Shown: one piece after another, positions 1 to 64,000 of the stretch | How positions within the stretch are numbered: position 1 is the first letter of the stretch | Layout: every line of letters starts with the position of its first letter | Assembly (NCBI GenBank): GCA_020740775.1 | Contig: JAHEWK010000005.1 | Location: 3,410,001-3,474,000 of the forward strand | Length of the DNA: 64,000 nt | Source: Ilyonectria destructans | Taxonomy: Eukaryota > Ascomycota > Sordariomycetes > Hypocreales > Nectriaceae | Direction: 5' to 3' | Position numbers and translations under genes: made by a program | Notes under the pieces: generated by a model | Seen by the model: the letters and a program-made list of their open reading frames with translations, nothing else | The model's database searches: none | Told to the model about the DNA's origin: nothing

Positions 1-480
1 TATTTTCTAAAGTATAAATTACTATTATAAATTATTAAAGTTAACTTTAAAGTAATATAATTAAGATATTAAAGTACTTAAAATTATTATTTAAAATATA
101 AGAATATTAAGGCAATAATAGGTTAATTATAGTAATTAAATAATAAGAAATATATAGAATATATTATTATACTGATAATATATTAAGTTTTTAGCAATAT
201 AATATAATATTAATTAATAGAGTATAGATTAATATAATATATACTACTTAGCAATATAATAATATTATAAAGAGGTATATATTACTAATATACATTTTAT
301 TTATATTAATAGTAACACTGAATAAATATATATTTAAATATACTGAAATACACAGAGAGTTTTTATCTATTAAGAATTAATATATTTTATATTAATATAT
401 TAATTCTATATCTATTAGCAGCTTAGGGCTTTATTATAGTAGGGGTATTAACTAAACTGCTCGATAGTATTATATACTGC
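1..480. other. AT-rich RIP-like edge
   Basis: This stretch is almost entirely A and T, with no open frame and no recognisable repeat boundary. Composition is like the large degraded block at 9.2-31.7 kb, so it is probably the end of another RIP-mutated transposon. GC content rises sharply at about 480-520. No gene seen. Confidence 0.6.
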
Positions 481-2100
481 TAAGCTATCCCTTAAAGTAC
501 CTCTTCCCAGACTGAAATTCTTCTTATATCTCAACTAGGGCGGCCTTACGGTATTTTAAGAGCTCGGCATCCTCGATATTATCGGGAAAACCGGTTTTGA
601 GAGCCCGCTGCGCAATGTGGTTCAGTGCATTCCTTCTGTTGCACAAAAGCTAAATGTTCTTAGAAATTGAAGCCTATGGTATCACGCCTATGCCAGCTCG
701 GACTTGGATTGCGATCTCATTACCAAATGCATCCTCGGCTGGTGCACCATATGGACAGTCGATTCTCAGCAACTGCATTTGCTGACCGTTGTATAGAGCG
801 ATCTTATATGACGGCTTTTGGGTCGGTGGTGGCGTCCTTATAGAGCTTGGCTTGAGCCAGGCTGGCACCTACAGTATCACCAAGCGCCTTAGTGAAGTCA
901 CCAATCTATTGGATATGTACAGATATATATAAGATGAAGGGATAAGATGGAATATTAAAGGGATGCCACTAATATATAGAAATTAATGGCACCTGTAGGA
1001 AGAGCTATTGCCCGAGTCTGTACTTGAACGGGGACTTTAAAAACTGAATCTCTACTATGTCTAGCATAGTTAATGTCTAGATAAAACCCATGGAGTTCCG
1101 TTCTACTTACCGTATAGATGCTAAACTACCCACATAATCTTTATGTCTCGGATAGCTTGAACTTCCCGAAATAACCTCTCTAAGAGATAGAGGCCGCCTG
1201 TAACCAGCTCCCCACGCCACCCTAGGTAGTCTAAGCAGTGTTTATCATAGTCCTCTCCAGCGAAGGGAGACAAAGCCTCAGGTATGTCGCATATAAGCAA
1301 CCGACTGCGTGGGTAAAGAGGGGTATAAAAGGTGGTGCGTGTACCAGAATCTTTCGAAGGATTGCTAACGCATACAAGCGTGAGCAGTAGTATACATCAA
1401 GAGCATAAAGGGTCGCGTAACATGACCTGTGATACCACCAGGCTCTTTGTAGTGGATGTCGACGGCTTTGACTGGTCGGATTTGGGTTCGCTCGATGTTG
1501 AAAAAGTTGTCCATGCCGTGATCAGCAAGGTCATCTAATAATGAGGTCTTTGTCTAAACCACAACAATAACTTCATTACCCTCGTCGACTTGAATGAAGG
1601 CACCTTTAGGAAGTGTGTAGTTCAGATACATCCGGGGAGTCAGGCCTGGCAGCGCTTGTATGCTTGGTTCATCATGGAAGGGTATGAAGTCCTGTGAAGG
1701 TGATGTCAGAATGATGTCTTGTCGAGTAAAAAGGAATGATCATGAAAAGTGGGTAGACGAGAGCGAACATGGCTGTCAGCTAGTTCCACAACAAAACATC
1801 ATGGTATGGTTCCTTCCACCGGATCTTCAGACGAAGTCCGGATTGCCGCAGCTGGAGAGAGAAGCACAATAATGGCTACTACTAACTTAAAGGGAGAACG
1901 TAGCCCGGTCGAAGCCTGCTCCACATCATCACGCTGTGGCCATCACTTCTTCACCCTTGAACACTTTGAAACAACTGATACGAGCCGTGGTAATCTATTT
2001 TTTGTAAAGTGCCACGCAAGACATCCTAGCGAGAGGCCCTGAAACTCTCGAACGGCTCAAAAAGACTTCCGCAGTCCACATCAAGCCATGACAACTGAGA
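481..2100. other. Gene-poor, decayed sequence of mixed composition
   Basis: Mixed GC sequence with only short open frames (none above about 100 codons) and no recognisable domain. A 64-codon frame on the minus strand at 674-868 and a 68-codon frame on the plus strand at 1332-1538 look mildly protein-like but match no family I know. The stretch most likely holds remnants of old genes. No RNA gene or transposon boundary was recognised. Confidence 0.4.
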
Positions 2101-2110
2101 TGGCAGAGAA

Positions 2111-2760
2111 TCACAAAACCGATCTTGAGGCTTCTAAATATTGCCTAGGCATTAGAACGTCTCCGAATCCCTTACTAATAATCCTCTCAATAACTTTCTG
2201 ACAACTACTAGAGCATGTATCCGTGCCAGAGTTGTTAATCGTATCGAGAACCTTCCAAGCTGTATGGAGTGGGAGAGCCGCTGAAGCAATTCCGTACAGT
2301 TTCATCTCATCCTGCGTCAAGAACTCGACGCTCTGCAGGATCCGGACTGATTCTTGGATGATCTTCTGGGAGATATATGCGCTTTCCGGGGCTTGACCAT
2401 CCACCTCTATCCCTTGTTCCATCAAGCCGGGGAACTCTGCTCTCAACTGTCTAATCTGAGTGGCACATATAATCCAGAAAGCCTAGAGATGGGTAAGGCA
2501 ATTAGCTACTGTGGTATTCGAGAACTAGAGATGGGTTTGGCTATCTGTTCTTAATACTGGCTACTATAGAGGACCTCCAGAGGAAACTTGGGTCGACCGA
2601 TACCATCGCGAAAGGCGATCGAGTATTTCGACGAATTTAAAAAGAGCTTCATGGGCCACAGGATATGCGCTAGCGGGGTTAAGTTTGGAACTGTCGAGCT
2701 TCTCCAGAATTAAAGGGATCTCAATAGCCTCATTTATGAGAGCCTGCAGAGGCACTGCAG
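2111..2760 (-). pseudogene. Remnant of a fungal Zn2Cys6-type transcription factor, C-terminal part
   Basis: Two minus-strand frames (2564-2755 and 2111-2446) read as consecutive pieces of the C-terminal half of a fungal regulator. The first has the helical pattern ending in LDRLSRWYRS. The second has the late region with AALPLHTAWKVLD and a final ISKGFGDVL-like helix, as seen near the end of many fungal-specific transcription factors. No zinc cluster and no continuous frame are present, and the upstream sequence is AT-enriched and decayed. I read it as a truncated pseudogene. Family assignment is by pattern and is moderate only; an unusual intron between the two pieces could also explain the frame change. 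Confidence 0.45.
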
Positions 2761-4318
2761 GGATGAGGCGGAACAGCTTAATTTTCTATTTGTCTGTCGC
2801 AAGGAAAGTTAATATATAGGTATTGAATGCATTAAGAATCTATTGAGTTAGTCTAATGGGTATATCAGGCAGGGGTCTTAGGGTATATATAAGAATCGGT
2901 TGAATCTAACGAAGAGTTTATAAGGAACCCCAGACGTATAGAAATTGGAGCAATAAAGCTGAATTAGGTTACTGATACCCCTTGCGTAGACTATAGAGCT
3001 GGTGTTGGAGGTGGGTAGCAACTTCTATGGAAAATGCATTAGCCTAAATGAGAATGGAGTTTGGGCATTAGTAAGATACAACCTCTAACAAGAAAAGACA
3101 CATAACGGCTGCGGCTAACTCATCAGAATGCGAGACCCTGGTACGACATAGGGCTCTTTATAGAGTGGTAAGTGCTGAACAATTTGATTCTAAGGCATCA
3201 GATATTGGCGCCCAACCGTCGCAGCCTCTTGCTGCAATAGAAACCCCAAGGGCTCTGATGGCCGGAGGGAGAAGGTTACTTTCTCCTCTGCCAATCAGTT
3301 CCGGGAACACTTCTATCTAGGAGCCACATATTCGAGACTGCGATACCTTTGGATCGTCTGAGAGGAGAGGTAGCTCGCTTGCGGGGGCGAAATTCTGGAC
3401 GCAAAATAAAATAACATCACGCAGCGGCCAGTCTATTGCACGGGCAGGAGCTATACCTGGGGTAAGGGCGCGTTGCTCGGTAGGATCGGCATGTTACTTG
3501 AGCTTCTCCCGCTTAGTCTTTAAATTCTGACGATCATCCCGCTTTGCAGTGGGCAGGTGTAATACCAAAGGAGGGCGGAAGATCAAATTGGCCTGGTTTC
3601 CTGGGCACTTACACCCCCAAAGGAAGCATTGGGAACAAGCGGGTCGCTTTCCATCACACTGCGAAAGAAGTTAGTCCGTAAATGAAGGATAGGCTTGTTA
3701 GGAACGGCACGTCAAGCGCCTACTTACACCCAACTTCCGTGACCTGCATGTGCTGCACACCGTTGCTTTACGAATCTTCATTTTCTCAGCATCCAGACAG
3801 TCGTGGATGGTGTACGTTGATGCGTCGAATGCGAGGTGGGAGCCGTTGCAGGTTTATGCTTGGCGGATTATGAGTCCAAATAAGCTTTAGTCTCTGCGGG
3901 GCCCACATGACTGCCACATGTCTCCACGATCATGGCTAAAAGCTTGTTCGAATCTTCTGGTGTCTGAAAACTCGCTCAATCGTAGTCGTTCCGTCCTTAG
4001 CGTTGCCCACCCAGCGTCGCTAGCAGACTGCATCCTCACCGCTAGATTTATAATCGACGGACAACCGCCAACATGTGCCGTCGATTCGGCGACTGACGTG
4101 AAGCCAAACACCTGCCAAGTCCGAAAGACGGATATGTCCGTGTCCCTCGGGATCACCGAGCCCGAATGGGTAGCACACTGGACACTGCCCCAGCTATTGT
4201 AGTGCAGAGCGCCTCCGGGGGTCGATATCTCCGGCTCCAAGGTATAAGAAGCCTCTCGTGGCGGCTTCTCATCGAAAACCTCCCGTCACACAACTCTCTC
4301 TTTAACCAGTGGCCCAGC
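2761..4318. other. Intergenic, no supported gene
   Basis: About 1.5 kb. The first part (2761-3100) is AT-enriched and the remainder is of ordinary composition. Overlapping frames of 94-117 codons on both strands at 3887-4240 have no recognisable domain and overlap one another, which is typical of non-coding GC-rich sequence. The last 150 bases are the likely 5' leader of the DUF924 gene. Confidence 0.45.
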
Positions 4319-5089
4319 ATGACAGACTCGTTACCGAAGCAGGATCGACTACACCAAGTGCTTAATGACAAAACACTAGACGCTGTTCGCAGTTTCTGGT
4401 TTCGGCACATACCCAATGACGACCACATTATTGTCCCAGATAAAGAGGAAGCACTTGTTTGGTTCTCGCAAAATGACGACTATGATCAAGACTGCGCGTA
4501 AGATACACAGGCCCGTTCTCATCAGGATGGATCGCTCACTTCCTACAGTGCCACCTTCGGCGATATTCTTGGTGTATTGAAGTCAATTGATGCGAGCGTG
4601 GCAGATATTCTCGCTGCCGCAAACCCCAATAGCGCTCTTGATTGGATGAGTCTCGTTATACTCTTGGATCAGATTCCTCGTAATTGCTTCCGGGGTCCCA
4701 AAGCAGGAGTCGCATATGGCTTCTTCGATCCACTGGCGTTTGAGGTCGCAACCCGAGCCATAAAAGCCGGCATCCCGGAGCAGCCCGAGGTTCGATACGG
4801 ACAAGCCTATAGGTTTTGGTTCTACATGCCACTTGAGCATTCAGAAAAGCTCGAGGTTCAAGAGCAGCTTGTCCAAGAACATGATAAATTGTTTTCTGAC
4901 GCACACAAACTCATGCATGGGTTGGCTGAGGACGAGGATGCGGTGGCTGGCTGTCGCGAGGTAATGCTGCAAAGACAAGAACAGCTCGATATTTGGGAGT
5001 CGACGCTGCGAGGGATCGCTAAACAACACATAGACACAATCAAGGAGCACGGACGGTACCCTCATCGCGATGAGGCGTTGGGGCGTTAA
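4319..5089 (+). CDS. DUF924 family protein
   Basis: Two exons, 4319-4497 and 4549-5089, encode 239 residues. The intron (4498-4548, 51 bases, GTAAGA donor, CTCAC branch point, CAG acceptor) removes an in-frame TAA and keeps the frame, restoring the conserved run from VRSFWF through DYDQDC into the second exon. The hallmark motifs are SLVILLDQIPRNCFRG, where the family has LLDQFPRN, and FYMPLEHSEKLEVQEQ, where it has MPLEHSE. DUF924 proteins are small helical, TPR-like soluble proteins of about 200-240 residues with no established biochemical role, so the length fits. The start is the ATG just before TDSLPK. Upstream in-frame codons look non-coding. It stands alone and nothing ties it to the cluster further right. 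Confidence 0.85.
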
Positions 5090-5639
5090 TGAGCAGATGA
5101 GTTGGTAAAACAGGTTGTTAGATCGAATGAAATCCGCGTGGCGTGCGCGTCTACTCGTTTGTATTGCTTTGGAAGTTGGGATGCATACACTTAAGCCGTA
5201 TGCACTCAGCTCGGAATCGTCGTCTCGTAAGCTTAGCCTTTTAGAAGACCATCAACAGTCTCATATCGTTTAGCTATTGCGAGGGAGGTTTTCACGCACG
5301 AAGCCGTGTAATCGATCCCTTGGACTAACCAATTCTTGATTCAGGAGCCCACAACTGTCAAATATCTCATTTTCGGGTTACAGATGCGGTGGTGTGGTTA
5401 TTTACTGTAGGTGACGAACGAAGCATCACCTTTGATCTCATGATTGTCAACAACTTCTTGGGACGCAGCATCAATCCATCACTGGTATAATTACCTGAAT
5501 GTCTACAGGCTAATCATAAAAACAGTGAGCAGTCCATATTACTCACAAGAGAGTCTTGGAATCGCCCCGTGTCCTTTCTCAGCTAGCGAGTTATCCATCC
5601 ATACACTTAGGAAACCAGTCCTGAATCCAGCCAGTTGAG
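5090..5639. other. Intergenic region between convergent genes
   Basis: Between the stop of the DUF924 gene and the stop of the minus-strand TPR gene. Only short frames without recognisable domains. It should contain both 3' untranslated regions; no specific terminator can be assigned. Confidence 0.4.
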
Positions 5640-7349
5640 CTAGCCAGCCTTGTCTGAGCAACCTTCCAAGCCAAAACACGAGATTTTTTTGACCGCCGAG
5701 AGTCGGCAGAAACACGACACTCCCACCGCAACATCGGCAGCAGCTACGGCAATGTCGTGTTGGAAGCGAATCTTTCGTGCCTCGCCATGCCGGCCGAGCA
5801 GCGTATAGCACTCATAGAGCCCGCTCAACGCCCAAACATTATTGATACGGGCTTTGCGACGGGGAAGCTCGTCACTCAACCCCAGATCTTGCTCATACAT
5901 CTTCATTGCTTCTTTGACCTGACCCTGCTCGAGCGACAGTGCGCCCAATGCGTGACGAACCGGTTGCATCCAAACAGGCGGGTCCGCGTAGGGAAGGTCA
6001 TCCTCCAACTCAACGCCTTCGCGAAGAAGAGCAAAAGCCTTCTCGTAGTTAGCCTTACGATACTCAAGTTCGCCTTCTAGCATCCGCGATGCAACCTTTA
6101 GAACCGTTTCTGCTGCGCAAGCAATTCCCCAAGTGCGATCTGCTGGTACTCCACGGCGAGCGGTTTCAAACTCAACCTGAGCTACATCGGCCTCTTTTAT
6201 CCGCCCAAGAACTGCCAGAGCTATGCCCCGACCGTATCGAATCATCGCCGTCGTGATGCTGAAGAGTTGCTGATCTTGCGGGATCCTAAGTTCGAGCAAA
6301 TCCTCCCAGCGGCCGAATCGAATAAGCACATGGACAATCAATCCTACTTGAAACTCGGCCCAGTTCACCATTGGCGGAGATTTGATTGAAAGGAACTCTG
6401 GCGGGAGAATATCCGGCATACGTTTTGCGACAGACAAAGCATCCTGGAATCGGCCCGCCATCATGGCAGCATACACAAGTACGTGCATGTTGTGGCTCCT
6501 GTACGCAGTATATAGAACGGAGCTCTTCTCGCGAGCGAAGTAGATGTCATCCGAGATTATGGCATCGCGATTTGACTCAATCGCGCGACGCCAGTCACCA
6601 CAAGCGACATCAATATGCGTTGCCATATGCTGCATATGGGAACCGTCGGGAACGAGACGGCGCAGTCGGTCAGCAGCAGGTAAGGCTTTCTCGGGAAATG
6701 GAGCCATCTCGACCATATGGATATAAAGGTGACAGAAGGCGGGATGATCGCGGCCAGCCTTTGCTAGGCGAGTCTCGAGGATATCCAAGGCTTCAAGGGT
6801 GATTGGCCCGGTTGGCTTGCCAGTTGTAAGGTCCCAAAGCCCACGAGGACGAATACACATCAAGGCTTCGACAAATAAGATGGCGACATCTGCGTCGTCG
6901 CCAAACTCCTTGTATACCAAGCGCATCGCGGCGGCATAGGCATGATCTAATGACCCCAAATCCCCCGGGACCTCTGCCGTCGACGGAAACCGATTGGAGA
7001 GGGCCTCGATCAGCGCTCGCTCAACTGGGCGGATGTTTTGTGCTTTCTGGCCATGTGCCAGAGCGTTGGTAGCCTCCTTGACAGTGTTGTCTCGGTCATC
7101 TTTATCGTAACGGATCCAGGCCTTGTTGTAGTTGGGGCCGATGGCGTAGGCGGCTCCCCAGTACGCCATGGCACATTCTGGATCATGTTTGATAGCCCGC
7201 TGGAAACACCTAAGAGCTTCTTCATGGTTGAAGGAAAAAGCCCACAGGAGGCCTCGGTTGAACCATGTCTGTGCCTCAGACGAGGTGGTGGCTACTTTGT
7301 GTTGATAGTGGCCTAGGTTGTAATACTGATCACTGCTTGTCGATTCCAT
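5640..7349 (-). CDS. Tetratricopeptide-repeat (TPR) domain protein
   Basis: A single uninterrupted frame of 569 residues. Near residues 25-70 it has the TPR-like helical pair WFNRGLLWAFSFNHEEALRC-F, followed by AIKHDPECAMAYWGAAYAIGPNYN. Further TPR-like helices lie around residues 150-200 (LDILETRLAK), in the centre, and at residues 480-540 (ALGALSLEQGQVKEAMKMYEQDL, ALSGLYECYTLLGRHGEA). Near the C-terminus is SCFCRL, the cysteine signature found in related fungal and bacterial TPR proteins. The family is cytosolic and probably mediates protein-protein contacts; no enzyme motif is visible. The ATG at 7349 is immediately followed by the family-typical YNLGHY start. The extra residues after SCFCRL could be a run-on or an unspliced tail. 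Confidence 0.85.
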   Translation of the reverse strand: MESTSSDQYYNLGHYQHKVATTSSEAQTWFNRGLLWAFSFNHEEALRCFQRAIKHDPECAMAYWGAAYAIGPNYNKAWIRYDKDDRDNTVKEATNALAHGQKAQNIRPVERALIEALSNRFPSTAEVPGDLGSLDHAYAAAMRLVYKEFGDDADVAILFVEALMCIRPRGLWDLTTGKPTGPITLEALDILETRLAKAGRDHPAFCHLYIHMVEMAPFPEKALPAADRLRRLVPDGSHMQHMATHIDVACGDWRRAIESNRDAIISDDIYFAREKSSVLYTAYRSHNMHVLVYAAMMAGRFQDALSVAKRMPDILPPEFLSIKSPPMVNWAEFQVGLIVHVLIRFGRWEDLLELRIPQDQQLFSITTAMIRYGRGIALAVLGRIKEADVAQVEFETARRGVPADRTWGIACAAETVLKVASRMLEGELEYRKANYEKAFALLREGVELEDDLPYADPPVWMQPVRHALGALSLEQGQVKEAMKMYEQDLGLSDELPRRKARINNVWALSGLYECYTLLGRHGEARKIRFQHDIAVAAADVAVGVSCFCRLSAVKKISCFGLEGCSDKAG

Positions 7350-8051
7350 TGCTTTTCTATTTGTAATTGTGAGTTCTTGGTAACACAGGGAAGATCAAGC
7401 TGGGTTCTTACGATATTTCTGCCGATATTGACCGATGTTTTCGAATTGGATCTGTCTATAGAACCCAATGACCGTGGAAGTTGAGCATCTAGGGACTGCA
7501 AAGATTTATCCAACAGAGAGAAGAGCTGGTCGATGCCGACATGATATTGTCTCCTTGGGTTGTTCTACCCGCAGATCATGGATTATCAGATGTCTGCGCG
7601 CACCAATCGGAATGCAGGGGCTAGACATGCCCGCTCGGACAGTTTTTCAACCGCATCGGTCAAATTTGTCACAAACCCGATACCAACGCGAGACCTTAGC
7701 ACACGGATCGTCGGGACTTCCGAGATGGAGCTGCGTCTTCCGTCTCACCGCATTACTTGTGCATAGCCCCAAGAGTTCTGGACTCTGAAGACAGTAATAA
7801 ATTAAGCCTACTACGTAGTCTTCGTAATCAAGACCCACGTAATATGCTTTCTATAACGCTGAATAATGCTTAGCAATTCAGCATGACAGCAGCTTCACTT
7901 CAACAGCCCTGAAGGAAGGGCAGATTTACAGTTACAAATACCATGGAACCCTGACACTGCAGACAAACATCATCACTCCTACTACTACAATCCTGTACAA
8001 TACTCGCCATCACTACCTCGACATTTACACCATCATTCTATTTGTTGCATC
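7350..8051. promoter_or_regulatory. Divergent intergenic region between TPR and NmrA-like genes
   Basis: About 700 bases holding the promoters of two divergently transcribed genes. Only short, unrecognised frames occur. A CGG-N12-CCG arrangement near 7636-7653 has the wrong spacing and core for the cluster operator described further right, so this gene pair is not assigned to that regulon. The 70 bases before the ATG at 8052 are C/T-rich, common in highly expressed fungal leaders. Confidence 0.4.
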
Positions 8052-9026
8052 ATGGTGCATAAGATTAAGAACGTTGCTCTTGCGGGGGTGGGTATTGTCC
8101 ATCCTTTTCTCGTCTATCTCATAGAGTGGGCTAATCTGTCTTAGGCCAACGGCAACCTGGGGTCTTGCATCTTACAAGCTTTGGTTCAGAAAGGTTGCTT
8201 TAGTGTGACTCTCCTTGCTCGGAAAGAAATCAGCGACTTGCCCACTGGCGTCACTGTCAAGGTGGTCGACTTTGAATCTGACTCGGCTTTGGCAGAAGCC
8301 CTTAAGGGTCAGGATGCACTTATTGATGCGACCTCTGTCCCTGATCCCAGCGTGTCGATTCGGATGATGGATGCCGCCGTCGCAGCTGGTGTTCATCGCA
8401 TGATACCTGCCGAGTTTAGCTCGGACCCAATGAACTCGAAGTCACGAGCCCTTCCCCCCTTTCAAGGAAAAACGAAGGCCTTCGAGCATATCCAGAAGCT
8501 TGCAAGGGACAACAAGATTACCTGGACGGCCATCTCCAACCATGCGTTCCTTGATTGGGGTCTTCGAATGTCATTTGTTGGAATTGATCTTGCCAACAGG
8601 AAGATTGACTATCTTAACAACGGGAACATGGTGGTTCCTTGGACAACTCTTGCGTCTGTGGGCATTGCTGTCGCAAACGCTCTTTCGAAGTCGGAGGAAA
8701 CCAAGAACCGAGTTTGTTCCATCTGCAATATCCAGAAGTCTCAGAGAGAGCTTGCGGGCCTCGCCAAGCAGGCTTTGGGCGAGGAAGGTTGGCAGACACA
8801 GGAGCGGAATATGAACGATGCGTTTGACAAGGCCATGTCTCAGGTGCAGGCTGGTCAAGTAAACTGGCAGGTCATTGGTGACATCATCCGATATTCCATC
8901 TCCACGCCGGGTTACATTCAGAAGCTTGAAAAGACCGACAATGAGCTGTTGGGCGTCCAGGCTATGAGCGACGAGGAAGTTAAGGGACTAGTGAAGGAAA
9001 TTGCGGGGGAGATGAAGGCCGCTTAG
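8052..9026 (+). CDS. NmrA-like / isoflavone-reductase-like NAD(P)-binding protein
   Basis: Exons 8052-8087 and 8145-9026 encode 305 residues. The 57-base intron (GTGGGT donor, CTAAT branch, TAG acceptor) joins VALAG to ANGNLGS, creating the dinucleotide-binding motif GANGNLG that defines the atypical SDR/NmrA family. Conserved downstream pieces are the acidic end of beta-2 (VVDFESDSAL), LIDATSVPD, and IPAEFSSDP, equivalent to the PSEFG motif of plant isoflavone reductases. The length of about 300 residues is typical. Members are cytosolic NADPH-dependent reductases or redox sensors; the substrate cannot be told from sequence. It ends only about 220 bp before the degraded repeat block, yet its own codons show no nonsense mutations. 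Confidence 0.88.
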
Positions 9027-9247
9027 TCTGACACAAGAGGCCAGGGGTCACCACCCCACCTAACGCTAGCCCGTTATGGTAGTTTTTTTCGCCAAGCCTT
9101 TAGTGTCCCACAATCTAGGCCGCTCCACCACAAAGTGGGCGTCAGCCTCACTTGTTATACTTAGTTAGGAATGTAAGATTTTAGGCGAGCAGTACCCGTA
9201 CGGCTAGGCGTGTAATAAAGATCCGTTATATAATCACCTAAATTTAC

Positions 9248-9492
9248 AGCGCTATAGCGCCTATAACACTCTAAGCTTCTAGCAGCTACAGCGCCTGCAG
9301 CGCTCTAAGCTTTTAGTAGGTACAGTGCCTATAGCGCCCTAAGCTTCCAGCAGCTATAGTATCTGTAGCGCTTTAAGCTTCTAGCAGCTAGAGTGCCTGT
9401 AGTGCCCTAAGCTTCTAATAGCTGTAATATCTATAGTATTTTAAGCTTTTAGTAGCTATAATATCTATAGTATTTTAATTTATTAATAGCTA
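9248..9492. repeat. 34-bp minisatellite, about seven units, with graded AT mutation
   Basis: The word CTAAGCTT (or TTTAAGCTT) recurs at 9271, 9305, 9339, 9373, 9407 and 9441, with a decayed copy at 9475: an exact 34-base period. A typical unit is an AAGCTT core, then CTAGCAGCTACAGCGCC, then TGCAGCGCT. The first three or four units are GC-rich. The last ones read TAATATCTATAGTATT, that is the same unit with C-to-T and G-to-A changes. Mutation load thus rises steadily toward the transposon block, as expected for RIP spreading inward from repeats or for edge protection. Confidence 0.9.
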
Positions 9493-9498
9493 TAATAT

Positions 9499-9887
9499 TT
9501 ATTTGGTTTTTTTAGCTCTATTTAATATTATTAGAGAGATTAAAGCTATATAGTATTCTTAAATAGTAGAGATAAATAGTAAGTACTATATCCAGTACCA
9601 GTAGATATAGTAGCTGAATAATAAGGTTATTATATATTAATCTTTATTTTAAGTTTTAATTTAACTCTTCTAACTTTAATTCTATTATCTATAGATAGTA
9701 AAATTAAAGTTAGAAAAGTTAAATTAAAATTTAAGGTAAAAACTAATATATAATAACCTTATTATTTAGCTACTATATCTATTAGTATTAGATATAATAT
9801 TTACTATTTATCTTTACTATTTAGGAATACTATATAGCTTTAATCTATCTAATAATATTAAGTAAAGCTAAAGAAACTAAATAAATA
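9499..9887. repeat. Near-perfect 389-bp palindrome: two short interspersed repeats head to head
   Basis: The sequence from about 9499 to 9693 is the reverse complement of 9694-9887, apart mainly from transitions. Its outer ends are TTTGGTTTTTTTAGCTCT on the left and AAAGCTAAAGAAACTAAAT on the right. Its centre is ATCTATAGAT near 9693. Each arm corresponds to the repeat that occurs alone at 28670-28812 and, in reverse orientation, at about 29750-29905. It may be a fold-back element or two insertions of one SINE-like element; the sequence alone does not decide. Confidence 0.8.
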
Positions 9888-9957
9888 AGCTATTTTAATT
9901 ATATTTTATTATATATTAATATATAAAAAAAGAATTTACTATATAAGAGAAATTTTA

Positions 9958-10390
9958 TATTACAGCCTAGGTTAAAATTAGGCAGTTATAACTAGTAGAA
10001 TTATAATAATACCTACTTTTTTATATTACCTTATATAATTAAAACTCTACTATTAGTAATTACTATTAATCTATAATAAATTACTATTAATTCAGAATAG
10101 ATTATTAGTAATCCCAATACTTATACTTCTAATTACCCCAGATATATCAGTATATAGATATATATTTATTAGTATTTTTCTAGACCTTTAGCTTTTAATA
10201 TAACTTAGTTACCTTATTTATCTTAACTTACTATATATTATTATACTTAACTATTACTAGATATAATATTTACCCAGTAAGTAATATCTTAATCTATCTG
10301 CTAATATAAACCTACAGTTTATTTATTAGTAACCTACCTTTTATCTACTCTATACTATATATATAGTAAATTTAAGATACAACTGTTATA
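9958..10390 (+). repeat. 5' LTR of element A
   Basis: 433 bp, paired with the copy at 18074-18506. Its 3' portion of about 240 bp (from AGTATATAGATA near 10149) also aligns with the LTRs of element B. Its first 190 bp do not, indicating different U3-like halves. Confidence 0.88.
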
Positions 10391-13300
10391 TATTAAAAGC
10401 TTTTATTCAGAAAGATTACTTATATTAACTATTAAGTAATATCTTATACTATTAAGATATCTAGAACTAACTGAATTCTTACTACCTTAAGTAATATATC
10501 TATACTACCAGCTTATATAGCTTCAGCAGGTAATACTAATATAGCAGCTAAAGTTAAGTAGCTATATAATTTAATCTATACTCTATAATAGTAAGTATAG
10601 AATATATTAGTACTAATTACTAGAAATAATAAATATAACCTAGAGAAAGTAATAAAATTACTGCTACTAAAGAAGTTTAATAGAATATTTAGTAATATTA
10701 TACCCTTTATTATTAGAATAAAAAGATACTTTTAGTAGTATTTATAATAATTAGTATCTATAGAATTATAATTACTATTTATAAGTAATTTAATAGCTAG
10801 TAATATAAAAAACTAATTTAAATCTATTCTTAAAGATTTCCTTAATAATAATAAGGCTAACTAGAATTAAAATATAGTTAATTTATTTATAGATTAAAAA
10901 AACTTTAAAGTAGCTCTTAAAGATATATTTAGAATAGTTAATAAAGAAAGATAAATAGCTATAAAAATCTATATATTTAAATAAATTTATTCTGCTGCTG
11001 CCTATACTATTATACTTTAATAAGTTATCTTTAAATTAGACTGAAAGAATAAGATACTTATAGAGATATTCTACTAAAAGTTAAAAGATAAGGTAAAAAA
11101 TAAGCTCTATAAAGCTAATTAACTTAATATTCTTATAGAATATATTACTATAGCTATTAAAATCGATAAATAATAATATAAAAGATATAGAAAAAAGGCT
11201 ATAATATACTAAAGAGGTTAGAATATTCTATATAATTTCTACTACCCTAATTAATAAGGGAATAATAGAGAATAAAGAGGTAGCTAATAGAGTAACTCTT
11301 ATCAAAATACCTTTTAGAGAATATATATTAAACCTATAGAACTTAAAGCTATATAGAGGTAGCTCTAAGAGAAGAAGAATATTATATACTATAACTATAA
11401 TAAAAAGGGATACTTTATATAAGAATATTATAAACCTAAAAAAGAATAATAATTCCAATTTATACCTACTGAATAATAATTATTAAATACTATCTAAAAA
11501 TAGAGAGAAATAGAAATAGCAGTTTAAATATAAATTATTACTATAGTATAAGGTATATATAAGCACTTTAGCTCAAACTGGCTTATATATCTATTTAGCT
11601 GAAAGTACTACTTATTTTAAGAAGAAGTAGAAATACTATATTTAGAAGAATCTACCTTAAGAGTAAGCAGGTAGAAAAAACAGATAGAATAAATACCAAT
11701 ACTAAAACTATTAATAACCTAACTATTAGTAGAAATATTAAGAATAATAGCTATAGTATAATAAGAAAAGTAATTAGAAACCTATTAAAGAGGAATATTA
11801 AAAATACCAGATATTTAAAATAATATTTTAAATAGATAGCTAGATAATTACAATATTAGGAATAAATACCCTAACCTCAGTAATAAAGAAAAACTAAACC
11901 TCTATATAGAAGAATATATATCTAGTACCCCAGAAGAAATAAACTAAATAATAATAGAGAAACTATAGTAGGATAAGGCTATACTTAATAAGTAAGGTAA
12001 ATAATAATAGAAAAATAAGAGAGCTATATACTAATAATTTATAAGGGAATAATAAAGTGCCTAATAATATAAATCTATTTATCTTTATATAATAATAAGA
12101 TATAAAGTAAGAAATTATATAGTAGAATCTAAAGGAGAATTTAGGGATAACTTTATTCTTTACTTTAGTATAGAAGGATATAACTAGATCTTATAGATTT
12201 TATATTACTATCTATAATACTACTACTACTTAAAGAATAAATAGACTTATAATTATTACCCCTTAAGACTACTAGAAATTTCTATTATCTAGCTATATAT
12301 AAAGTATAATATAAAGTACTATAAAAATACTAATAGATACCCTAAGTATTATATTACTATTCTAAAAGCTAAAATAATTAAATTTCTATATAGTATATAT
12401 AAGAATTATAAAACCCTTAGAATTACTAATACTAAAAATACTAAATTTATATAAAAATTAAGGTATACCTTTAGTATTAAGTATAAAAAGAATAAAAATA
12501 TTTCCTATAAAAATAAAAATACTTCTAACTAGAAGAAACTAAATATAATAAGTTATCTAATAATAATATTTAATAAAGAAAAATAGAAAGCTAGCTTAAA
12601 ATAATTAGAGAAGAAAAATTTATATCTAACTAATAAAATAAAATTACTATAATATTAAGTAAGTAGAATAATTATAAGGAATATAATATAAAAAAAGGTT
12701 CTCTCTATATATAAAGAATAAAGAAAAAATATATTTCTATCTCTATATTTAATAATATTTATAAGAAAATATTTATAATAGACTGCAGTATTAAGAGATA
12801 TATAGAATATAACTAAAAGAAAAAGACTATTTATAAATACTTCTATAGAATAAATAAAAATAGATTTAACTTTTACTAATAAATTAATAGATAAACTAAA
12901 AATTAAAAATAGTATAAAATAGTTTAAATATAAATAAAAAACTATTTTTACCCTCTATAATAGAGTAATAAATAGACTTAAAGCTAAAAGAAATAAAACT
13001 TCTAAAAAGAGCTCTATATACTATAGAAAGTATAAGAATAAATTACTTAGAAATCTAAATATAAATTAAAAGATATTAATATACTATATTAATAGATAGC
13101 AGTATAGAACTTAATTATCTTTACCTAAGAGTAGTAAATAAGTTAAAATTACTATAGAGAAATAAATTAAATCTATATTAAGTATAGAATCTTAAAGAAA
13201 TAAGCTTTAATTATAATAATAAATATATTACTAAAGAGATTAATTACCTTAAGATTTTTATAAATAAATATAATAAAGATATCTCTTTTAATATTATTCT

Positions 13301-16300
13301 TTTAGTATAATATAATTTAATTTTAAGCTACCTATAGCTATAATAAGTAAACCTACTAATTAATTAAAGAACTAGCTAAATAACCTTTAATAATATCAAT
13401 AATTATTCCTTTTATAAATAGAATTTAAATAATAATATAAGATCTCAAACTCTAACTAATAATAGTATTAATAAAGTAATATATAATAATATAATAGATA
13501 CTTTACTACCTAAAGGCACTAAATATAAATATTAAAATATTTAAATCTATAAGATATACTATACTATTATATAAATATAAGTATAATTTATAAAACTTAA
13601 TAAAGAATTAAAAAAAATAAAAAAAATAAAGAAAATAGATAATAGACTTAAGAATATATCTCTTACTTACTATATCTATAAAAAGCTATTTACTAAAGAA
13701 ATAGAAATAGGCCTACTTTAGTATAGTTAATAGAATTATAAGATAGTATTAAAAGATAGAATTATAGCTAAGTTTTATAAGATTTATAACTTTAATAAAA
13801 TTTAACTCTATATATTAAAAGAATACCTTAAAGATATACTAAAAAAGGGATTTATTAGAATATTAAAGTCCTCTATAGAATATCCAGTTATATTTATTTC
13901 TAAGAAAAATAGAAAATTATAACTAGTTATAAATTACTAATAGCTTAATAATATTACTATTAAGAATTAAATATTATTACTACTTATTAATAAACTAAAA
14001 GATTAACTATATAGTAAGAAGTAATTTATAGCTTTTAACCTTAAAGAAGCTTATAACCTTATTTATATTAAGTTAGAAGATAAATAGAAGATTACTTTTT
14101 ATATAAAGTATAGACTTTTTAAATATCTAATTATACCCTTTAGACTTATTAATATACTAATAACCTTTTAATAGATAATTACTAATATACTATAGAAATA
14201 CCTTAATATCTTTATTATATATTACCTTAATAATATTTTTATCTTCTTTAATATAGAAGAAGAATATATAGAATATATCTATATAATACTTAAGAAACTA
14301 TAGAATATAAACCTTCTTATTAAACTAAAAAAAAGTAAGTTTTATATAGATAAAGTAAACTTCCTTAGATATACTATCTATTTAAATAAAATCTATATAG
14401 ATTAAAAGAAAATTAAAGCTATTAAAGATTAGCTAAAATCTACTATAGTTAAAGAAATTTAAAGCTTCTTAGGATTTACTAACTACTACTAAAAGTTTAT
14501 TTATAATTTTAAAAGTATTAAATATACCCTTATAGAACTTATAAAGAAAGAGATAAACTTTTAATAGAATATTAAAGTATAGAAGGCCTTTAATAATATT
14601 AAGAAAGTAATTTTTAATAAATCAGTTTTAGTTATATTTAACCCTAAGAAAGAAGTTAAGCTAGAGATAGACTCTTTTAATTTTAGTTTAGAATTCTAAA
14701 TAGAATAAAGAGATATCTATAGGAAGTTATATCTAATTACCTTCTATTTATATAAACTCTATAGAATAAAGCTTAACTACTCTATCTATAATAAAGAATT
14801 TCTTACTATAGTTAACTTATTTAAAAAATTCTAATACTACCTTTTAGAAAGTAAGTATAAAATTAAGATTTATACTAACTATAAAAATATCTTACACTTT
14901 ATAACTACTTAAGAGCTTAATAGCAGGCAACTTTACTATATAGAATACCTATTAGAATTTAACTATATTATTATCTATAAGAAAGAATTAGAAAATAGCA
15001 GAATAGATACTATCAGCTAATAACCTAACTTTAATATTAATATTACTAAGAAAAATAAATAACTTCTTAAGTTAACTTTAAAAGAATATCTTAAATAGAG
15101 ATATATTACTAACCTCTATAAGTATAAGGAAAAATAGTATAATATAAATAAAATATCCAGTAAGAAATAGTAGATAAAGATATATAAGAAATATTTATTT
15201 TATAATAATAATAATAAAGTATTTTCTAATAAGTTTAACTATAACTATAGAATACTAATATACTATAAATAAATATTTATACTTTAGAAATTAATATTTA
15301 GCTTTCTAAAGAATAAAATAGAATACTACTAAACTAAAGAGCTTATAAAAAGCTAAGTCTATAAGAGATTTTATTATAACTATATAATACCTAAAAATAA
15401 TAACTACTTATAGATAGTATATTTAGAGTATAATAAGAAACTTAAAATAATATAAAAAAGCCTACTAAAAACCCCAAATAAAGAATAATAAAATAAAATA
15501 TAATAATACTATTATTTTAGAAATAATAATAATACTATTTACCTCTATAAGTATAAATACTAATATAGAATACCTACCTATAAGAAATAAGCCTTTATAC
15601 CCCTAGAATATATACCTAAGTTTAATAAGAAATATATAAATAACTACTAGAAATAAAGACTTATTCTTAAGTAAGTATATATATAATTCTATTAGAGATT
15701 TATTATTAACCTAATAGATTTTAAATAATATACTTTCTATAAAAAATAAAAAATAGAAATTTAATAGCCCTAAGAACTAGTAAAGAAAGTATAATTTATT
15801 AATAAGCTTAAAAGAAGAATAATTACAGTAATATATATAGTAGAATAGAAAAACCTACTACTTAAAGAAATTTAAAAGTATAATAATATACTACCTAAGG
15901 AAGAATAAATAGAATAATTATAGGTTTCTAAAAAACTATAATAGTAACTAATATAGAATATTTATAAATACCCTCTATATAGATATTAGAGTATTAATAG
16001 AACCCTTAAAAAGCTTAAAGTAATATATTTATTCCCCTAAATAAAAAAAGCTATTTTAAATACTATTAAAAAATATAATTTATACTATAAAATTAAATTA
16101 CTATAATATAAACTTTATAGACTATTATAATTATTACTAGTAGTATAATAACCTTAAGAATCTATTACTATAGACTATATTATTAAGCTTTTACTATCTG
16201 AAGATTTAATAACTAAAGTACTTTATAATAGTATATTTATTATTATAAATAGGCTTATAAAGTTCTTATACTTTCTATTCTACTAAGAGTCTATTAATAT

Positions 16301-18073
16301 AGAATAACTTTCTTATATATTTTTAAGAAATATTATTAGTATATATAGATTATTAATAGAGATTATATTTAATAGAGGGATAACCTTTATATCTAAATTC
16401 TAATAAGGACTAATAGCCTAAATAAAATTAAACTATAAGCTTATAACAGCTTAAAGACTATAAGTAGATAGATAAATAGAAAAACTTAACTAAATAGTAG
16501 AATAATACCTATAGTACTATATTAACTATAAGTAAGATAATTAAATTTAGAAGCTGCCTATAGTATAACTAGCCTATAATATATTTACCTTAGGAATAAT
16601 AAAGCTTATACCAGCTTATATAAATTTCAGATTTACTTTAGATACCTATAAATTATTATAAAAAGAACTGCTAAATACTAAAATAATTCTTACTACTAAC
16701 TAGCTATAATAGCTATATAAAGAAATATATATAGAACTGAAGTTTATATATAAATAAATAAAAAAATATTATAACTAAAAAAGATTAAAGGGATTAATCT
16801 TTTAGAAGGAAGATATAATCTATCTTATAATAAAAAATATTATAATAAAAAGGCTAAATAATATATTGGACTTTAAATTTATTAGATCTTATAAAATTTT
16901 AGAAAAAATCTCAGAAAATAACTATAAATTAAACTTACTACTGAAAGTTAAGCTTTATTTAATCTTTTATATTTTATTACTTAAATTAGCAGTAGATACT
17001 ATTTATATTAAAATATAGAATAATAATTAAGAAATAGAAGTTAAGAATAACTAGAAATTTACAGTTAAAATAATTCTTAATATAAAAAGAGAAAATAATA
17101 AAATAAAATATCTTATAAGATAGAAAAACTATAACCTATTAGAAGATATATAGAAACTCTATAAATATCTTATATATTATTAAGCTAAATTAAAAAACTT
17201 CCTTAAATAGAGAAATACCTTAGGAAAAATATATTAGAATAAACTTTAGGACCTTACCTATATATAATACCTACTAAAGAACTTTTATTAATAATATCAG
17301 AAGATAAAATAAAGCCGGAATTAAAATAGCTATTTAAACCTAAGGAATTCCAATTAGTATTTACTATCTCTATAGAGTAATTTTAAAAGGTTCTATTAAT
17401 ATAAGATAACTTCTTAGTAGCAGCCTTATTTTATTCTGCTTATTTTAAAGTATCTATAAAATTTAAACTCTAATAAATTATATTAAAACTCTTTATAATT
17501 ATCTGGTACTTTTAATATTACAGCTATATAATATATATAAACTGTATATTTATCTCTATATAAACTATATTTATCTTCTCCTAAAGCTATAATAACTTTA
17601 GTTTAGCCTTTTTTTTTTATACTTTAGGTACTTCTTTTTAGTAGTAATTCTTTAGGCTAAGGAAAAGAATATTAGCCTAACTACTAAACTATATTATTAC
17701 AGAAAAAATACTTACTGACAGCTATAGATAAACTATAACTATTATAAGACTTACCAGCCTATATATAGAATTAATATTAACTTAAAAATTAAGATAAAAT
17801 CTTATATATAAAATCTTACTGCTTATAATAAGAATACAGTATAGCTAGAGAACCTACAGCCTCTATAAGAATCTATAGAGAATAATAATTTTAAGTAATA
17901 TATTTAGTAGTAGGTTTTTTAGATTTAGCTATATAACTAAATATCTTATTAGTATTATAACTAAAAGAATATTAAAAAAGAAAGAATAAAATATATTATA
18001 AACTAACTTAAAATAAATAACTAAAGCTACTTATACAGCCTTAAGAATAAAACTAACTAAAGAGGAGATATTA

Positions 18074-18506
18074 TATTATAACTCAGATTAAGACCAGATA
18101 GTTATAACTAGTAAAACTATAATAATACCCACTTTTTTATATTATTTTATATAATTAGAACTTTACTATTAATAATTACTACTAATTTATAATAAATTAC
18201 TATTAATTTAGAATAAATTACTAATAATCCTAATATTTATACCTCTAATTACTCTAGATATATTAGTATATAGATATATATTTATTAGTACTTTTCTAGA
18301 CCTTTAGCTTTTAATATAATTTAATTATCTTATTTATCTTAACTTACTATATATTATTATACTTAACTATTACTAGATATAATATTTATTCAGTAAGTAA
18401 TACTCTAATCTATCTACTAATATAAATCTACAGTTTATCTATTAGTAACTTACCTCTTATTTATTCTATACTATATATATAGCAGACTTAAGGTATAACT
18501 ATTATA
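18074..18506 (+). repeat. 3' LTR of element A
   Basis: 433 bp, same length as the 5' copy, with differences nearly all C/T or G/A. Followed directly by the target duplication TTTTA. The preceding polypurine stretch AAAGAGGAGATA supports the orientation. Confidence 0.88.
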
Positions 18507-18511
18507 TTTTA

Positions 18512-18912
18512 GCTTTATATATTATACTAAATTAACTATAATATTATAAAAAGGTATTATATTTTTTTAAATAAACTTTAAGTATATTAATATACTAAAA
18601 ATAGATTATATATTATATATTAAATAGCTATAGCTATAGAATATTACTTCTTCTTTTTAATTATATATATTAATACTATTTTTTTAGATTAAAAAGTATT
18701 AAAGTCTTTAAATATATAACTTTATAACTTTTCTATAAGATTAAGCTTTAAGCTTTAAGCTTTAAAATATAGCTTAAAAATCCTATAAAAATTCTTATAA
18801 GAAGATACTAAAATACAGTATTATTACTGATATTTATACTGTATAACTAATTAGCCTGAATCAGCTTATTAATCTATTCGCACTTTAAAATCAGTTAATT
18901 TTAAAGTATATA
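18512..18912. other. AT-rich spacer between elements A and B
   Basis: About 400 bases of AT-rich sequence without open frames. It contains a small run of AAGCTTTA repeats near 18744-18770 and a small inverted repeat (ACTTTAAAA ... TTTTAAAGT) near 18881-18907. Probably residual target DNA into which both elements inserted. Confidence 0.5.
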
Positions 18913-19345
18913 TATAACAGTCGTGCTCTCTAGACTGCCGTATACATAGTATAGAGTAGGCAAGAGATGGGTTGCTAGTGGATAAACTGTAGGTTTATAT
19001 TAGCAGATAGATTAGGGCGTTACTTACTGGGTAATATTACATCTGGTAATATTCAAGTATAGTAATATATAGCGAGTCAAGGTAATTAAGATAACCAAAT
19101 TATATTAAAAGCTAAAGGTCTAGAAAAATGCTAATAAATATATATCTATATACTGAAGTACTGGGTGAGACTTATAGCAGTAAGCCTTAAAATCACAAGT
19201 AAGTCGTAGGGGCTTATATATAAGCTGTAGTGGCTTATAGGTAAGTCCTTTATATATAGTATAAGCTATTATGGGGTGACTTTAATTGGGGGAAATTTAT
19301 AGGGTATATATAACGCCAGGTGTCTATACAGTATAGATTGTAATA
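18913..19345 (-). repeat. 3' LTR of element B
   Basis: 433 bp; in minus orientation it begins TATTACAATC and ends GACTGTTATA. Partner of 26917-27349, from which it differs mainly by transitions. Confidence 0.87.
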
Positions 19346-22300
19346 TAATATCTCCCCTCTATTAGTCTTTATCCCTAAGGCCAGCTTATTAGGCCTATCT
19401 TAAATTTCTATTATATATTTACACTTAGTCCTATATTCCCCTTATAGTTTGCTGACGATATATCTATAGCTAAATCCATAAGAAACCGAAAAATACAGAC
19501 AGTTTTAATTGCTACTATGGGTTTTGTCGTTATGCTTTATTCCTACTATTTGCTATAGAGTTTAATATATATAATAAAGAAGGGTTATTCTAAGTATACT
19601 AAGTATATATGCTGGGGTTGCTCTTATAACGGCCAGGGTATTTTCCTGGTGGCAGGTAAGGTTATTCCGGGTTCCTTATAGTACTATTTATTCTGATTTA
19701 TAGTATAGCGGATTATTTAACGCTTGAAAAACAGCATCTAGAAGCTGCTGAGAAAGCTACTGAGGAGGAATTAATCTGTCTGTAATAATAACTGAATGAG
19801 TGTCTTTTTTGTTTGATGTAACTTTATCGCTAGAAGTGGCAGTTAGTCGAGAAGGATACTTAGATGTTAAACTGTAGTCTTATATCTATAGATAAGTTGG
19901 ACGAGACTGAGCAGTTAGAGTTGGAAGTAGTAGTTTCTATACAGTCTATTCTGGTGATAGACCTTATTGACTGAAATACTATAGGTTCTTTATTTAATTT
20001 CTTATCTGGCGTTATTAGTAAAGGTTCTTCAGGAAGTATTATATATAGTTAAGGTCCTAGAATCTATCCTAATATATATTTCCTGGGGTACTTCTTTATT
20101 TAAGGAAGTTCTTTAATTTAGCTTGATAATATATGAGGTATTTATAGGGTTTCTATATATCTTCTGAGGGGTTGTAGTTTTCCTATCTTATAAGATATTT
20201 TATTTTATTATTTTCTCTTTTTATATTAAGGATTATTTTAACTGTAAATTCTTAGTTATTTTTGACTTCTGTTTCTTATTTATTATTCTATATTTTAATA
20301 TAAATAGTATCTACTGCTAATTTAAGTAGTGAAATATAAAAGATTAAATAGAGCTTAACCTTCAGTAGTAAGTTCAGTTTATAGTTATTTTCTGAGACTT
20401 TTTCTAAAATTTTATAAGGTCTGATAAATTTGAAGTCCAATTTATTATTCGGCCTTTTTGTTATGATGTTTTTTATTATAAGGTAGACTATATCTCCCTC
20501 CCGGAAGATTAGTCCCTTTAATCTTTTCTTATTATAGTGTTTTTTTATCTGATTGCATATAAACTCCAGTTCTATTTGTATTTCTTTATATAGCTATTAT
20601 AGCTAGTTGGTGGTAAGAATGGCTTTAGTATTTAGCAGTCCTTTTTATAATACTCTATAGGCGTCTGGGGTAAATTTAAAATTTATATAAGCTGGTATAA
20701 GCTTTATTATTCTAGAAGTGGAGGTATTATAGGCTAGTTATACTATAGGCAGCTTCTAGATCTAGTTATCTTACTTATAGTTAATATAGTACTATAGGTA
20801 CTGTTTAACTATTTAGTTGAGTCTTTCTATTTATCTATCTACTTACAGTCTCCAAGCTGTTATAAGCTTATAGTTTAATCCCATTTGGGCTATTAGTCCT
20901 TGCCAGAACTTGAATATAAAGGTTATTCCTCTATTAGATATAATCTCTATTAGTAATTTGTATATACTGATGATATTTCTTAAGAATATATAAGAAAGTT
21001 ATTCTATATCGGTAGATTCTTAGTAGGATAGAAAGTATAAGAACTTTATAAGCCTATCTATAATAATAAATATACTGTTATAGAGTACTCTAGTTATTAG
21101 GTCTTCAGATAGTAGAAGCTTGATAATATAGTCTATAGTAATAGATTCCTAAGGTTATTATACTACTAGTAGTAGTTATAACTGTCTATAAGGTTTATAT
21201 TATAGTAATTTTAACTTTTTATATAAATTATATTTTTTAATAGTATCTAAGATAGCTTTCTTTATTCTAGAAAATAAGTATATTATTCTAAGCCTCTTAA
21301 GGGTTCTATTTATACTCTGGTATCTATATATAGGGTATTTATAAACATTCTATACTAGCTGTTATTATAGTTCTTTAGGAATCTACAATCATTCTATTTA
21401 TTCTTCTTTAGGGAGTATATTATTATACTTCTGGATTTTCTTTAGCAGTAAGTTATCTAGTTCCACTATATATATTACTGCAAGCATTCTTCTATTAAGC
21501 TTATTGACGAATCGTACTTTCTTTATTGGTTCTAGGGGCTATTAGGGTTCTATTTCTCTTTCTTTGCAGATATTATATTATCTAAAGTCTATTGGGTTGG
21601 TAATAAATCTCCAATAGAATCTGGTGTATATCTGGTTGAGTGTAAGTCCTTATTTCTGGTAGTCCCTTATATATTTCTTACTGAATTTAGGTATATATTC
21701 TGGAGGTATAAAGGCTTATTTCTTATAGGTAGGTATTCTATATTAGTAGTTATACTTATAGGGGTAGATAGTATTATTGATATTATTGGGGCGGTAGTAC
21801 TGCTATATCTTATTTTGCTATTCTTTATTTAATATCTCTAGTAAGTCTTTATATACTATTCTAAGTTTCTTATTATATTCTGGGTATACTATTTATAGGT
21901 AATTGTTGTTTTTTAATATTATATAGTTATAATAGAATCTTTTATAGGCTTAGCTTTATATAAGCTTCTTACTTTAGTAGTATTTTATTCTGTCCTTTAG
22001 AAAACTAAATACTAGTTTCTAAGGTATAAATACTTATTTATAGTATATTGGTATTCTATAATTATAGTTGAATTTATTGGGAAATAATTTATTGTTATTA
22101 TTGTAGAATAAGTATTCCTTATTGATTTTTATCTGCTATTTTTTGCTGGGTATTTTATATATATTATGCTATTTCTCCTTATACTTATAAATATTAGCAA
22201 TATATCTCTGCTTAAGGTGTCTGTCTGGGGTTAGCTTAAGGAGTTATTTATTTTCCTTAGTAATACCAATATTAAAGTCAGGTTATTAGCTAATAGTATT

Positions 22301-25300
22301 AGCTCTACTATTTTCTAATCTCTTTTTATAGATAATAATATAGTTAAATTCCAATAGGTATTCCATATAGTAGAGTTACCTACTACTAAGCTTCTATATA
22401 GTTATAAAATACAAGATATTCTTATAGTCGGTATAGACCTTAATCTTATATTTACTTCCTAAGAGGTAGTATTGGAATTTCTTAAATAAGTTAACTATAG
22501 CGAGGAATTCTTTATTGTAGATAGGGTAGTTAAACTCTACTCTATAGAGTTTATATGAGTAGAAGGCAATTGGGTGTAATTTCCTGTTGATATCTCTCTG
22601 TCCTATTTGGGATTCCAGATTAAAATTAGAAGAGTCTATTTCCAGTTTAACTTCTTTCCCGGGATTAAATATAACTAAGACTGATTTACTGAGAATTACT
22701 TTTTTAATATTATTAAAAGCCTTCTATACTTTAGTATCCTATCTAAAATCTACTTCTTTCTTTATAAGTTCTATAAGAGTATATCCAATACTTCCGAAAT
22801 TACAAATAAACTTTTAGTAGTAGTTAGTAAATTCTAGGAAGCTCTATACTTTCTTAACTGTTATAGGTTTCAGCTAATTTTTAATAGCTTTAATTTTCTT
22901 TTAATCTATATAGATCTTATTTAGACGGATAGTATATCTAAGGAAGTCTACTTTATCTATATAGAACTTATTTTTCTTTAGTTTAATAAGGAGGTTTATA
23001 TCCTATAGTTTCTTAAGTACTATATAGATATATTCTGTATGTTCTTCTTCTATATTAGAGAAGATAAGGATATTATTAAGGTAATATATAATAAAGATAT
23101 TAAGATATTCTTATAGTATATTAGTAATTATCTATTAGAAGGTTGCCGGTATATTAGTAAGTCTAAAGGGTATAACTAGATATTCGAAAAGTCCATACTT
23201 TATGCAGAAGGCAGTTTTCTATTTATCTCCTGGCTTAATATAGATAAGGTTATAAGCCCCTTTAAGGTTAAGGGCTATAAACTACTTCTTGCTATATAAT
23301 TAATCCTTCAGTTTATTAATAAGTGGCAATAGTATTCAGTCTTTAATAGTAATATCGTTAAGCTATTAGTAATCTATAACTAATTACAGTTTTCTGTTTT
23401 TCTTTAGAATGAATATAACTGGATATTCTATAGAGGACTTTAATATCCTAATAAATCCCTTTTTCAATATATCTTTAAGGTATTTTTTTAATATATAGAG
23501 TTAAACTTTATTAAGGTTATAAATCTTATAGAACTTAGCTATAGTTCTATCTTTTAGCACTATCTTATAGTTCTATTAACTGTACTGTAGTAAATCTATT
23601 TCTATTTCTTCAGCAAACAGTTTTTTATAGATTTAATAAGTAAGAGGTATATTTTTAAGTCTATTATCTGCCTTCTTTACTTTCTTTATTTTTTTTAATT
23701 CTTTATTAAGCTTTATAAATTATACTTATACTTATATAATAGTGCAGTGTATCTTATTTATATAGGCATTACAGTATTTATATCTAGTGCCTTAGGGTAG
23801 TAAAATATCTATTATATTATTATATATTACTCTACTGATACTATTATTAATTGGAGTTTAAGATCTTATATCGTTATTATCTGAATCCTATTTATAAAAG
23901 GAATAATTATTAATATCGTTAAAGGTTATTTAGCCAGTCCTCTAATTAATCAGTAGGTTTACTTATTGCAGCTATAGATAGCCTAGAACCAAATTATATT
24001 ATACCGAGGGGATAATATCAAAAGAGATACCTTTATTATATTTATTTATAAAAACCTTAAGGTAATTAACCTCCCTGGTAATATATCCATTATTATAACT
24101 GAAACTTATTCCTTTAAGATTCTGCATTCAGTATGGATTTAATTTATTCCTCTATAGTAGCTTCAGCTTATTTACTACTCTTAGGTAAAGGTAGTTAAGT
24201 TCTATACTGCTATCTACCAGTGCAGTATACTAGTATCTTTTAATTTATATCTGGATTTCTAAGTAATTCAGTCTTATACTTCCTATAGTATATAGAGCTC
24301 TTACTGGAAGTTCTGCTTCTTCTAGCTCTAGGCCTATCTATTACTCTATTATAGAGGGCGAGGGTGGTTTTTTATCTATATTCAAACTACCTTATACTAT
24401 TCTCAGTCTTTAGCTTATCTGCCAGTTTATTAGGGAAAGTTAAATCTATCTGTATATATCCTTTATAAGCGGTTATAGATAATCTTTCCTTTCTGTATAT
24501 ACTTCTTATATCCTGGGGTGCTGCAGTCTATTGCAAATTATTCTTTATATACTTTATTAGGTATAGGGACTGGTATATATTTCTTTTTTGTTCTTTTTGT
24601 GTGAAGAGAGCCTTTTCTAGTCCCCTGTTAATCCTTACTGCTATATTTTTTTTCGTGATTATATTATTTATTTATTATTGCCTTGAGGTTATCTTTTCTG
24701 GTTATTCCGAGCTAGTTCTCTATTTTCTTTTATTAGGTGTTGTTGTTGGATAATTTATTATATTTAGATTTCTCTAGTTGGAAGTATTTTCAGTCTTATA
24801 GAAAATATCTTTATTCTTTCTGCATTTAGTGCTAGAGGTATATCTTAGTTTTTATATAGATTTAGTATTTCTAATATTAGTAATCCTAAGGGTCCTATAA
24901 TCCTTATATATACTATTATAGGAATTTAGTTATCTTAGCTTCTAGAATAATAATATAGTACTTAGGGTATCTATTAGTATTTTTATAGTACTCTATATTA
25001 TACTTTATATATAGTTGGGTAATAGGGATTTCTAGTAGTCTTAGGGGGTAATAGTTATAAGTCTATTTATCCTTTAAGTAATAGTAGTATTATAGGTAGT
25101 AGTATAAGATCTATAAGATCTGGTTGTATTCTTTTATGTTAGGGTAGAGAATAAAGTTATCTCTAAACTCTCCTCTGGGTTCTACTATATAGTCTCTTAC
25201 TTTATATCTTATTATTATATAAAGATAGATAGGTTTATATTATTTAGCATTTTGCTATTCCCTTATAAATTATTAGTATATAGCTCCTTTATTTTTCTAT

Positions 25301-26916
25301 TATTATTTGCCTTACTTATTGAGTGTAGCCTTATCCCACTATAGTTTCTCTATTACTATTTAGCTGGTTTCTTCTGAGGTACTAAGTATACCTTCCTCTA
25401 TATAGGGGTTCAGTCTTTCTTTATTACTGGAGTCAGGGTATTTATTTCTGATATTATAGTCATCTAGCTATCTGTCCGGAATGTTATTCTGGGTATCTGG
25501 TACTTTCAGTATTCCTCTTCAGTAGGTTTCTAGTTGCTTTTCTTATTATACTATAGCTATAGTTCTTAATATTTCCGCTAATAGTTAGACTGCTAGTAGT
25601 TTCAGTACCGGTATTTATTCTATCTGTTTTTCTTATCTATTTATTTTTACAGTAGGGTCTTCTGGATATAGTGCTTCTACTTCTTCTTAAGATAAATATT
25701 GCTTTTAGCTGGGTAGATATACAGGCCAGCTTGGGCCGGAGTGTTTATATACACCTTATATTATAGCGATAGTTTATATTTATATTGCTATTCCGGTTTC
25801 CTTCTATCTCTAGATAGTATTAAGTAACTATTATCCAGTAGGTATAGATTGGAATTATTATTCTTTCTTTAGCTTGCAGTATTCTTATATAAAGTGTCCT
25901 TTCTTATTGCAGTTATAGTATATAATATCCTTCTTGTCCTGGGGCTGCCTTTATACAGCTCCAAGTTCTATAGGTCCAGTATATATTCCCCAAGAGGTAT
26001 TTCTATAAGAGTTGCCCTATTAGCCACCTCTCTATCCTCTACTATTCCCTTATTAGTTGGGATAGTAGGGGTTATACGGAGTATCTTAACCTCTTTAGCG
26101 TATTGCAGCTTTCTCCCTATATCTTTTATACTGTTATTTATCGATCTTAACAGCTATAGTAATATATTCTATAAGGATATTAGGTCGGTTAGCTTTATAG
26201 AGCTTATTTTTAACCTTATCCTTTAGTCCCTAGTAGAATATTTCTATAAGTACCTTATTCTTTCAGTCCAACTTAGAGGCAACTTGTCGGAGTGTAATAG
26301 TATAGGCAGCAGTAAAATAGATCTATTTGAGTATATGGATTTTTGCAGCTGCCTGCCTTTCTTTATTAACTATTCCAAATATATCCTTAAGGGCTACTTT
26401 AAAGTTCTCCCAATCTGTAAATAGGTTAATTATATTTTAGTTCTAGTCGGCCTTATTATTATTAAGGAAATCCTTAAGGATAGATTTAAATTAATTCTTT
26501 ATATTACTGGATATCAGATTGCTTATAAATAGCAGTTATAATTCTATAGATACTAACTATTATAAATACTATTAGAAGTATCCTTTTATCCTAATAATAA
26601 AGAGTATAATATTACTAGATATCCTATTAAACTTTTCTAGTAGCAGTAGTTTTATTACTTCCCCTGAGTTATATTTAGTATTTATAGCGACTAATACTGG
26701 TATATTCTGCACTTACTGCTGCAGAGTGCAGACTAGGTTGTATAGCTATTTAACTTTAGCGGCTATATTGGTATTATTTGCTGGAGCTATATAAGCTGGT
26801 AGTGTAAGTATATTACTTGGGGTAGTAGGAGTTTAGTTGGTTCTGGATATCTTAACAGTATAAGATATTACTTAATAGTTAATATAAGTAACCTTTCTAA
26901 ATAAGAGCTTTTAATA

Positions 26917-27349
26917 TATAACGGTTATACTCTCTAGACTGCTATATATATAGTATAGAGTAGGTAAGAGATGGGTTACTAGTAGATAAACTGTAGGTTT
27001 ATATTAGCAGATAGATTAGGGTGTTACTTACTGGATAATATTATATCTGGTAATATTTAAGTATAGTAATATATAGTAAGTTAAGGTAATTAAGATAATT
27101 AAGTTATATTAAAAGCTAAAGGTCTAGAAAAGTACTAATAAATATATATCTATATACTAGAGTGCTGGGTGAGGCTTATAGCAGTAAGCCTTAGAATCGC
27201 AAGTGAGTTGTAGGGGCTTATGCATGAGCTGTAGTAGCTTACGGGTGAGTCCTTTATGTACAGTATGAGCTGTTATAGGGTGACTTTAATTGGGGGAAAT
27301 TTATGGGGTGTATGTGACGCCAGGCGTCTATGCGGTATGGGTTGTGATA
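26917..27349 (-). repeat. 5' LTR of element B
   Basis: 433 bp; in minus orientation it begins TATCACAACCC (ancestral TGTCACAACCC) and ends ACCGTTATA. It is the least mutated stretch of the block, especially 27190-27349, and therefore the best guide to the ancestral LTR. Confidence 0.87.
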
Positions 27350-28250
27350 TTAAAGCTATATTAAACTATATATATAAGGTTAAATAGATTTAAAGCTTAT
27401 ATCTTTTAATAGAGAAGTATCTTATTAAATAGAATCTTAAGTTAGTTATAGAAAATTCCACTAGTAAAACTTTAATAGAATTTATAGCAGCTTAATATCT
27501 AAGGAATATTAAGAATAAAGATTAAATAAGAAAAGTAATAATAGTTAAAATAAACTTAAATAAATCTCTTAAAAATAAAAAGTAATAATTTAATAGACTC
27601 TTTAGTTATTTTAAGTTCTTTTAGTCTTTTTAATTTCTAAAAAGAATCTCTAAAAAAGTAAAAATTAATATCTCTTTTTATACTATTTCTAACTTTTTCT
27701 TTTAACTTTATTAAAGCTTTTTTTAGATATCTCTATTAGTAATTAACTAGCCTAAATATTTCTAATTACCTATTATATTAATTTCTTATTTTAAGTTAAA
27801 TATTATTATAATAAGTATTATTAAAATTATTATTTTAAATACTATTTTAAATTCTATATTATATTCTTATATAAATATAATAAGAAACTTAATCTATTAA
27901 TTATAAATTTAATTATAGTTTTTTATCTCTTCTAACTACTAAATATATAACTTTATCTATAAAATAAAAAGAAAAAGGTATTTTATTCTATTAAAATAGC
28001 AGTTAGTTAAGGTATATAAAAATATAAAAATAGCTAGAATATAAAAGAGTCTATAGAGCTTTTATATTTATTATAATTTTACCTCTTTTAAAATTTAGCT
28101 TTTTCAGTAAATTTAGCTTTTTTAAAGTTTAGCTTTTTTAATAGATTTAGCTTTTTTAAGATATAGTTATTTTTACAGCTTATTAAAATATTAAAAAAGA
28201 TAATTAGTTAAATTAAAAACTTTAATTTATTTAAGTAACTATTAACCTTT
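27350..28250. other. Extremely AT-rich relic sequence
   Basis: No open frame, no clear repeat boundary. Composition and position suggest the continuation of the degraded minus-strand retroelement recognised just to the right, but no domain can be identified here. Confidence 0.45.
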
Positions 28251-29745
28251 TAATAGATTAAGTATATAGTCTATATTATTAATACTATTATTAATATTTC
28301 TTTTTACTATTAAGCTTTTAATTCTTCTTTTAGATATATATATATTAAGGTATTTTAACCTTTTAATTCTTAAAATAAGTTTACTAAAAATTAAATTTCT
28401 TATTATATTAAATATTCTTTTTATAGTAATATTTAATTAGAATATTACTTTTTTTTTAATAAATTATATTAAAAGAGTTATATAGCTATTAAAGTTCTTA
28501 AGAAAATATTAATAGTAATTATTAAGATTTAAAAAGAATTATACTTTTTAAAATTTATAAATTTAAATTAATTTTTAACTGCTATAATTTTCTTTAAATT
28601 TATTTTAATTTAATTATAAGAAATTATATATATAAGAAATTTAACTTTAAATATATAAAAGTAATCTTTGACCAGTGTGTAACAACCTTATTATTCAGCT
28701 ACTGTATCTACTGGTGCTGGGTGTAGTACTTACTGTTTATCTCTACTGTTTGAGAATACTATATGGCTTTAATCTATCTAATAATATTGAGTAGAGCTAA
28801 AAAAAAAACCAAATAAAAGTAATCTTTTTTAAGTTTAACTAAAAGTTTTATATCTTTAAGTACTTTTAATATTATATAAATATATTCTATATATTCTTTT
28901 TTAAAATTAAAAAAGATAAAGATATTATTTAAATAGTATATAATAAAAATATTAAAATACTCTTAAAGTATATTATTAATTATTTACTAAAATATTACTT
29001 ATATATTTATAAATTTAAAAAGTATAATAAGATATTTATAAAGTTTAAATTTAACTTAAAATATAGTTTTCTATTTATATTTTTTTTAATATAAATAATA
29101 TTATATACTTTTTTTAAATTAAAGCTATAAATATCTTTTATTATAAAGTTAGTTTTTAAATTTTATAATAAAAGTAATAAGCTTTATTTTTAATTAAATT
29201 TTATTAACTATTTATAATTTATATAATTTTAAGCTTATTATTCTTTTAAAAATAAATATAATATCAATATTTGGTTAATAATTTAAAAATTCTAATATAT
29301 TTCTTTTTTAGTATATTTTTAATATATTCTTAAAGTTTTTTAAGCTATATAATATTTAAATTAAAGATTTAATAAAATATAATATTTACATTAAAAATTT
29401 AATAGAATATAAATATTATTCTATTTTTTAATATAATTTATAATTTTATTAATTAAATTTTAGTAATTTTATTTAATTCTTTAATAAAGAGTTTTTAGTA
29501 TATTTAATATTATATAAATAAATTTTTAAGTTACTTTCTTTGAGTAATTTTTTATACTTTTTTAAGATGTTATTTCTTATATAAACTGTTATTAAATATA
29601 TTTAATAGTTTTTTAAAGCTAGTAGTATTTATCTTTATTATATTTATAATATATACCTTTTAGTAATATAGAGTTTTTATTATATCTTTATTAATTAATT
29701 TATTCTTATTATTAAAAATTAAATATTATAATTTTTTATTTAGTT
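28250..29745 (-). mobile_element. Third Ty3/gypsy reverse-transcriptase fragment, heavily RIP-mutated
   Basis: On the minus strand this region follows the order and spacing of the RT region of element B. The segment 28840-29560 aligns by eye with about 22960-23680, including the YYLNN active-site codons near 28920-28945 and the following helix region. It is even more AT-rich than elements A and B, and no LTR could be found. It is interrupted by the 143-bp insertion at 28670-28812. Interpretation as an old internal fragment is by alignment with element B. Confidence 0.65.
28655..28827 (+). mobile_element. 143-bp SINE-like insertion with 15-bp target duplication
   Basis: The words ATAAAAGTAATCTTT at 28655-28669 and 28813-28827 are identical and flank 28670-28812. 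Outside them, the retroelement RT sequence resumes in register, so this is a genuine insertion into an already resident element. The insert starts GACCAGTGTGTAACAACC and ends in an A-rich tail, AGCTAAAAAAAAAACCAA. It is far less AT-mutated than its surroundings. Longer copies of the same repeat form the 9499-9887 palindrome and occur reversed at about 29750. A long target duplication, an A-rich 3' end and 5' truncation point to LINE-driven retrotransposition. No tRNA-like promoter boxes were recognised. Confidence 0.7.
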
Positions 29746-29749
29746 TTTT

Positions 29750-29910
29750 TTTTCTTTTTTAGCTCTACTTAATATTATTAGATAGATTAAAGCTATATAG
29801 TATTCTTAAATAGTAGAGATAAATAGTAAGTATTATATCTAATATCAGTAGATATAGTAGCTAAATAATAAGATTATTATATATTAGTCTTTATTTTAAG
29901 CTTTAATTTA
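29750..29910 (-). repeat. Reverse copy of the SINE-like repeat
   Basis: From TAGTTTTTTTTTTCTTTTTTAG (29741-29762) through TAGTCTTTATTTTAAGCTTTAA this is the reverse complement of the 28670-28812 insert, extended by the extra 5' segment that the palindrome arms also have. Flanking TTTATTT-like words could be a short target duplication. Confidence 0.7.
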
Positions 29911-31747
29911 ACCCTACTATCTATAGATAATAAAGTCAGTTAATAACTCTATTATCTACAGTTAATAATCTTAAGATAGAAATCTTATTTTAAGTAATAA
30001 GATATAAGAGAGATATCTCCTATTATTAAGAGACTAACTTTCCTTCTAATAATTATCCTATTTTAATAATTTTTATTATATTAACTATTATTTATAAAGC
30101 TCTTATTAATAATAACCCTATATATTAGAAATATAAAATCAGATTTCAGTATAATATTAAATTCCTTTAGAATCTATAAGATAAAATAGAAAGAGATAAG
30201 TTAAATACCTACTGAAAATTCCTCTAGGAAAATAGCCTATTTAGCCTCTCTCTACACTATCTAAAATATCTGGATATAAGCTAATAGATTATATTAGCTA
30301 TTTTTAAATATAGCTTATTTCTTAATAATAGAAATAGAGTTAATTTATAAGGAAATCCAGTTATTAGTATTAATATTATCTATATCTAAAGAGAGAAGGC
30401 TATACTATATAATTTAGCTGAAGATATTAAAAATAGCAATAATAAAAGAAGCTAAAAGTTTATTAAGGAAATTAGCAGTAAGATATATAAGCTTTAATTA
30501 TAGAAGCTATTAAGTTATATTAAGCTGGTATAGATACTAGCTACTTAGAGTACTAGCTAGAGGGCAGATTTAAATAATTTAGGTTATTATAGATATTAAA
30601 GATTTTAAGATATTAAGTTAGGTTATAAAATTTATTAGTTACTTTATTAAGATTAAAATAGCTATAGGTTAAAAGAGTTAGATAGAATTCTAATAGAAGA
30701 AGAAAAAAAGCAGCTTAAAATCTAAATTTAGACTTTAGTAACTATAATATATATAATAAAAATACAGTAAATTTAAATATTAGGTTTCTTTATTAAGAGA
30801 TTATAATTTTTTATTTAAATTACTTTTATTATTACTAAAGTGTATATTATTATAATAAACTTATATTCAGTTAGTTTTTTAATTTAAATATAGACTATTA
30901 AATTAGAGTTTTTTAGTTTTTTAAAAAATTAAATTATTTAATTAAATTCTTACTGTAATTAAAGCTAAAATTAATAGCCTTTTTTAATAGAAAATACTAT
31001 ACTAAATAGAGATTAATAGCTTAACTTATTAAAGCTATAAATTAAAAAACTTTATATAAAATCTATTAGTAACTACTATTTTTTTTTTAGTATTTTATTT
31101 AATTAATAGTTTTTTAATTTATTTTCTTAAAACTTCTTAAAAATCCATTTAATTAAATAGTATTAGTTAAAAAAGTTATTCTTTTTATTTAATTAAGCTA
31201 TTTATTCAGATTTTTATTTTTATTTTACTTACTCTTTTTATTATAATACTATTATAGTTATTATAGCTTTACTTCTTAATAGATTATATATTTTTAATAT
31301 TCTTTATTTTTACTCTTATTTAATAGTTAAATTATAATAAATACTATTAAATTTATAAGTACTTTATAATACTACTATAATATCTAATTACTAATACTAT
31401 AAAATCTTAAAGAGTAATTTAAAACTCTATAGCTAAAACCTTTATAAATATACTCCTTTTTACTTATAGAGAGAGTTATTTTAATAATTTTATATTAATT
31501 AATTAAGTAAATATAAATAGAATAATATTACTAGCTACTTAAGTAGCTATACAGCTTTTATTATATTAGGTTCTATATACAATATTAAGTTTATATAGAA
31601 TACTATTATTATATAGAGACTGTGTTTTTATTATTAAGGCTGGCCTCTAAAAAGAAGCCTTATAAGTAAAAGAAAAAAACCTTCTATTAACTGCTAAACA
31701 GTTTAACAGCTGAATAATTAATCACATATTGGTTCTCATAATATATA
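29911..31747. other. AT-rich relic region, no gene
   Basis: Degraded sequence with only fragments of slightly higher GC (30030-30600). No open frame, LTR or transposase motif was identified. Composition returns to normal at about 31740, just before the 3' end of the regulator gene. Confidence 0.5.
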
Positions 31748-31871
31748 TCAGCGTACAATAGAATACAATCTATAATGCTCAATCAATCTTGCACGCATAA
31801 CGACTAATACGAATCCACCATCTTGCGGCGTTGACGTTGGAGGGCGTTTAATCTGATAATGAGCCATCGTC

Positions 31872-34768
31872 CTACTGAGATACCATTTGTAAGCTAGCCG
31901 CATCATTACCCGAAGCTGACCCTGTAAGATCTGGAATTTGTGTCGACTTCCCATCTCCCCAGTCCATCGACTTGGCGAGATCTTCCAAACCGAGATCTGC
32001 GCCATTTGGCAACGGCCAGAGATCCTGAAACATCTCTACAGCAGGAAGGGCCGCGTTGCTTCCGTCCTGATTGCTCGACAGCGGCTCGTAGGCGTTGTAC
32101 GAAGGAGGCATGAAGAACAGAGGCGGATCTATTGAGTCAGTCGTTGACACCGAAGGCCGGTTGTGATAGCGAGGTCGATCGTCGTCGGTATCCTCGTTGA
32201 GATCCTGCTGGTTCATAGTGGACATCCGCCTTGAGGGTCGTTTCAGGTTGGTGCTAGGTCTTTGACGTGCAGCTGTGGCCATTTTCTGCCACTCGCTCTT
32301 AACTAGGATGATGTGCTCGAGTGCTCGAGTTGCGTTTCCGTAGCATTGGCCGAGCTCTCCCAATGCCCGACAGCTCAGTTGCAAGTCGTTGAGCGAAAGT
32401 CGTGACTCTTGGTAAGGGCGAGTGCAGACATCGTAGATGAATATGAGAGACGCTGTAAAAACGATATGAACTATTTGAATGTTTGTTCTTCGGAGGGAGT
32501 GTTGTCTTTGGTGGCACCGGAGGGTTTCTGCGATATCGTGGGCAGCCCAGACGCATGACCTTATAGCGTTGCCAAGGGCGGCTTGGTTTTCCGGAGACAC
32601 GACCCGCCTTTCGCCTTGTGTTAATCGTCTTGATAGGTATGGCCGATAGAGTGTGATCAATGTCGCGTTGAATTGCATCCTACTCTCGGTTAATGGTTTT
32701 GTGCGAGCTTCCCCTTCGAGAGTCGCTCACCTAAGTTGAAGAACGGCCGGTGGATATATCTTTTCCAAATCCAGCGGATCAATTTGTAGTGAAGGAGGGA
32801 GTCTTTTCTGCCAGGCCATGAGATCTCTTTCAGTCTGAATCAGAAAGTTTACAAGCGCGTCGAGGCCCATCATGCAACCGGAATATCTGATCAATGAGTG
32901 CATTAGCGATGCTCCAAGACTGAGGTTTACAAAGGAAGCGTACAGTGTAGTGTTGATCCGCTTCATGAATTCGCAGAGACTGATATTTGCAGCCGTACAT
33001 GCCTCAAGTTGGAAAGGGACCCCAACGTCAGGAATCAGAGACTGCCCGGCGGCAATTGGGTATGGGTTCCAAGTTCGTTGCTTCTGCTCATCGAGTTGGC
33101 TCTCCGCCGGGCGGGCTACCGTGATATTCTGGATACCCATGCCCCAGGGTCGTCCGACGTACATACTCCACATACTGAAATTTTTAGTGGTCATTCTTTA
33201 GCTGGGCATGGTTCAAAGGATGTAGGGCACATACTGCTCATGGATATAGACACCCCAAAATGCCGTCCTCCTGATCTCGAGATCATACTGAGTGAGCAGT
33301 CCACTATTTCTGTGCTCAGTGACATCCAGATGCAAGCCAAGATCTGCACTGAGTCGTACTGCCATTCCTTTCAAGCAACTTAGCAACCAGATTAGTATTG
33401 ACGTCTAGGGTAACAACGTACCACTGTAAAGCCAGCCACGAGCGTCTCTGGTGCAGGCCGCTTCTGAAGCGCTCATCACTACGAGTGCCTGGACAGTTGC
33501 AACTGTAGGGCTATCCATTTCGATATCTAAGAGAGCCTTTGCTCGCAACGAGAAGAATTCGGGTGCCGGCTCTGGGAGATTGAGTTGCTCACCAGCGGCC
33601 AAGCACGCTCCGATCGCGCATCTGGACTTTTTGTCAGGCCCAAGCATGCACAGAAAAAGCGACAGAAAGAAGGGTTACTCACATGGCGTTGTTCAGCGTC
33701 TCCGAGTAATATGAACTGGTTGCACCCTCCTGACACCTTCTCTTTTCTGTGACAAAACATTCCTCGTCAACAATATGAATTGCTGGATCCTCCCAAGCAA
33801 AGTACAGCTTTGCAAGGTGGTCCTCTAAAGAAGAAGAAACAGGATGGTCCAGACCCAATTTCTGCAAGACTCCTCTCCCTTCTGATGCAACGTCGCGGAT
33901 CATCGATCTAGAGAGAGACTGCACGCCATTGCTCTGGACATTCAGGTTTGACGTCGGGCCGTAGTATCGTAACTGGCCGTCCTCGGCAATTCGTAGCGAG
34001 CCCATTCGGGCTGACAAGATGCCCTCGATATCTGTACTGGCTTCGCGGCTTCGTTCGTCGGCGTGATGGCCGCGGGGAACCCTCTCATGCTGACGGCTTG
34101 CTTGGCTCGTCGGGCTCGGAGTCTGCAAGAAGACAAAATGGTCGTCCTGCTTGGCTGGATAGGTGTCATGATCAGATGAAAGAAAGTCAAAGTCGTATGT
34201 TCCTAAAAGTTCAGGGACCCCAACACGACTTGGCGTGTCCGTAGGTATTGGCACCGTTGCTGCCTCGGGTACCGTTGGAGCCGTCGGCGAAGCCATCTCG
34301 GTATTGGATAGAGGCTGGCCGAAAGAATCGCTTACGCTTGTGGCAGTCGACTCATCCTGACTTTCTCCAATATCACCGCATGCCTTTTCCTTCCCGGATG
34401 ATGTCTCAAGGTCGCGCGATGTCTCATTCTCGGGCTGCTCGATGCTGTTTTGCCGTAGGAGGTCCTCCAACTGAAGAACTCGGGCCTCGAGCTTTGAGAT
34501 GGCGTTCTTTGCCGACATCCTGTACCGTTGGTTAGTGAGAAGACTGGATGGGCGACTCTCTGGTGACTTGGACTGACTTTCTCATATCGGCGTCGGCATT
34601 GTAGATGCACGGCAGTTTGTAAGTTGTGCAGTTGGAGCAGGTTTCATTGCCATCACACTGCGACTTCTATTAGATTCGACCTCTCACTTGGATCTCGTGG
34701 GGGCATGCCTTGATTTTGCGGCGCCTGCAGCTCAGACAAGCTGTGGTGACATGTTTGCTGCCACCCAT
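31872..34768 (-). CDS. Zn2Cys6 transcription factor with fungal-specific middle domain (NirA-like layout), candidate cluster regulator
   Basis: Seven exons read on the minus strand: 34709-34768, 34578-34657, 33683-34519, 33422-33621, 33235-33367, 32731-33174 and 31872-32679. They total 853 residues and all phases agree. The zinc cluster (residues about 11-37) is C-x2-C-x6-C-x5-C-x2-C-x6-C: CLSCRRRKIKC then DGNETCSNC. It is followed by a coiled-coil stretch (AISKLEARVLQLEDLL). The middle homology region contains LNNAICAIGACLAAGE, RGWLYSGMAVRLSADLGLHL and RRTAFWGVYIHEHMWSMYVG. The long tail is acidic and Ser/Gln-rich. The first intron (34658-34708) has a GC donor and lies inside the zinc cluster. 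It is nuclear and binds CGG half-sites by family knowledge. It adjoins a set of genes sharing CGG-N9-CCG palindromes, so it is the obvious candidate activator. A damaged partial copy lies at 45095-46546. Confidence 0.9.
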
Positions 34769-35633
34769 CTTTCCTACGATGACTATGACGCGAGGGCGTG
34801 GAGGCTCAAAATTGTGAAGGGAGATAAGAGGAAGGTGAAGGACCGAGGGATTTATTATGGGCAGGCTTCCCCGCATTCTCCCCGCATCCCCCAGCTCACT
34901 GTTAGCGTCAAGCCCGAGGCAAGGTGGCGGCAGCTTATCTACGCTGCCATCCAATCCGGGTGATTGAGTTCATACTACGTACGACCTGTACTAGCTAAGG
35001 TCTGGGTCCCACGTTACTCATATCGTCTGTTATGAAGATTATGAGTAACTCAATCATATCTCTGGGTTGAATGCCGAACCTTTCCTCGCACACCTGAACG
35101 GGGAAAACTGATCCATACAAACTGGTCTCCACAGATGTCCAACAGAAAAGGACCTTCTTGGGAAAACGTGCTTAAGTAATCCCTGAACCACTGACTGATC
35201 CATAGCAAGCGGCACTAAGTTGAGATGTCAAAATCGATCAGCCAACTTCCTATCCACCGAAGGATTCCAGATGTGAACGCCCAAGTCCCAACATCCGAAG
35301 GTAACCAAGGCTGGGTGGTATATCCTAAGACACGGGTGGTCAAAGGCAACTATATAATTCGAGCACGAGGGATCCCACATTTCTTTCTCGCTTCACTCTA
35401 CCCGTTGACCCTGCTTTCTGAGAGCATATAGGTCACGCGATGCTAATTCCACTAAACTGAATTCCCATTCATGGAGTAGCTCAGTAGTCAGAGTTGAAGG
35501 GGGGTGGGGAAGGATAACGAGAATACAGTGGGCTCCAATAAGTTTGAAGGCCCCTTCGCGTACCGACCCACCTGACTAACCTAGTCAGGCCAATTCAAAC
35601 TCTTTGCACCCCACTGTAGAGCCAGTGTGGAGA
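34769..35633. other. Intergenic region upstream of regulator and monooxygenase
   Basis: Divergent spacer between the regulator (minus) and the broken monooxygenase (plus). Short frames only. It contains the regulator's promoter; no CGG-N9-CCG site was found in the 300 bases before the regulator's ATG, so autoregulation is not indicated. Confidence 0.4.
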
Positions 35634-35648
35634 CGGGATTTAATTCCG
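35634..35648. promoter_or_regulatory. Cluster operator 1: CGG-N9-CCG palindrome
   Basis: Reads CGGGATTTAATTCCG. It lies about 270 bp upstream of the ATG of the Baeyer-Villiger-type monooxygenase pseudogene. One of seven matching sites, each upstream of a cluster gene. Confidence 0.75.
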
Positions 35649-35919
35649 TGGACTTTACCTCCGCCAAGCCCCTGGATCCATAGCCTAGCTCGCTCGTCAT
35701 GAAATTCCTCCAAATCCATGGGTCAAGGCTCAAAGGCAGTGTGCTCTCGAGCGTGTCACCGACTAGACTATGGTGTTCTTGTCGGTCTGAGGTGATACGC
35801 AACTCGAACAAGCATCATCTCACAAGTTGAAAACGAGCTCGCCTCGCGGTGTAGCTGCTACCACTTCCCGAGCTCTCTCAACAGCCTTTCCTTCCCCAGT
35901 CTCACACACGCAAGGCTAA

Positions 35920-36572
35920 ATGGAAACACCAAAAGTCATCATCATTGGCGGCGGGGTGGCCGCCATTGCCTTGGCCCACACTCTCAAGCACAAGCTCGGC
36001 TGCTCCAACTTTGAGGTACATGGAAGAGCGCATACACTAACCGATGCAGCGGACGATAACGCAGTCTAAACAGATATTCGAAAAGTGCGAAGGGCTGGGA
36101 GGAACGAGGAGAGTCAATGCGTATCCGGGATGGTAAGCTCGTGATGGCTCCAAAAGCCCCGCAAGCGCCGCTTACAATGGCTACAGTGGCTCCAATGTTC
36201 CCATCCACCTGTATTCTTTTAGCTTCAACTTGAATCCAGACTGGACGCAAGCCCTAGCTGACTAGAAGGAGATCCTTAAATATAAATGAGGTGCATTTGC
36301 TAAGTTGCTCTCTTTATTGACGTGCTGGCGTAGACATTAAGCCGACGGTCGATAAGTTTCAGCTGAGGTCGCATTTTATATTTGATACCGAATGTGTTGG
36401 TGCTACTTGAGAGAGTGACTATTGGAATATTAAATTCGTTAACTGTAAGATGGAAGAGAAATTCTCTTAGAGGTATACTATTCTACTCTTGGGTATAGGT
36501 GGATTCTTAATAGTAAGGGATACTCGGTTTCTTAAAATAGAAACTTTTAAGGACAGGATTTTTTATATAGCT
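35920..36572 (+). pseudogene. Baeyer-Villiger-type flavin monooxygenase, truncated and RIP-mutated
   Basis: Exon 1 (35920-36015) encodes VIIIGGGVAAIALAHTL, the N-terminal FAD-binding GxGxxG region. Exon 2 (36074-36132) continues IFEKCEGLGGTRRVNAYPG, the family's EKxxxxGGTW...YPG motif with Arg in place of the usual Trp. Exon 3 (from 36187) gives VPIHLYSFSFNLNPDW, then an in-frame TAG at 36263. Further on, recognisable pieces remain (LRSHFIFDTECVGAT, YWNIKFVNCK, GIGGFLIVRD) but with several stops and rising AT content. At about 36572 homology ends abruptly at a GC-rich patch. Intact relatives have about 500-600 residues, so at least half is missing. Working members insert oxygen next to a ketone to give an ester or lactone. 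The intact operator upstream suggests it once belonged to the cluster. Confidence 0.82.
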
Positions 36573-36722
36573 TAGCGGGGCCCCGAGACGTCGCTGGGGT
36601 GGCGTTTCTCACTTACTTCTCACTTTCCGATCAGGCGTCCAACGCCTCCCTTGCGCTCCCACTCACCCGGTCCTTAGGTCAGGGTTTTAGGCCTGCCCGG
36701 GGGCCTTTCTCTAGCCTTATAT
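36573..36722. other. GC-rich patch embedded in AT-rich sequence
   Basis: About 150 bases, starting GGGGCCCCGAGACGTCGCTG and ending TAGGCCTGCCCGGGGGCC, are GC-rich, while both sides are strongly AT-rich. They begin exactly where the monooxygenase homology ends. Possibly the end of an inserted element or a short segment that escaped mutation. No coding potential. Confidence 0.6.
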
Positions 36723-37422
36723 ATAATATAATTTAAATTATATTAAATATTATAAAATCTCTTTAAGTATTTATTAAACTTAGAAATATTAATTACTAAG
36801 AAACTATATCTTATAAAAGATATACTTCTTAGTTAGTTATATACTAAATATATAATCCCTAATTACTAGTAAAATACTCTAAATAACAAGTAATTCTAAC
36901 GGATTACTGGTAATTTATATAAGTTTTTAAGTACTCAGTGAACAGTCCCCTTATTCCATTCTAGAAAAGTCAGTCTATAATATAAATTGCAGGTTAGTAA
37001 ATACAGGCTGTAATATAAGTGTTAAATAACTGATTTTATAGATCTTTTCAGCTGCTTGTGTTGAATAGAAAGAGGGTTGCATACAGAGTTATAGGTCCTA
37101 ATCTTACATATAGATACATAAGATATCTCAGGGCCAGAGACACTTCCCAAGGTACAATAACAGAACAGAACAATCAACTGATTTAATATTAATAGATTGA
37201 ATACCCATACTGTCTGACAGCTTATACAGTTAGCTCGGGGTCTTTTTAGATAGCTTTAATAGCTAGAGCTATTATATTTTCCTTGTTAAGAGTTTCCCTA
37301 GTTTTTATAGAGGAATAGCAAATTGAAAGTAAAAATACGTTGTAGATATAGGCGGATAGCTAGCTTGCTTATCCAGCCAACTCGCCTATGGAGTACGTTA
37401 CTTATTGTTTATTGACTAATAC
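36723..37422. other. AT-rich intergenic sequence
   Basis: Degraded, no open frame. Probably a transposon remnant that separated the broken monooxygenase from its neighbours. It also holds the 3' end region of the Old Yellow Enzyme gene, whose stop is at 37423. Confidence 0.45.
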
Positions 37423-38529
37423 CTAAGCTTGAACACTCTGCTGGAACGAGTCGCTGAACGGATAATCTACATAGCCAGCAGCTGATTTGGGCGTGTAAAA
37501 GGTACTCCTATCATATGGATTCAGACCCAGTCCTTTTTTCAGCCGATAGGGAAGGTCGGGAGTGGAGATAAAATAGCGGCCGAACATGACAACAATGTCT
37601 CTGTCCAAGTACTCCTCGTCCACAAGTTTCTGAGCAGTATCGGGCTTGAAACCTCCAGCAACAAGCAAGGGTCCCTTCCAGATGTCGAAAGCAAAAGTGA
37701 GCTGTTCGGACGATGCGACATCTGCGTTGCCTGCGATCCGCGACTCGACGAGATGTAGATACGCCATGTTCAGCTTGGACAGCTTCGTCACGACGTCTGA
37801 AAACTGAGGGATGGGATCGTCCATGCGCATTGCCTGGAAAGTACTCCATGGGCTCAGACGGATACCGACCCGATCCGAGCCGATAGCGTCACAGACGGCT
37901 TGAGTCATCTCCACAGCAAATCGAGACCGGTTTTCAATGCTCCCACCATATTCATCAGTGCGCTGGTTTGACCGATCCTGAATGAACTGATCGATGAGAT
38001 AGCCATTGGCCCCATGAAGCTCAACCCCGTCGAACCCCGCTGCAATCGCGTTTTCGGCCGCTTTGGCGTAGTTCTTGGCCTTCTGTTTGATCTCCGCCAC
38101 GGTAAGGCGATGAGGACGAGGAGCCGTCTCGCTCAGAGGGATGTCGTCAGCGCCATGAATGGTGATTCCTTCGCGCTCTGCTACCTCTGGATTCGCAGTG
38201 CGGCCAATGGACCACAGCTGGCAGAAGATGTAAGAGCCATTGGCGTGCACAGCATCTGTAACCTTGCGCCATGCACGGATCTGGTCGTCGTTGTAGATAC
38301 CGGGCACGTTGTTGGTGCCTCCATCGTCGGGAGAGATGAAAGTCCCCTCGCTGACCAAGAGAGTTCCAGGCACAGAAGCACGCTGAGCGTAGTAATCGGC
38401 AACGATGTCAAGAGGGACATGGTCGTCTGATGCGCGGAAGCGCGTCAGGGGGCAAAGACCAATCCGTTGGTTCAACTTGATGCGCCCATTTCCTATGACA
38501 AGAGGCTCAAATAGCCGGGAGCCAGTCAT
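37423..38529 (-). CDS. NADH:flavin oxidoreductase, Old Yellow Enzyme family
   Basis: A single intron-free frame of 368 residues from the ATG before TGSRLFEPL; the open frame extends 26 codons further 5', but homologues begin here. Family landmarks are GLCPLTRFRA near residue 25, LLVSEGTFIS, FCQLWSIGR, HGANGYLIDQF (the substrate-binding His/Asn pair) at about residues 165-175, DRSNQRTDEYGGS, RVGIRLSPW, LLVAGGF and MFGRYFISTPDLPYRLKKG (FMN-phosphate site and C-terminal helix). Members are cytosolic FMN enzymes that use NAD(P)H to reduce the double bond of alpha,beta-unsaturated ketones. It is divergent from the SDR gene, with a CGG-N9-CCG palindrome between them about 240 bp upstream, so it is a likely cluster member. 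It appears fully intact. Confidence 0.92.
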   Translation of the reverse strand: MTGSRLFEPLVIGNGRIKLNQRIGLCPLTRFRASDDHVPLDIVADYYAQRASVPGTLLVSEGTFISPDDGGTNNVPGIYNDDQIRAWRKVTDAVHANGSYIFCQLWSIGRTANPEVAEREGITIHGADDIPLSETAPRPHRLTVAEIKQKAKNYAKAAENAIAAGFDGVELHGANGYLIDQFIQDRSNQRTDEYGGSIENRSRFAVEMTQAVCDAIGSDRVGIRLSPWSTFQAMRMDDPIPQFSDVVTKLSKLNMAYLHLVESRIAGNADVASSEQLTFAFDIWKGPLLVAGGFKPDTAQKLVDEEYLDRDIVVMFGRYFISTPDLPYRLKKGLGLNPYDRSTFYTPKSAAGYVDYPFSDSFQQSVQA

Positions 38530-39052
38530 GTTGCGAACTGTGTTGTTCTGGGTGATTGAGAATGCCTGAAATGTTCTTGATAAGCCCCAATCGCAAGTTT
38601 GCATCAATATTTAAATAGTTTCGCGGCAATCAGCCACGTGAGTCGTTTTCCCTTGGATTTCAAAGCAACCATATGATTTGCAATCATCGTATCGTATCGT
38701 GCATCTTAATGAGGTGTATTTTCTCCATTTTTCTCAGTAGCTTCGCTGACCGCCCTGTTGAGTTCGCGGCGGGTTTCAATTCCGCGGGCCGAAGAGAACC
38801 GTGGAGCGGAAATCGGGTAAGCCACAGTGTTATCGGAACGATTAATCCGTATTGCGCATAGCAACAGTTAGCTCTCTCGAGCAGACTTCCCCTCCTTGGC
38901 GCCTCGCGGATCGTGTCAAGACACTGGATTCCAACTTCCGTCGTTTGTCCAGGGCCTTTTCTCAGGTTTTCGTCATGTTATATTGATAAACGCCTTGTAG
39001 AGCACATGGACCTTTCCTACCCTTCTCAGCTAGGTAGTGCATCGAAGCCAAC
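38530..39052. promoter_or_regulatory. Bidirectional promoter of the OYE and SDR genes
   Basis: A 523-bp spacer between two divergent starts. It holds one copy of the cluster operator at 38770-38784, roughly central, so a single site can serve both genes. No other feature was recognised. Confidence 0.6.
38770..38784. promoter_or_regulatory. Cluster operator 2: CGG-N9-CCG palindrome
   Basis: Reads CGGGTTTCAATTCCG. About 240 bp from the OYE ATG and 270 bp from the SDR ATG. Confidence 0.72.
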
Positions 39053-40111
39053 ATGGAGAACGGGGACTCTCAGAATCGGCGTCCAAACGTCTGGATGATT
39101 AGTGGATGCTCAAGGGGATTGGGCCGCAGCATCGTATCCGCAGCTCTCGCTCGAGGCGATAAGGTGATCACCACAGCTCGTGATGTATCTCAGCTCAGCT
39201 ATGCCCGAGACAATGAGAACGTCGAGCTACTTTCGCTGGATATCACTGCGCCTCAGGACGTTCTCAACCAAAAGATCCAAGAAGCCATCTTAATCTTTGG
39301 TAGGATTGATGTTCTGGTTAATAATGCAGGATACGTTGCATCTGGCGTTTGGGAAGAAACCAGGTCTGCATGTCTTCGTCAAATCAACGCCTTGAACAAT
39401 TAACACAAAGGCAAGCTCGGATGAAGTCAAGCAGGAGTTCGAGACAAATTTCTTTGGCGCCTTGAACTTGACAAGAGCTGTTCTCCCTCATATGCGTCAC
39501 AGACGGACTGGTGCAATCCTGCTCATGGGAAGTATCCCTGGGTGGCATGCTGTTGCAGCTGGCGGACCATACAGTCAACAAAATTCGCGCTGGAAGGTAT
39601 ATGTCCCCTTTACGAACGAACCAGAACATGTTTTGGGGAGCTTCAAGGCACTAATTCCCAGGATTTGTCTTATCTCAAACTAGGTGCGGCCGACGCTCTC
39701 GGCCAGGAGGTCAACCCCCTCGGCATTCGCGTTCACCTCTTTGTCCTTGGCCGGTTCCGTACAGATATTCTAGATCAGAAATACAAGCGGGGAAACTTGA
39801 ACTCTAAGGATGACTTTGCGGACTATGAACAAGTCAAAAAGCAGTTGGTGGAGACGCAAGCTGCCAGCCACAAGGCACAGCCAGGAGATCCGTTGCGAGC
39901 GGCGGAGAGAATTGTGGATGTGGCAAGGCTTGAGAACCTTAGGGAGGAACAGGCCCGCAATTTGCCTCTGAGGATTCCGCTGGGGGCAGAGGCAACGGCA
40001 ATCATGAGAGGGAAGTGTCAAGAAACGCTCAATGTCCTGGATAACTGGGCCGAGTTCAGCTCAAGTGCTGATTACCCAGAGGCTTCAGAAACCCCGGCGT
40101 GCTATAAATAG
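39053..40111 (+). pseudogene. Short-chain dehydrogenase/reductase with a frameshift at the catalytic motif
   Basis: Exon 1 (39053-39363) encodes VWMISGCSRGLGRSIV, the Rossmann TGxxxGxG motif, then LLSLDIT and DVLVNNAGYVASG (NNAG). An intron at 39364-39415 joins EET to SSDEVKQEFETNFFGALNL. Exon 2 continues through ILLMGSIPG to GGPYS. Here the frame must move by one base (near 39573-39580) to continue KFALEG, then an intron at 39597-39683, then AADALGQEVNPLGIRVHLF to the stop at 40109-40111. A missing base therefore falls within the catalytic Tyr-x-x-x-Lys motif. All other parts are clean, so this is either a very recent inactivation or a sequence error. If intact it would be a cytosolic NAD(P)-dependent alcohol or ketone oxidoreductase of about 300 residues. 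It shares a promoter region and operator with the OYE gene. Confidence 0.75.
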
Positions 40112-40295
40112 GCTGAGTGAATGCCTGTTTATTCATCCCATTTTGCTCTTACGGATTCTTTCTGCCTATTTTCTCCAGGCTCTACATGGTTAATAAGTAT
40201 GCGATGGCACGTAAATAGAGAAGAGCTTATATGGTACCGGAATGATAGCTAGTAATTGACCAAATGAAAGATTGGCTTGAATGTTTTCCATATGC

Positions 40296-41000
40296 TCACA
40301 GTTTTGCTCTTACAGAATCGTATGTTACGACCACGTTCCCATTCGCCTCTCCCACTTGCCTCAACTTCCTCCCGAGGATCTTGTCCGCGGGGCCCTTCGG
40401 GATGTTCGCAACCACCTCCGCCGCCTTGAGCCGCTTGTACCTGGCCTTTTGTTCCTTCACATAAATGGGCAGGTCCCTCGCCGTCTTGGTCCGATCGCTG
40501 GCGTGCGAGGGCTTGAGCACCACGTATGCCTTGGGTCGCTCCCCAGCACGTTCATCAGGAACGCCGCAGACCGCAACATCGCTAACGGCGGGATGACCCA
40601 ATAAGAGGTTCTCAAGCTCCGCTGGGGCAACGCCGATGCCCTTGACCTTGATCATCTCCTTTAACGTATCCGTGATATAGAGCATTCCCTCCTCATTGAA
40701 CTTGCCAATGTCTCCATTGTGCAAGTATCCCTCCTTGTCGAAAACATCCGACGTCGCTTTGCCGTTGTTCTAGTAGCCCATCGACTTGAGGACCACGGGC
40801 CCAAATTTCATCGGTCTGACCGACTCCACAATCTTTACCAGTCTCTTGATCAATGATTCTCGCTTCAGTTGAAGGGACGAGCATGCCAACGCTCTGAGCG
40901 TACTTATACGCATATCTCTCAGGCGGATGGAACGTTATAGCAGAGCAGGATTCTGTCATACCATAGCCCTGCCTAAAACCAGTTCCCGGAATTGGTGCTC
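40296..41000 (-). pseudogene. Acyl-CoA ligase (AMP-binding, 4-coumarate:CoA ligase-like), 5'-truncated
   Basis: Only the C-terminal half remains. Starting near 40990 it reads RQGYGMTESCSAITFHPP, the adenylate-forming motif. It continues through SVGMLVPSTEARIID and GQTDEIWARGPQV. It then needs a frame change and carries a TAG in place of the usual Trp of MGYWNN (near 40770). The second piece (40296-40724) has HNGDIGKFNEEGMLYITDTLKEMIKVKGIGVAP, the hinge region with the conserved Asp and Lys, and the C-terminal Lys in GPADKILGRKLR. Homology stops at about 41000, so the first 300 or so residues are lost, together with any promoter. Functional relatives activate carboxylic acids as CoA thioesters using ATP. 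Position suggests a former member of the cluster. Confidence 0.85.
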
Positions 41001-41508
41001 CAAGAGGTCTAGAACCTCTTGTTACAGAGGTTCCAGAAAATATGCCTACGACTTTGCACGAGACTTCGAAGAACTCTATCGTATTATGAAGAAGGTACTT
41101 TAGGCACGGCTTTATGGCACTCAGGCTTTATGGCACTCAGTCTCGGGCAGTTGACCAAACCCGCCATCAAGTTCACTTCTTTTCCAGCGTAGTTTCATAG
41201 TACAAGCCGTTATTCAATGCCGATCAGTCACCCGGGCTTCTGAACTCAAGTTCGACTGGGGTTGGACATGTTTGATGGAACGGTGGGGTAGAAAGTACAG
41301 GGGGTCTGGCTACAGAAGCTGCCCTCACCCGTTCCGGTCGACCGAATGCATCATCTTGAAAGATGGTCTAGAGCAGTCTCTCTTTGTCCAACCTCATGGG
41401 AGTAAATCCGGAGAATCTAGATCGTCCTGCGACCCGGGCAAAGATGCGGGGAAGAGCACAGTTCCAAGCCCAAGGCAGCTAAACCGAGCTGGAGACACAA
41501 GACACCGG
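41001..41508. other. Intergenic, no gene
   Basis: Spacer between the truncated ligase and the first transporter. It contains a small direct duplication, TTTATGGCACTCAG, near 41110-41140. No coding signal. Confidence 0.4.
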
Positions 41509-41523
41509 CGGAATCTAAATCCG
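41509..41523. promoter_or_regulatory. Cluster operator 3: CGG-N9-CCG palindrome
   Basis: Reads CGGAATCTAAATCCG. About 160 bp upstream of the transporter ATG at 41682. Confidence 0.72.
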
Positions 41524-41681
41524 CAAAGCGAACAAGCTTAGCGCGAACTCAAATGCTGCAGCCTTCAACAAAAATAGTTGTTTAAAAACGAAGGCTGGCA
41601 CGCTCTGTAGACTCCCCACGCCAACCGTACACCCATCAAGTCCCACATCATCCACTTGAACTACCTTCTTCACTTGAAACG

Positions 41682-43445
41682 ATGACTGAGAAAGACGACT
41701 CGATGCACGAGCCCAGCGGCTGTCACGTGGAAGCGCCGGCAGCCAAGGTTGAGGAAGCAGTGACCAGCGTATGATTAATCACTTCTCGCTATCATCCTGT
41801 GTTACAGAAGTGTGAGCCTAACGAGAAGTTTCAGGATTCCGAAGAAGACCATGGTGCAAGACGGCAGATCATGCGAAAAATCGACTTCAGGCTCCTGCCG
41901 CCCCTTACGATTCTTTACATTATTGCCTTTATGGATCGATCGAATATCGGCAATGCGAAGGTTGCAGGAATGAATGACGAGCTCGGCCTAACAAGCTCGC
42001 AATATAACATTGCTTTGACTGTCTTCTTTTTTCCCTACGCCATATTCGAAGTTCCAAGCAACATTATTTTGAAGCTTATGCGGCCATCCCACTGGATAAC
42101 CATCCTGGTTATCGTTTGGGGTATTGTACGTTATGCCGTCTTGGTTCCTGTGACTTGACTGATATAGTATGTATAGGTCTTGACATGCCAAGGTCTCGTT
42201 AAAAACTATAAGCAGCTTGTAGCTACTCGAGCTCTTTTGGGGTTTGCTGAAGCCGGGTTCTTTCCCGCGGCTACGTATCTCTTAACGACCTGGTACTGCA
42301 GATGGGAGCTTCAGACACGGCTTGCTATCTTCTTTTCTGCGGCGTCATTAGCAGGGGCCTTCTCTGGCCTCTTAGCCTTTGGAATCTCTCATATGGATGG
42401 CATTGCAGGTCTAAGTGGGTGGCGGTGGATCTTTATCCTCGAAGGGATATTTACGGTTGCCCTTGGCCTTCTGATTCCTTGGCTTCTGCCAGATTCTCCC
42501 GTTCTAGCAGCTTTCTTAACCCAGGATGAGAAGGATTTCGTAATAACACGACTCGAGGCGGACTTTGGTACGAGCAGAGGTCGAGTCGATACTGAGGGTG
42601 GCTCCTTCAAGTGGAAGTATCTCAAGGATGCTTTACTTGACCGGCATATTTACCTTGGTGTTATTATGTTTCTGGGCCAGAGGTTCGTGAATCCATTTTA
42701 AACACCCTTTCCCTCTTTCTTAGCCCCAAAGGCTTACGAATACTCTATACTAGCATCGCGGTCTACGGTTTTAGCTTCTCGGCACCAACGATTATCTTCG
42801 AACTCGGCTATACCGCCCAACAAGCGCAACTCCTCACAATTCCTATTTACTTTGCTGGGGCTTGCTCTACTATTGTGTTTGCCCGGCTGGCGGATAAACG
42901 AAAGAAACGTTGGCCTTTTATCCTGATCCCTTTCTCGATTGCTGCCGTCGGTTTCATTGCTCTTCTTTCGATTCCCCATCCTAGACTTCCAGGTCTTACA
43001 TATGCAGTCCTCTTTCTCATTACCTCCGGTCTCTACCCAGCAGTTATTGGCTGTATAACCTGGGTGGGCAATAACCTTGCGCCTACCTTCAAGCGTGCTA
43101 TTGGTATGGCCCTACTTATGACTCTCGGGAACCTCGGAGGCGCTATTGGTTCCAACATCTTCCTTGCCGAACAGTCTCCACGCTATCGGCTCGGGTACGG
43201 ATTCTCTCTCGGTGTTGTCATGCTTGCTATTCTGTCGATATTCGTCTTGCGATATTCGAACCGGGCTCTGAATCGCAAACGAGATCTCATGATTGAAGAG
43301 GATGTTCTATCCCGTTACACTCAAGGTTTGTTCAATCTCATTCGCGAACCTCTGGACTATTAGCAAAATGAGAAACACTGACTCTGTTATAGAAGAAATA
43401 ATTGACATGGGTGATAAGTCGCCATTGTACCGATATGTCTGGTGA
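41682..43445 (+). CDS. Major facilitator transporter, DAL5/TNA1-like anion:cation symporter family (copy 1)
   Basis: Five exons, 41682-41768, 41808-42125, 42177-42682, 42754-43325 and 43393-43445, encode 511 residues. Motifs include KIDFRLLPPL before helix 1, FMDRSNIGNAKVAGM, the NIALTVFFFPYAIFEVPSN run, RALLGFAEAGFFPAATYLL, TTWYCRWELQTRLAIF, and FARLADKRKKRW before the second half. About twelve membrane segments are expected. The family imports organic anions such as allantoate, nicotinate or related acids across the plasma membrane. Exon lengths and all four intron positions match copy 2 at 53541-55275, with the last two exons identical in length (572 and 53). The first intron is only 39 bases, unusually short, so that boundary is the least certain. 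An operator lies 160 bp upstream. Confidence 0.88.
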
Positions 43446-43700
43446 AGCTCAAGCGAGGAGGAAGCTATTGGGAAATGCTACGCATTCTGGGGGTGATATG
43501 TGAATCAAGGCTAAACCGGGAGAATTCGTAAGGAATCCTAGAGGGGTGCATATTAGCAGCAAACTTATGAGTTCGGCCTGCTATTTCGTACCTAGTTAAA
43601 GTGCTGCTACATGTTAGCCATTGTATCAAGTGGTCAACTTGCTAGTTTTCATCCGTTCTAAACAGCAACCCTCGTCGTCAACGCCTCAAATGTTAAGATA

Positions 43701-44105
43701 TTATAGTATGCGAGGTGCCTCCTTTAAAGTCCTCGTATAAAAGCCACCCTTAGTACCGATAGTCTTAGACGTATCCCCAATTTCATAGCCAATCATATAG
43801 GTTATATGAAATGCCATAAACTTCTTGCCGTCATCACCTAGCGCTGTCTTGTATTCTTCGCTGTTAGAAACGGTCAGCCAATCATCGCAGCTTCTGACCC
43901 AAAGCTGAGCACATGCGTCGTACTCTAATACCCTTTCTCTAAAACTTCGGGCTTTTTTGTTCATTCCGGGAGTTTGGTGGTGCTATAATATTACTAATAC
44001 GCTGCTATTCTTTCACAGCTACTCCGAGAAGTCGGCATACCTCGAAATAACGAACAATGTGGTCCTGGAAGGCCTGAGTGGCCACAACCAGGAGTTAATC
44101 TAGAA
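43701..44105 (-). pseudogene. EthD-domain protein (copy 1), N-terminally truncated
   Basis: The second exon (about 43701-43955) reads HHQTPGMNKKARSFRERVLE then YDACAQLWVRSCDDWLTVSN, closely matching the intact EthD gene at 55915-56363. The preceding intron and the end of exon 1 (ATQAFQDHIVRYFE, near 44035-44080) are also preserved. Upstream of that the first 35 or so codons are missing, replaced by sequence that includes a decayed operator at 44108-44122. The C-terminus diverges after MIGYEIGD. EthD proteins are small dimeric alpha-beta barrel proteins of about 100-130 residues found with fungal oxidative pathways. It lies convergent to transporter copy 1, just as copy 2 lies beside transporter copy 2. 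Confidence 0.75.
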
Positions 44106-44107
44106 AA

Positions 44108-44122
44108 GGAAAGTAAATTCCG
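44108..44122. promoter_or_regulatory. Probable decayed cluster operator
   Basis: Reads GGAAAGTAAATTCCG: the right half (TAAATTCCG) fits the operator exactly, but the left half has lost its CGG. It lies between the two broken genes, EthD copy 1 and the alcohol dehydrogenase, about 135 bp before the ATG of the latter. Confidence 0.4.
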
Positions 44123-44255
44123 TAGCGGCGGAGTTGTGATGACGGAGCGGAGCCAGTTGCCTAAACCCAAAGTGAAAATTGATCAAGTATAAAAAGTCGT
44201 TGCAACGCTCTTCAACACCCACTCTGACCAAAATCTTTTGAGCACACCAACCAAA

Positions 44256-45095
44256 ATGACTCCAACGAACTACTTAGCCTTTGAACGGACCACGGGGGGT
44301 CTTCCGAGGTCGATTAGAAGCTCCACGGAGACCCTTCCTAAGAACCTTCAGCCACATGAGGTCCTTTTGAAAATCCAGGCCGTATCTGTTAATTTCCGTG
44401 ATGTAGGGATGATTACCGGCCGCTATTCTACCGAGGTCGAAGAACGTGGTATTCCATCCTCAGACTTTGCCGCTGAGGTGATCTCTATAGGGTCTGCAGT
44501 GATGGAATTCGCCACTGGCGACCACGTCTCACCGATCTTTGATCAAAACAGCATCACCTCGCATAAGAAGTCACCTGCCCTTTGCCTTGGAGGAGATGTG
44601 GCCGGCGTTCTGCGAGAATATGCCATCTTTAAGGCCCGGTTCTTGGTCAACATACCTGAATATCTTATCTGGGAGAAGGTAAGTTAAGGTCCGTTTCATC
44701 CAACCAGCTGTCTACTTACACCCGCTGCGGTAGGGAGTTATATTAGCTTGCGCGGGAGTCACGGCATGGACTGCTTTGGATGCTCTGGTGTCTGTGCCTG
44801 AAGGAGGTAGTGTACTATGCAAGGTCAGTGCCCCGAAGATTATCGTGAACTTCGCTATACCGGTGATTCGATAATACTTTGCTAATGCACAAGATTCAAA
44901 GCACGGGAGGTGTTAGCATATTTGCCCTTCTGATCTGTCTCGCCTCTGGCATTCATCCCATTATCACTTTCTCATCCGATAAGAAGGTCAACGCAATCAG
45001 AAATTTAGATTCTAGGATTCAGGGCATAAACTATATGAAATGCCTAAATATCACCGAGGAGGTATAACGAATTACAAATGGCAGAGGTGTTGAAT
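44256..45095 (+). pseudogene. Zinc-type (MDR) alcohol dehydrogenase, 3'-truncated and fused to a regulator fragment
   Basis: Exon 1 (44256-44678) carries the N-terminal GroES-like part with LLKIQAVSVNFRDVGMITGR, FAAEVISIGSAVMEFATGDH and CLGGDVAGVLREYA. Introns at 44679-44733 and about 44823-44892 are well formed. Exons 2 and 3 give LACAGVTAWTALDAL, then STGGVSIFALLICLASGIHP (the cofactor-binding GxGGVS region), NAIRNLDSRIQGINY and, after an in-frame TAA at 45065, TNGRGVEY. The homology then switches within one codon to sequence from the Zn2Cys6 regulator (LSGLLTQ). Working family members oxidise or reduce alcohols and quinones with NAD(P)H; no structural zinc cysteines are visible. The missing C-terminal third makes it non-functional. 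Confidence 0.82.
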
Positions 45096-46546
45096 ATAAG
45101 CTCAGTGGCCTACTCACTCAGGATGACATAAACATCAGACGGATCACGTTCTGGGGTATGTTTATTCACGAAAAGTATGTCCCACACAGAGTCGTGAAAT
45201 CAAAAAAAGCAGATACTAACAGAACCAGTATGTGGAGCTTGTATGTTGGTCGACTGTGGAATATAGGCATCCTAAATATCACCGTAGCTCGGTCGGTTGA
45301 AAGCCAGCTGCCTAATCTAGCTTAAAGAATATAGATGCTATACCCAGGTGCTGCTGGGCAATCTATCATCCCAGATAGTGGGATATTATTCTTACTTAAA
45401 GTGTGTACAGCAGCTAATATTGGCCTCTGTGAGTTTATGAAACGGATTAACGTAATACTATAAGGACCCCTTTTTGGTACTCTATCTTCAAGCTAACTTT
45501 TGTTAAAAAAGGTATTCTGGCTGTATGATGGGCCTTAATGTACTTGTCGCTTTCCTCTTCCAGGCAGAGATAGACTTAATAGTATAGCAGGCAAGCCTGC
45601 CGCCCTTATTACAGATTCATCCCTTGGATATAGAGAGGATATATCCACTAGCAGTTCTTCAGCTTCAGTATAGTACCTATTAAAGGTCTCTTAATTGTGT
45701 AATTAATAAACGATAAGATGCAGTATAATTCGACTTTAATCTCACTCTACAGACTCTACCTTTTAAAGTGCTTAACGTAAGATAGGCAATATCTTATTCT
45801 TTCTGTAAATCAGGCTACCCCCAGCAATATTACCAAAGTTATATATCTGGGCTTTATATAATATTGCTAAAATATTACAGTATTATTAAAGGTAATACTC
45901 TCGTTAGAAGATAAATATCTAAACTTTTTATACTATCTTTACTGCTTCTCTTATTTTTATCTATAATATCTATACCAGGCTGTATAATAAGTTACAGACT
46001 TCTCTTAATAATCCTTAGCTTTATTATTATTAAGGATTAGAAGAAATTAGCTATTGCTATAGCAATACAACTCAGGTTTTAGAAGTTATTATACTTATTA
46101 AAGGCAAATAGCAAAAGTTAGCTATAACTGCACGCTATCAGTTAAGTATAAGCCTCAAACAGTCCTCCGTACAGATATCGACCAACACAATCCAGCACGA
46201 TCTCGATGACCACGCGGACCATAATCGCCCTAGGCGGCGTACCCGGCTCTTAATATCTACTGCCGACTCTCATGCGCCTCCTATGTTATTTATGCCTCCG
46301 TCTTATCATTCCTACAATAACCTGTTCAACAATCAGACAGGAAATCATACTTCAATCTCCAACACAGAGGCGTTTCAGTATCTGTGGCTTTTTCCACAGG
46401 AGGGTGATTTCGGAATGGAAGAAATACCTAATCTCATGGACCGGTTTGATACCCAGCAACTGCCCGAGGAGCCCGCACAGCTGGAACAAACCATGAGCGA
46501 GGGCCGCCCTGCTGTGCAGGATCACGTTCAGGAGGATGGAGGCTGA
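45095..46546 (+). pseudogene. Partial, damaged copy of the Zn2Cys6 regulator (C-terminal half)
   Basis: The sequence follows the regulator at 31872-34768 from the middle of its exon 5 to its end, on the opposite strand. It reads LSGLLTQDDINIRRITFWG, then an intron at the same place (GTATGT ... CAG), then MWSLYVGRLW and NITVARSVESQL. Later pieces are SGCMMGLNVLVAFLFQAE, LQIHPLDIERIYPLAVLQLQ and, in the tail, LFMPPSYHSYNNLFNN. The preserved intron shows a genomic rather than RNA-mediated duplication. The centre (45690-46080) is strongly AT-biased with many stops, as expected from RIP, while the last 300 bases keep an open frame (46283-46546). No DNA-binding domain remains. Confidence 0.88.
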
Positions 46547-47055
46547 TACTCACTCAAAACGGCAACACAATCTCCACGTAGTGACAGACTTCATAGCTCA
46601 GAACTAGGTTTATTCTAGATGTATAGCAATTGTAGTAACCAACATAGCCTTTTCAGGACAATCATTCTTCACAAAGCCTAGACTAGTCACGTACGTCTCT
46701 TCCTAATGATATATCGTCTGACTCATAATGGTGAGGGCTCGGGCCTGGAAGGTCCAGTGTAGGTGAAACACTTGTACGTGCCAGCACCGTGACAAACACA
46801 TGCTTATACACTTGCATCTGACTTTGACCATTCAAGCGGTCCAGTTACCTTATCCGGGACGTCCGTCAAACCCAAAGGGATGTAGATCGGGTATGTTGCT
46901 AAAACTAGTCATCAAAGGAGCCCTGGCTGGAAACAAACGTCACTAGACTGGACTTGATGATGAGATGGCGAATACAATTTTGTTTTGTACAAATTGTCTC
47001 CTATATACTTCAGGACCAACTATCCAGATCTGCCTGCGCTATTTATCCGATCTAG
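46547..47055. other. Intergenic, no gene
   Basis: Spacer between the regulator fragment and the 3' end of the minus-strand AtuA-like gene. No open frame with recognisable content and no operator. Confidence 0.4.
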
Positions 47056-49030
47056 CTAGATTCTACCACGATCCAAAAACTTATTTGGAACTTCAACAAT
47101 TTTGCAACGAAGATACTCTGCCACATTCTTTCCTAGAACGTCATAGGTCGAGCTTGAAGCAACTCCACGATCAAGATGGTCTTTGAGCAGAAAGTGCACA
47201 GCTAGGATGGAATTAGCTACAATCGCAGTTGCAAGACACAGATCAACATACCTGAGATATAGGGAAGTTCAAAGCGGAAGATGGGCTTTCCAGTGTCATC
47301 CTCGTCAAGCAGCTCCCTAATCTTTGAGACAGTAAGAAGACTACGTAACCAATCCCACTCGTCAGAGTTGCGAACAAAGAAGCCAACATTGGCATCGGAT
47401 CCTTTGTCCCCAGAGCGAGCATGGACAACATATCCCAGAGGGGCTTTTGTTGTAGGCCCAAAGCTCGAGAGGTTCACTGCATTGGCAGTCTCGTATGTCT
47501 CCTGCTCATATCGAAAATCTTCAGTATCTGTTGGGCCTGGGATGGGAATCTCCAATCCTTTAGAGGGGACATAACAGATATGTTCTATAGCGCTCTGCGG
47601 AAGAATTGATACCCAGTACTCTAAATAAGGCTTTGGTGATGCCTGGCGAGTATCAACTGCAAAGGTGGCGCCAGGGTAGCTCTGCATGATTATATCAGTA
47701 ACTGGTCGGAGAAAGCGGCTGACGGACAGGTCGTCTTCGATCCTAGCTTGAGCGAAAATCCGGGCATCGACAGTGGCGGCGTCCTGGTTTCTTGGGTTGA
47801 TTGGACATCGGCCGTTGATACGAAACTTGAGACAGTGATACTTAGATTCGTCCAGGCCGGCCCTAACTTGACGCTCAAGCATCTGTGCCTTTTCCTCGAT
47901 GTCGAGACCGCAGAGGAAGTAATGGGCCTCGGCTTGATATCCGCCCCTTGCTGTAATGCCAACCTTGGTAGTTGGTGGTGGTGGGAGACCGGTAATGCCG
48001 GTCACCTGACTATGGTTAAGTTAGCTAAATCGAAACGCAGGTTATTTAAGATATACTTGCACTCGATCTTCGCCCGCCTGTTTAATTTTGATCTTATCAA
48101 GCCTTGCCACTGCATCCGAATTGTAATATAGCGGACCTTGGATTTCATATAGAAGCTGAGCTTTGCAAGTATCAACTGTGACCATTCCATCATGGCCTTT
48201 CTGTTTGGTGATGTAGAAGTCTCCATTCGCTGCCAGTTCCGCGACGGGAAATGCGATATCAAGAGATCTTCCCGGGAGACTTTTGAAACCAGAGAAATTG
48301 CCTCCAGTCACATAGGTTGAACACTCAATGAAATGACCGGCCACAAAGGCGTGGGCCAGTTCATGGTAGTCTGTGCGTTTCCATTCGTGATAGTAGGCTG
48401 CACATCCCATCACGGTTGACGCGTCGGCGACGCGACCGCACAGGACAATATCAGCACCTTGCTTGAAAGCCTCAACGATGCCCCAACAGCCCAAGTAGCA
48501 TTGCGCGTAAATAGGCTCCAGTCCCCATTCTTTGAAGTTTTTGCCTGTATGATGTTATTATGCTGAACGTTATCTTGGTCTTTACAACTCGTACCATTCG
48601 TAAGGCTCTTGAAGTCTTCATCGGTCTTGATGCGCTTCTGAACCTCGCCGAGCACTTCGTCTCCACCAACCCAGGCCACTTGCAAATCGAGGCCGGCGGC
48701 TTTGATCTTATCGGTAACAATGTGGTACAGCTTTTCCGTGTCGCTGGCGCCAGCGTTTACGGCAACCTTGATACCTCTGGATTGGAGGTGAGGCAAGGCA
48801 GGCTCAAGGGCTTCTAGGAATGAGATTTCAAATTCCGATGATGAGCCATTGCTTTGTACCTTTGCTTCTCCTCTTGTGGTCATGTTGTACTCTGACATCC
48901 AGTCTCCGACGATGAATTGAACATTGTCCTCATCTCGGGCCAAATTGAGGAATGCATGGCGTCTGTCAGTTACCGAGCCAGAAGCGGACGCAATCCGAAC
49001 TAATGGGTTCTTGTTGCCGTTAACAGTCAT
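47056..49030 (-). CDS. AtuA-like (DUF1446) protein
   Basis: Four exons on the minus strand, 48595-49030, 48057-48544, 47252-48005 and 47056-47201, encode 607 residues with consistent phases. Introns are 50-51 bases with standard sites. Typical DUF1446 features are VRIASASGSVTDRR at the start, FIVGDWMSEYNM, IKVAVNAGASDTEKLY, GLEPIYAQCYLGCWGIVEAF, GADIVLCGRVADAS, HDGMVTVDTC, VTGITGLPPPPTTKVGI and, at the end, YVVHARSGDKGSDANVGFF. The last exon adds FLLKDHLDRGV and a final FLDRGRI. The bacterial namesake AtuA acts in acyclic terpene (citronellol/geraniol) use; the reaction of fungal members is not established. Length is typical and no damage is visible. A perfect operator palindrome sits 240 bp upstream, placing it firmly in the cluster regulon. 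Confidence 0.9.
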
Positions 49031-49269
49031 GGTAAATGTCGAGTAAAGAAAGTATCCTTTTGACAAGGATTGAAAGAGATGAGGTGATATCGAGCGGTCC
49101 GTGCTTGATTACAGGATATCGCGTCAGGCTATATAGGTCAATACAATCTTGACATCTCGCTCGTCCTGGGTATTTGTTCCTTGCCTCGGCGTAACGGGCA
49201 ATGCGGGCAATGCGGGGAATGTTGGTGATTGCATATTGAGTAGTACTGTGCAAGGAGGATGGGTGGGTC

Positions 49270-49284
49270 CGGAATTAAATTCCG
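49270..49284. promoter_or_regulatory. Cluster operator 4: CGG-N9-CCG, perfect palindrome
   Basis: Reads CGGAATTAAATTCCG, a complete palindrome around a central A. About 240 bp upstream of the AtuA-like start codon. Confidence 0.78.
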
Positions 49285-50209
49285 AGATGCAACGCCGCTT
49301 CCATGGTCATGGACGTTTGGGCTGACTCGGACGCCTCTTCGGAGCTACTGACAAAGCGAACGTCTCTAGCAGGCAACCTTGCAATCACACACTGGATTAG
49401 TCAGTTTCGACCCTAACAAGGCTTTTCCTGATATCCCTGACTTGATTGCAGCAAGAGATCGTGACGAGGTTAACACATGGAAATTGAACAACAATCCAGC
49501 CGCGGAAAATCGCCAGAACAAGCGGAAAAGGCCGTTGACAAAAGATCAGGCCTTTTTTTAATAAGTGCCCAAAAGGAAATTAAATTTGAAGCTATATTTG
49601 CTGCGCAATCTATAAGTGAAATTGACTTATGGAACCGATAGTGATGCTATCACGGTGTGGCGGTGGGGGGTTGGCCGGGGTGGTGGTCAAGTACGTTAGA
49701 TTGTGGGTATATCTAATACTGTCTATTGATGCAGATCTTGCAAGGGTTTTGCTAAAACAATCAACTTTTGCTGCTGCTGCGGTGAAGGACTACTTGAGAA
49801 GGTCAGGGTCTAAATGATCCCTCGACTTACTACCTACCACTCTACTTGAGGATGACGGGGACGAGGCGGAATTCAGTTACCTTGAGTGCACCCAAAGCTT
49901 TCAGGTTGCCTAGGCTCGTCTAAATAGCTCGGAACTTGCTACCAAGGTCACCAGATTATGATGATAACTATGGTATGGACGCTGGTGGCTGACAAGATCA
50001 GAATATAATCATGGTTCGGCCCGAATAGCTGTCTGTCCACTAGGTGGGGGTTCCCGGACGATATCTTCAGGCTATGCACGTTGTGCTTACAAGCTATGCG
50101 TCGGAGCATAGGTACCAAAAGGTCTTAGCTTGACCCGAGGACAAGTCTGGGCTGTCTACCCCAGACGAAAGCAACGCCACATTGCGGGGAGGATGGTAAC
50201 TTATGGAGA
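49285..50209. other. Intergenic region between AtuA-like and esterase genes
   Basis: Part of a 1.4-kb divergent spacer. Short frames at 49379-49561 and 49629-49817 lack recognisable domains and codon character. Each flanking gene has its own operator near its start, one at either end of this spacer. Confidence 0.45.
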
Positions 50210-50224
50210 CGGGATATAAATCCG
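50210..50224. promoter_or_regulatory. Cluster operator 5: CGG-N9-CCG palindrome
   Basis: Reads CGGGATATAAATCCG. About 250 bp upstream of the carboxylesterase ATG. Confidence 0.74.
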
Positions 50225-50474
50225 TCTGCGATTTCGGCCCTATCGTGTGAATTGCAGCGTATCATGACGTTGTTTGGCACACCGTTGTTGATTGAACAAA
50301 CGATCGACTCATCTAAGCGACGAAATATAATCAAGTGCCAAGACTGCTTAATATCTACATATGCCATCAAGTATAAATTCTTCATATTCTCCTCGTCATT
50401 GAGCCATTGGTAAGGAGCAAGCATAGTAGATACAGAAACCGGATCCTACCACTCACCGGACAATTCTTTACAGC

Positions 50475-52458
50475 ATGCTTCTTAAGCTCCTGTCGTTGCT
50501 GGCTCCAGCTATAGTGTTTGCGAGCCATGATCCCGTCAAAAATCCGGTTGTGAACCTGGGCTCCGCTGGCACCTATAGGGGTGTTCTCCAGAACAATGGA
50601 ACGTAAGAGCTGTTTTTTTCTGAAAACTCGTCACAGATTGCTAATCAAAGAACGTCCGTACAGTGTGGAATCGTGGAAAGGTATTCCTTATGCCCAACCC
50701 CCACTTGGGTCCCTCCGGTTCATGCCCCCGGAGCCGCTTTCCCACCAAAGCGCTGCAGTGGTGAATACAACGACCAATCCTGATCGATGCCTTCAGTTTT
50801 CCCTCGCCCCATATGGTGTGCATAATGCCTACCTTGGGCCGGGGGCCCCGGGAACCGAGGACTGCCTCAAGCTATACGTTTGGAAACCAGCCAAGGCAAG
50901 AAAGGGCAACAAGCTACCCGTCGTTGTCTTTGTTCATGTACGACATCCTTTCTCAGAATTCTTTGCTTATGGCCCAAGCTCACATACGGCTCACAGGGCG
51001 GCGGACTCATTTTCGGATCAGGTTCTCAAGATGACTTTGGTGACTGGGTATCCCAGGACCAAAAGTTCATTGCGGTCAGTATGAATTACCGCCTAGGAAT
51101 TCTTGGCTTCTTGAACCATCCAGACTTACCGTCTGCAAATGCGGGCCTCCTTGACCAACGCATGGCTATGCAATGGGTCAAGCAAAACATTATCAACTTC
51201 GGAGGCAACCCCAATGATATTACCATCATGGGCCAGTCAGGAGGAGGCTGGGCCATCTTGGCGCATTTGGCTTTATTCGATGGTCATCACAACAACACTT
51301 TCCAAAAAGCTATCGTCAGGTCAGCCCAACGTGAGCCAATGTTCAACACCAAAGAACTTAAGATTCGTAACAAAGCTTTGTTCCACCACGTCAACTGTAC
51401 GACCGGTCAGGACCAACTGACGTGTTTTCGTAACCTTACCGAGTCACAGCTTGTCACTGCTTTTTGGAGCTTCTCCACCATTCTCGGGACAGAAGGGTAA
51501 TCATGTTACTGTCGCTGGCTGTAAAGCACTGGCTAATACTATTCTTTTTTCTTTTAGTATCTTCAAGAACCAGGTGTTCGGATATCAAGGCAGTTTTGGC
51601 CCCACAATCGACGGGGTGACATTGACCGATTCCGTCACGAAGCTCTTCAGAAAGGGAAAGCTTGCCAATGTACCTACAATCGCTGGATCTACGAACGATG
51701 AGGGATTCGATGGCTACATTGACGCCCATCAACAAAACCCTACCCCGAAGAACACAACTAAACTTGACCCTAGCACTAATAGAATTACCAATCTTACGGA
51801 TTATCAAGTTAACGAGGTGGCTAAACTCTATCCCGTCAATGCCACATATGCCTCAGTAGCACCGGACAACTTCTTCCAGAATGTTTTCCGCTCCTATTGG
51901 ATGGCATTAGGTCTTTTCGGTGAGGTCGGCATCTTCGGTAGTGAGCGATTGGTAGGGCGGTGGATGAGTGCCAGACACGGACCCCAACGGATTTGGACAT
52001 ACAGATTCAACGCACCCAGTGAGTCTGCCGAAGACAGAAGACTGTTTATAGTAATATTAACTGTATTTGCAGCTGTAGGGAGTGTGAATCCGAAATCGCC
52101 CTACCCACTTGGGCCTGTACAACATTCCGCAGAGAACTCCTATCTGGATGTGCCGCTAAGCAGCATGACGAGCTATGAGCGAGCGATTGCAGAGGAATTC
52201 CGAGCCTATCTATCGTCGTTCATCCGAACTGGTAGCCCAAATACACATAAGCTGCATTATGCCCCGTTTTGGCCGAATTATGGTGCCTTGGGAGATTTCC
52301 TCAATTCCCCGGTCCGTCTTGTCCCGCAATTTGCCTTTAGCAGCAACCCCAATAAGACTTATCCAACAAGCACTCAAATTGAGGTCGCACAGAAGGCAGG
52401 GTTAGAGAGAACGGATTATTGGCAAACCGATAAGATTCTTGAGAGTATCAGGTTTTGA
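50475..52458 (+). CDS. Secreted type-B carboxylesterase/lipase
   Basis: Five exons, 50475-50602, 50664-50937, 50997-51496, 51558-52018 and 52073-52458, encode 582 residues. A signal peptide (MLLKLLSLLAPAIVFA) precedes the mature protein. Family motifs are GIPYAQPPLGSLRF, EDCLKLYVW, VVVFVHGGGLIFG (oxyanion hole), FIAVSMNYRLGILGF and NIINFGGNPNDITIMGQSGGG with the nucleophile Ser (GxSxG). The acid residue lies in STNDEGFDG and the catalytic His in PVQHSAENSYL. All three triad positions are present. The enzyme should be extracellular and hydrolyse carboxylic esters or lactones. Introns are 54-61 bases with clear branch points. The operator 250 bp upstream makes it a likely cluster member, in line with a role after Baeyer-Villiger oxidation, though secretion could instead point to an ester substrate outside the cell. 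Confidence 0.9.
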
Positions 52459-53540
52459 GATAGTATTTTCTATACCCAACTCCGTGGCATTGCCGAAACT
52501 GAGCGCTGTAACAAGCCGAGGGCCATGTTTGACCAGGGTGAAACTAGGATTAGATAGCCCTCAACAGTCAATCAAGTATTCGACATGGCAAACTCTTATT
52601 TTAAATCCTTCGTTGGGAAAGCTTTGTGAAGTCCATATATCTAGCTTTGTCTAATCATGCTGTTTGTCATGCAATTATAAAGCTTAGTGAGGATATTTAA
52701 CAACTGTCTAAGCTCAAAGAAATCTTACCTACTGACTTAGATGGGATCTAGCGGGGTATCAATCCGCCATAGGCTCTGGACAGTTATTCAGCCTCCATTG
52801 ATCTCTCTAATTGTCATCAATGTGGGCCATTGATCTTCGTCATACAAGCGTGGGCCAGGACACTTGAAATGTTCTTGATATCTCAATAAGTGAAGATGAC
52901 GCTAACAATGTCCCTTGAGTACATGGTAAAGAAGTCAGGAACAGTTAAGGCGTTGCAATTTCTCTGACGGCTGGGTTGAAGAACATCGCCATAATACCAC
53001 CAGCCATGGTAGGCAACACCTCAGCGAGACTTACGACGGCTTTTGCATAGCCTTTCTCCTTGGAGACTACCCTTTTGAATGGCGACGAAACCGCTCGTGG
53101 GTTAACAAGCCCACCGTGGTGGTTAGTCACCAAGGCCGTCGATGCAAACAACACTACGGCCTTGAGCCTTGCGAATCCTGCGGGGGATAGAGCATCTTCA
53201 GTGCTCAATTATCACTGGAAGACCTGGTTTCACGTTGTCAAACTTAACTTAATGACCTTGAAGAGGAGAACATGCATTTCCATTAGCATTCTTATCATCA
53301 CTCCGACCGGGACTACTCAAAGGTTCCGCATTTAGCTCATAGATTGCATGATGGTCGGTCGCAAAGTCTCTGGAAGCTAAACTATTGAAAATATTGACCT
53401 TGTGAAGAAAGAATTGTAACTACCATAACAATACGTCCACCTCAATGCTTGCATAATCGGTGACCGACCCAACCCCTTACGTATTCCTGTAGATACAAGC
53501 TTGGAGCGATTTAACTCCCACTATAGCCTGGTCGGACGGT
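52459..53540. other. Intergenic region between convergent genes
   Basis: About 1.1 kb between the esterase stop and the stop of transporter copy 2. An 87-codon minus-strand frame at 52945-53208 and an overlapping plus-strand frame have no recognisable family or intron context. It should hold both 3' untranslated regions. No gene is supported. Confidence 0.45.
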
Positions 53541-55275
53541 TTAAGAAACGTATTTAAACAGTGGCGATCTGTCGCCCATGGCTTTCAACTGAGCTATAAG
53601 TGGCGAGTTAGTATGGCACATTATGGACTGGCATGCATCAGATTTCGACTTACCATCAGAATATTTCGCCCTAACTTCTTCTTCCGACATCATGCTACGT
53701 CTCTTGTTGATGCGCTGTGTCGCAAAGTGCAGGATGATAGTGCTAATGACCGCCGCAGACATGATCCCGAGTGAAAAGCCGTAACCCAACCAGTAGTGCG
53801 GAGCTTGCTTCTGTAGGAAGATATTCGAGCCAACAGCTCCACCGAGATTTCCAATCGAAATCAGCAGAGCCATGCCTATAGCACGCTTGAAAGACGGGGC
53901 TAGGTTATTTCCGATCCATGAAATGCATCCAATAATGGATGGATACAAGCCTGCTGTAATAAAGAACAGAAAGAAATACGTCAACCCCGGGAACTTGGGA
54001 TGTGGGATTGATAACATGGCCGTAAACCCAACCATAGCTATGCAGAACGGAATAATGATAAAGACCCACCGCTTGCGTTGACGGTCAGCTAAGCGAGCGA
54101 AGATAATGGTAGAACACGCTCCGACAAAATATATGGGGATAGTCAATAACTGGGCTTGTGCCGCTGTATAGCCCAGCTCCTTGATGATTGTAGGGGCCGC
54201 AAAGTTGAACCCGTATGTGCTGATACTGCACAAGCAGTCAGCTATCTTTATATCAATAAAATTTGTGAGAGATGAACTTACCTATTACCCCAGTAGATGA
54301 TGACACCCAAGTAGATCTTCCAGTCTTTCAGAGCATCCGTTAGGTATCGCCACTCAAACTTATTCGTGTCCTCGCCGTCGTTATCGTGGTCCATTGAGAC
54401 ACGAACGTCTAGTCTAAGCCGCTCAGATACGAAGGCTTTCTCTTGCTCGGACAAGAAGGAGGCGGTTTCCGGAGAGTCAGGAAGAACCCACGGAATTATA
54501 ACTCCAACGCAAACAGTCAGGATGCCCTCTAAGATGAAGATCCAACGCCATCCGCCTAGACCAGCAACACCCTCCATGTGTTGAATGCCAAAAGCTAGCA
54601 GGCCCGAAAAACTGCCAGCAAGAGATGCTGCGGAGTAGAATATAGCCATCCGAGTCTGAAGCTCCCAACGGCAGTACCATGTTGTCAAAAGGTATGTTGC
54701 GGCAGGGAAAAAGCCAGCCTCTGTGAAGCCGAGGAGAATCCGGGTGATGAGAAGCTGATGATAATTCTTGACAATACCCTGTAAGGTAATGACCTAGAAC
54801 TGTTAAACCAATTTAATCGAGGAATTATGAAACGTACTGTGCCCCACGATATCACAAGAAGACTCAGCCACCGCGAAGGTCTGACAAGCTTGAGAACAAT
54901 GTTGCTCGGGACTTCAAAGACCGCATACGGAAAGAAGAAAACGGTCAATGCCATGTTGTATTGAGCTCCAGTGAGACCCAGATCGTCGTTCATTCCTGCC
55001 ACTTTGGCGTTCCCGATATTGGAACGGTCGATGAAGGACAAGATATACAGGAGCGTGAGGGGGGGCAGAAGATGCCAATCGATTTTGCGGACGATCTTTT
55101 TCGTCTCAGCTTCATCAAAGCCGGCTTCCTGAGTGAAAAGTTAGTTCCGTTAACGTGTTCCCCGCGACTAAATCTGACGTACGTTGCGAGCTTCAAGGTT
55201 GAGTTCTTCCAGTTTACTAACCTGGGGTTCGCCAGAGAGGCGGACCCCGTCTTTCGTAGATGCTCTGTCAGTCAT
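53541..55275 (-). CDS. Major facilitator transporter, DAL5/TNA1-like (copy 2)
   Basis: Five exons on the minus strand, 55183-55275, 54838-55128, 54282-54793, 53654-54225 and 53541-53593, encode 506 residues. The introns (44-60 bases, mostly GTACGT or GTAAGT donors) sit at the same positions as in copy 1. Matching motifs are KIDWHLLPPL, FIDRSNIGNAKVAGM, NMALTVFFFPYAVFEVPSN, RILLGFTEAGFFPAATYLL, TTWYCRWELQTRMAIF and FARLADRQRKRW. It ends in the same SPLFKYVS tail as copy 1 (SPLYRYVW). By eye the two proteins are clearly paralogous over their whole length. It is a plasma-membrane importer, probably of an organic acid. An operator 255 bp upstream shares the spacer with that of the divergent EthD gene. 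Confidence 0.9.
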
Positions 55276-55529
55276 AGCGCGTACAGTTGAACTTTCGCTT
55301 GGAGAAGACTGTGAAGAAGGAGCTGGGTTGACTACCGGTAAAGGCGAAAAGGTATTCTTAACAAATAATCACAAACCTTCTTCTCTCCTTATCAGTCTCG
55401 GGACTAACGGAGTCTAAAACCCCACACTGGACGCCTCCAGCCTGGGGAGATCTTACAGAATGCGGGGTAACGAGGTTGGAGGGGACTAATACGACACTAG
55501 ATATTTAGTTTTACAAACCACTAATTCCA

Positions 55530-55544
55530 CGGGATTTAAACCCG
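55530..55544. promoter_or_regulatory. Cluster operator 6: CGG-N9-CCG palindrome
   Basis: Reads CGGGATTTAAACCCG. About 255 bp upstream of the start of transporter copy 2, in the 640-bp spacer shared with the EthD gene. Confidence 0.74.
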
Positions 55545-55784
55545 AGGCCGTCACAACAGTTCACTTTCCGTCCTTCTGCTCCGCTTTTATCTCGAATGGA
55601 GGGCAAGAAGTACGCTCAAGACCCTACCGAGCGCTAAAAATGTCTTGCAATAATATCAAGGAATTCACCACCCAGTTTACGAACCAATTTATGCTTTGAA
55701 TAATACCACTCCTAGTAAAGTCACCATTACTACATAGGCATTCTCGTTGAGTACGGTAGTCTTGAAATAGTAGCATAAATGCAT

Positions 55785-55799
55785 CGGGATTAGATTCCG
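55785..55799. promoter_or_regulatory. Cluster operator 7: CGG-N9-CCG palindrome
   Basis: Reads CGGGATTAGATTCCG. About 115 bp upstream of the EthD start codon. Confidence 0.74.
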
Positions 55800-55914
55800 A
55801 GATGGAGACTTAACCCTATAGGCCAATTGCTAAATCACACGAGAATTAATACTAACCGCTTGGGTGCTCTACAAGGCGTATTATTACCATTAATAATTGT
55901 GAAACAACGACAAT

Positions 55915-56363
55915 ATGCAGAATCCTCAACCCCTCCTTAAGGTCTCGGGCTTCTTCAGTAAGCTGGACTCTATCGACCACGATACATTCTTCACCCATTG
56001 GAACACCACCCACGCCAATTTGGCTTCAGCTGCTCAGTCATTTAAAGATCACATTGTTCGCTACACTCAGGTACGACGGCGTTCGAACGACTACCTCCGA
56101 TATACGCTATGTAATGTATTAACAAAGAATAGCATCGCCAGACGCCTGAAATGAAAGAGAGGACCCGAAGTCTCGGAGAAGGGGTTTTGGAATATGATGC
56201 ATGTGCGCAACTCTATGTTCGAACTTGGGATAATTGGCTGGCCTTCTCCAATAGTGAGGAGTACAAACCGGTTTTAGCGGATGATTGCCAGGAATTCATG
56301 ACACTGCCGATGACATATATGGTTGGATATGAAAGTCTTGTTGTAGAAGATACGTCTGCCTAG
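55915..56363 (+). CDS. EthD-domain protein (copy 2)
   Basis: Exons 55915-56070 and 56133-56363 encode 128 residues. The 62-base intron (GTACGA donor, TAG acceptor) joins HIVRYTQ to HRQTPEMKERTR. The N-terminal part (LKVSGFFSKLDSIDHDTFFTHWN, then THANL) is the typical EthD/ABM strand-helix region with its HW...H pattern. The second half has VLEYDACAQLYVRTWDNWLA and FMTLPMTYMVGYE. Proteins of this size form dimeric alpha-beta barrels. Fungal relatives accompany oxidative degradation and polyketide pathways, and some catalyse decarboxylation or dehydration; the reaction here is unknown. Divergent from transporter copy 2, with its own operator. It is the intact counterpart of the truncated copy at 43701-44105. 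Confidence 0.85.
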
Positions 56364-56595
56364 AATTGATATCTCTATCGCTACGATCCCAAATCATCGT
56401 AATAGTTGTATTGGAACAATGCACTTCATAACTTTAATTGAACAAATCAGATTTCAATCCGAGTACCATTAGAACTACCGAATTATTAGAAAACATCTCC
56501 ATTCTTTATTTAAGGAATTCAAGAAGTATCAAATCTAATGGGCATGAGGACGATTGGCTTGCGGGGAGGATTGTGAATACTGCATTGGGTGCAGT

Positions 56596-57469
56596 TTAAT
56601 GGCTGAGGCTGGCGGTTATGCCACCAATGGGGGAGTAGACAGCTGGCGTCTCATGCTGTGTCGTGTGAGAATCGGCTGCACTGAATTGAGATGAAGCATA
56701 GTAAGGAGCATAAGAACTTGTCGCGGAGGCTTGATGACTCCCAGGAGGTGACGGAAGCCCTGCATTTGCGGACTCGGTGGCGCAACAGGTCGTATCTTCA
56801 CTATTTGGAGCGATATGACTTTCATCGTCAATGGGAGCTGCGTGATTCGTGCACGTCAGTAGTATTTGATGGTGGATCGTCTGGTCATTAAGCAGTTCTT
56901 CTGAGTGATGCTGCATGCTATGTTCTGTTTCGTGATGAAGCGATGGGGTTTCGCAGTGAGTCAGGGAAATAGAGTCTCTCTCTGGCTCTTCTTGATGATC
57001 AGGCGTTTGGGTTTGGGGTTGCCGGCCGCGAGCTTGACTGGACTGACTGCTTCCTGTCAAAGCAATCAGACGTTAGGCTCATTGAACAAACGATCAGATA
57101 GATGATTGGTATGCTCTGGGCAAACTCACCCCGACATGCGCCTTCATCGCGGACCTTATCAGTTTGCCTCAAAGTTGCCGTAATACACTCCGAAATCGTT
57201 TCCAAGCAGCTCAGAAAGGATTTGTTCTCCTCACGCAGGGCATTAATTTGAGCATCTTTCTTGTTGCAGCTTTCGCGCAGTTCAGCACAAGTCCCCTTAA
57301 ACTGAGTGAATTGTTGTTCAAGGTTGGTGATACAGTCCCTGTTCCGCTGACGAAAGGTACGCTGAGCTTTACGACCCACGTTACGCTTATGCCGGATCTG
57401 CTCCTCGGTAAGACCCGACACAACCCTAGATCGCTTTCGAGAGGAGGTAGGTTTAGTTGTGACTTCGGG
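56596..57469 (-). CDS. bZIP transcription factor, fungal AP-1-like basic region (5' end uncertain)
   Basis: Exon 57130 to about 57469, an intron 57054-57129 (76 bases, GTGAGT donor, CAG acceptor), and exon 56596-57053. The basic region is RNVGRKAQRTFRQRNRDCI, fitting the fungal Yap-type pattern RxAQRxFRxR. It runs into the zipper TNLEQQFTQFKGTCAELRE and NALREENKSFLSCLE. The C-terminal 150 residues are Ser/His/Gln-rich, apparently disordered, without the Cys-rich domains of oxidative-stress Yap1. No ATG lies in the open frame before the basic region, and a TAA sits at 57470-57472, so a first exon further upstream is missing from this model or the gene has lost its start. DNA-binding nuclear regulator. 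No cluster operator is nearby. Confidence 0.7.
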
Positions 57470-57829
57470 TTATATCGCGCTCTTAGTAGTGTCACGAGAA
57501 CTGCAGACAAGTATGCGGAGAATAAGGTCATCCTACAACGTCCTTATCAACAAAGCCTGGCCGGATCGAGATGCGACGGCAAGAGTCGGGGCTACTGACA
57601 AAGACAACAGCCAAGGTGACAGAAACTGGATCCTCACGGGCCAGTGCGGTTTAGAGCCGGCTGACCAGTTGGGATAATCGCTGGCTAGAGTATGTCGAAA
57701 GGATTGAGATGCAATGCCAGGGTATGTGTTTCATACTACGCAAAAGAATGAGGGAAGACAAAGACGAGGCATGGTAGAATTGGAGGAGGGGTCCTGAGTA
57801 ATGTAATGACTACCCCTAATTAAGCCTGG

Positions 57830-59759
57830 AATGAATGAATTTATTCCGCCTGGGAGGATACGCCTCATACGGCCCACAACGTTGTATCTGGTTACATTGT
57901 TTCCCCCACATTTTACCCTTAACATCTTAACCTCACTAGTCCTTACACCTTGCCCTTGCCACTTTTCCCATCCTCGCTTATCCCTGCGACAGGCGGCCTG
58001 CTTAAAGGCCAACTTCTCCAAGTGTTCAGCGTCCCATCTTCAGCGGCTGAAGCCTGTGCTCGCTTCTGGATCCCCGGGAGCTGTGTCTCGCTTCTGCCCC
58101 GACAAGTACACGGCCGTGTAAGAAAAGGATTGGTATATGCATCCCGAAGCGCCGGACTTCATGACCTGCTCGTGGTGCTCCCGTAATTACGTCCAGAATT
58201 CAACTTTTGCGGGCGCCTTCTCGGCGATCCGTAAAAGAGGCAGGTGCAGTTTCCATGTTCCGAGGATGGCCAAATGTCTATGGCCGGACGCCGTACGGAC
58301 CGGCAAATTGAGTACGGTAACGGTCTTCATGTCCACGTATGCTGAGATCCCGATATGCAAAGGCGCGGCCGGCGCTGTCATGAGCGATCACGTCAACTGG
58401 TTCAAACCCGCCAATGATGAGATCCCTACCTTTATGGCCTGCGAGTCCTACTATGAGGGTATCACCATGAGCACTTCGTTCCGGGACCGTTTCATCCCAT
58501 CTCCACATCCCCAAGGGCCTAACGACAAGCGGTCCTGTGACATGAGTTTGGAGTTCATGTGTCGCACTTTGCTTTGGAGAGCACGCCAGAAAGACTAGCT
58601 TGGGTTCGTCGAGGGCGCCAACAAGCGTATGGCCATGGACAAGTGCAAAGCACAACCTAAGGGGGCCAACTAGGGGAAGTGGTATTGTGTCCGGGGCGAG
58701 TCGCCGCAGCTACGCATCTGCGAGACGTGTCATGCCGATAACTTTGCCTACTCTCGCTTCGAGACCATCTTTTAAGAGGTTGAGGAGACGCCCGAAGCGA
58801 AGTATTCAGCCGTCAATTGTGGCTAGAAATGGTACTTCCCGCTCGTCCAGCTCAATTTTTCATGGGTTGTTGCCAAGCGATTCCCCGCTGAGCTGCGTGC
58901 GAGCATTGTGGCTATCGTGTCCAAGCCGTGGTGCGGCGCGAAGGAAGGTATCGCGGGTGGGAAGTGGTATAGCTTTCCCCGCTTGATAAATAATTTCAGC
59001 ATTTGTGACGGTTGCTATATCGGCTTCATGTCGTCGCTAGGAGCGGCAGCCTGCTTGTCACCCAAGACGATAGTCCTGCCGCACCCAGCATACTGCGCCT
59101 TCATTCCCTCCATCGAACGCTGGACTGAGTTTTTTAACCACTACGACGAAGCGATAGATATAGGTATCTTGAGCGGACACGAAAACTACGTCCGTAAATG
59201 GGCATCCATAAAGCTTCGTGCGCATCAGAACGCCGTAGCTTCCCGCGCATGATACGGCTGGCCGGATTGCCCCATTCGCCAGGACTGTTACGAGAACTTT
59301 GTGGCTGACACTTCACTTGCGACCAAACTTCCCTTCTAGAACACTTACTTTGACGAGGAGAAGGCGTGCTGCATGTACTTACCGAGACAGCGAGAACGGT
59401 ACACGGCCGCATGCATTTCGGGCAACGTCGACGGATTCCTCAAGGCTAGTAGGGAGCGGCAAGCAGTCTGGCTCCAGACCATTCCCATTATCAAGGAGTT
59501 GAAGAATCGGATCGACGCTGAGCTGCAAGCGGCCCAGGTGCAGCGGCAGATCAGTGCCAGCCACCTCTGTTCTGACATGATGAGCTCTGTGTTCGGATCT
59601 AACAGCTATGTATACGGCAATGGGGGTTACAAGTCATGGGAGGATGTACTGAACGACCAGGCCTGGAATAGCGCCATGGCTATGCAACTTCGTGCCGCGA
59701 ATCCGGCTCGAATTGAAAAGATGGTGCGGCTAGAGAATCTGTGGGCGCGGTTTGAGTAG
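57830..59759 (+). pseudogene. Uncharacterised Cys-rich protein gene inactivated only by nonsense codons
   Basis: One reading frame runs from about 57960 to the TAG at 59757, with continuous protein-like content and no indels. It is broken by stops at 58119 (TAA), 58596 (TAG), 58671 (TAG), 58773 (TAA), 58824 (TAG), 59250 (TGA) and 59337 (TAG). Repeated modules contain CxxC pairs (MTCSWCSRNYV, ACESYYEG, ICETCHADNFAYSRFE, ICDGCYIGF) between runs such as FHVPRMAKCLWPDAVRTGKL. The C-terminus is helical (TIPIIKELKNRIDAELQAAQ). It resembles a family of fungal hypothetical proteins with repeated zinc-ribbon-like CxxC blocks, function unknown. Each stop is one C-to-T or G-to-A step from Gln, Arg or Trp, so RIP-like mutation is the simplest explanation. 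The 5' end and any intron are uncertain. Confidence 0.72.
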
Positions 59760-60489
59760 GTAAGAAAGGATGAGCATTTGGTGTATGTATCTTAATCTGG
59801 TTCTCTTGTGTAGCACACTTCTTCCAGCAATTTCTCCTCTCACTCCAGGAGCTAGCACCGCTGTTATTATCTGCGGAAATAAGTTATGGGTTTGGCTTGC
59901 GCAGGAGGTAGTTCTATGAATTGGAAATCGAAATTTTGGTTGCTGCGTCCACCATGGCCAAACTAGTCCGCCGCCGAAGAAGCCCTCTGAAGATCTCCTG
60001 ATTCCCTGCATACCCCCGCGTACGTAAAGGCTCTCAATCACCCTCAAACGATCAGCGTCTGGTTCTGTATCTCCCAGGAGCGACTCGGATATCGGCTAGC
60101 CTTCTATCGAAGAATCTAATGTCTCCAATATGGTTACGGCTCCCCAAGAGAATATGCAGGCTGAACGAGCCAAACGCGTCGTTGCCAAGGTTCAAGATTC
60201 GTGTCTCGCATCAGCTCGACGATATACTGTCTATGACACGGGTAGTCATGGTACGCCGGCCCGACTGTTAGCCCTACTTTACAACCATGCCACATTGCAG
60301 ATGGCGGAGCCGCCAAGCCGCCCGCGCGACAGATCAGGCTTAGTAGCTGTCAGCAGGTTGCATGTACCACAGCGTACAAGGTTTAACGCCTGTCAGCAGG
60401 GTGCATACAAAAACAGGGTCGGCCCCCCCTCAAGGAGCTCCGGACATCTGGACAGTATCACTATAGCACACGAGCAATCGATTCGAGGA
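59760..60489. other. Intergenic / 5' leader region
   Basis: Spacer between the nonsense-riddled gene and the bZIP-DUF3425 gene. The open frame of the latter extends upstream to 60130, but that part is low-complexity and lacks homology, so it is treated as leader. Confidence 0.4.
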
Positions 60490-61424
60490 ATGGATGAACA
60501 ACACCCCCAGGATCAACATGCAGGGCTCGTTCTACAGCAAATGCCTCACCAGGCTCAGATGCAGACGTCAGAAGAAGACTGGGCTGGAGTGACGAGCACG
60601 GCTGAAAGAAGAAAGTTGCAGAACCGTCTCAATCAACGGGCGCGTAGTAAGTCTACTAATCCAGACGGAACCGCAACATTACTCTCTAACATTTTTCGCT
60701 GCCAGGGAGGAGGAAGCAGATGGAGGAGTCAAGTCAAGCTCTGGTCGCGGTGCCAGCCGTAGCGCTCAGGGAAGCCCTGCATGTACCCTCCAACCCGGAA
60801 GCCGGAAAAGATGTGGATGGGAAGGTGCAAAGAATTCTCCGGGTGACACAACAGGCGCGGACCGAATACTTGGCACGCCACAGACATCCTGAGAGACTCT
60901 TGAGCGTCGTGCAGGTCAACATCTTCCACGCCCTGCACCGGAACTCGGAGGCCCTAGGCCAATCCACTCTTTGGCTCTTTTGCGACTCAATCTCCCCATT
61001 CGGTAAGACAGGCCCGGAGAATACTTCAAATCTTTCAAATACCGGTAACATCTTGACGGCGGGAATGGCGGCACAGTATCCTCCTAGCCTCACCCCGACG
61101 ATGTTCCAGCTATCGACGCCGCATCATCCTTGGCTCGACTTATTCCCCTGGCCAAAGCTACGAGACAGAATCATCTACCTCTGTTACATCGCAGAGGATA
61201 TGGACGACGACGATCTGTGCTTCGACATGGCTGAGTTTGATGCCCCTCGAGACACGGAAAGCATGTCTTTAATTGTCTGGGGCGAACCATGGGATTCCCG
61301 CGGATGGGAGGCAACGGTGCCATTTCTGAGGAAATGGGGATGGCTTTTGGAGGGATGCACCGAGTTATTAGAAGGGACCAATTACTGGCGGACGAGGAGA
61401 GGGGAACGAAAGCTAAAATTCTAA
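60490..61424 (+). CDS. bZIP transcription factor with DUF3425 domain
   Basis: Exons 60490-60646 and 60706-61424 encode 291 residues. The 59-base intron (GTAAGT donor, CAG acceptor) lies within the basic region and joins AERRKLQNRLNQRAR to RRRKQ, giving the family pattern DWAGVTSTAERRKLQNRLNQ followed by RARRRRKQ. The rest is DUF3425: STPHHPWLDLFPWPKLRD, DDDDLCFDMAEF and, near the end, LIVWGEPWDSRGWEATVPFL then RKWGWLLEGCTELLEGTNYW. These proteins are widespread in Pezizomycotina and often sit next to accessory or secondary-metabolism genes. A longer 5' frame (ATG at 60130) exists, but the conserved part starts after 60490. Complete and undamaged. Confidence 0.88.
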
Positions 61425-61822
61425 ACTCTGGAAGTTAGAAATATGAGGTCATTATTTCTACCTATTTACCATGATTCAGCATCCTTCTGAATCTCGCCTT
61501 AACCTACCCTATACTACGTACAGGCTGGATTAGGACGCGAGGCCAAAGTGGAATGCACACTCCAACAGGAGGCGCTGATAAGTTGTGTATATAAGAGATG
61601 CATATTATGTAACAATATCAAATGATAATACGCACTGAATTGAATCGCCGGTCTGGTTATATATAAAGCGTCCAACGTTTTCAATTCTTCACGTGCACTT
61701 CTGCCTTTTGCGGCGATGCGGACATGCTGTGGGGCTTGGCGGAGTTCTGCGGATGTCCGTGGGAACACCAAGTTTGTCCCAAAATTGGTCAATCCTGCGA
61801 CACCAAGCTTCGGGATTCCCTT
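61425..61822. other. Intergenic region between convergent genes
   Basis: About 400 bases between two stop codons. No feature recognised beyond the expected 3' untranslated regions. Confidence 0.4.
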
Positions 61823-63166
61823 TCAGTGCAGAATGGAGCCCGGCTTGTGAGTCCTGACAAACCAACTCTCTACCTTGTCTGTACCCCACATGAGGTTAAA
61901 CAAATGATGAGCGAATTCGTCAACCTCGACAGCAGGGACACCACTCTTCACCAGCGCCTCGCCCCGCAAGCTGAAATCAAACATTGGGTCCTTCTTGCGG
62001 ACGATCTCGGCCCAACGAGCGGATGATAAGGCATCCCAGAGCCCTGCGCGGGCTGTGAAGCGGATGTCTCCTCCACAGGTCGAAGTCCAATCACCCTTGA
62101 GGCTGCGGTACACGCCAATGGCCATGGAGCTTAAGAGCCACGTGCGGCGTATTGATTCGCAAATGACGAAGGCCCGGTGTAGGTCGGGAACAGGATCGTT
62201 TCCTGGTCCACCCCCTTCGGGCGAGATTGAGGGTGTACAGGGAAACAGCTGAGCGAGGCTTGCCTCTTGTTCGGCTGACGCCAACATCTCGCCCTTCCAG
62301 CGATGAAGAATCTCAATGAAGCCCTCAGCCTTCGTCTGGTGAGATATCGAAGACGATGAGAGCGCAAGAAGGAGATGTATGAGTAGGGATTGTGTGCGGG
62401 CCAAGTGATCTTTGACCGTCACAAGATGAAGCGGCTGATCAGTCAGGGTAGCTTGAAAAGAGATCAATTTTGATGCATAAGAAGAAGTAATGATGTCAAC
62501 CATGTTTTCGTTGTCGGCGTTGCCACCTTGGGAGACAGCTATTGCTGAATACGCATCTTGGATACAATCTGGTATCGCTCTGGCAGGGTATAAATGCCGG
62601 TGGATGAAAGGGTTGTGGCCCTCTCGTTGGAACAGGACCAGCCATGACCGGAGATCCCGGACGAAGTTGGAGAAGTCCTGTGGCGGAGGTAAAGCTTCTG
62701 GCGGCTGGTAGTGATAGGCAATCTTCCAGGTGGAGGGCTGGGTGAACCACCTCAGATCCCCGGAAACCTGCGGTTGGACCGTAACAGATGCTGTGGACAG
62801 CGTGGGCACCGAAGAAGCCATGGAACCAGATGCGACACTAGTGCTGGTAGCCACTGAGGCTGGCGAGATACTGATGTCGGTGCCAGAGCCATTGTGAGTG
62901 CTGTGGGACTGTGATGCCAGGGCAGAGGCGCCGACAGAAGCCCGAGCATGCGGCTCTGGCGGCGAAAATAACGCCAAGTTGCCATCGCCGCTGAATTCCG
63001 CATCGAGCACCCCGAGGCTGCTCCAACCAAACCGGTTTGTAGGTGATGGGTATGCGCAGTCTGTCCCTTGGTCAATACATCGGGTGCAGGACGGAAGCGT
63101 TCGGTCACATCTCCGCTTGCGTCCGACGCAGTTGAAGCAAGACTTCTGCTTGGAACGGCGGTGCAT
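61823..63166 (-). CDS. Zn2Cys6 transcription factor
   Basis: A single frame of 447 residues from the ATG before HRRSKQK; the open frame continues 47 codons upstream, but that part is low-complexity. The zinc cluster at residues about 9-36 is C-x2-C-x6-C-x6-C-x2-C-x6-C: CFNCVGRKRRC then DRTLPSCTRCIDQGTDC. A Ser/Thr-rich linker (residues about 80-150) is followed by a helical region with FVRDLRSWLVLFQREGHNPF, PDCIQDAYSAIAV and FVICESIRRTWLLSSMAIG. The last is typical of the smaller fungal regulators often found beside accessory genes. It has no intron and no mutation. It is unrelated in sequence to the regulator at 31872-34768. Its targets are unknown, and no CGG-N9-CCG palindrome lies next to it. 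Confidence 0.9.
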   Translation of the reverse strand: MHRRSKQKSCFNCVGRKRRCDRTLPSCTRCIDQGTDCAYPSPTNRFGWSSLGVLDAEFSGDGNLALFSPPEPHARASVGASALASQSHSTHNGSGTDISISPASVATSTSVASGSMASSVPTLSTASVTVQPQVSGDLRWFTQPSTWKIAYHYQPPEALPPPQDFSNFVRDLRSWLVLFQREGHNPFIHRHLYPARAIPDCIQDAYSAIAVSQGGNADNENMVDIITSSYASKLISFQATLTDQPLHLVTVKDHLARTQSLLIHLLLALSSSSISHQTKAEGFIEILHRWKGEMLASAEQEASLAQLFPCTPSISPEGGGPGNDPVPDLHRAFVICESIRRTWLLSSMAIGVYRSLKGDWTSTCGGDIRFTARAGLWDALSSARWAEIVRKKDPMFDFSLRGEALVKSGVPAVEVDEFAHHLFNLMWGTDKVESWFVRTHKPGSILH

Positions 63167-63307
63167 TGCGACAAGTCCTCGGCGACAACAGAACGAAAGG
63201 GGTTGATTGCGGCGGTAGAATTGCGGCGGTGGAATTGCGGTGGTGGAATTGCGGCGGAGGAGGTTCGGAAGAAAAGGGTTGAACTCGAACCTGGTGTTTG
63301 TTAGCAC

Positions 63308-64000
63308 CGAGCTTGCGGAGATGGGTGGGTGGGGCGGCCTGGCTGGAGCTTCACCGAAAGCGGGAGAGCGATGAACAGTCTAAGGGTTTAGCACTAGGGG
63401 CTCTTCGAAAACGCTTGGGGCTTGGGAGGGTGTTTTAGGCGGGTTTGACTCTGCCGTGCTTAAAAATGAGAGGAATTCCTTCCATATTATGCCTCTGACG
63501 GAAGTAGCAAGTGCCTCAGCCTGATCAGCATATCGATCCCGCTGTCCCTGAGGTCTGGGGTTGTGATTAGTGCTGTGAGCCTTGTTACTTTAGAGCTCTG
63601 AAGATTCGTCTGATAAGATAAGAGAGTTAAATTTTTCCCATATTGTGCTTTGGAATGCTCCTTTAAATGCAGGAAAGACGCCAACCTTGGTAATATACGT
63701 GATTCGGGCCTTTATTATATTCTCAATTTGTTAACTGTAGGCCGAGCTGGAAGAACGCGTTTTTGAATGTTTATCAAAATGCTGAATCTATTAGGTCTCT
63801 CTCATTTATTTTCCAGCTATTATCCGAGCTTGTAATAACTCAGTCTTTTAGTAGAGTTCTTTTATTATACCAGGCTGCAAGGTCAGATTGACCTGCAACA
63901 ATAACAAGTAGCAGGATTTACCACCCTTAGAAATTAATGTCCCAAATTAGAGTAACCTATTCTCTATTTCCTTACTGAGCTATTTTTAATCTTCTATATT
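63308..64000. other. Promoter region and AT-enriched end of window
   Basis: Upstream region of the minus-strand regulator, then sequence with rising AT content from about 63690. No gene or repeat boundary recognised. Confidence 0.4.

What the first reader, a model, noticed from the sequence alone, without database searches (positions are those of the whole stretch)
35634..55799. A shared 15-bp palindromic operator marks a catabolic regulon
Seven sites fit CGG-N9-CCG with a conserved core, consensus CGGRATTWAATYCCG: 35634, 38770, 41509, 49270, 50210, 55530 and 55785. Each lies about 115-270 bp before the start of a cluster gene: monooxygenase, OYE plus SDR, transporter 1, AtuA-like, esterase, transporter 2 and EthD. 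The one at 49270 is a perfect palindrome. The N9 core is conserved beyond the CGG half-sites, so this is more than chance occurrence of CGG and CCG. I did not see it in the flanking gene regions. CGG inverted repeats are the known target type of Zn2Cys6 dimers, and spacing defines the regulator; an N9 spacing with this core is not one I recognise as assigned.
Basis: partly seen in the sequence, partly recalled or inferred. Interest (0 to 1): 0.9.

Follow-up and report, generated by a model that had tools for sequence, protein, structure and literature searches.

The report
Shared DNA switch of catabolic genes
Seven copies of one short palindromic DNA sequence sit in front of the genes of a probable fungal catabolic cluster, and the same sequence recurs at a sister cluster elsewhere in the genome, so it is very probably the docking site of the cluster's own regulator; this is a familiar kind of control, with a spacing that we did not find described.

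Summary
All seven CGG-N9-CCG sites are at the stated coordinates, 115-271 bp before an ATG. They occupy 5 of 5 divergent promoters of the cluster. No other CGG inverted-repeat spacing (0-30) exceeds 3 copies there, and 0 of 5000 shuffles reach seven at N9.

Of 17,439 CGG-N9-CCG in the 71.7-Mb genome, 78 carry the core CGGRWTN3AWYCCG, 7 of them in these 20 kb.

Further support: scored with a matrix from the seven, the other 71 core sites are led by C7:1244081, C67:2391771 and C7:1259980. C7 is a paralogous cluster (regulator, AtuA, OYE, SDR, monooxygenase, ligase); C67 lies beside an AtuA-CoA-transferase gene. On C7 five genes have a hit of 12 bits or more 208-350 bp before the ATG, three of them imperfect sites.

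Most likely this is the operator of the cluster's Zn2Cys6 protein (31872-34768), probably shared with its C7 paralogue. Binding is untested; promoters of other species could not be read. The "monooxygenase" target is a truncated remnant. The kind is ordinary zinc-cluster regulation; the spacing was not found in a limited literature search.

The parts
31872..34768 (-). Zn2Cys6 transcription factor, about 850 aa in my model, the probable binder; ATG 34768, GC-AG first intron 34658-34708, exon 2 34578-34657
   Evidence: Zn_clus and Fungal_trans domains; exon boundaries; best relative Fusarium nematophilum 73%
35634..35648 (.). operator CGGGATTTAATTCCG
   Evidence: 271 bp before monooxygenase-remnant ATG 35920, 865 bp before TF ATG
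35920..36572 (+). truncated FMO-type monooxygenase remnant (matches residues 1-163 of the C7 paralogue)
37423..38529 (-). OYE-family FMN oxidoreductase (Oxidored_FMN)
   Evidence: 67% to C7 paralogue
38770..38784 (.). operator CGGGTTTCAATTCCG between OYE and SDR
39053..40108 (+). short-chain dehydrogenase
40299..41004 (-). AMP-dependent acyl-CoA ligase, C-terminal remnant only (residues 326-559 of the C7 paralogue)
41509..41523 (.). operator CGGAATCTAAATCCG
   Evidence: 158 bp before MFS1 ATG
41682..43363 (+). MFS transporter 1
45089..46522 (+). degraded second copy of the transcription factor, closer to the F. lateritium relative than to the intact copy
47056..49030 (-). AtuA-family protein (AtuA plus AtuA_ferredoxin)
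49270..49284 (.). operator CGGAATTAAATTCCG, perfect palindrome, before AtuA
50210..50224 (.). operator CGGGATATAAATCCG, before esterase
50475..52458 (+). carboxylesterase
52752..52766 (.). weaker eighth CGG-N9-CCG (CGGGGTATCAATCCG) in a convergent 3' region; probably not an operator
   Evidence: matrix score 10.1 against 19.0-23.6 for the seven
53554..55275 (-). MFS transporter 2
55530..55544 (.). operator CGGGATTTAAACCCG, before MFS2
55785..55799 (.). operator CGGGATTAGATTCCG, 115 bp before EthD ATG
55915..56360 (+). EthD-domain protein, two exons (exons put together by eye)

Best explanation
The seven sites are operators of the cluster-encoded Zn2Cys6 regulator (31872-34768). Shown: each divergent promoter of the cluster carries one or two copies of CGG-R-W-T-N3-A-W-Y-CCG, two CGG half-sites facing each other across 9 bp with a conserved AT-rich core. 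Inferred: a homodimer joined by a coiled coil behind its zinc cluster puts one zinc module on each CGG, the 9-bp spacer and core exclude other zinc-cluster dimers, and an inducer (probably a substrate or intermediate) lets it switch on both genes of each divergent pair. A paralogous regulator with a similar zinc cluster (39 of the first 51 residues identical) lies in a sister cluster on C7 with the same kind of site, so the two clusters probably form one shared regulon; C7 keeps fuller copies of the monooxygenase and ligase that have decayed here.
For: Sites in 5 of 5 divergent promoters, spacing-specific, 0 of 5000 shuffles. 7 of 78 genomic strict-core sites in 20 kb. Leave-one-out ranks all seven above any other window position. 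Matrix from the window alone: of the 71 other strict-core sites, first and third are in the C7 paralogous cluster, second is beside an AtuA-family gene. C7: 5 hits at score 12 or more in 38 kb against a shuffle mean of 0.68, 0 of 1000 shuffles reach 5; 2 hits at 17.3 or more, mean 0.019, 0 of 1000 reach 2. Regulator has C-x2-C-x6-C-x5-C-x2-C-x6-C and both family domains; solved relatives by sequence are led by PUT3, LAC9 and PPR1 (E 1.4e-5 to 6e-5). Locus tags in several other fungi place relatives of this regulator and of AtuA 1 to 12 apart.
Against: No binding or expression data. Promoters of other species could not be read. Three of the five C7 hits (13.0-14.6 bits against 19.0-23.6 for the seven) have a broken half-site or lack the core A at position 10. 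My raw gene model for C7 runs an exon over the site at 1244081 and joins monooxygenase and SDR into one gene; I split these by eye. AtuA, ligase and aldehyde dehydrogenase of C7, and the truncated ADH of the window (44193 on), have no good site. The regulator's own ATG is 865 bp from the nearest site. At 2 mismatches the consensus is near its control genome-wide, 218 against 194. The regulator's first intron needs a GC donor. In F. lateritium the tags of regulator and AtuA (010678, 010023) are far apart and on different contigs.
Confidence: 0.75

Rival explanations
1. The sites are true operators, but the main binder is another zinc-cluster protein: the C7 paralogue (1248.2-1251.1 kb) or an unlinked one; the local regulator does something else or has decayed in function.
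For: The C7 paralogue has a similar zinc cluster and lies among promoters with the same core; a second local regulator copy is already degraded; another Zn_clus gene lies at 61823-63485.
Against: The local regulator has no stop in its modelled reading frame and its relatives are linked by tag number to AtuA in several other fungi; the sites cluster around it more densely than around C7 (7 hits of 12 bits in 26 kb against 5 in 38 kb).
Confidence: 0.17
2. Chance: CGG and CCG triplets are common and a reader picked a pattern after the fact.
For: 17,439 CGG-N9-CCG exist in the genome; the dyad alone does not survive correction over 37,193 dyads; the loose consensus is near its control count.
Against: Spacing scan, leave-one-out and the placing of the best other core sites at C7 and C67.
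Confidence: 0.03
3. The sites are leftovers of one promoter copied several times during cluster growth, without selection.
For: The cluster holds duplicates: two MFS genes, two EthD stretches, two regulator copies.
Against: Flanks (100 bp each side) of the seven sites are no more alike than shuffled ones: mean 9.76 against 9.73, 144 of 300 shuffled sets reach the observed mean; four pairs of window and C7 promoters showed no evident shared stretch beyond the coding starts.
Confidence: 0.03

Closest known systems
PUT3, PPR1 and GAL4/LAC9 of yeasts (zinc-cluster dimers on inverted CGG repeats)
   Same: Zn2Cys6 module (PUT3, LAC9 and PPR1 are the closest solved sequences, GAL4 only at E 0.03-0.09), inverted CGG half-sites, likely coiled-coil homodimer, control of metabolic pathways
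   Different: Their spacers are N10, N6 and N11 (recalled); here N9 with a conserved RWT-N3-AWY core
AtrR of Aspergillus fumigatus, CGG-N12-CCG
   Same: Inverted CGG repeats (string CGGN12CCG counted in the search listing for PMC10294635; the link to AtrR is from its title and from memory)
   Different: Spacer N12; targets in iron and sterol metabolism, not a catabolic cluster
Cluster-specific regulators such as GliZ or the quinate regulators (recalled)
   Same: Regulator encoded in the cluster it controls, one shared site per promoter
   Different: Other half-sites and spacings; the present regulator serves probably two unlinked clusters
Pseudomonas atu cluster (recalled; family name from PF07287)
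   Same: AtuA family, with short-chain dehydrogenases and an acyl-CoA ligase
   Different: Fungal cluster adds OYE, FMO, EthD and MFS genes and a zinc-cluster protein

Membership tests
Zn2Cys6 (zinc-cluster) regulator | Six-cysteine motif at the N-terminus | tested here: met
   CLSCRRRKIKCDGNETCSNCTTYKLPC after placing a GC-AG intron; Zn_clus E=1.9e-9
Zn2Cys6 (zinc-cluster) regulator | Fungal_trans middle domain | tested here: met
   PF04082 E=5.8e-20
Zn2Cys6 (zinc-cluster) regulator | Coiled-coil dimerisation helix after the zinc cluster | tested here: inconclusive
   A leucine-rich stretch SKLEARVLQLEDLLRQ follows the zinc cluster; no coiled-coil program was run
Inverted CGG-repeat operator | CGG-Nx-CCG with one fixed spacing in the target promoters | tested here: met
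   N9 in 5 of 5 divergent promoters, 0-3 at other spacings
Inverted CGG-repeat operator | Conserved upstream of homologous genes | tested here: inconclusive
   C7 paralogous cluster: OYE and MBL have full sites, FMO, SDR and SDR2 imperfect ones, AtuA and ligase none; other species not readable
Inverted CGG-repeat operator | Binding by the cluster regulator and loss on half-site mutation | not testable with these tools
   needs EMSA or DAP-seq
Known operator with N9 spacing | A described CGG-N9-CCG regulator | tested here: inconclusive
   0 papers hold any of four literal spellings; N6, N8, N11 or N12 spellings occur in papers of the listing (16 papers, 15 listed, some not about fungi), but the N10 spelling of PUT3's spacing occurs in none listed, so the test is insensitive; bracketed forms could not be searched

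The most novel reading that the evidence does not exclude
CGG-RWTN3AWY-CCG is an unassigned zinc-cluster operator class that coordinates a catabolic regulon of AtuA, OYE, SDR, FMO and transporter genes at three or more unlinked places in one genome; a decaying cluster is kept useful because its missing monooxygenase and ligase are supplied under the same operator from a sister cluster, and the regulator-AtuA pairing, hence the operator, is old across the filamentous ascomycetes.
Probability: 0.4. Interest if true: 0.58.

Novelty: new member of a known kind. Interest (0 to 1): 0.45.

Why it matters
It attaches a specific, testable DNA code to a family of regulators for which I found no described function, and whose genes appear linked to AtuA-type genes in several fungi. 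If true, the regulon (and thereby missing pathway steps and the substrate) can be read off those genomes by a simple scan, and the two clusters of this genome give a natural case of one operator tying together unlinked, partly decayed gene sets.

Tried and rejected
Chance and promoter duplication were tested and rejected. A first flank-similarity test was faulty because masked letters counted as matches; replace it. Matches at 2 or 3 mismatches were looked at and found uninformative. Neighbourhoods of 6 of the 9 sites with up to one mismatch outside the two clusters were read: C67:2391771 is in a divergent promoter beside an AtuA-family gene; two (C10, C12) fall inside predicted genes, one (C73:891479) has no gene called within 1.6 kb, one (C2:1244817) lies between genes, one (C2:2386221) is 155 bp before a predicted gene that I did not identify; the other 3 of 9 were not read. 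Of further high-scoring strict sites, C56:2685908 lies inside a gene, C3:2486663 inside a gene model and C1:2034352 has no gene called. C8:357026, C67:1066590 and most lower-scoring sites were not read. Literature: searches for Zn2Cys6, AtuA with Fusarium clusters, zinc-cluster spacing and acyclic terpene utilisation with Zn2Cys6 gave listings only and nothing on N9 in what was shown; PMC5559640 was seen in four passages. The prokaryote-genome and viral collections were not scanned, since the question concerns fungi; no structure was predicted because a monomer model would not test spacing.
Full report
WHAT WAS CLAIMED AND WHETHER IT IS THERE. All seven are at the stated positions. The window holds 12 CGG-N9-CCG in all (100 shuffles: mean 3.9, none with 12); the remaining five are without the core (32579, 32592, 50716, 58692) or with part of it (52752, in a convergent 3' region). 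My gene models put each of the seven 115-271 bp before an ATG. They lie in the five divergent promoters of the cluster: regulator/monooxygenase remnant, OYE/SDR, ligase remnant/transporter 1, AtuA/esterase (two sites) and transporter 2/EthD (two sites).

IS IT MORE THAN CHANCE. In those five promoters (4,311 bp), inverted CGG repeats occur 7 times at a 9-bp spacer and 0-3 times at each other spacer from 0 to 30; 0 of 5000 dinucleotide shuffles reach 7 at N9 and 1 of 5000 reaches 7 at any spacer; five other intergenic stretches of the cluster, including the one before the truncated ADH, hold a single N9 repeat, 52752. The promoters were delimited after the sites were known. Among 37,193 dyads of trinucleotides CGG-N9-CCG ranks first with p=1.2e-5, which by itself would not survive correction over all dyads. 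The core adds most of the information: in the seven sites positions 6 and 10 are invariant (T and A), 4 and 12 are purine and pyrimidine, 5 and 11 are A or T. Of 17,439 CGG-N9-CCG in the 71.7-Mb genome (reversed control 29,318) 78 have that core (reversed control 33), and 7 of the 78 are in these 20 kb, about 350 per Mb against about 1 per Mb elsewhere. Because the core pattern was read off the sites themselves, this figure is partly circular; leave-one-out matrices reduce that in the window (each site beats every other window position), and the next paragraph tests it elsewhere.

FURTHER SUPPORT FROM THE SAME GENOME. Scored with a matrix from the seven window sites, the 71 other strict-core sites are led by C7:1244081, C67:2391771 and C7:1259980. 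This ranks pattern matches; a matrix scan of the whole genome could not be run. C7:1227-1263 kb is a paralogous cluster that was not used for pattern or matrix: it holds AtuA (75% identical in its largest match), the regulator's closest paralogue, a fuller FMO-type monooxygenase and acyl-CoA ligase, SDR, OYE (67%) and a bZIP relative. It also has a second SDR, aldehyde and alcohol dehydrogenases and sugar transporters (named by eye from the sequences) and a metallo-beta-lactamase-fold hydrolase. Over 38 kb of it there are five matrix hits of 12 bits or more, against a shuffle mean of 0.68 and 0 of 1000 shuffles reaching five, and two of 17.3 or more against a mean of 0.019. They lie 233 bp before the lactamase-fold gene, 270 bp before the monooxygenase, 208 bp before SDR, 208 bp before SDR2 and 350 bp before OYE. 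Two of these gene starts rest on my own splitting of merged ab initio models: one raw model runs an exon over 1244081 and another joins monooxygenase and SDR. The monooxygenase site is at the same distance as in the window (270 and 271 bp), although the promoters showed no evident alignment. Three of the five are imperfect: CGGAATTACAATCCC, CGGAATTCTTTCCCG, CGGAATTATAATCCA. C7's AtuA and ligase have no good site. C67:2391771 lies between an MFS-like gene (by eye) and a gene with AtuA, DUF4387 and CoA-transferase III domains, 254 bp before its ATG, with a second CGG-N9-CCG 13 bp on. That locus has its own, different Zn2Cys6 gene, so its sites may answer to that protein.

THE REGULATOR. My ab initio prediction missed the zinc cluster, because the first intron (34658-34708) starts with GC; placing it gives a full six-cysteine motif and an 850-aa protein with Zn_clus and Fungal_trans domains. 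My model still contains small errors (one probable unspliced stretch). The nearest relatives in the protein collection are from Fusarium nematophilum (73%) and F. lateritium (60%), whose deposited models also begin after the zinc cluster; this suggests a Fusarium-like host, which is an inference. The C7 paralogue and the window protein differ in 12 of the first 51 residues, with the stretch around the first cysteines nearly identical (read). Solved relatives by sequence are PUT3, LAC9, PPR1 and LEU3, and more weakly HAP1/CYP1, RSC3/RSC30 and GAL4.

THE CLUSTER ELSEWHERE. No DNA of other fungi could be read. Locus tags give a weak substitute for gene order: regulator and AtuA relatives carry close tags in F. 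nematophilum (005562 and 005550), Pestalotiopsis fici (07355, 07351), Neonectria ditissima (g3537, g3529), F. decemcellulare (11702, 11699), Cadophora sp. M221 (002558, 002564), Coleophoma cylindrospora (05000, 04993) and Penicillium vulpinum (005649, 005650); regulator and OYE in Cylindrodendrum hubeiense (g489, g486); AtuA and OYE in Boeremia exigua (g2336, g2337) and Verticillium albo-atrum (004273, 004271). These are pairs that I noticed in the 120 listed hits of each search, not a systematic count; the regulator relatives of Cadophora, Coleophoma and Penicillium are distant (33-38%). Against: in F. lateritium the listed regulator and AtuA (010678, 010023) are not close, in Thelonectria olida and Coniochaeta sp. 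2T2.1 the two hits are given on contigs of different lengths, and the best OYE hits of F. nematophilum (012215) and P. fici (03236) are not near the other two genes.

STATE OF THE WINDOW CLUSTER. The monooxygenase matches only residues 1-163, the ligase only residues 326-559 of their C7 relatives, and a second regulator copy at 45089-46522 is broken (one search counts several stops in it). That copy resembles the F. lateritium protein more (54-67% by segment) than the intact window copy (41-68%). The cluster borders an AT-rich stretch at 10-32 kb (13-30% G+C). So the site before the monooxygenase (35634) stands before a broken gene, though it may still serve the divergent regulator gene 865 bp away.

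HOW IT MOST LIKELY WORKS. Shown: the sites, their spacing and core, their place in divergent promoters, their recurrence at the sister cluster. From knowledge of the family (recalled, and passages of PMC5559640): such proteins typically bind pairs of CGG triplets as homodimers held by a coiled coil. Inferred: the local regulator, and probably its C7 paralogue, recognise CGG-N9-CCG and activate transporters and enzymes in response to a substrate. The gene set (monooxygenase, OYE, dehydrogenases, esterase or lactonase, CoA ligase, AtuA, transporters) would suit breakdown of a cyclic ketone, lactone or terpenoid; no tool result shows the substrate.

WHAT IS KNOWN. Four literal spellings of CGG-N9-CCG were found in 0 of the papers held, while N6, N8, N11 or N12 spellings occur in papers of a 16-paper result (15 listed, some not about fungi, listing only). 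The N10 spelling, the spacing I recall for PUT3, occurs in none of those listed, and bracketed spellings could not be searched, so this is weak evidence of absence. The mechanism is of a well-known kind; the spacing and core, and their tie to this regulator family, are what may be new.

Noticed in passing
window 45089-46522 (+): Degraded second copy of the regulator, more like the Fusarium lateritium relative than like the intact copy; suggests an old duplication with loss of one copy.
   Followed up: partly
window 35920-36572 and 40299-41004: Monooxygenase and acyl-CoA ligase are truncated remnants; fuller relatives are on contig C7.
   Followed up: yes
window 34658-34708: First intron of the regulator has a GC donor; my ab initio model missed the zinc cluster because of it, and two deposited Fusarium proteins begin at the same later place, perhaps for the same reason.
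   Followed up: partly
window 43767-43949 (-): Fragment of a second EthD gene (59% to the other over 64 residues) downstream of transporter 1, suggesting a duplicated transporter-EthD unit.
   Followed up: no
G000:C67:2389716-2395458 (L047, L051, L052): AtuA-DUF4387-CoA-transferase III fusion gene with a divergent MFS-like gene and two CGG-N9-CCG sites 13 bp apart in the shared promoter, next to a different Zn2Cys6 gene.
   Followed up: partly
window 10000-32000: AT-rich stretch (13-30% G+C) directly beside the cluster, like the repeat-mutated isochores of filamentous fungi (recalled).
   Followed up: no
window 56458-57454 (-): bZIP-like gene related to the bZIP of the C7 cluster (50% over 101 residues), so the shared gene set may extend past EthD.
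   Followed up: no
G000, e.g. C9:1333314, C19:102599, C25:150108: Two 15-mers, CGGGTTCTTATTCCG (9) and CGGATTCTGATTCCG (6), make up 15 of the 78 strict-core sites and are perhaps parts of repeated elements.
   Followed up: no
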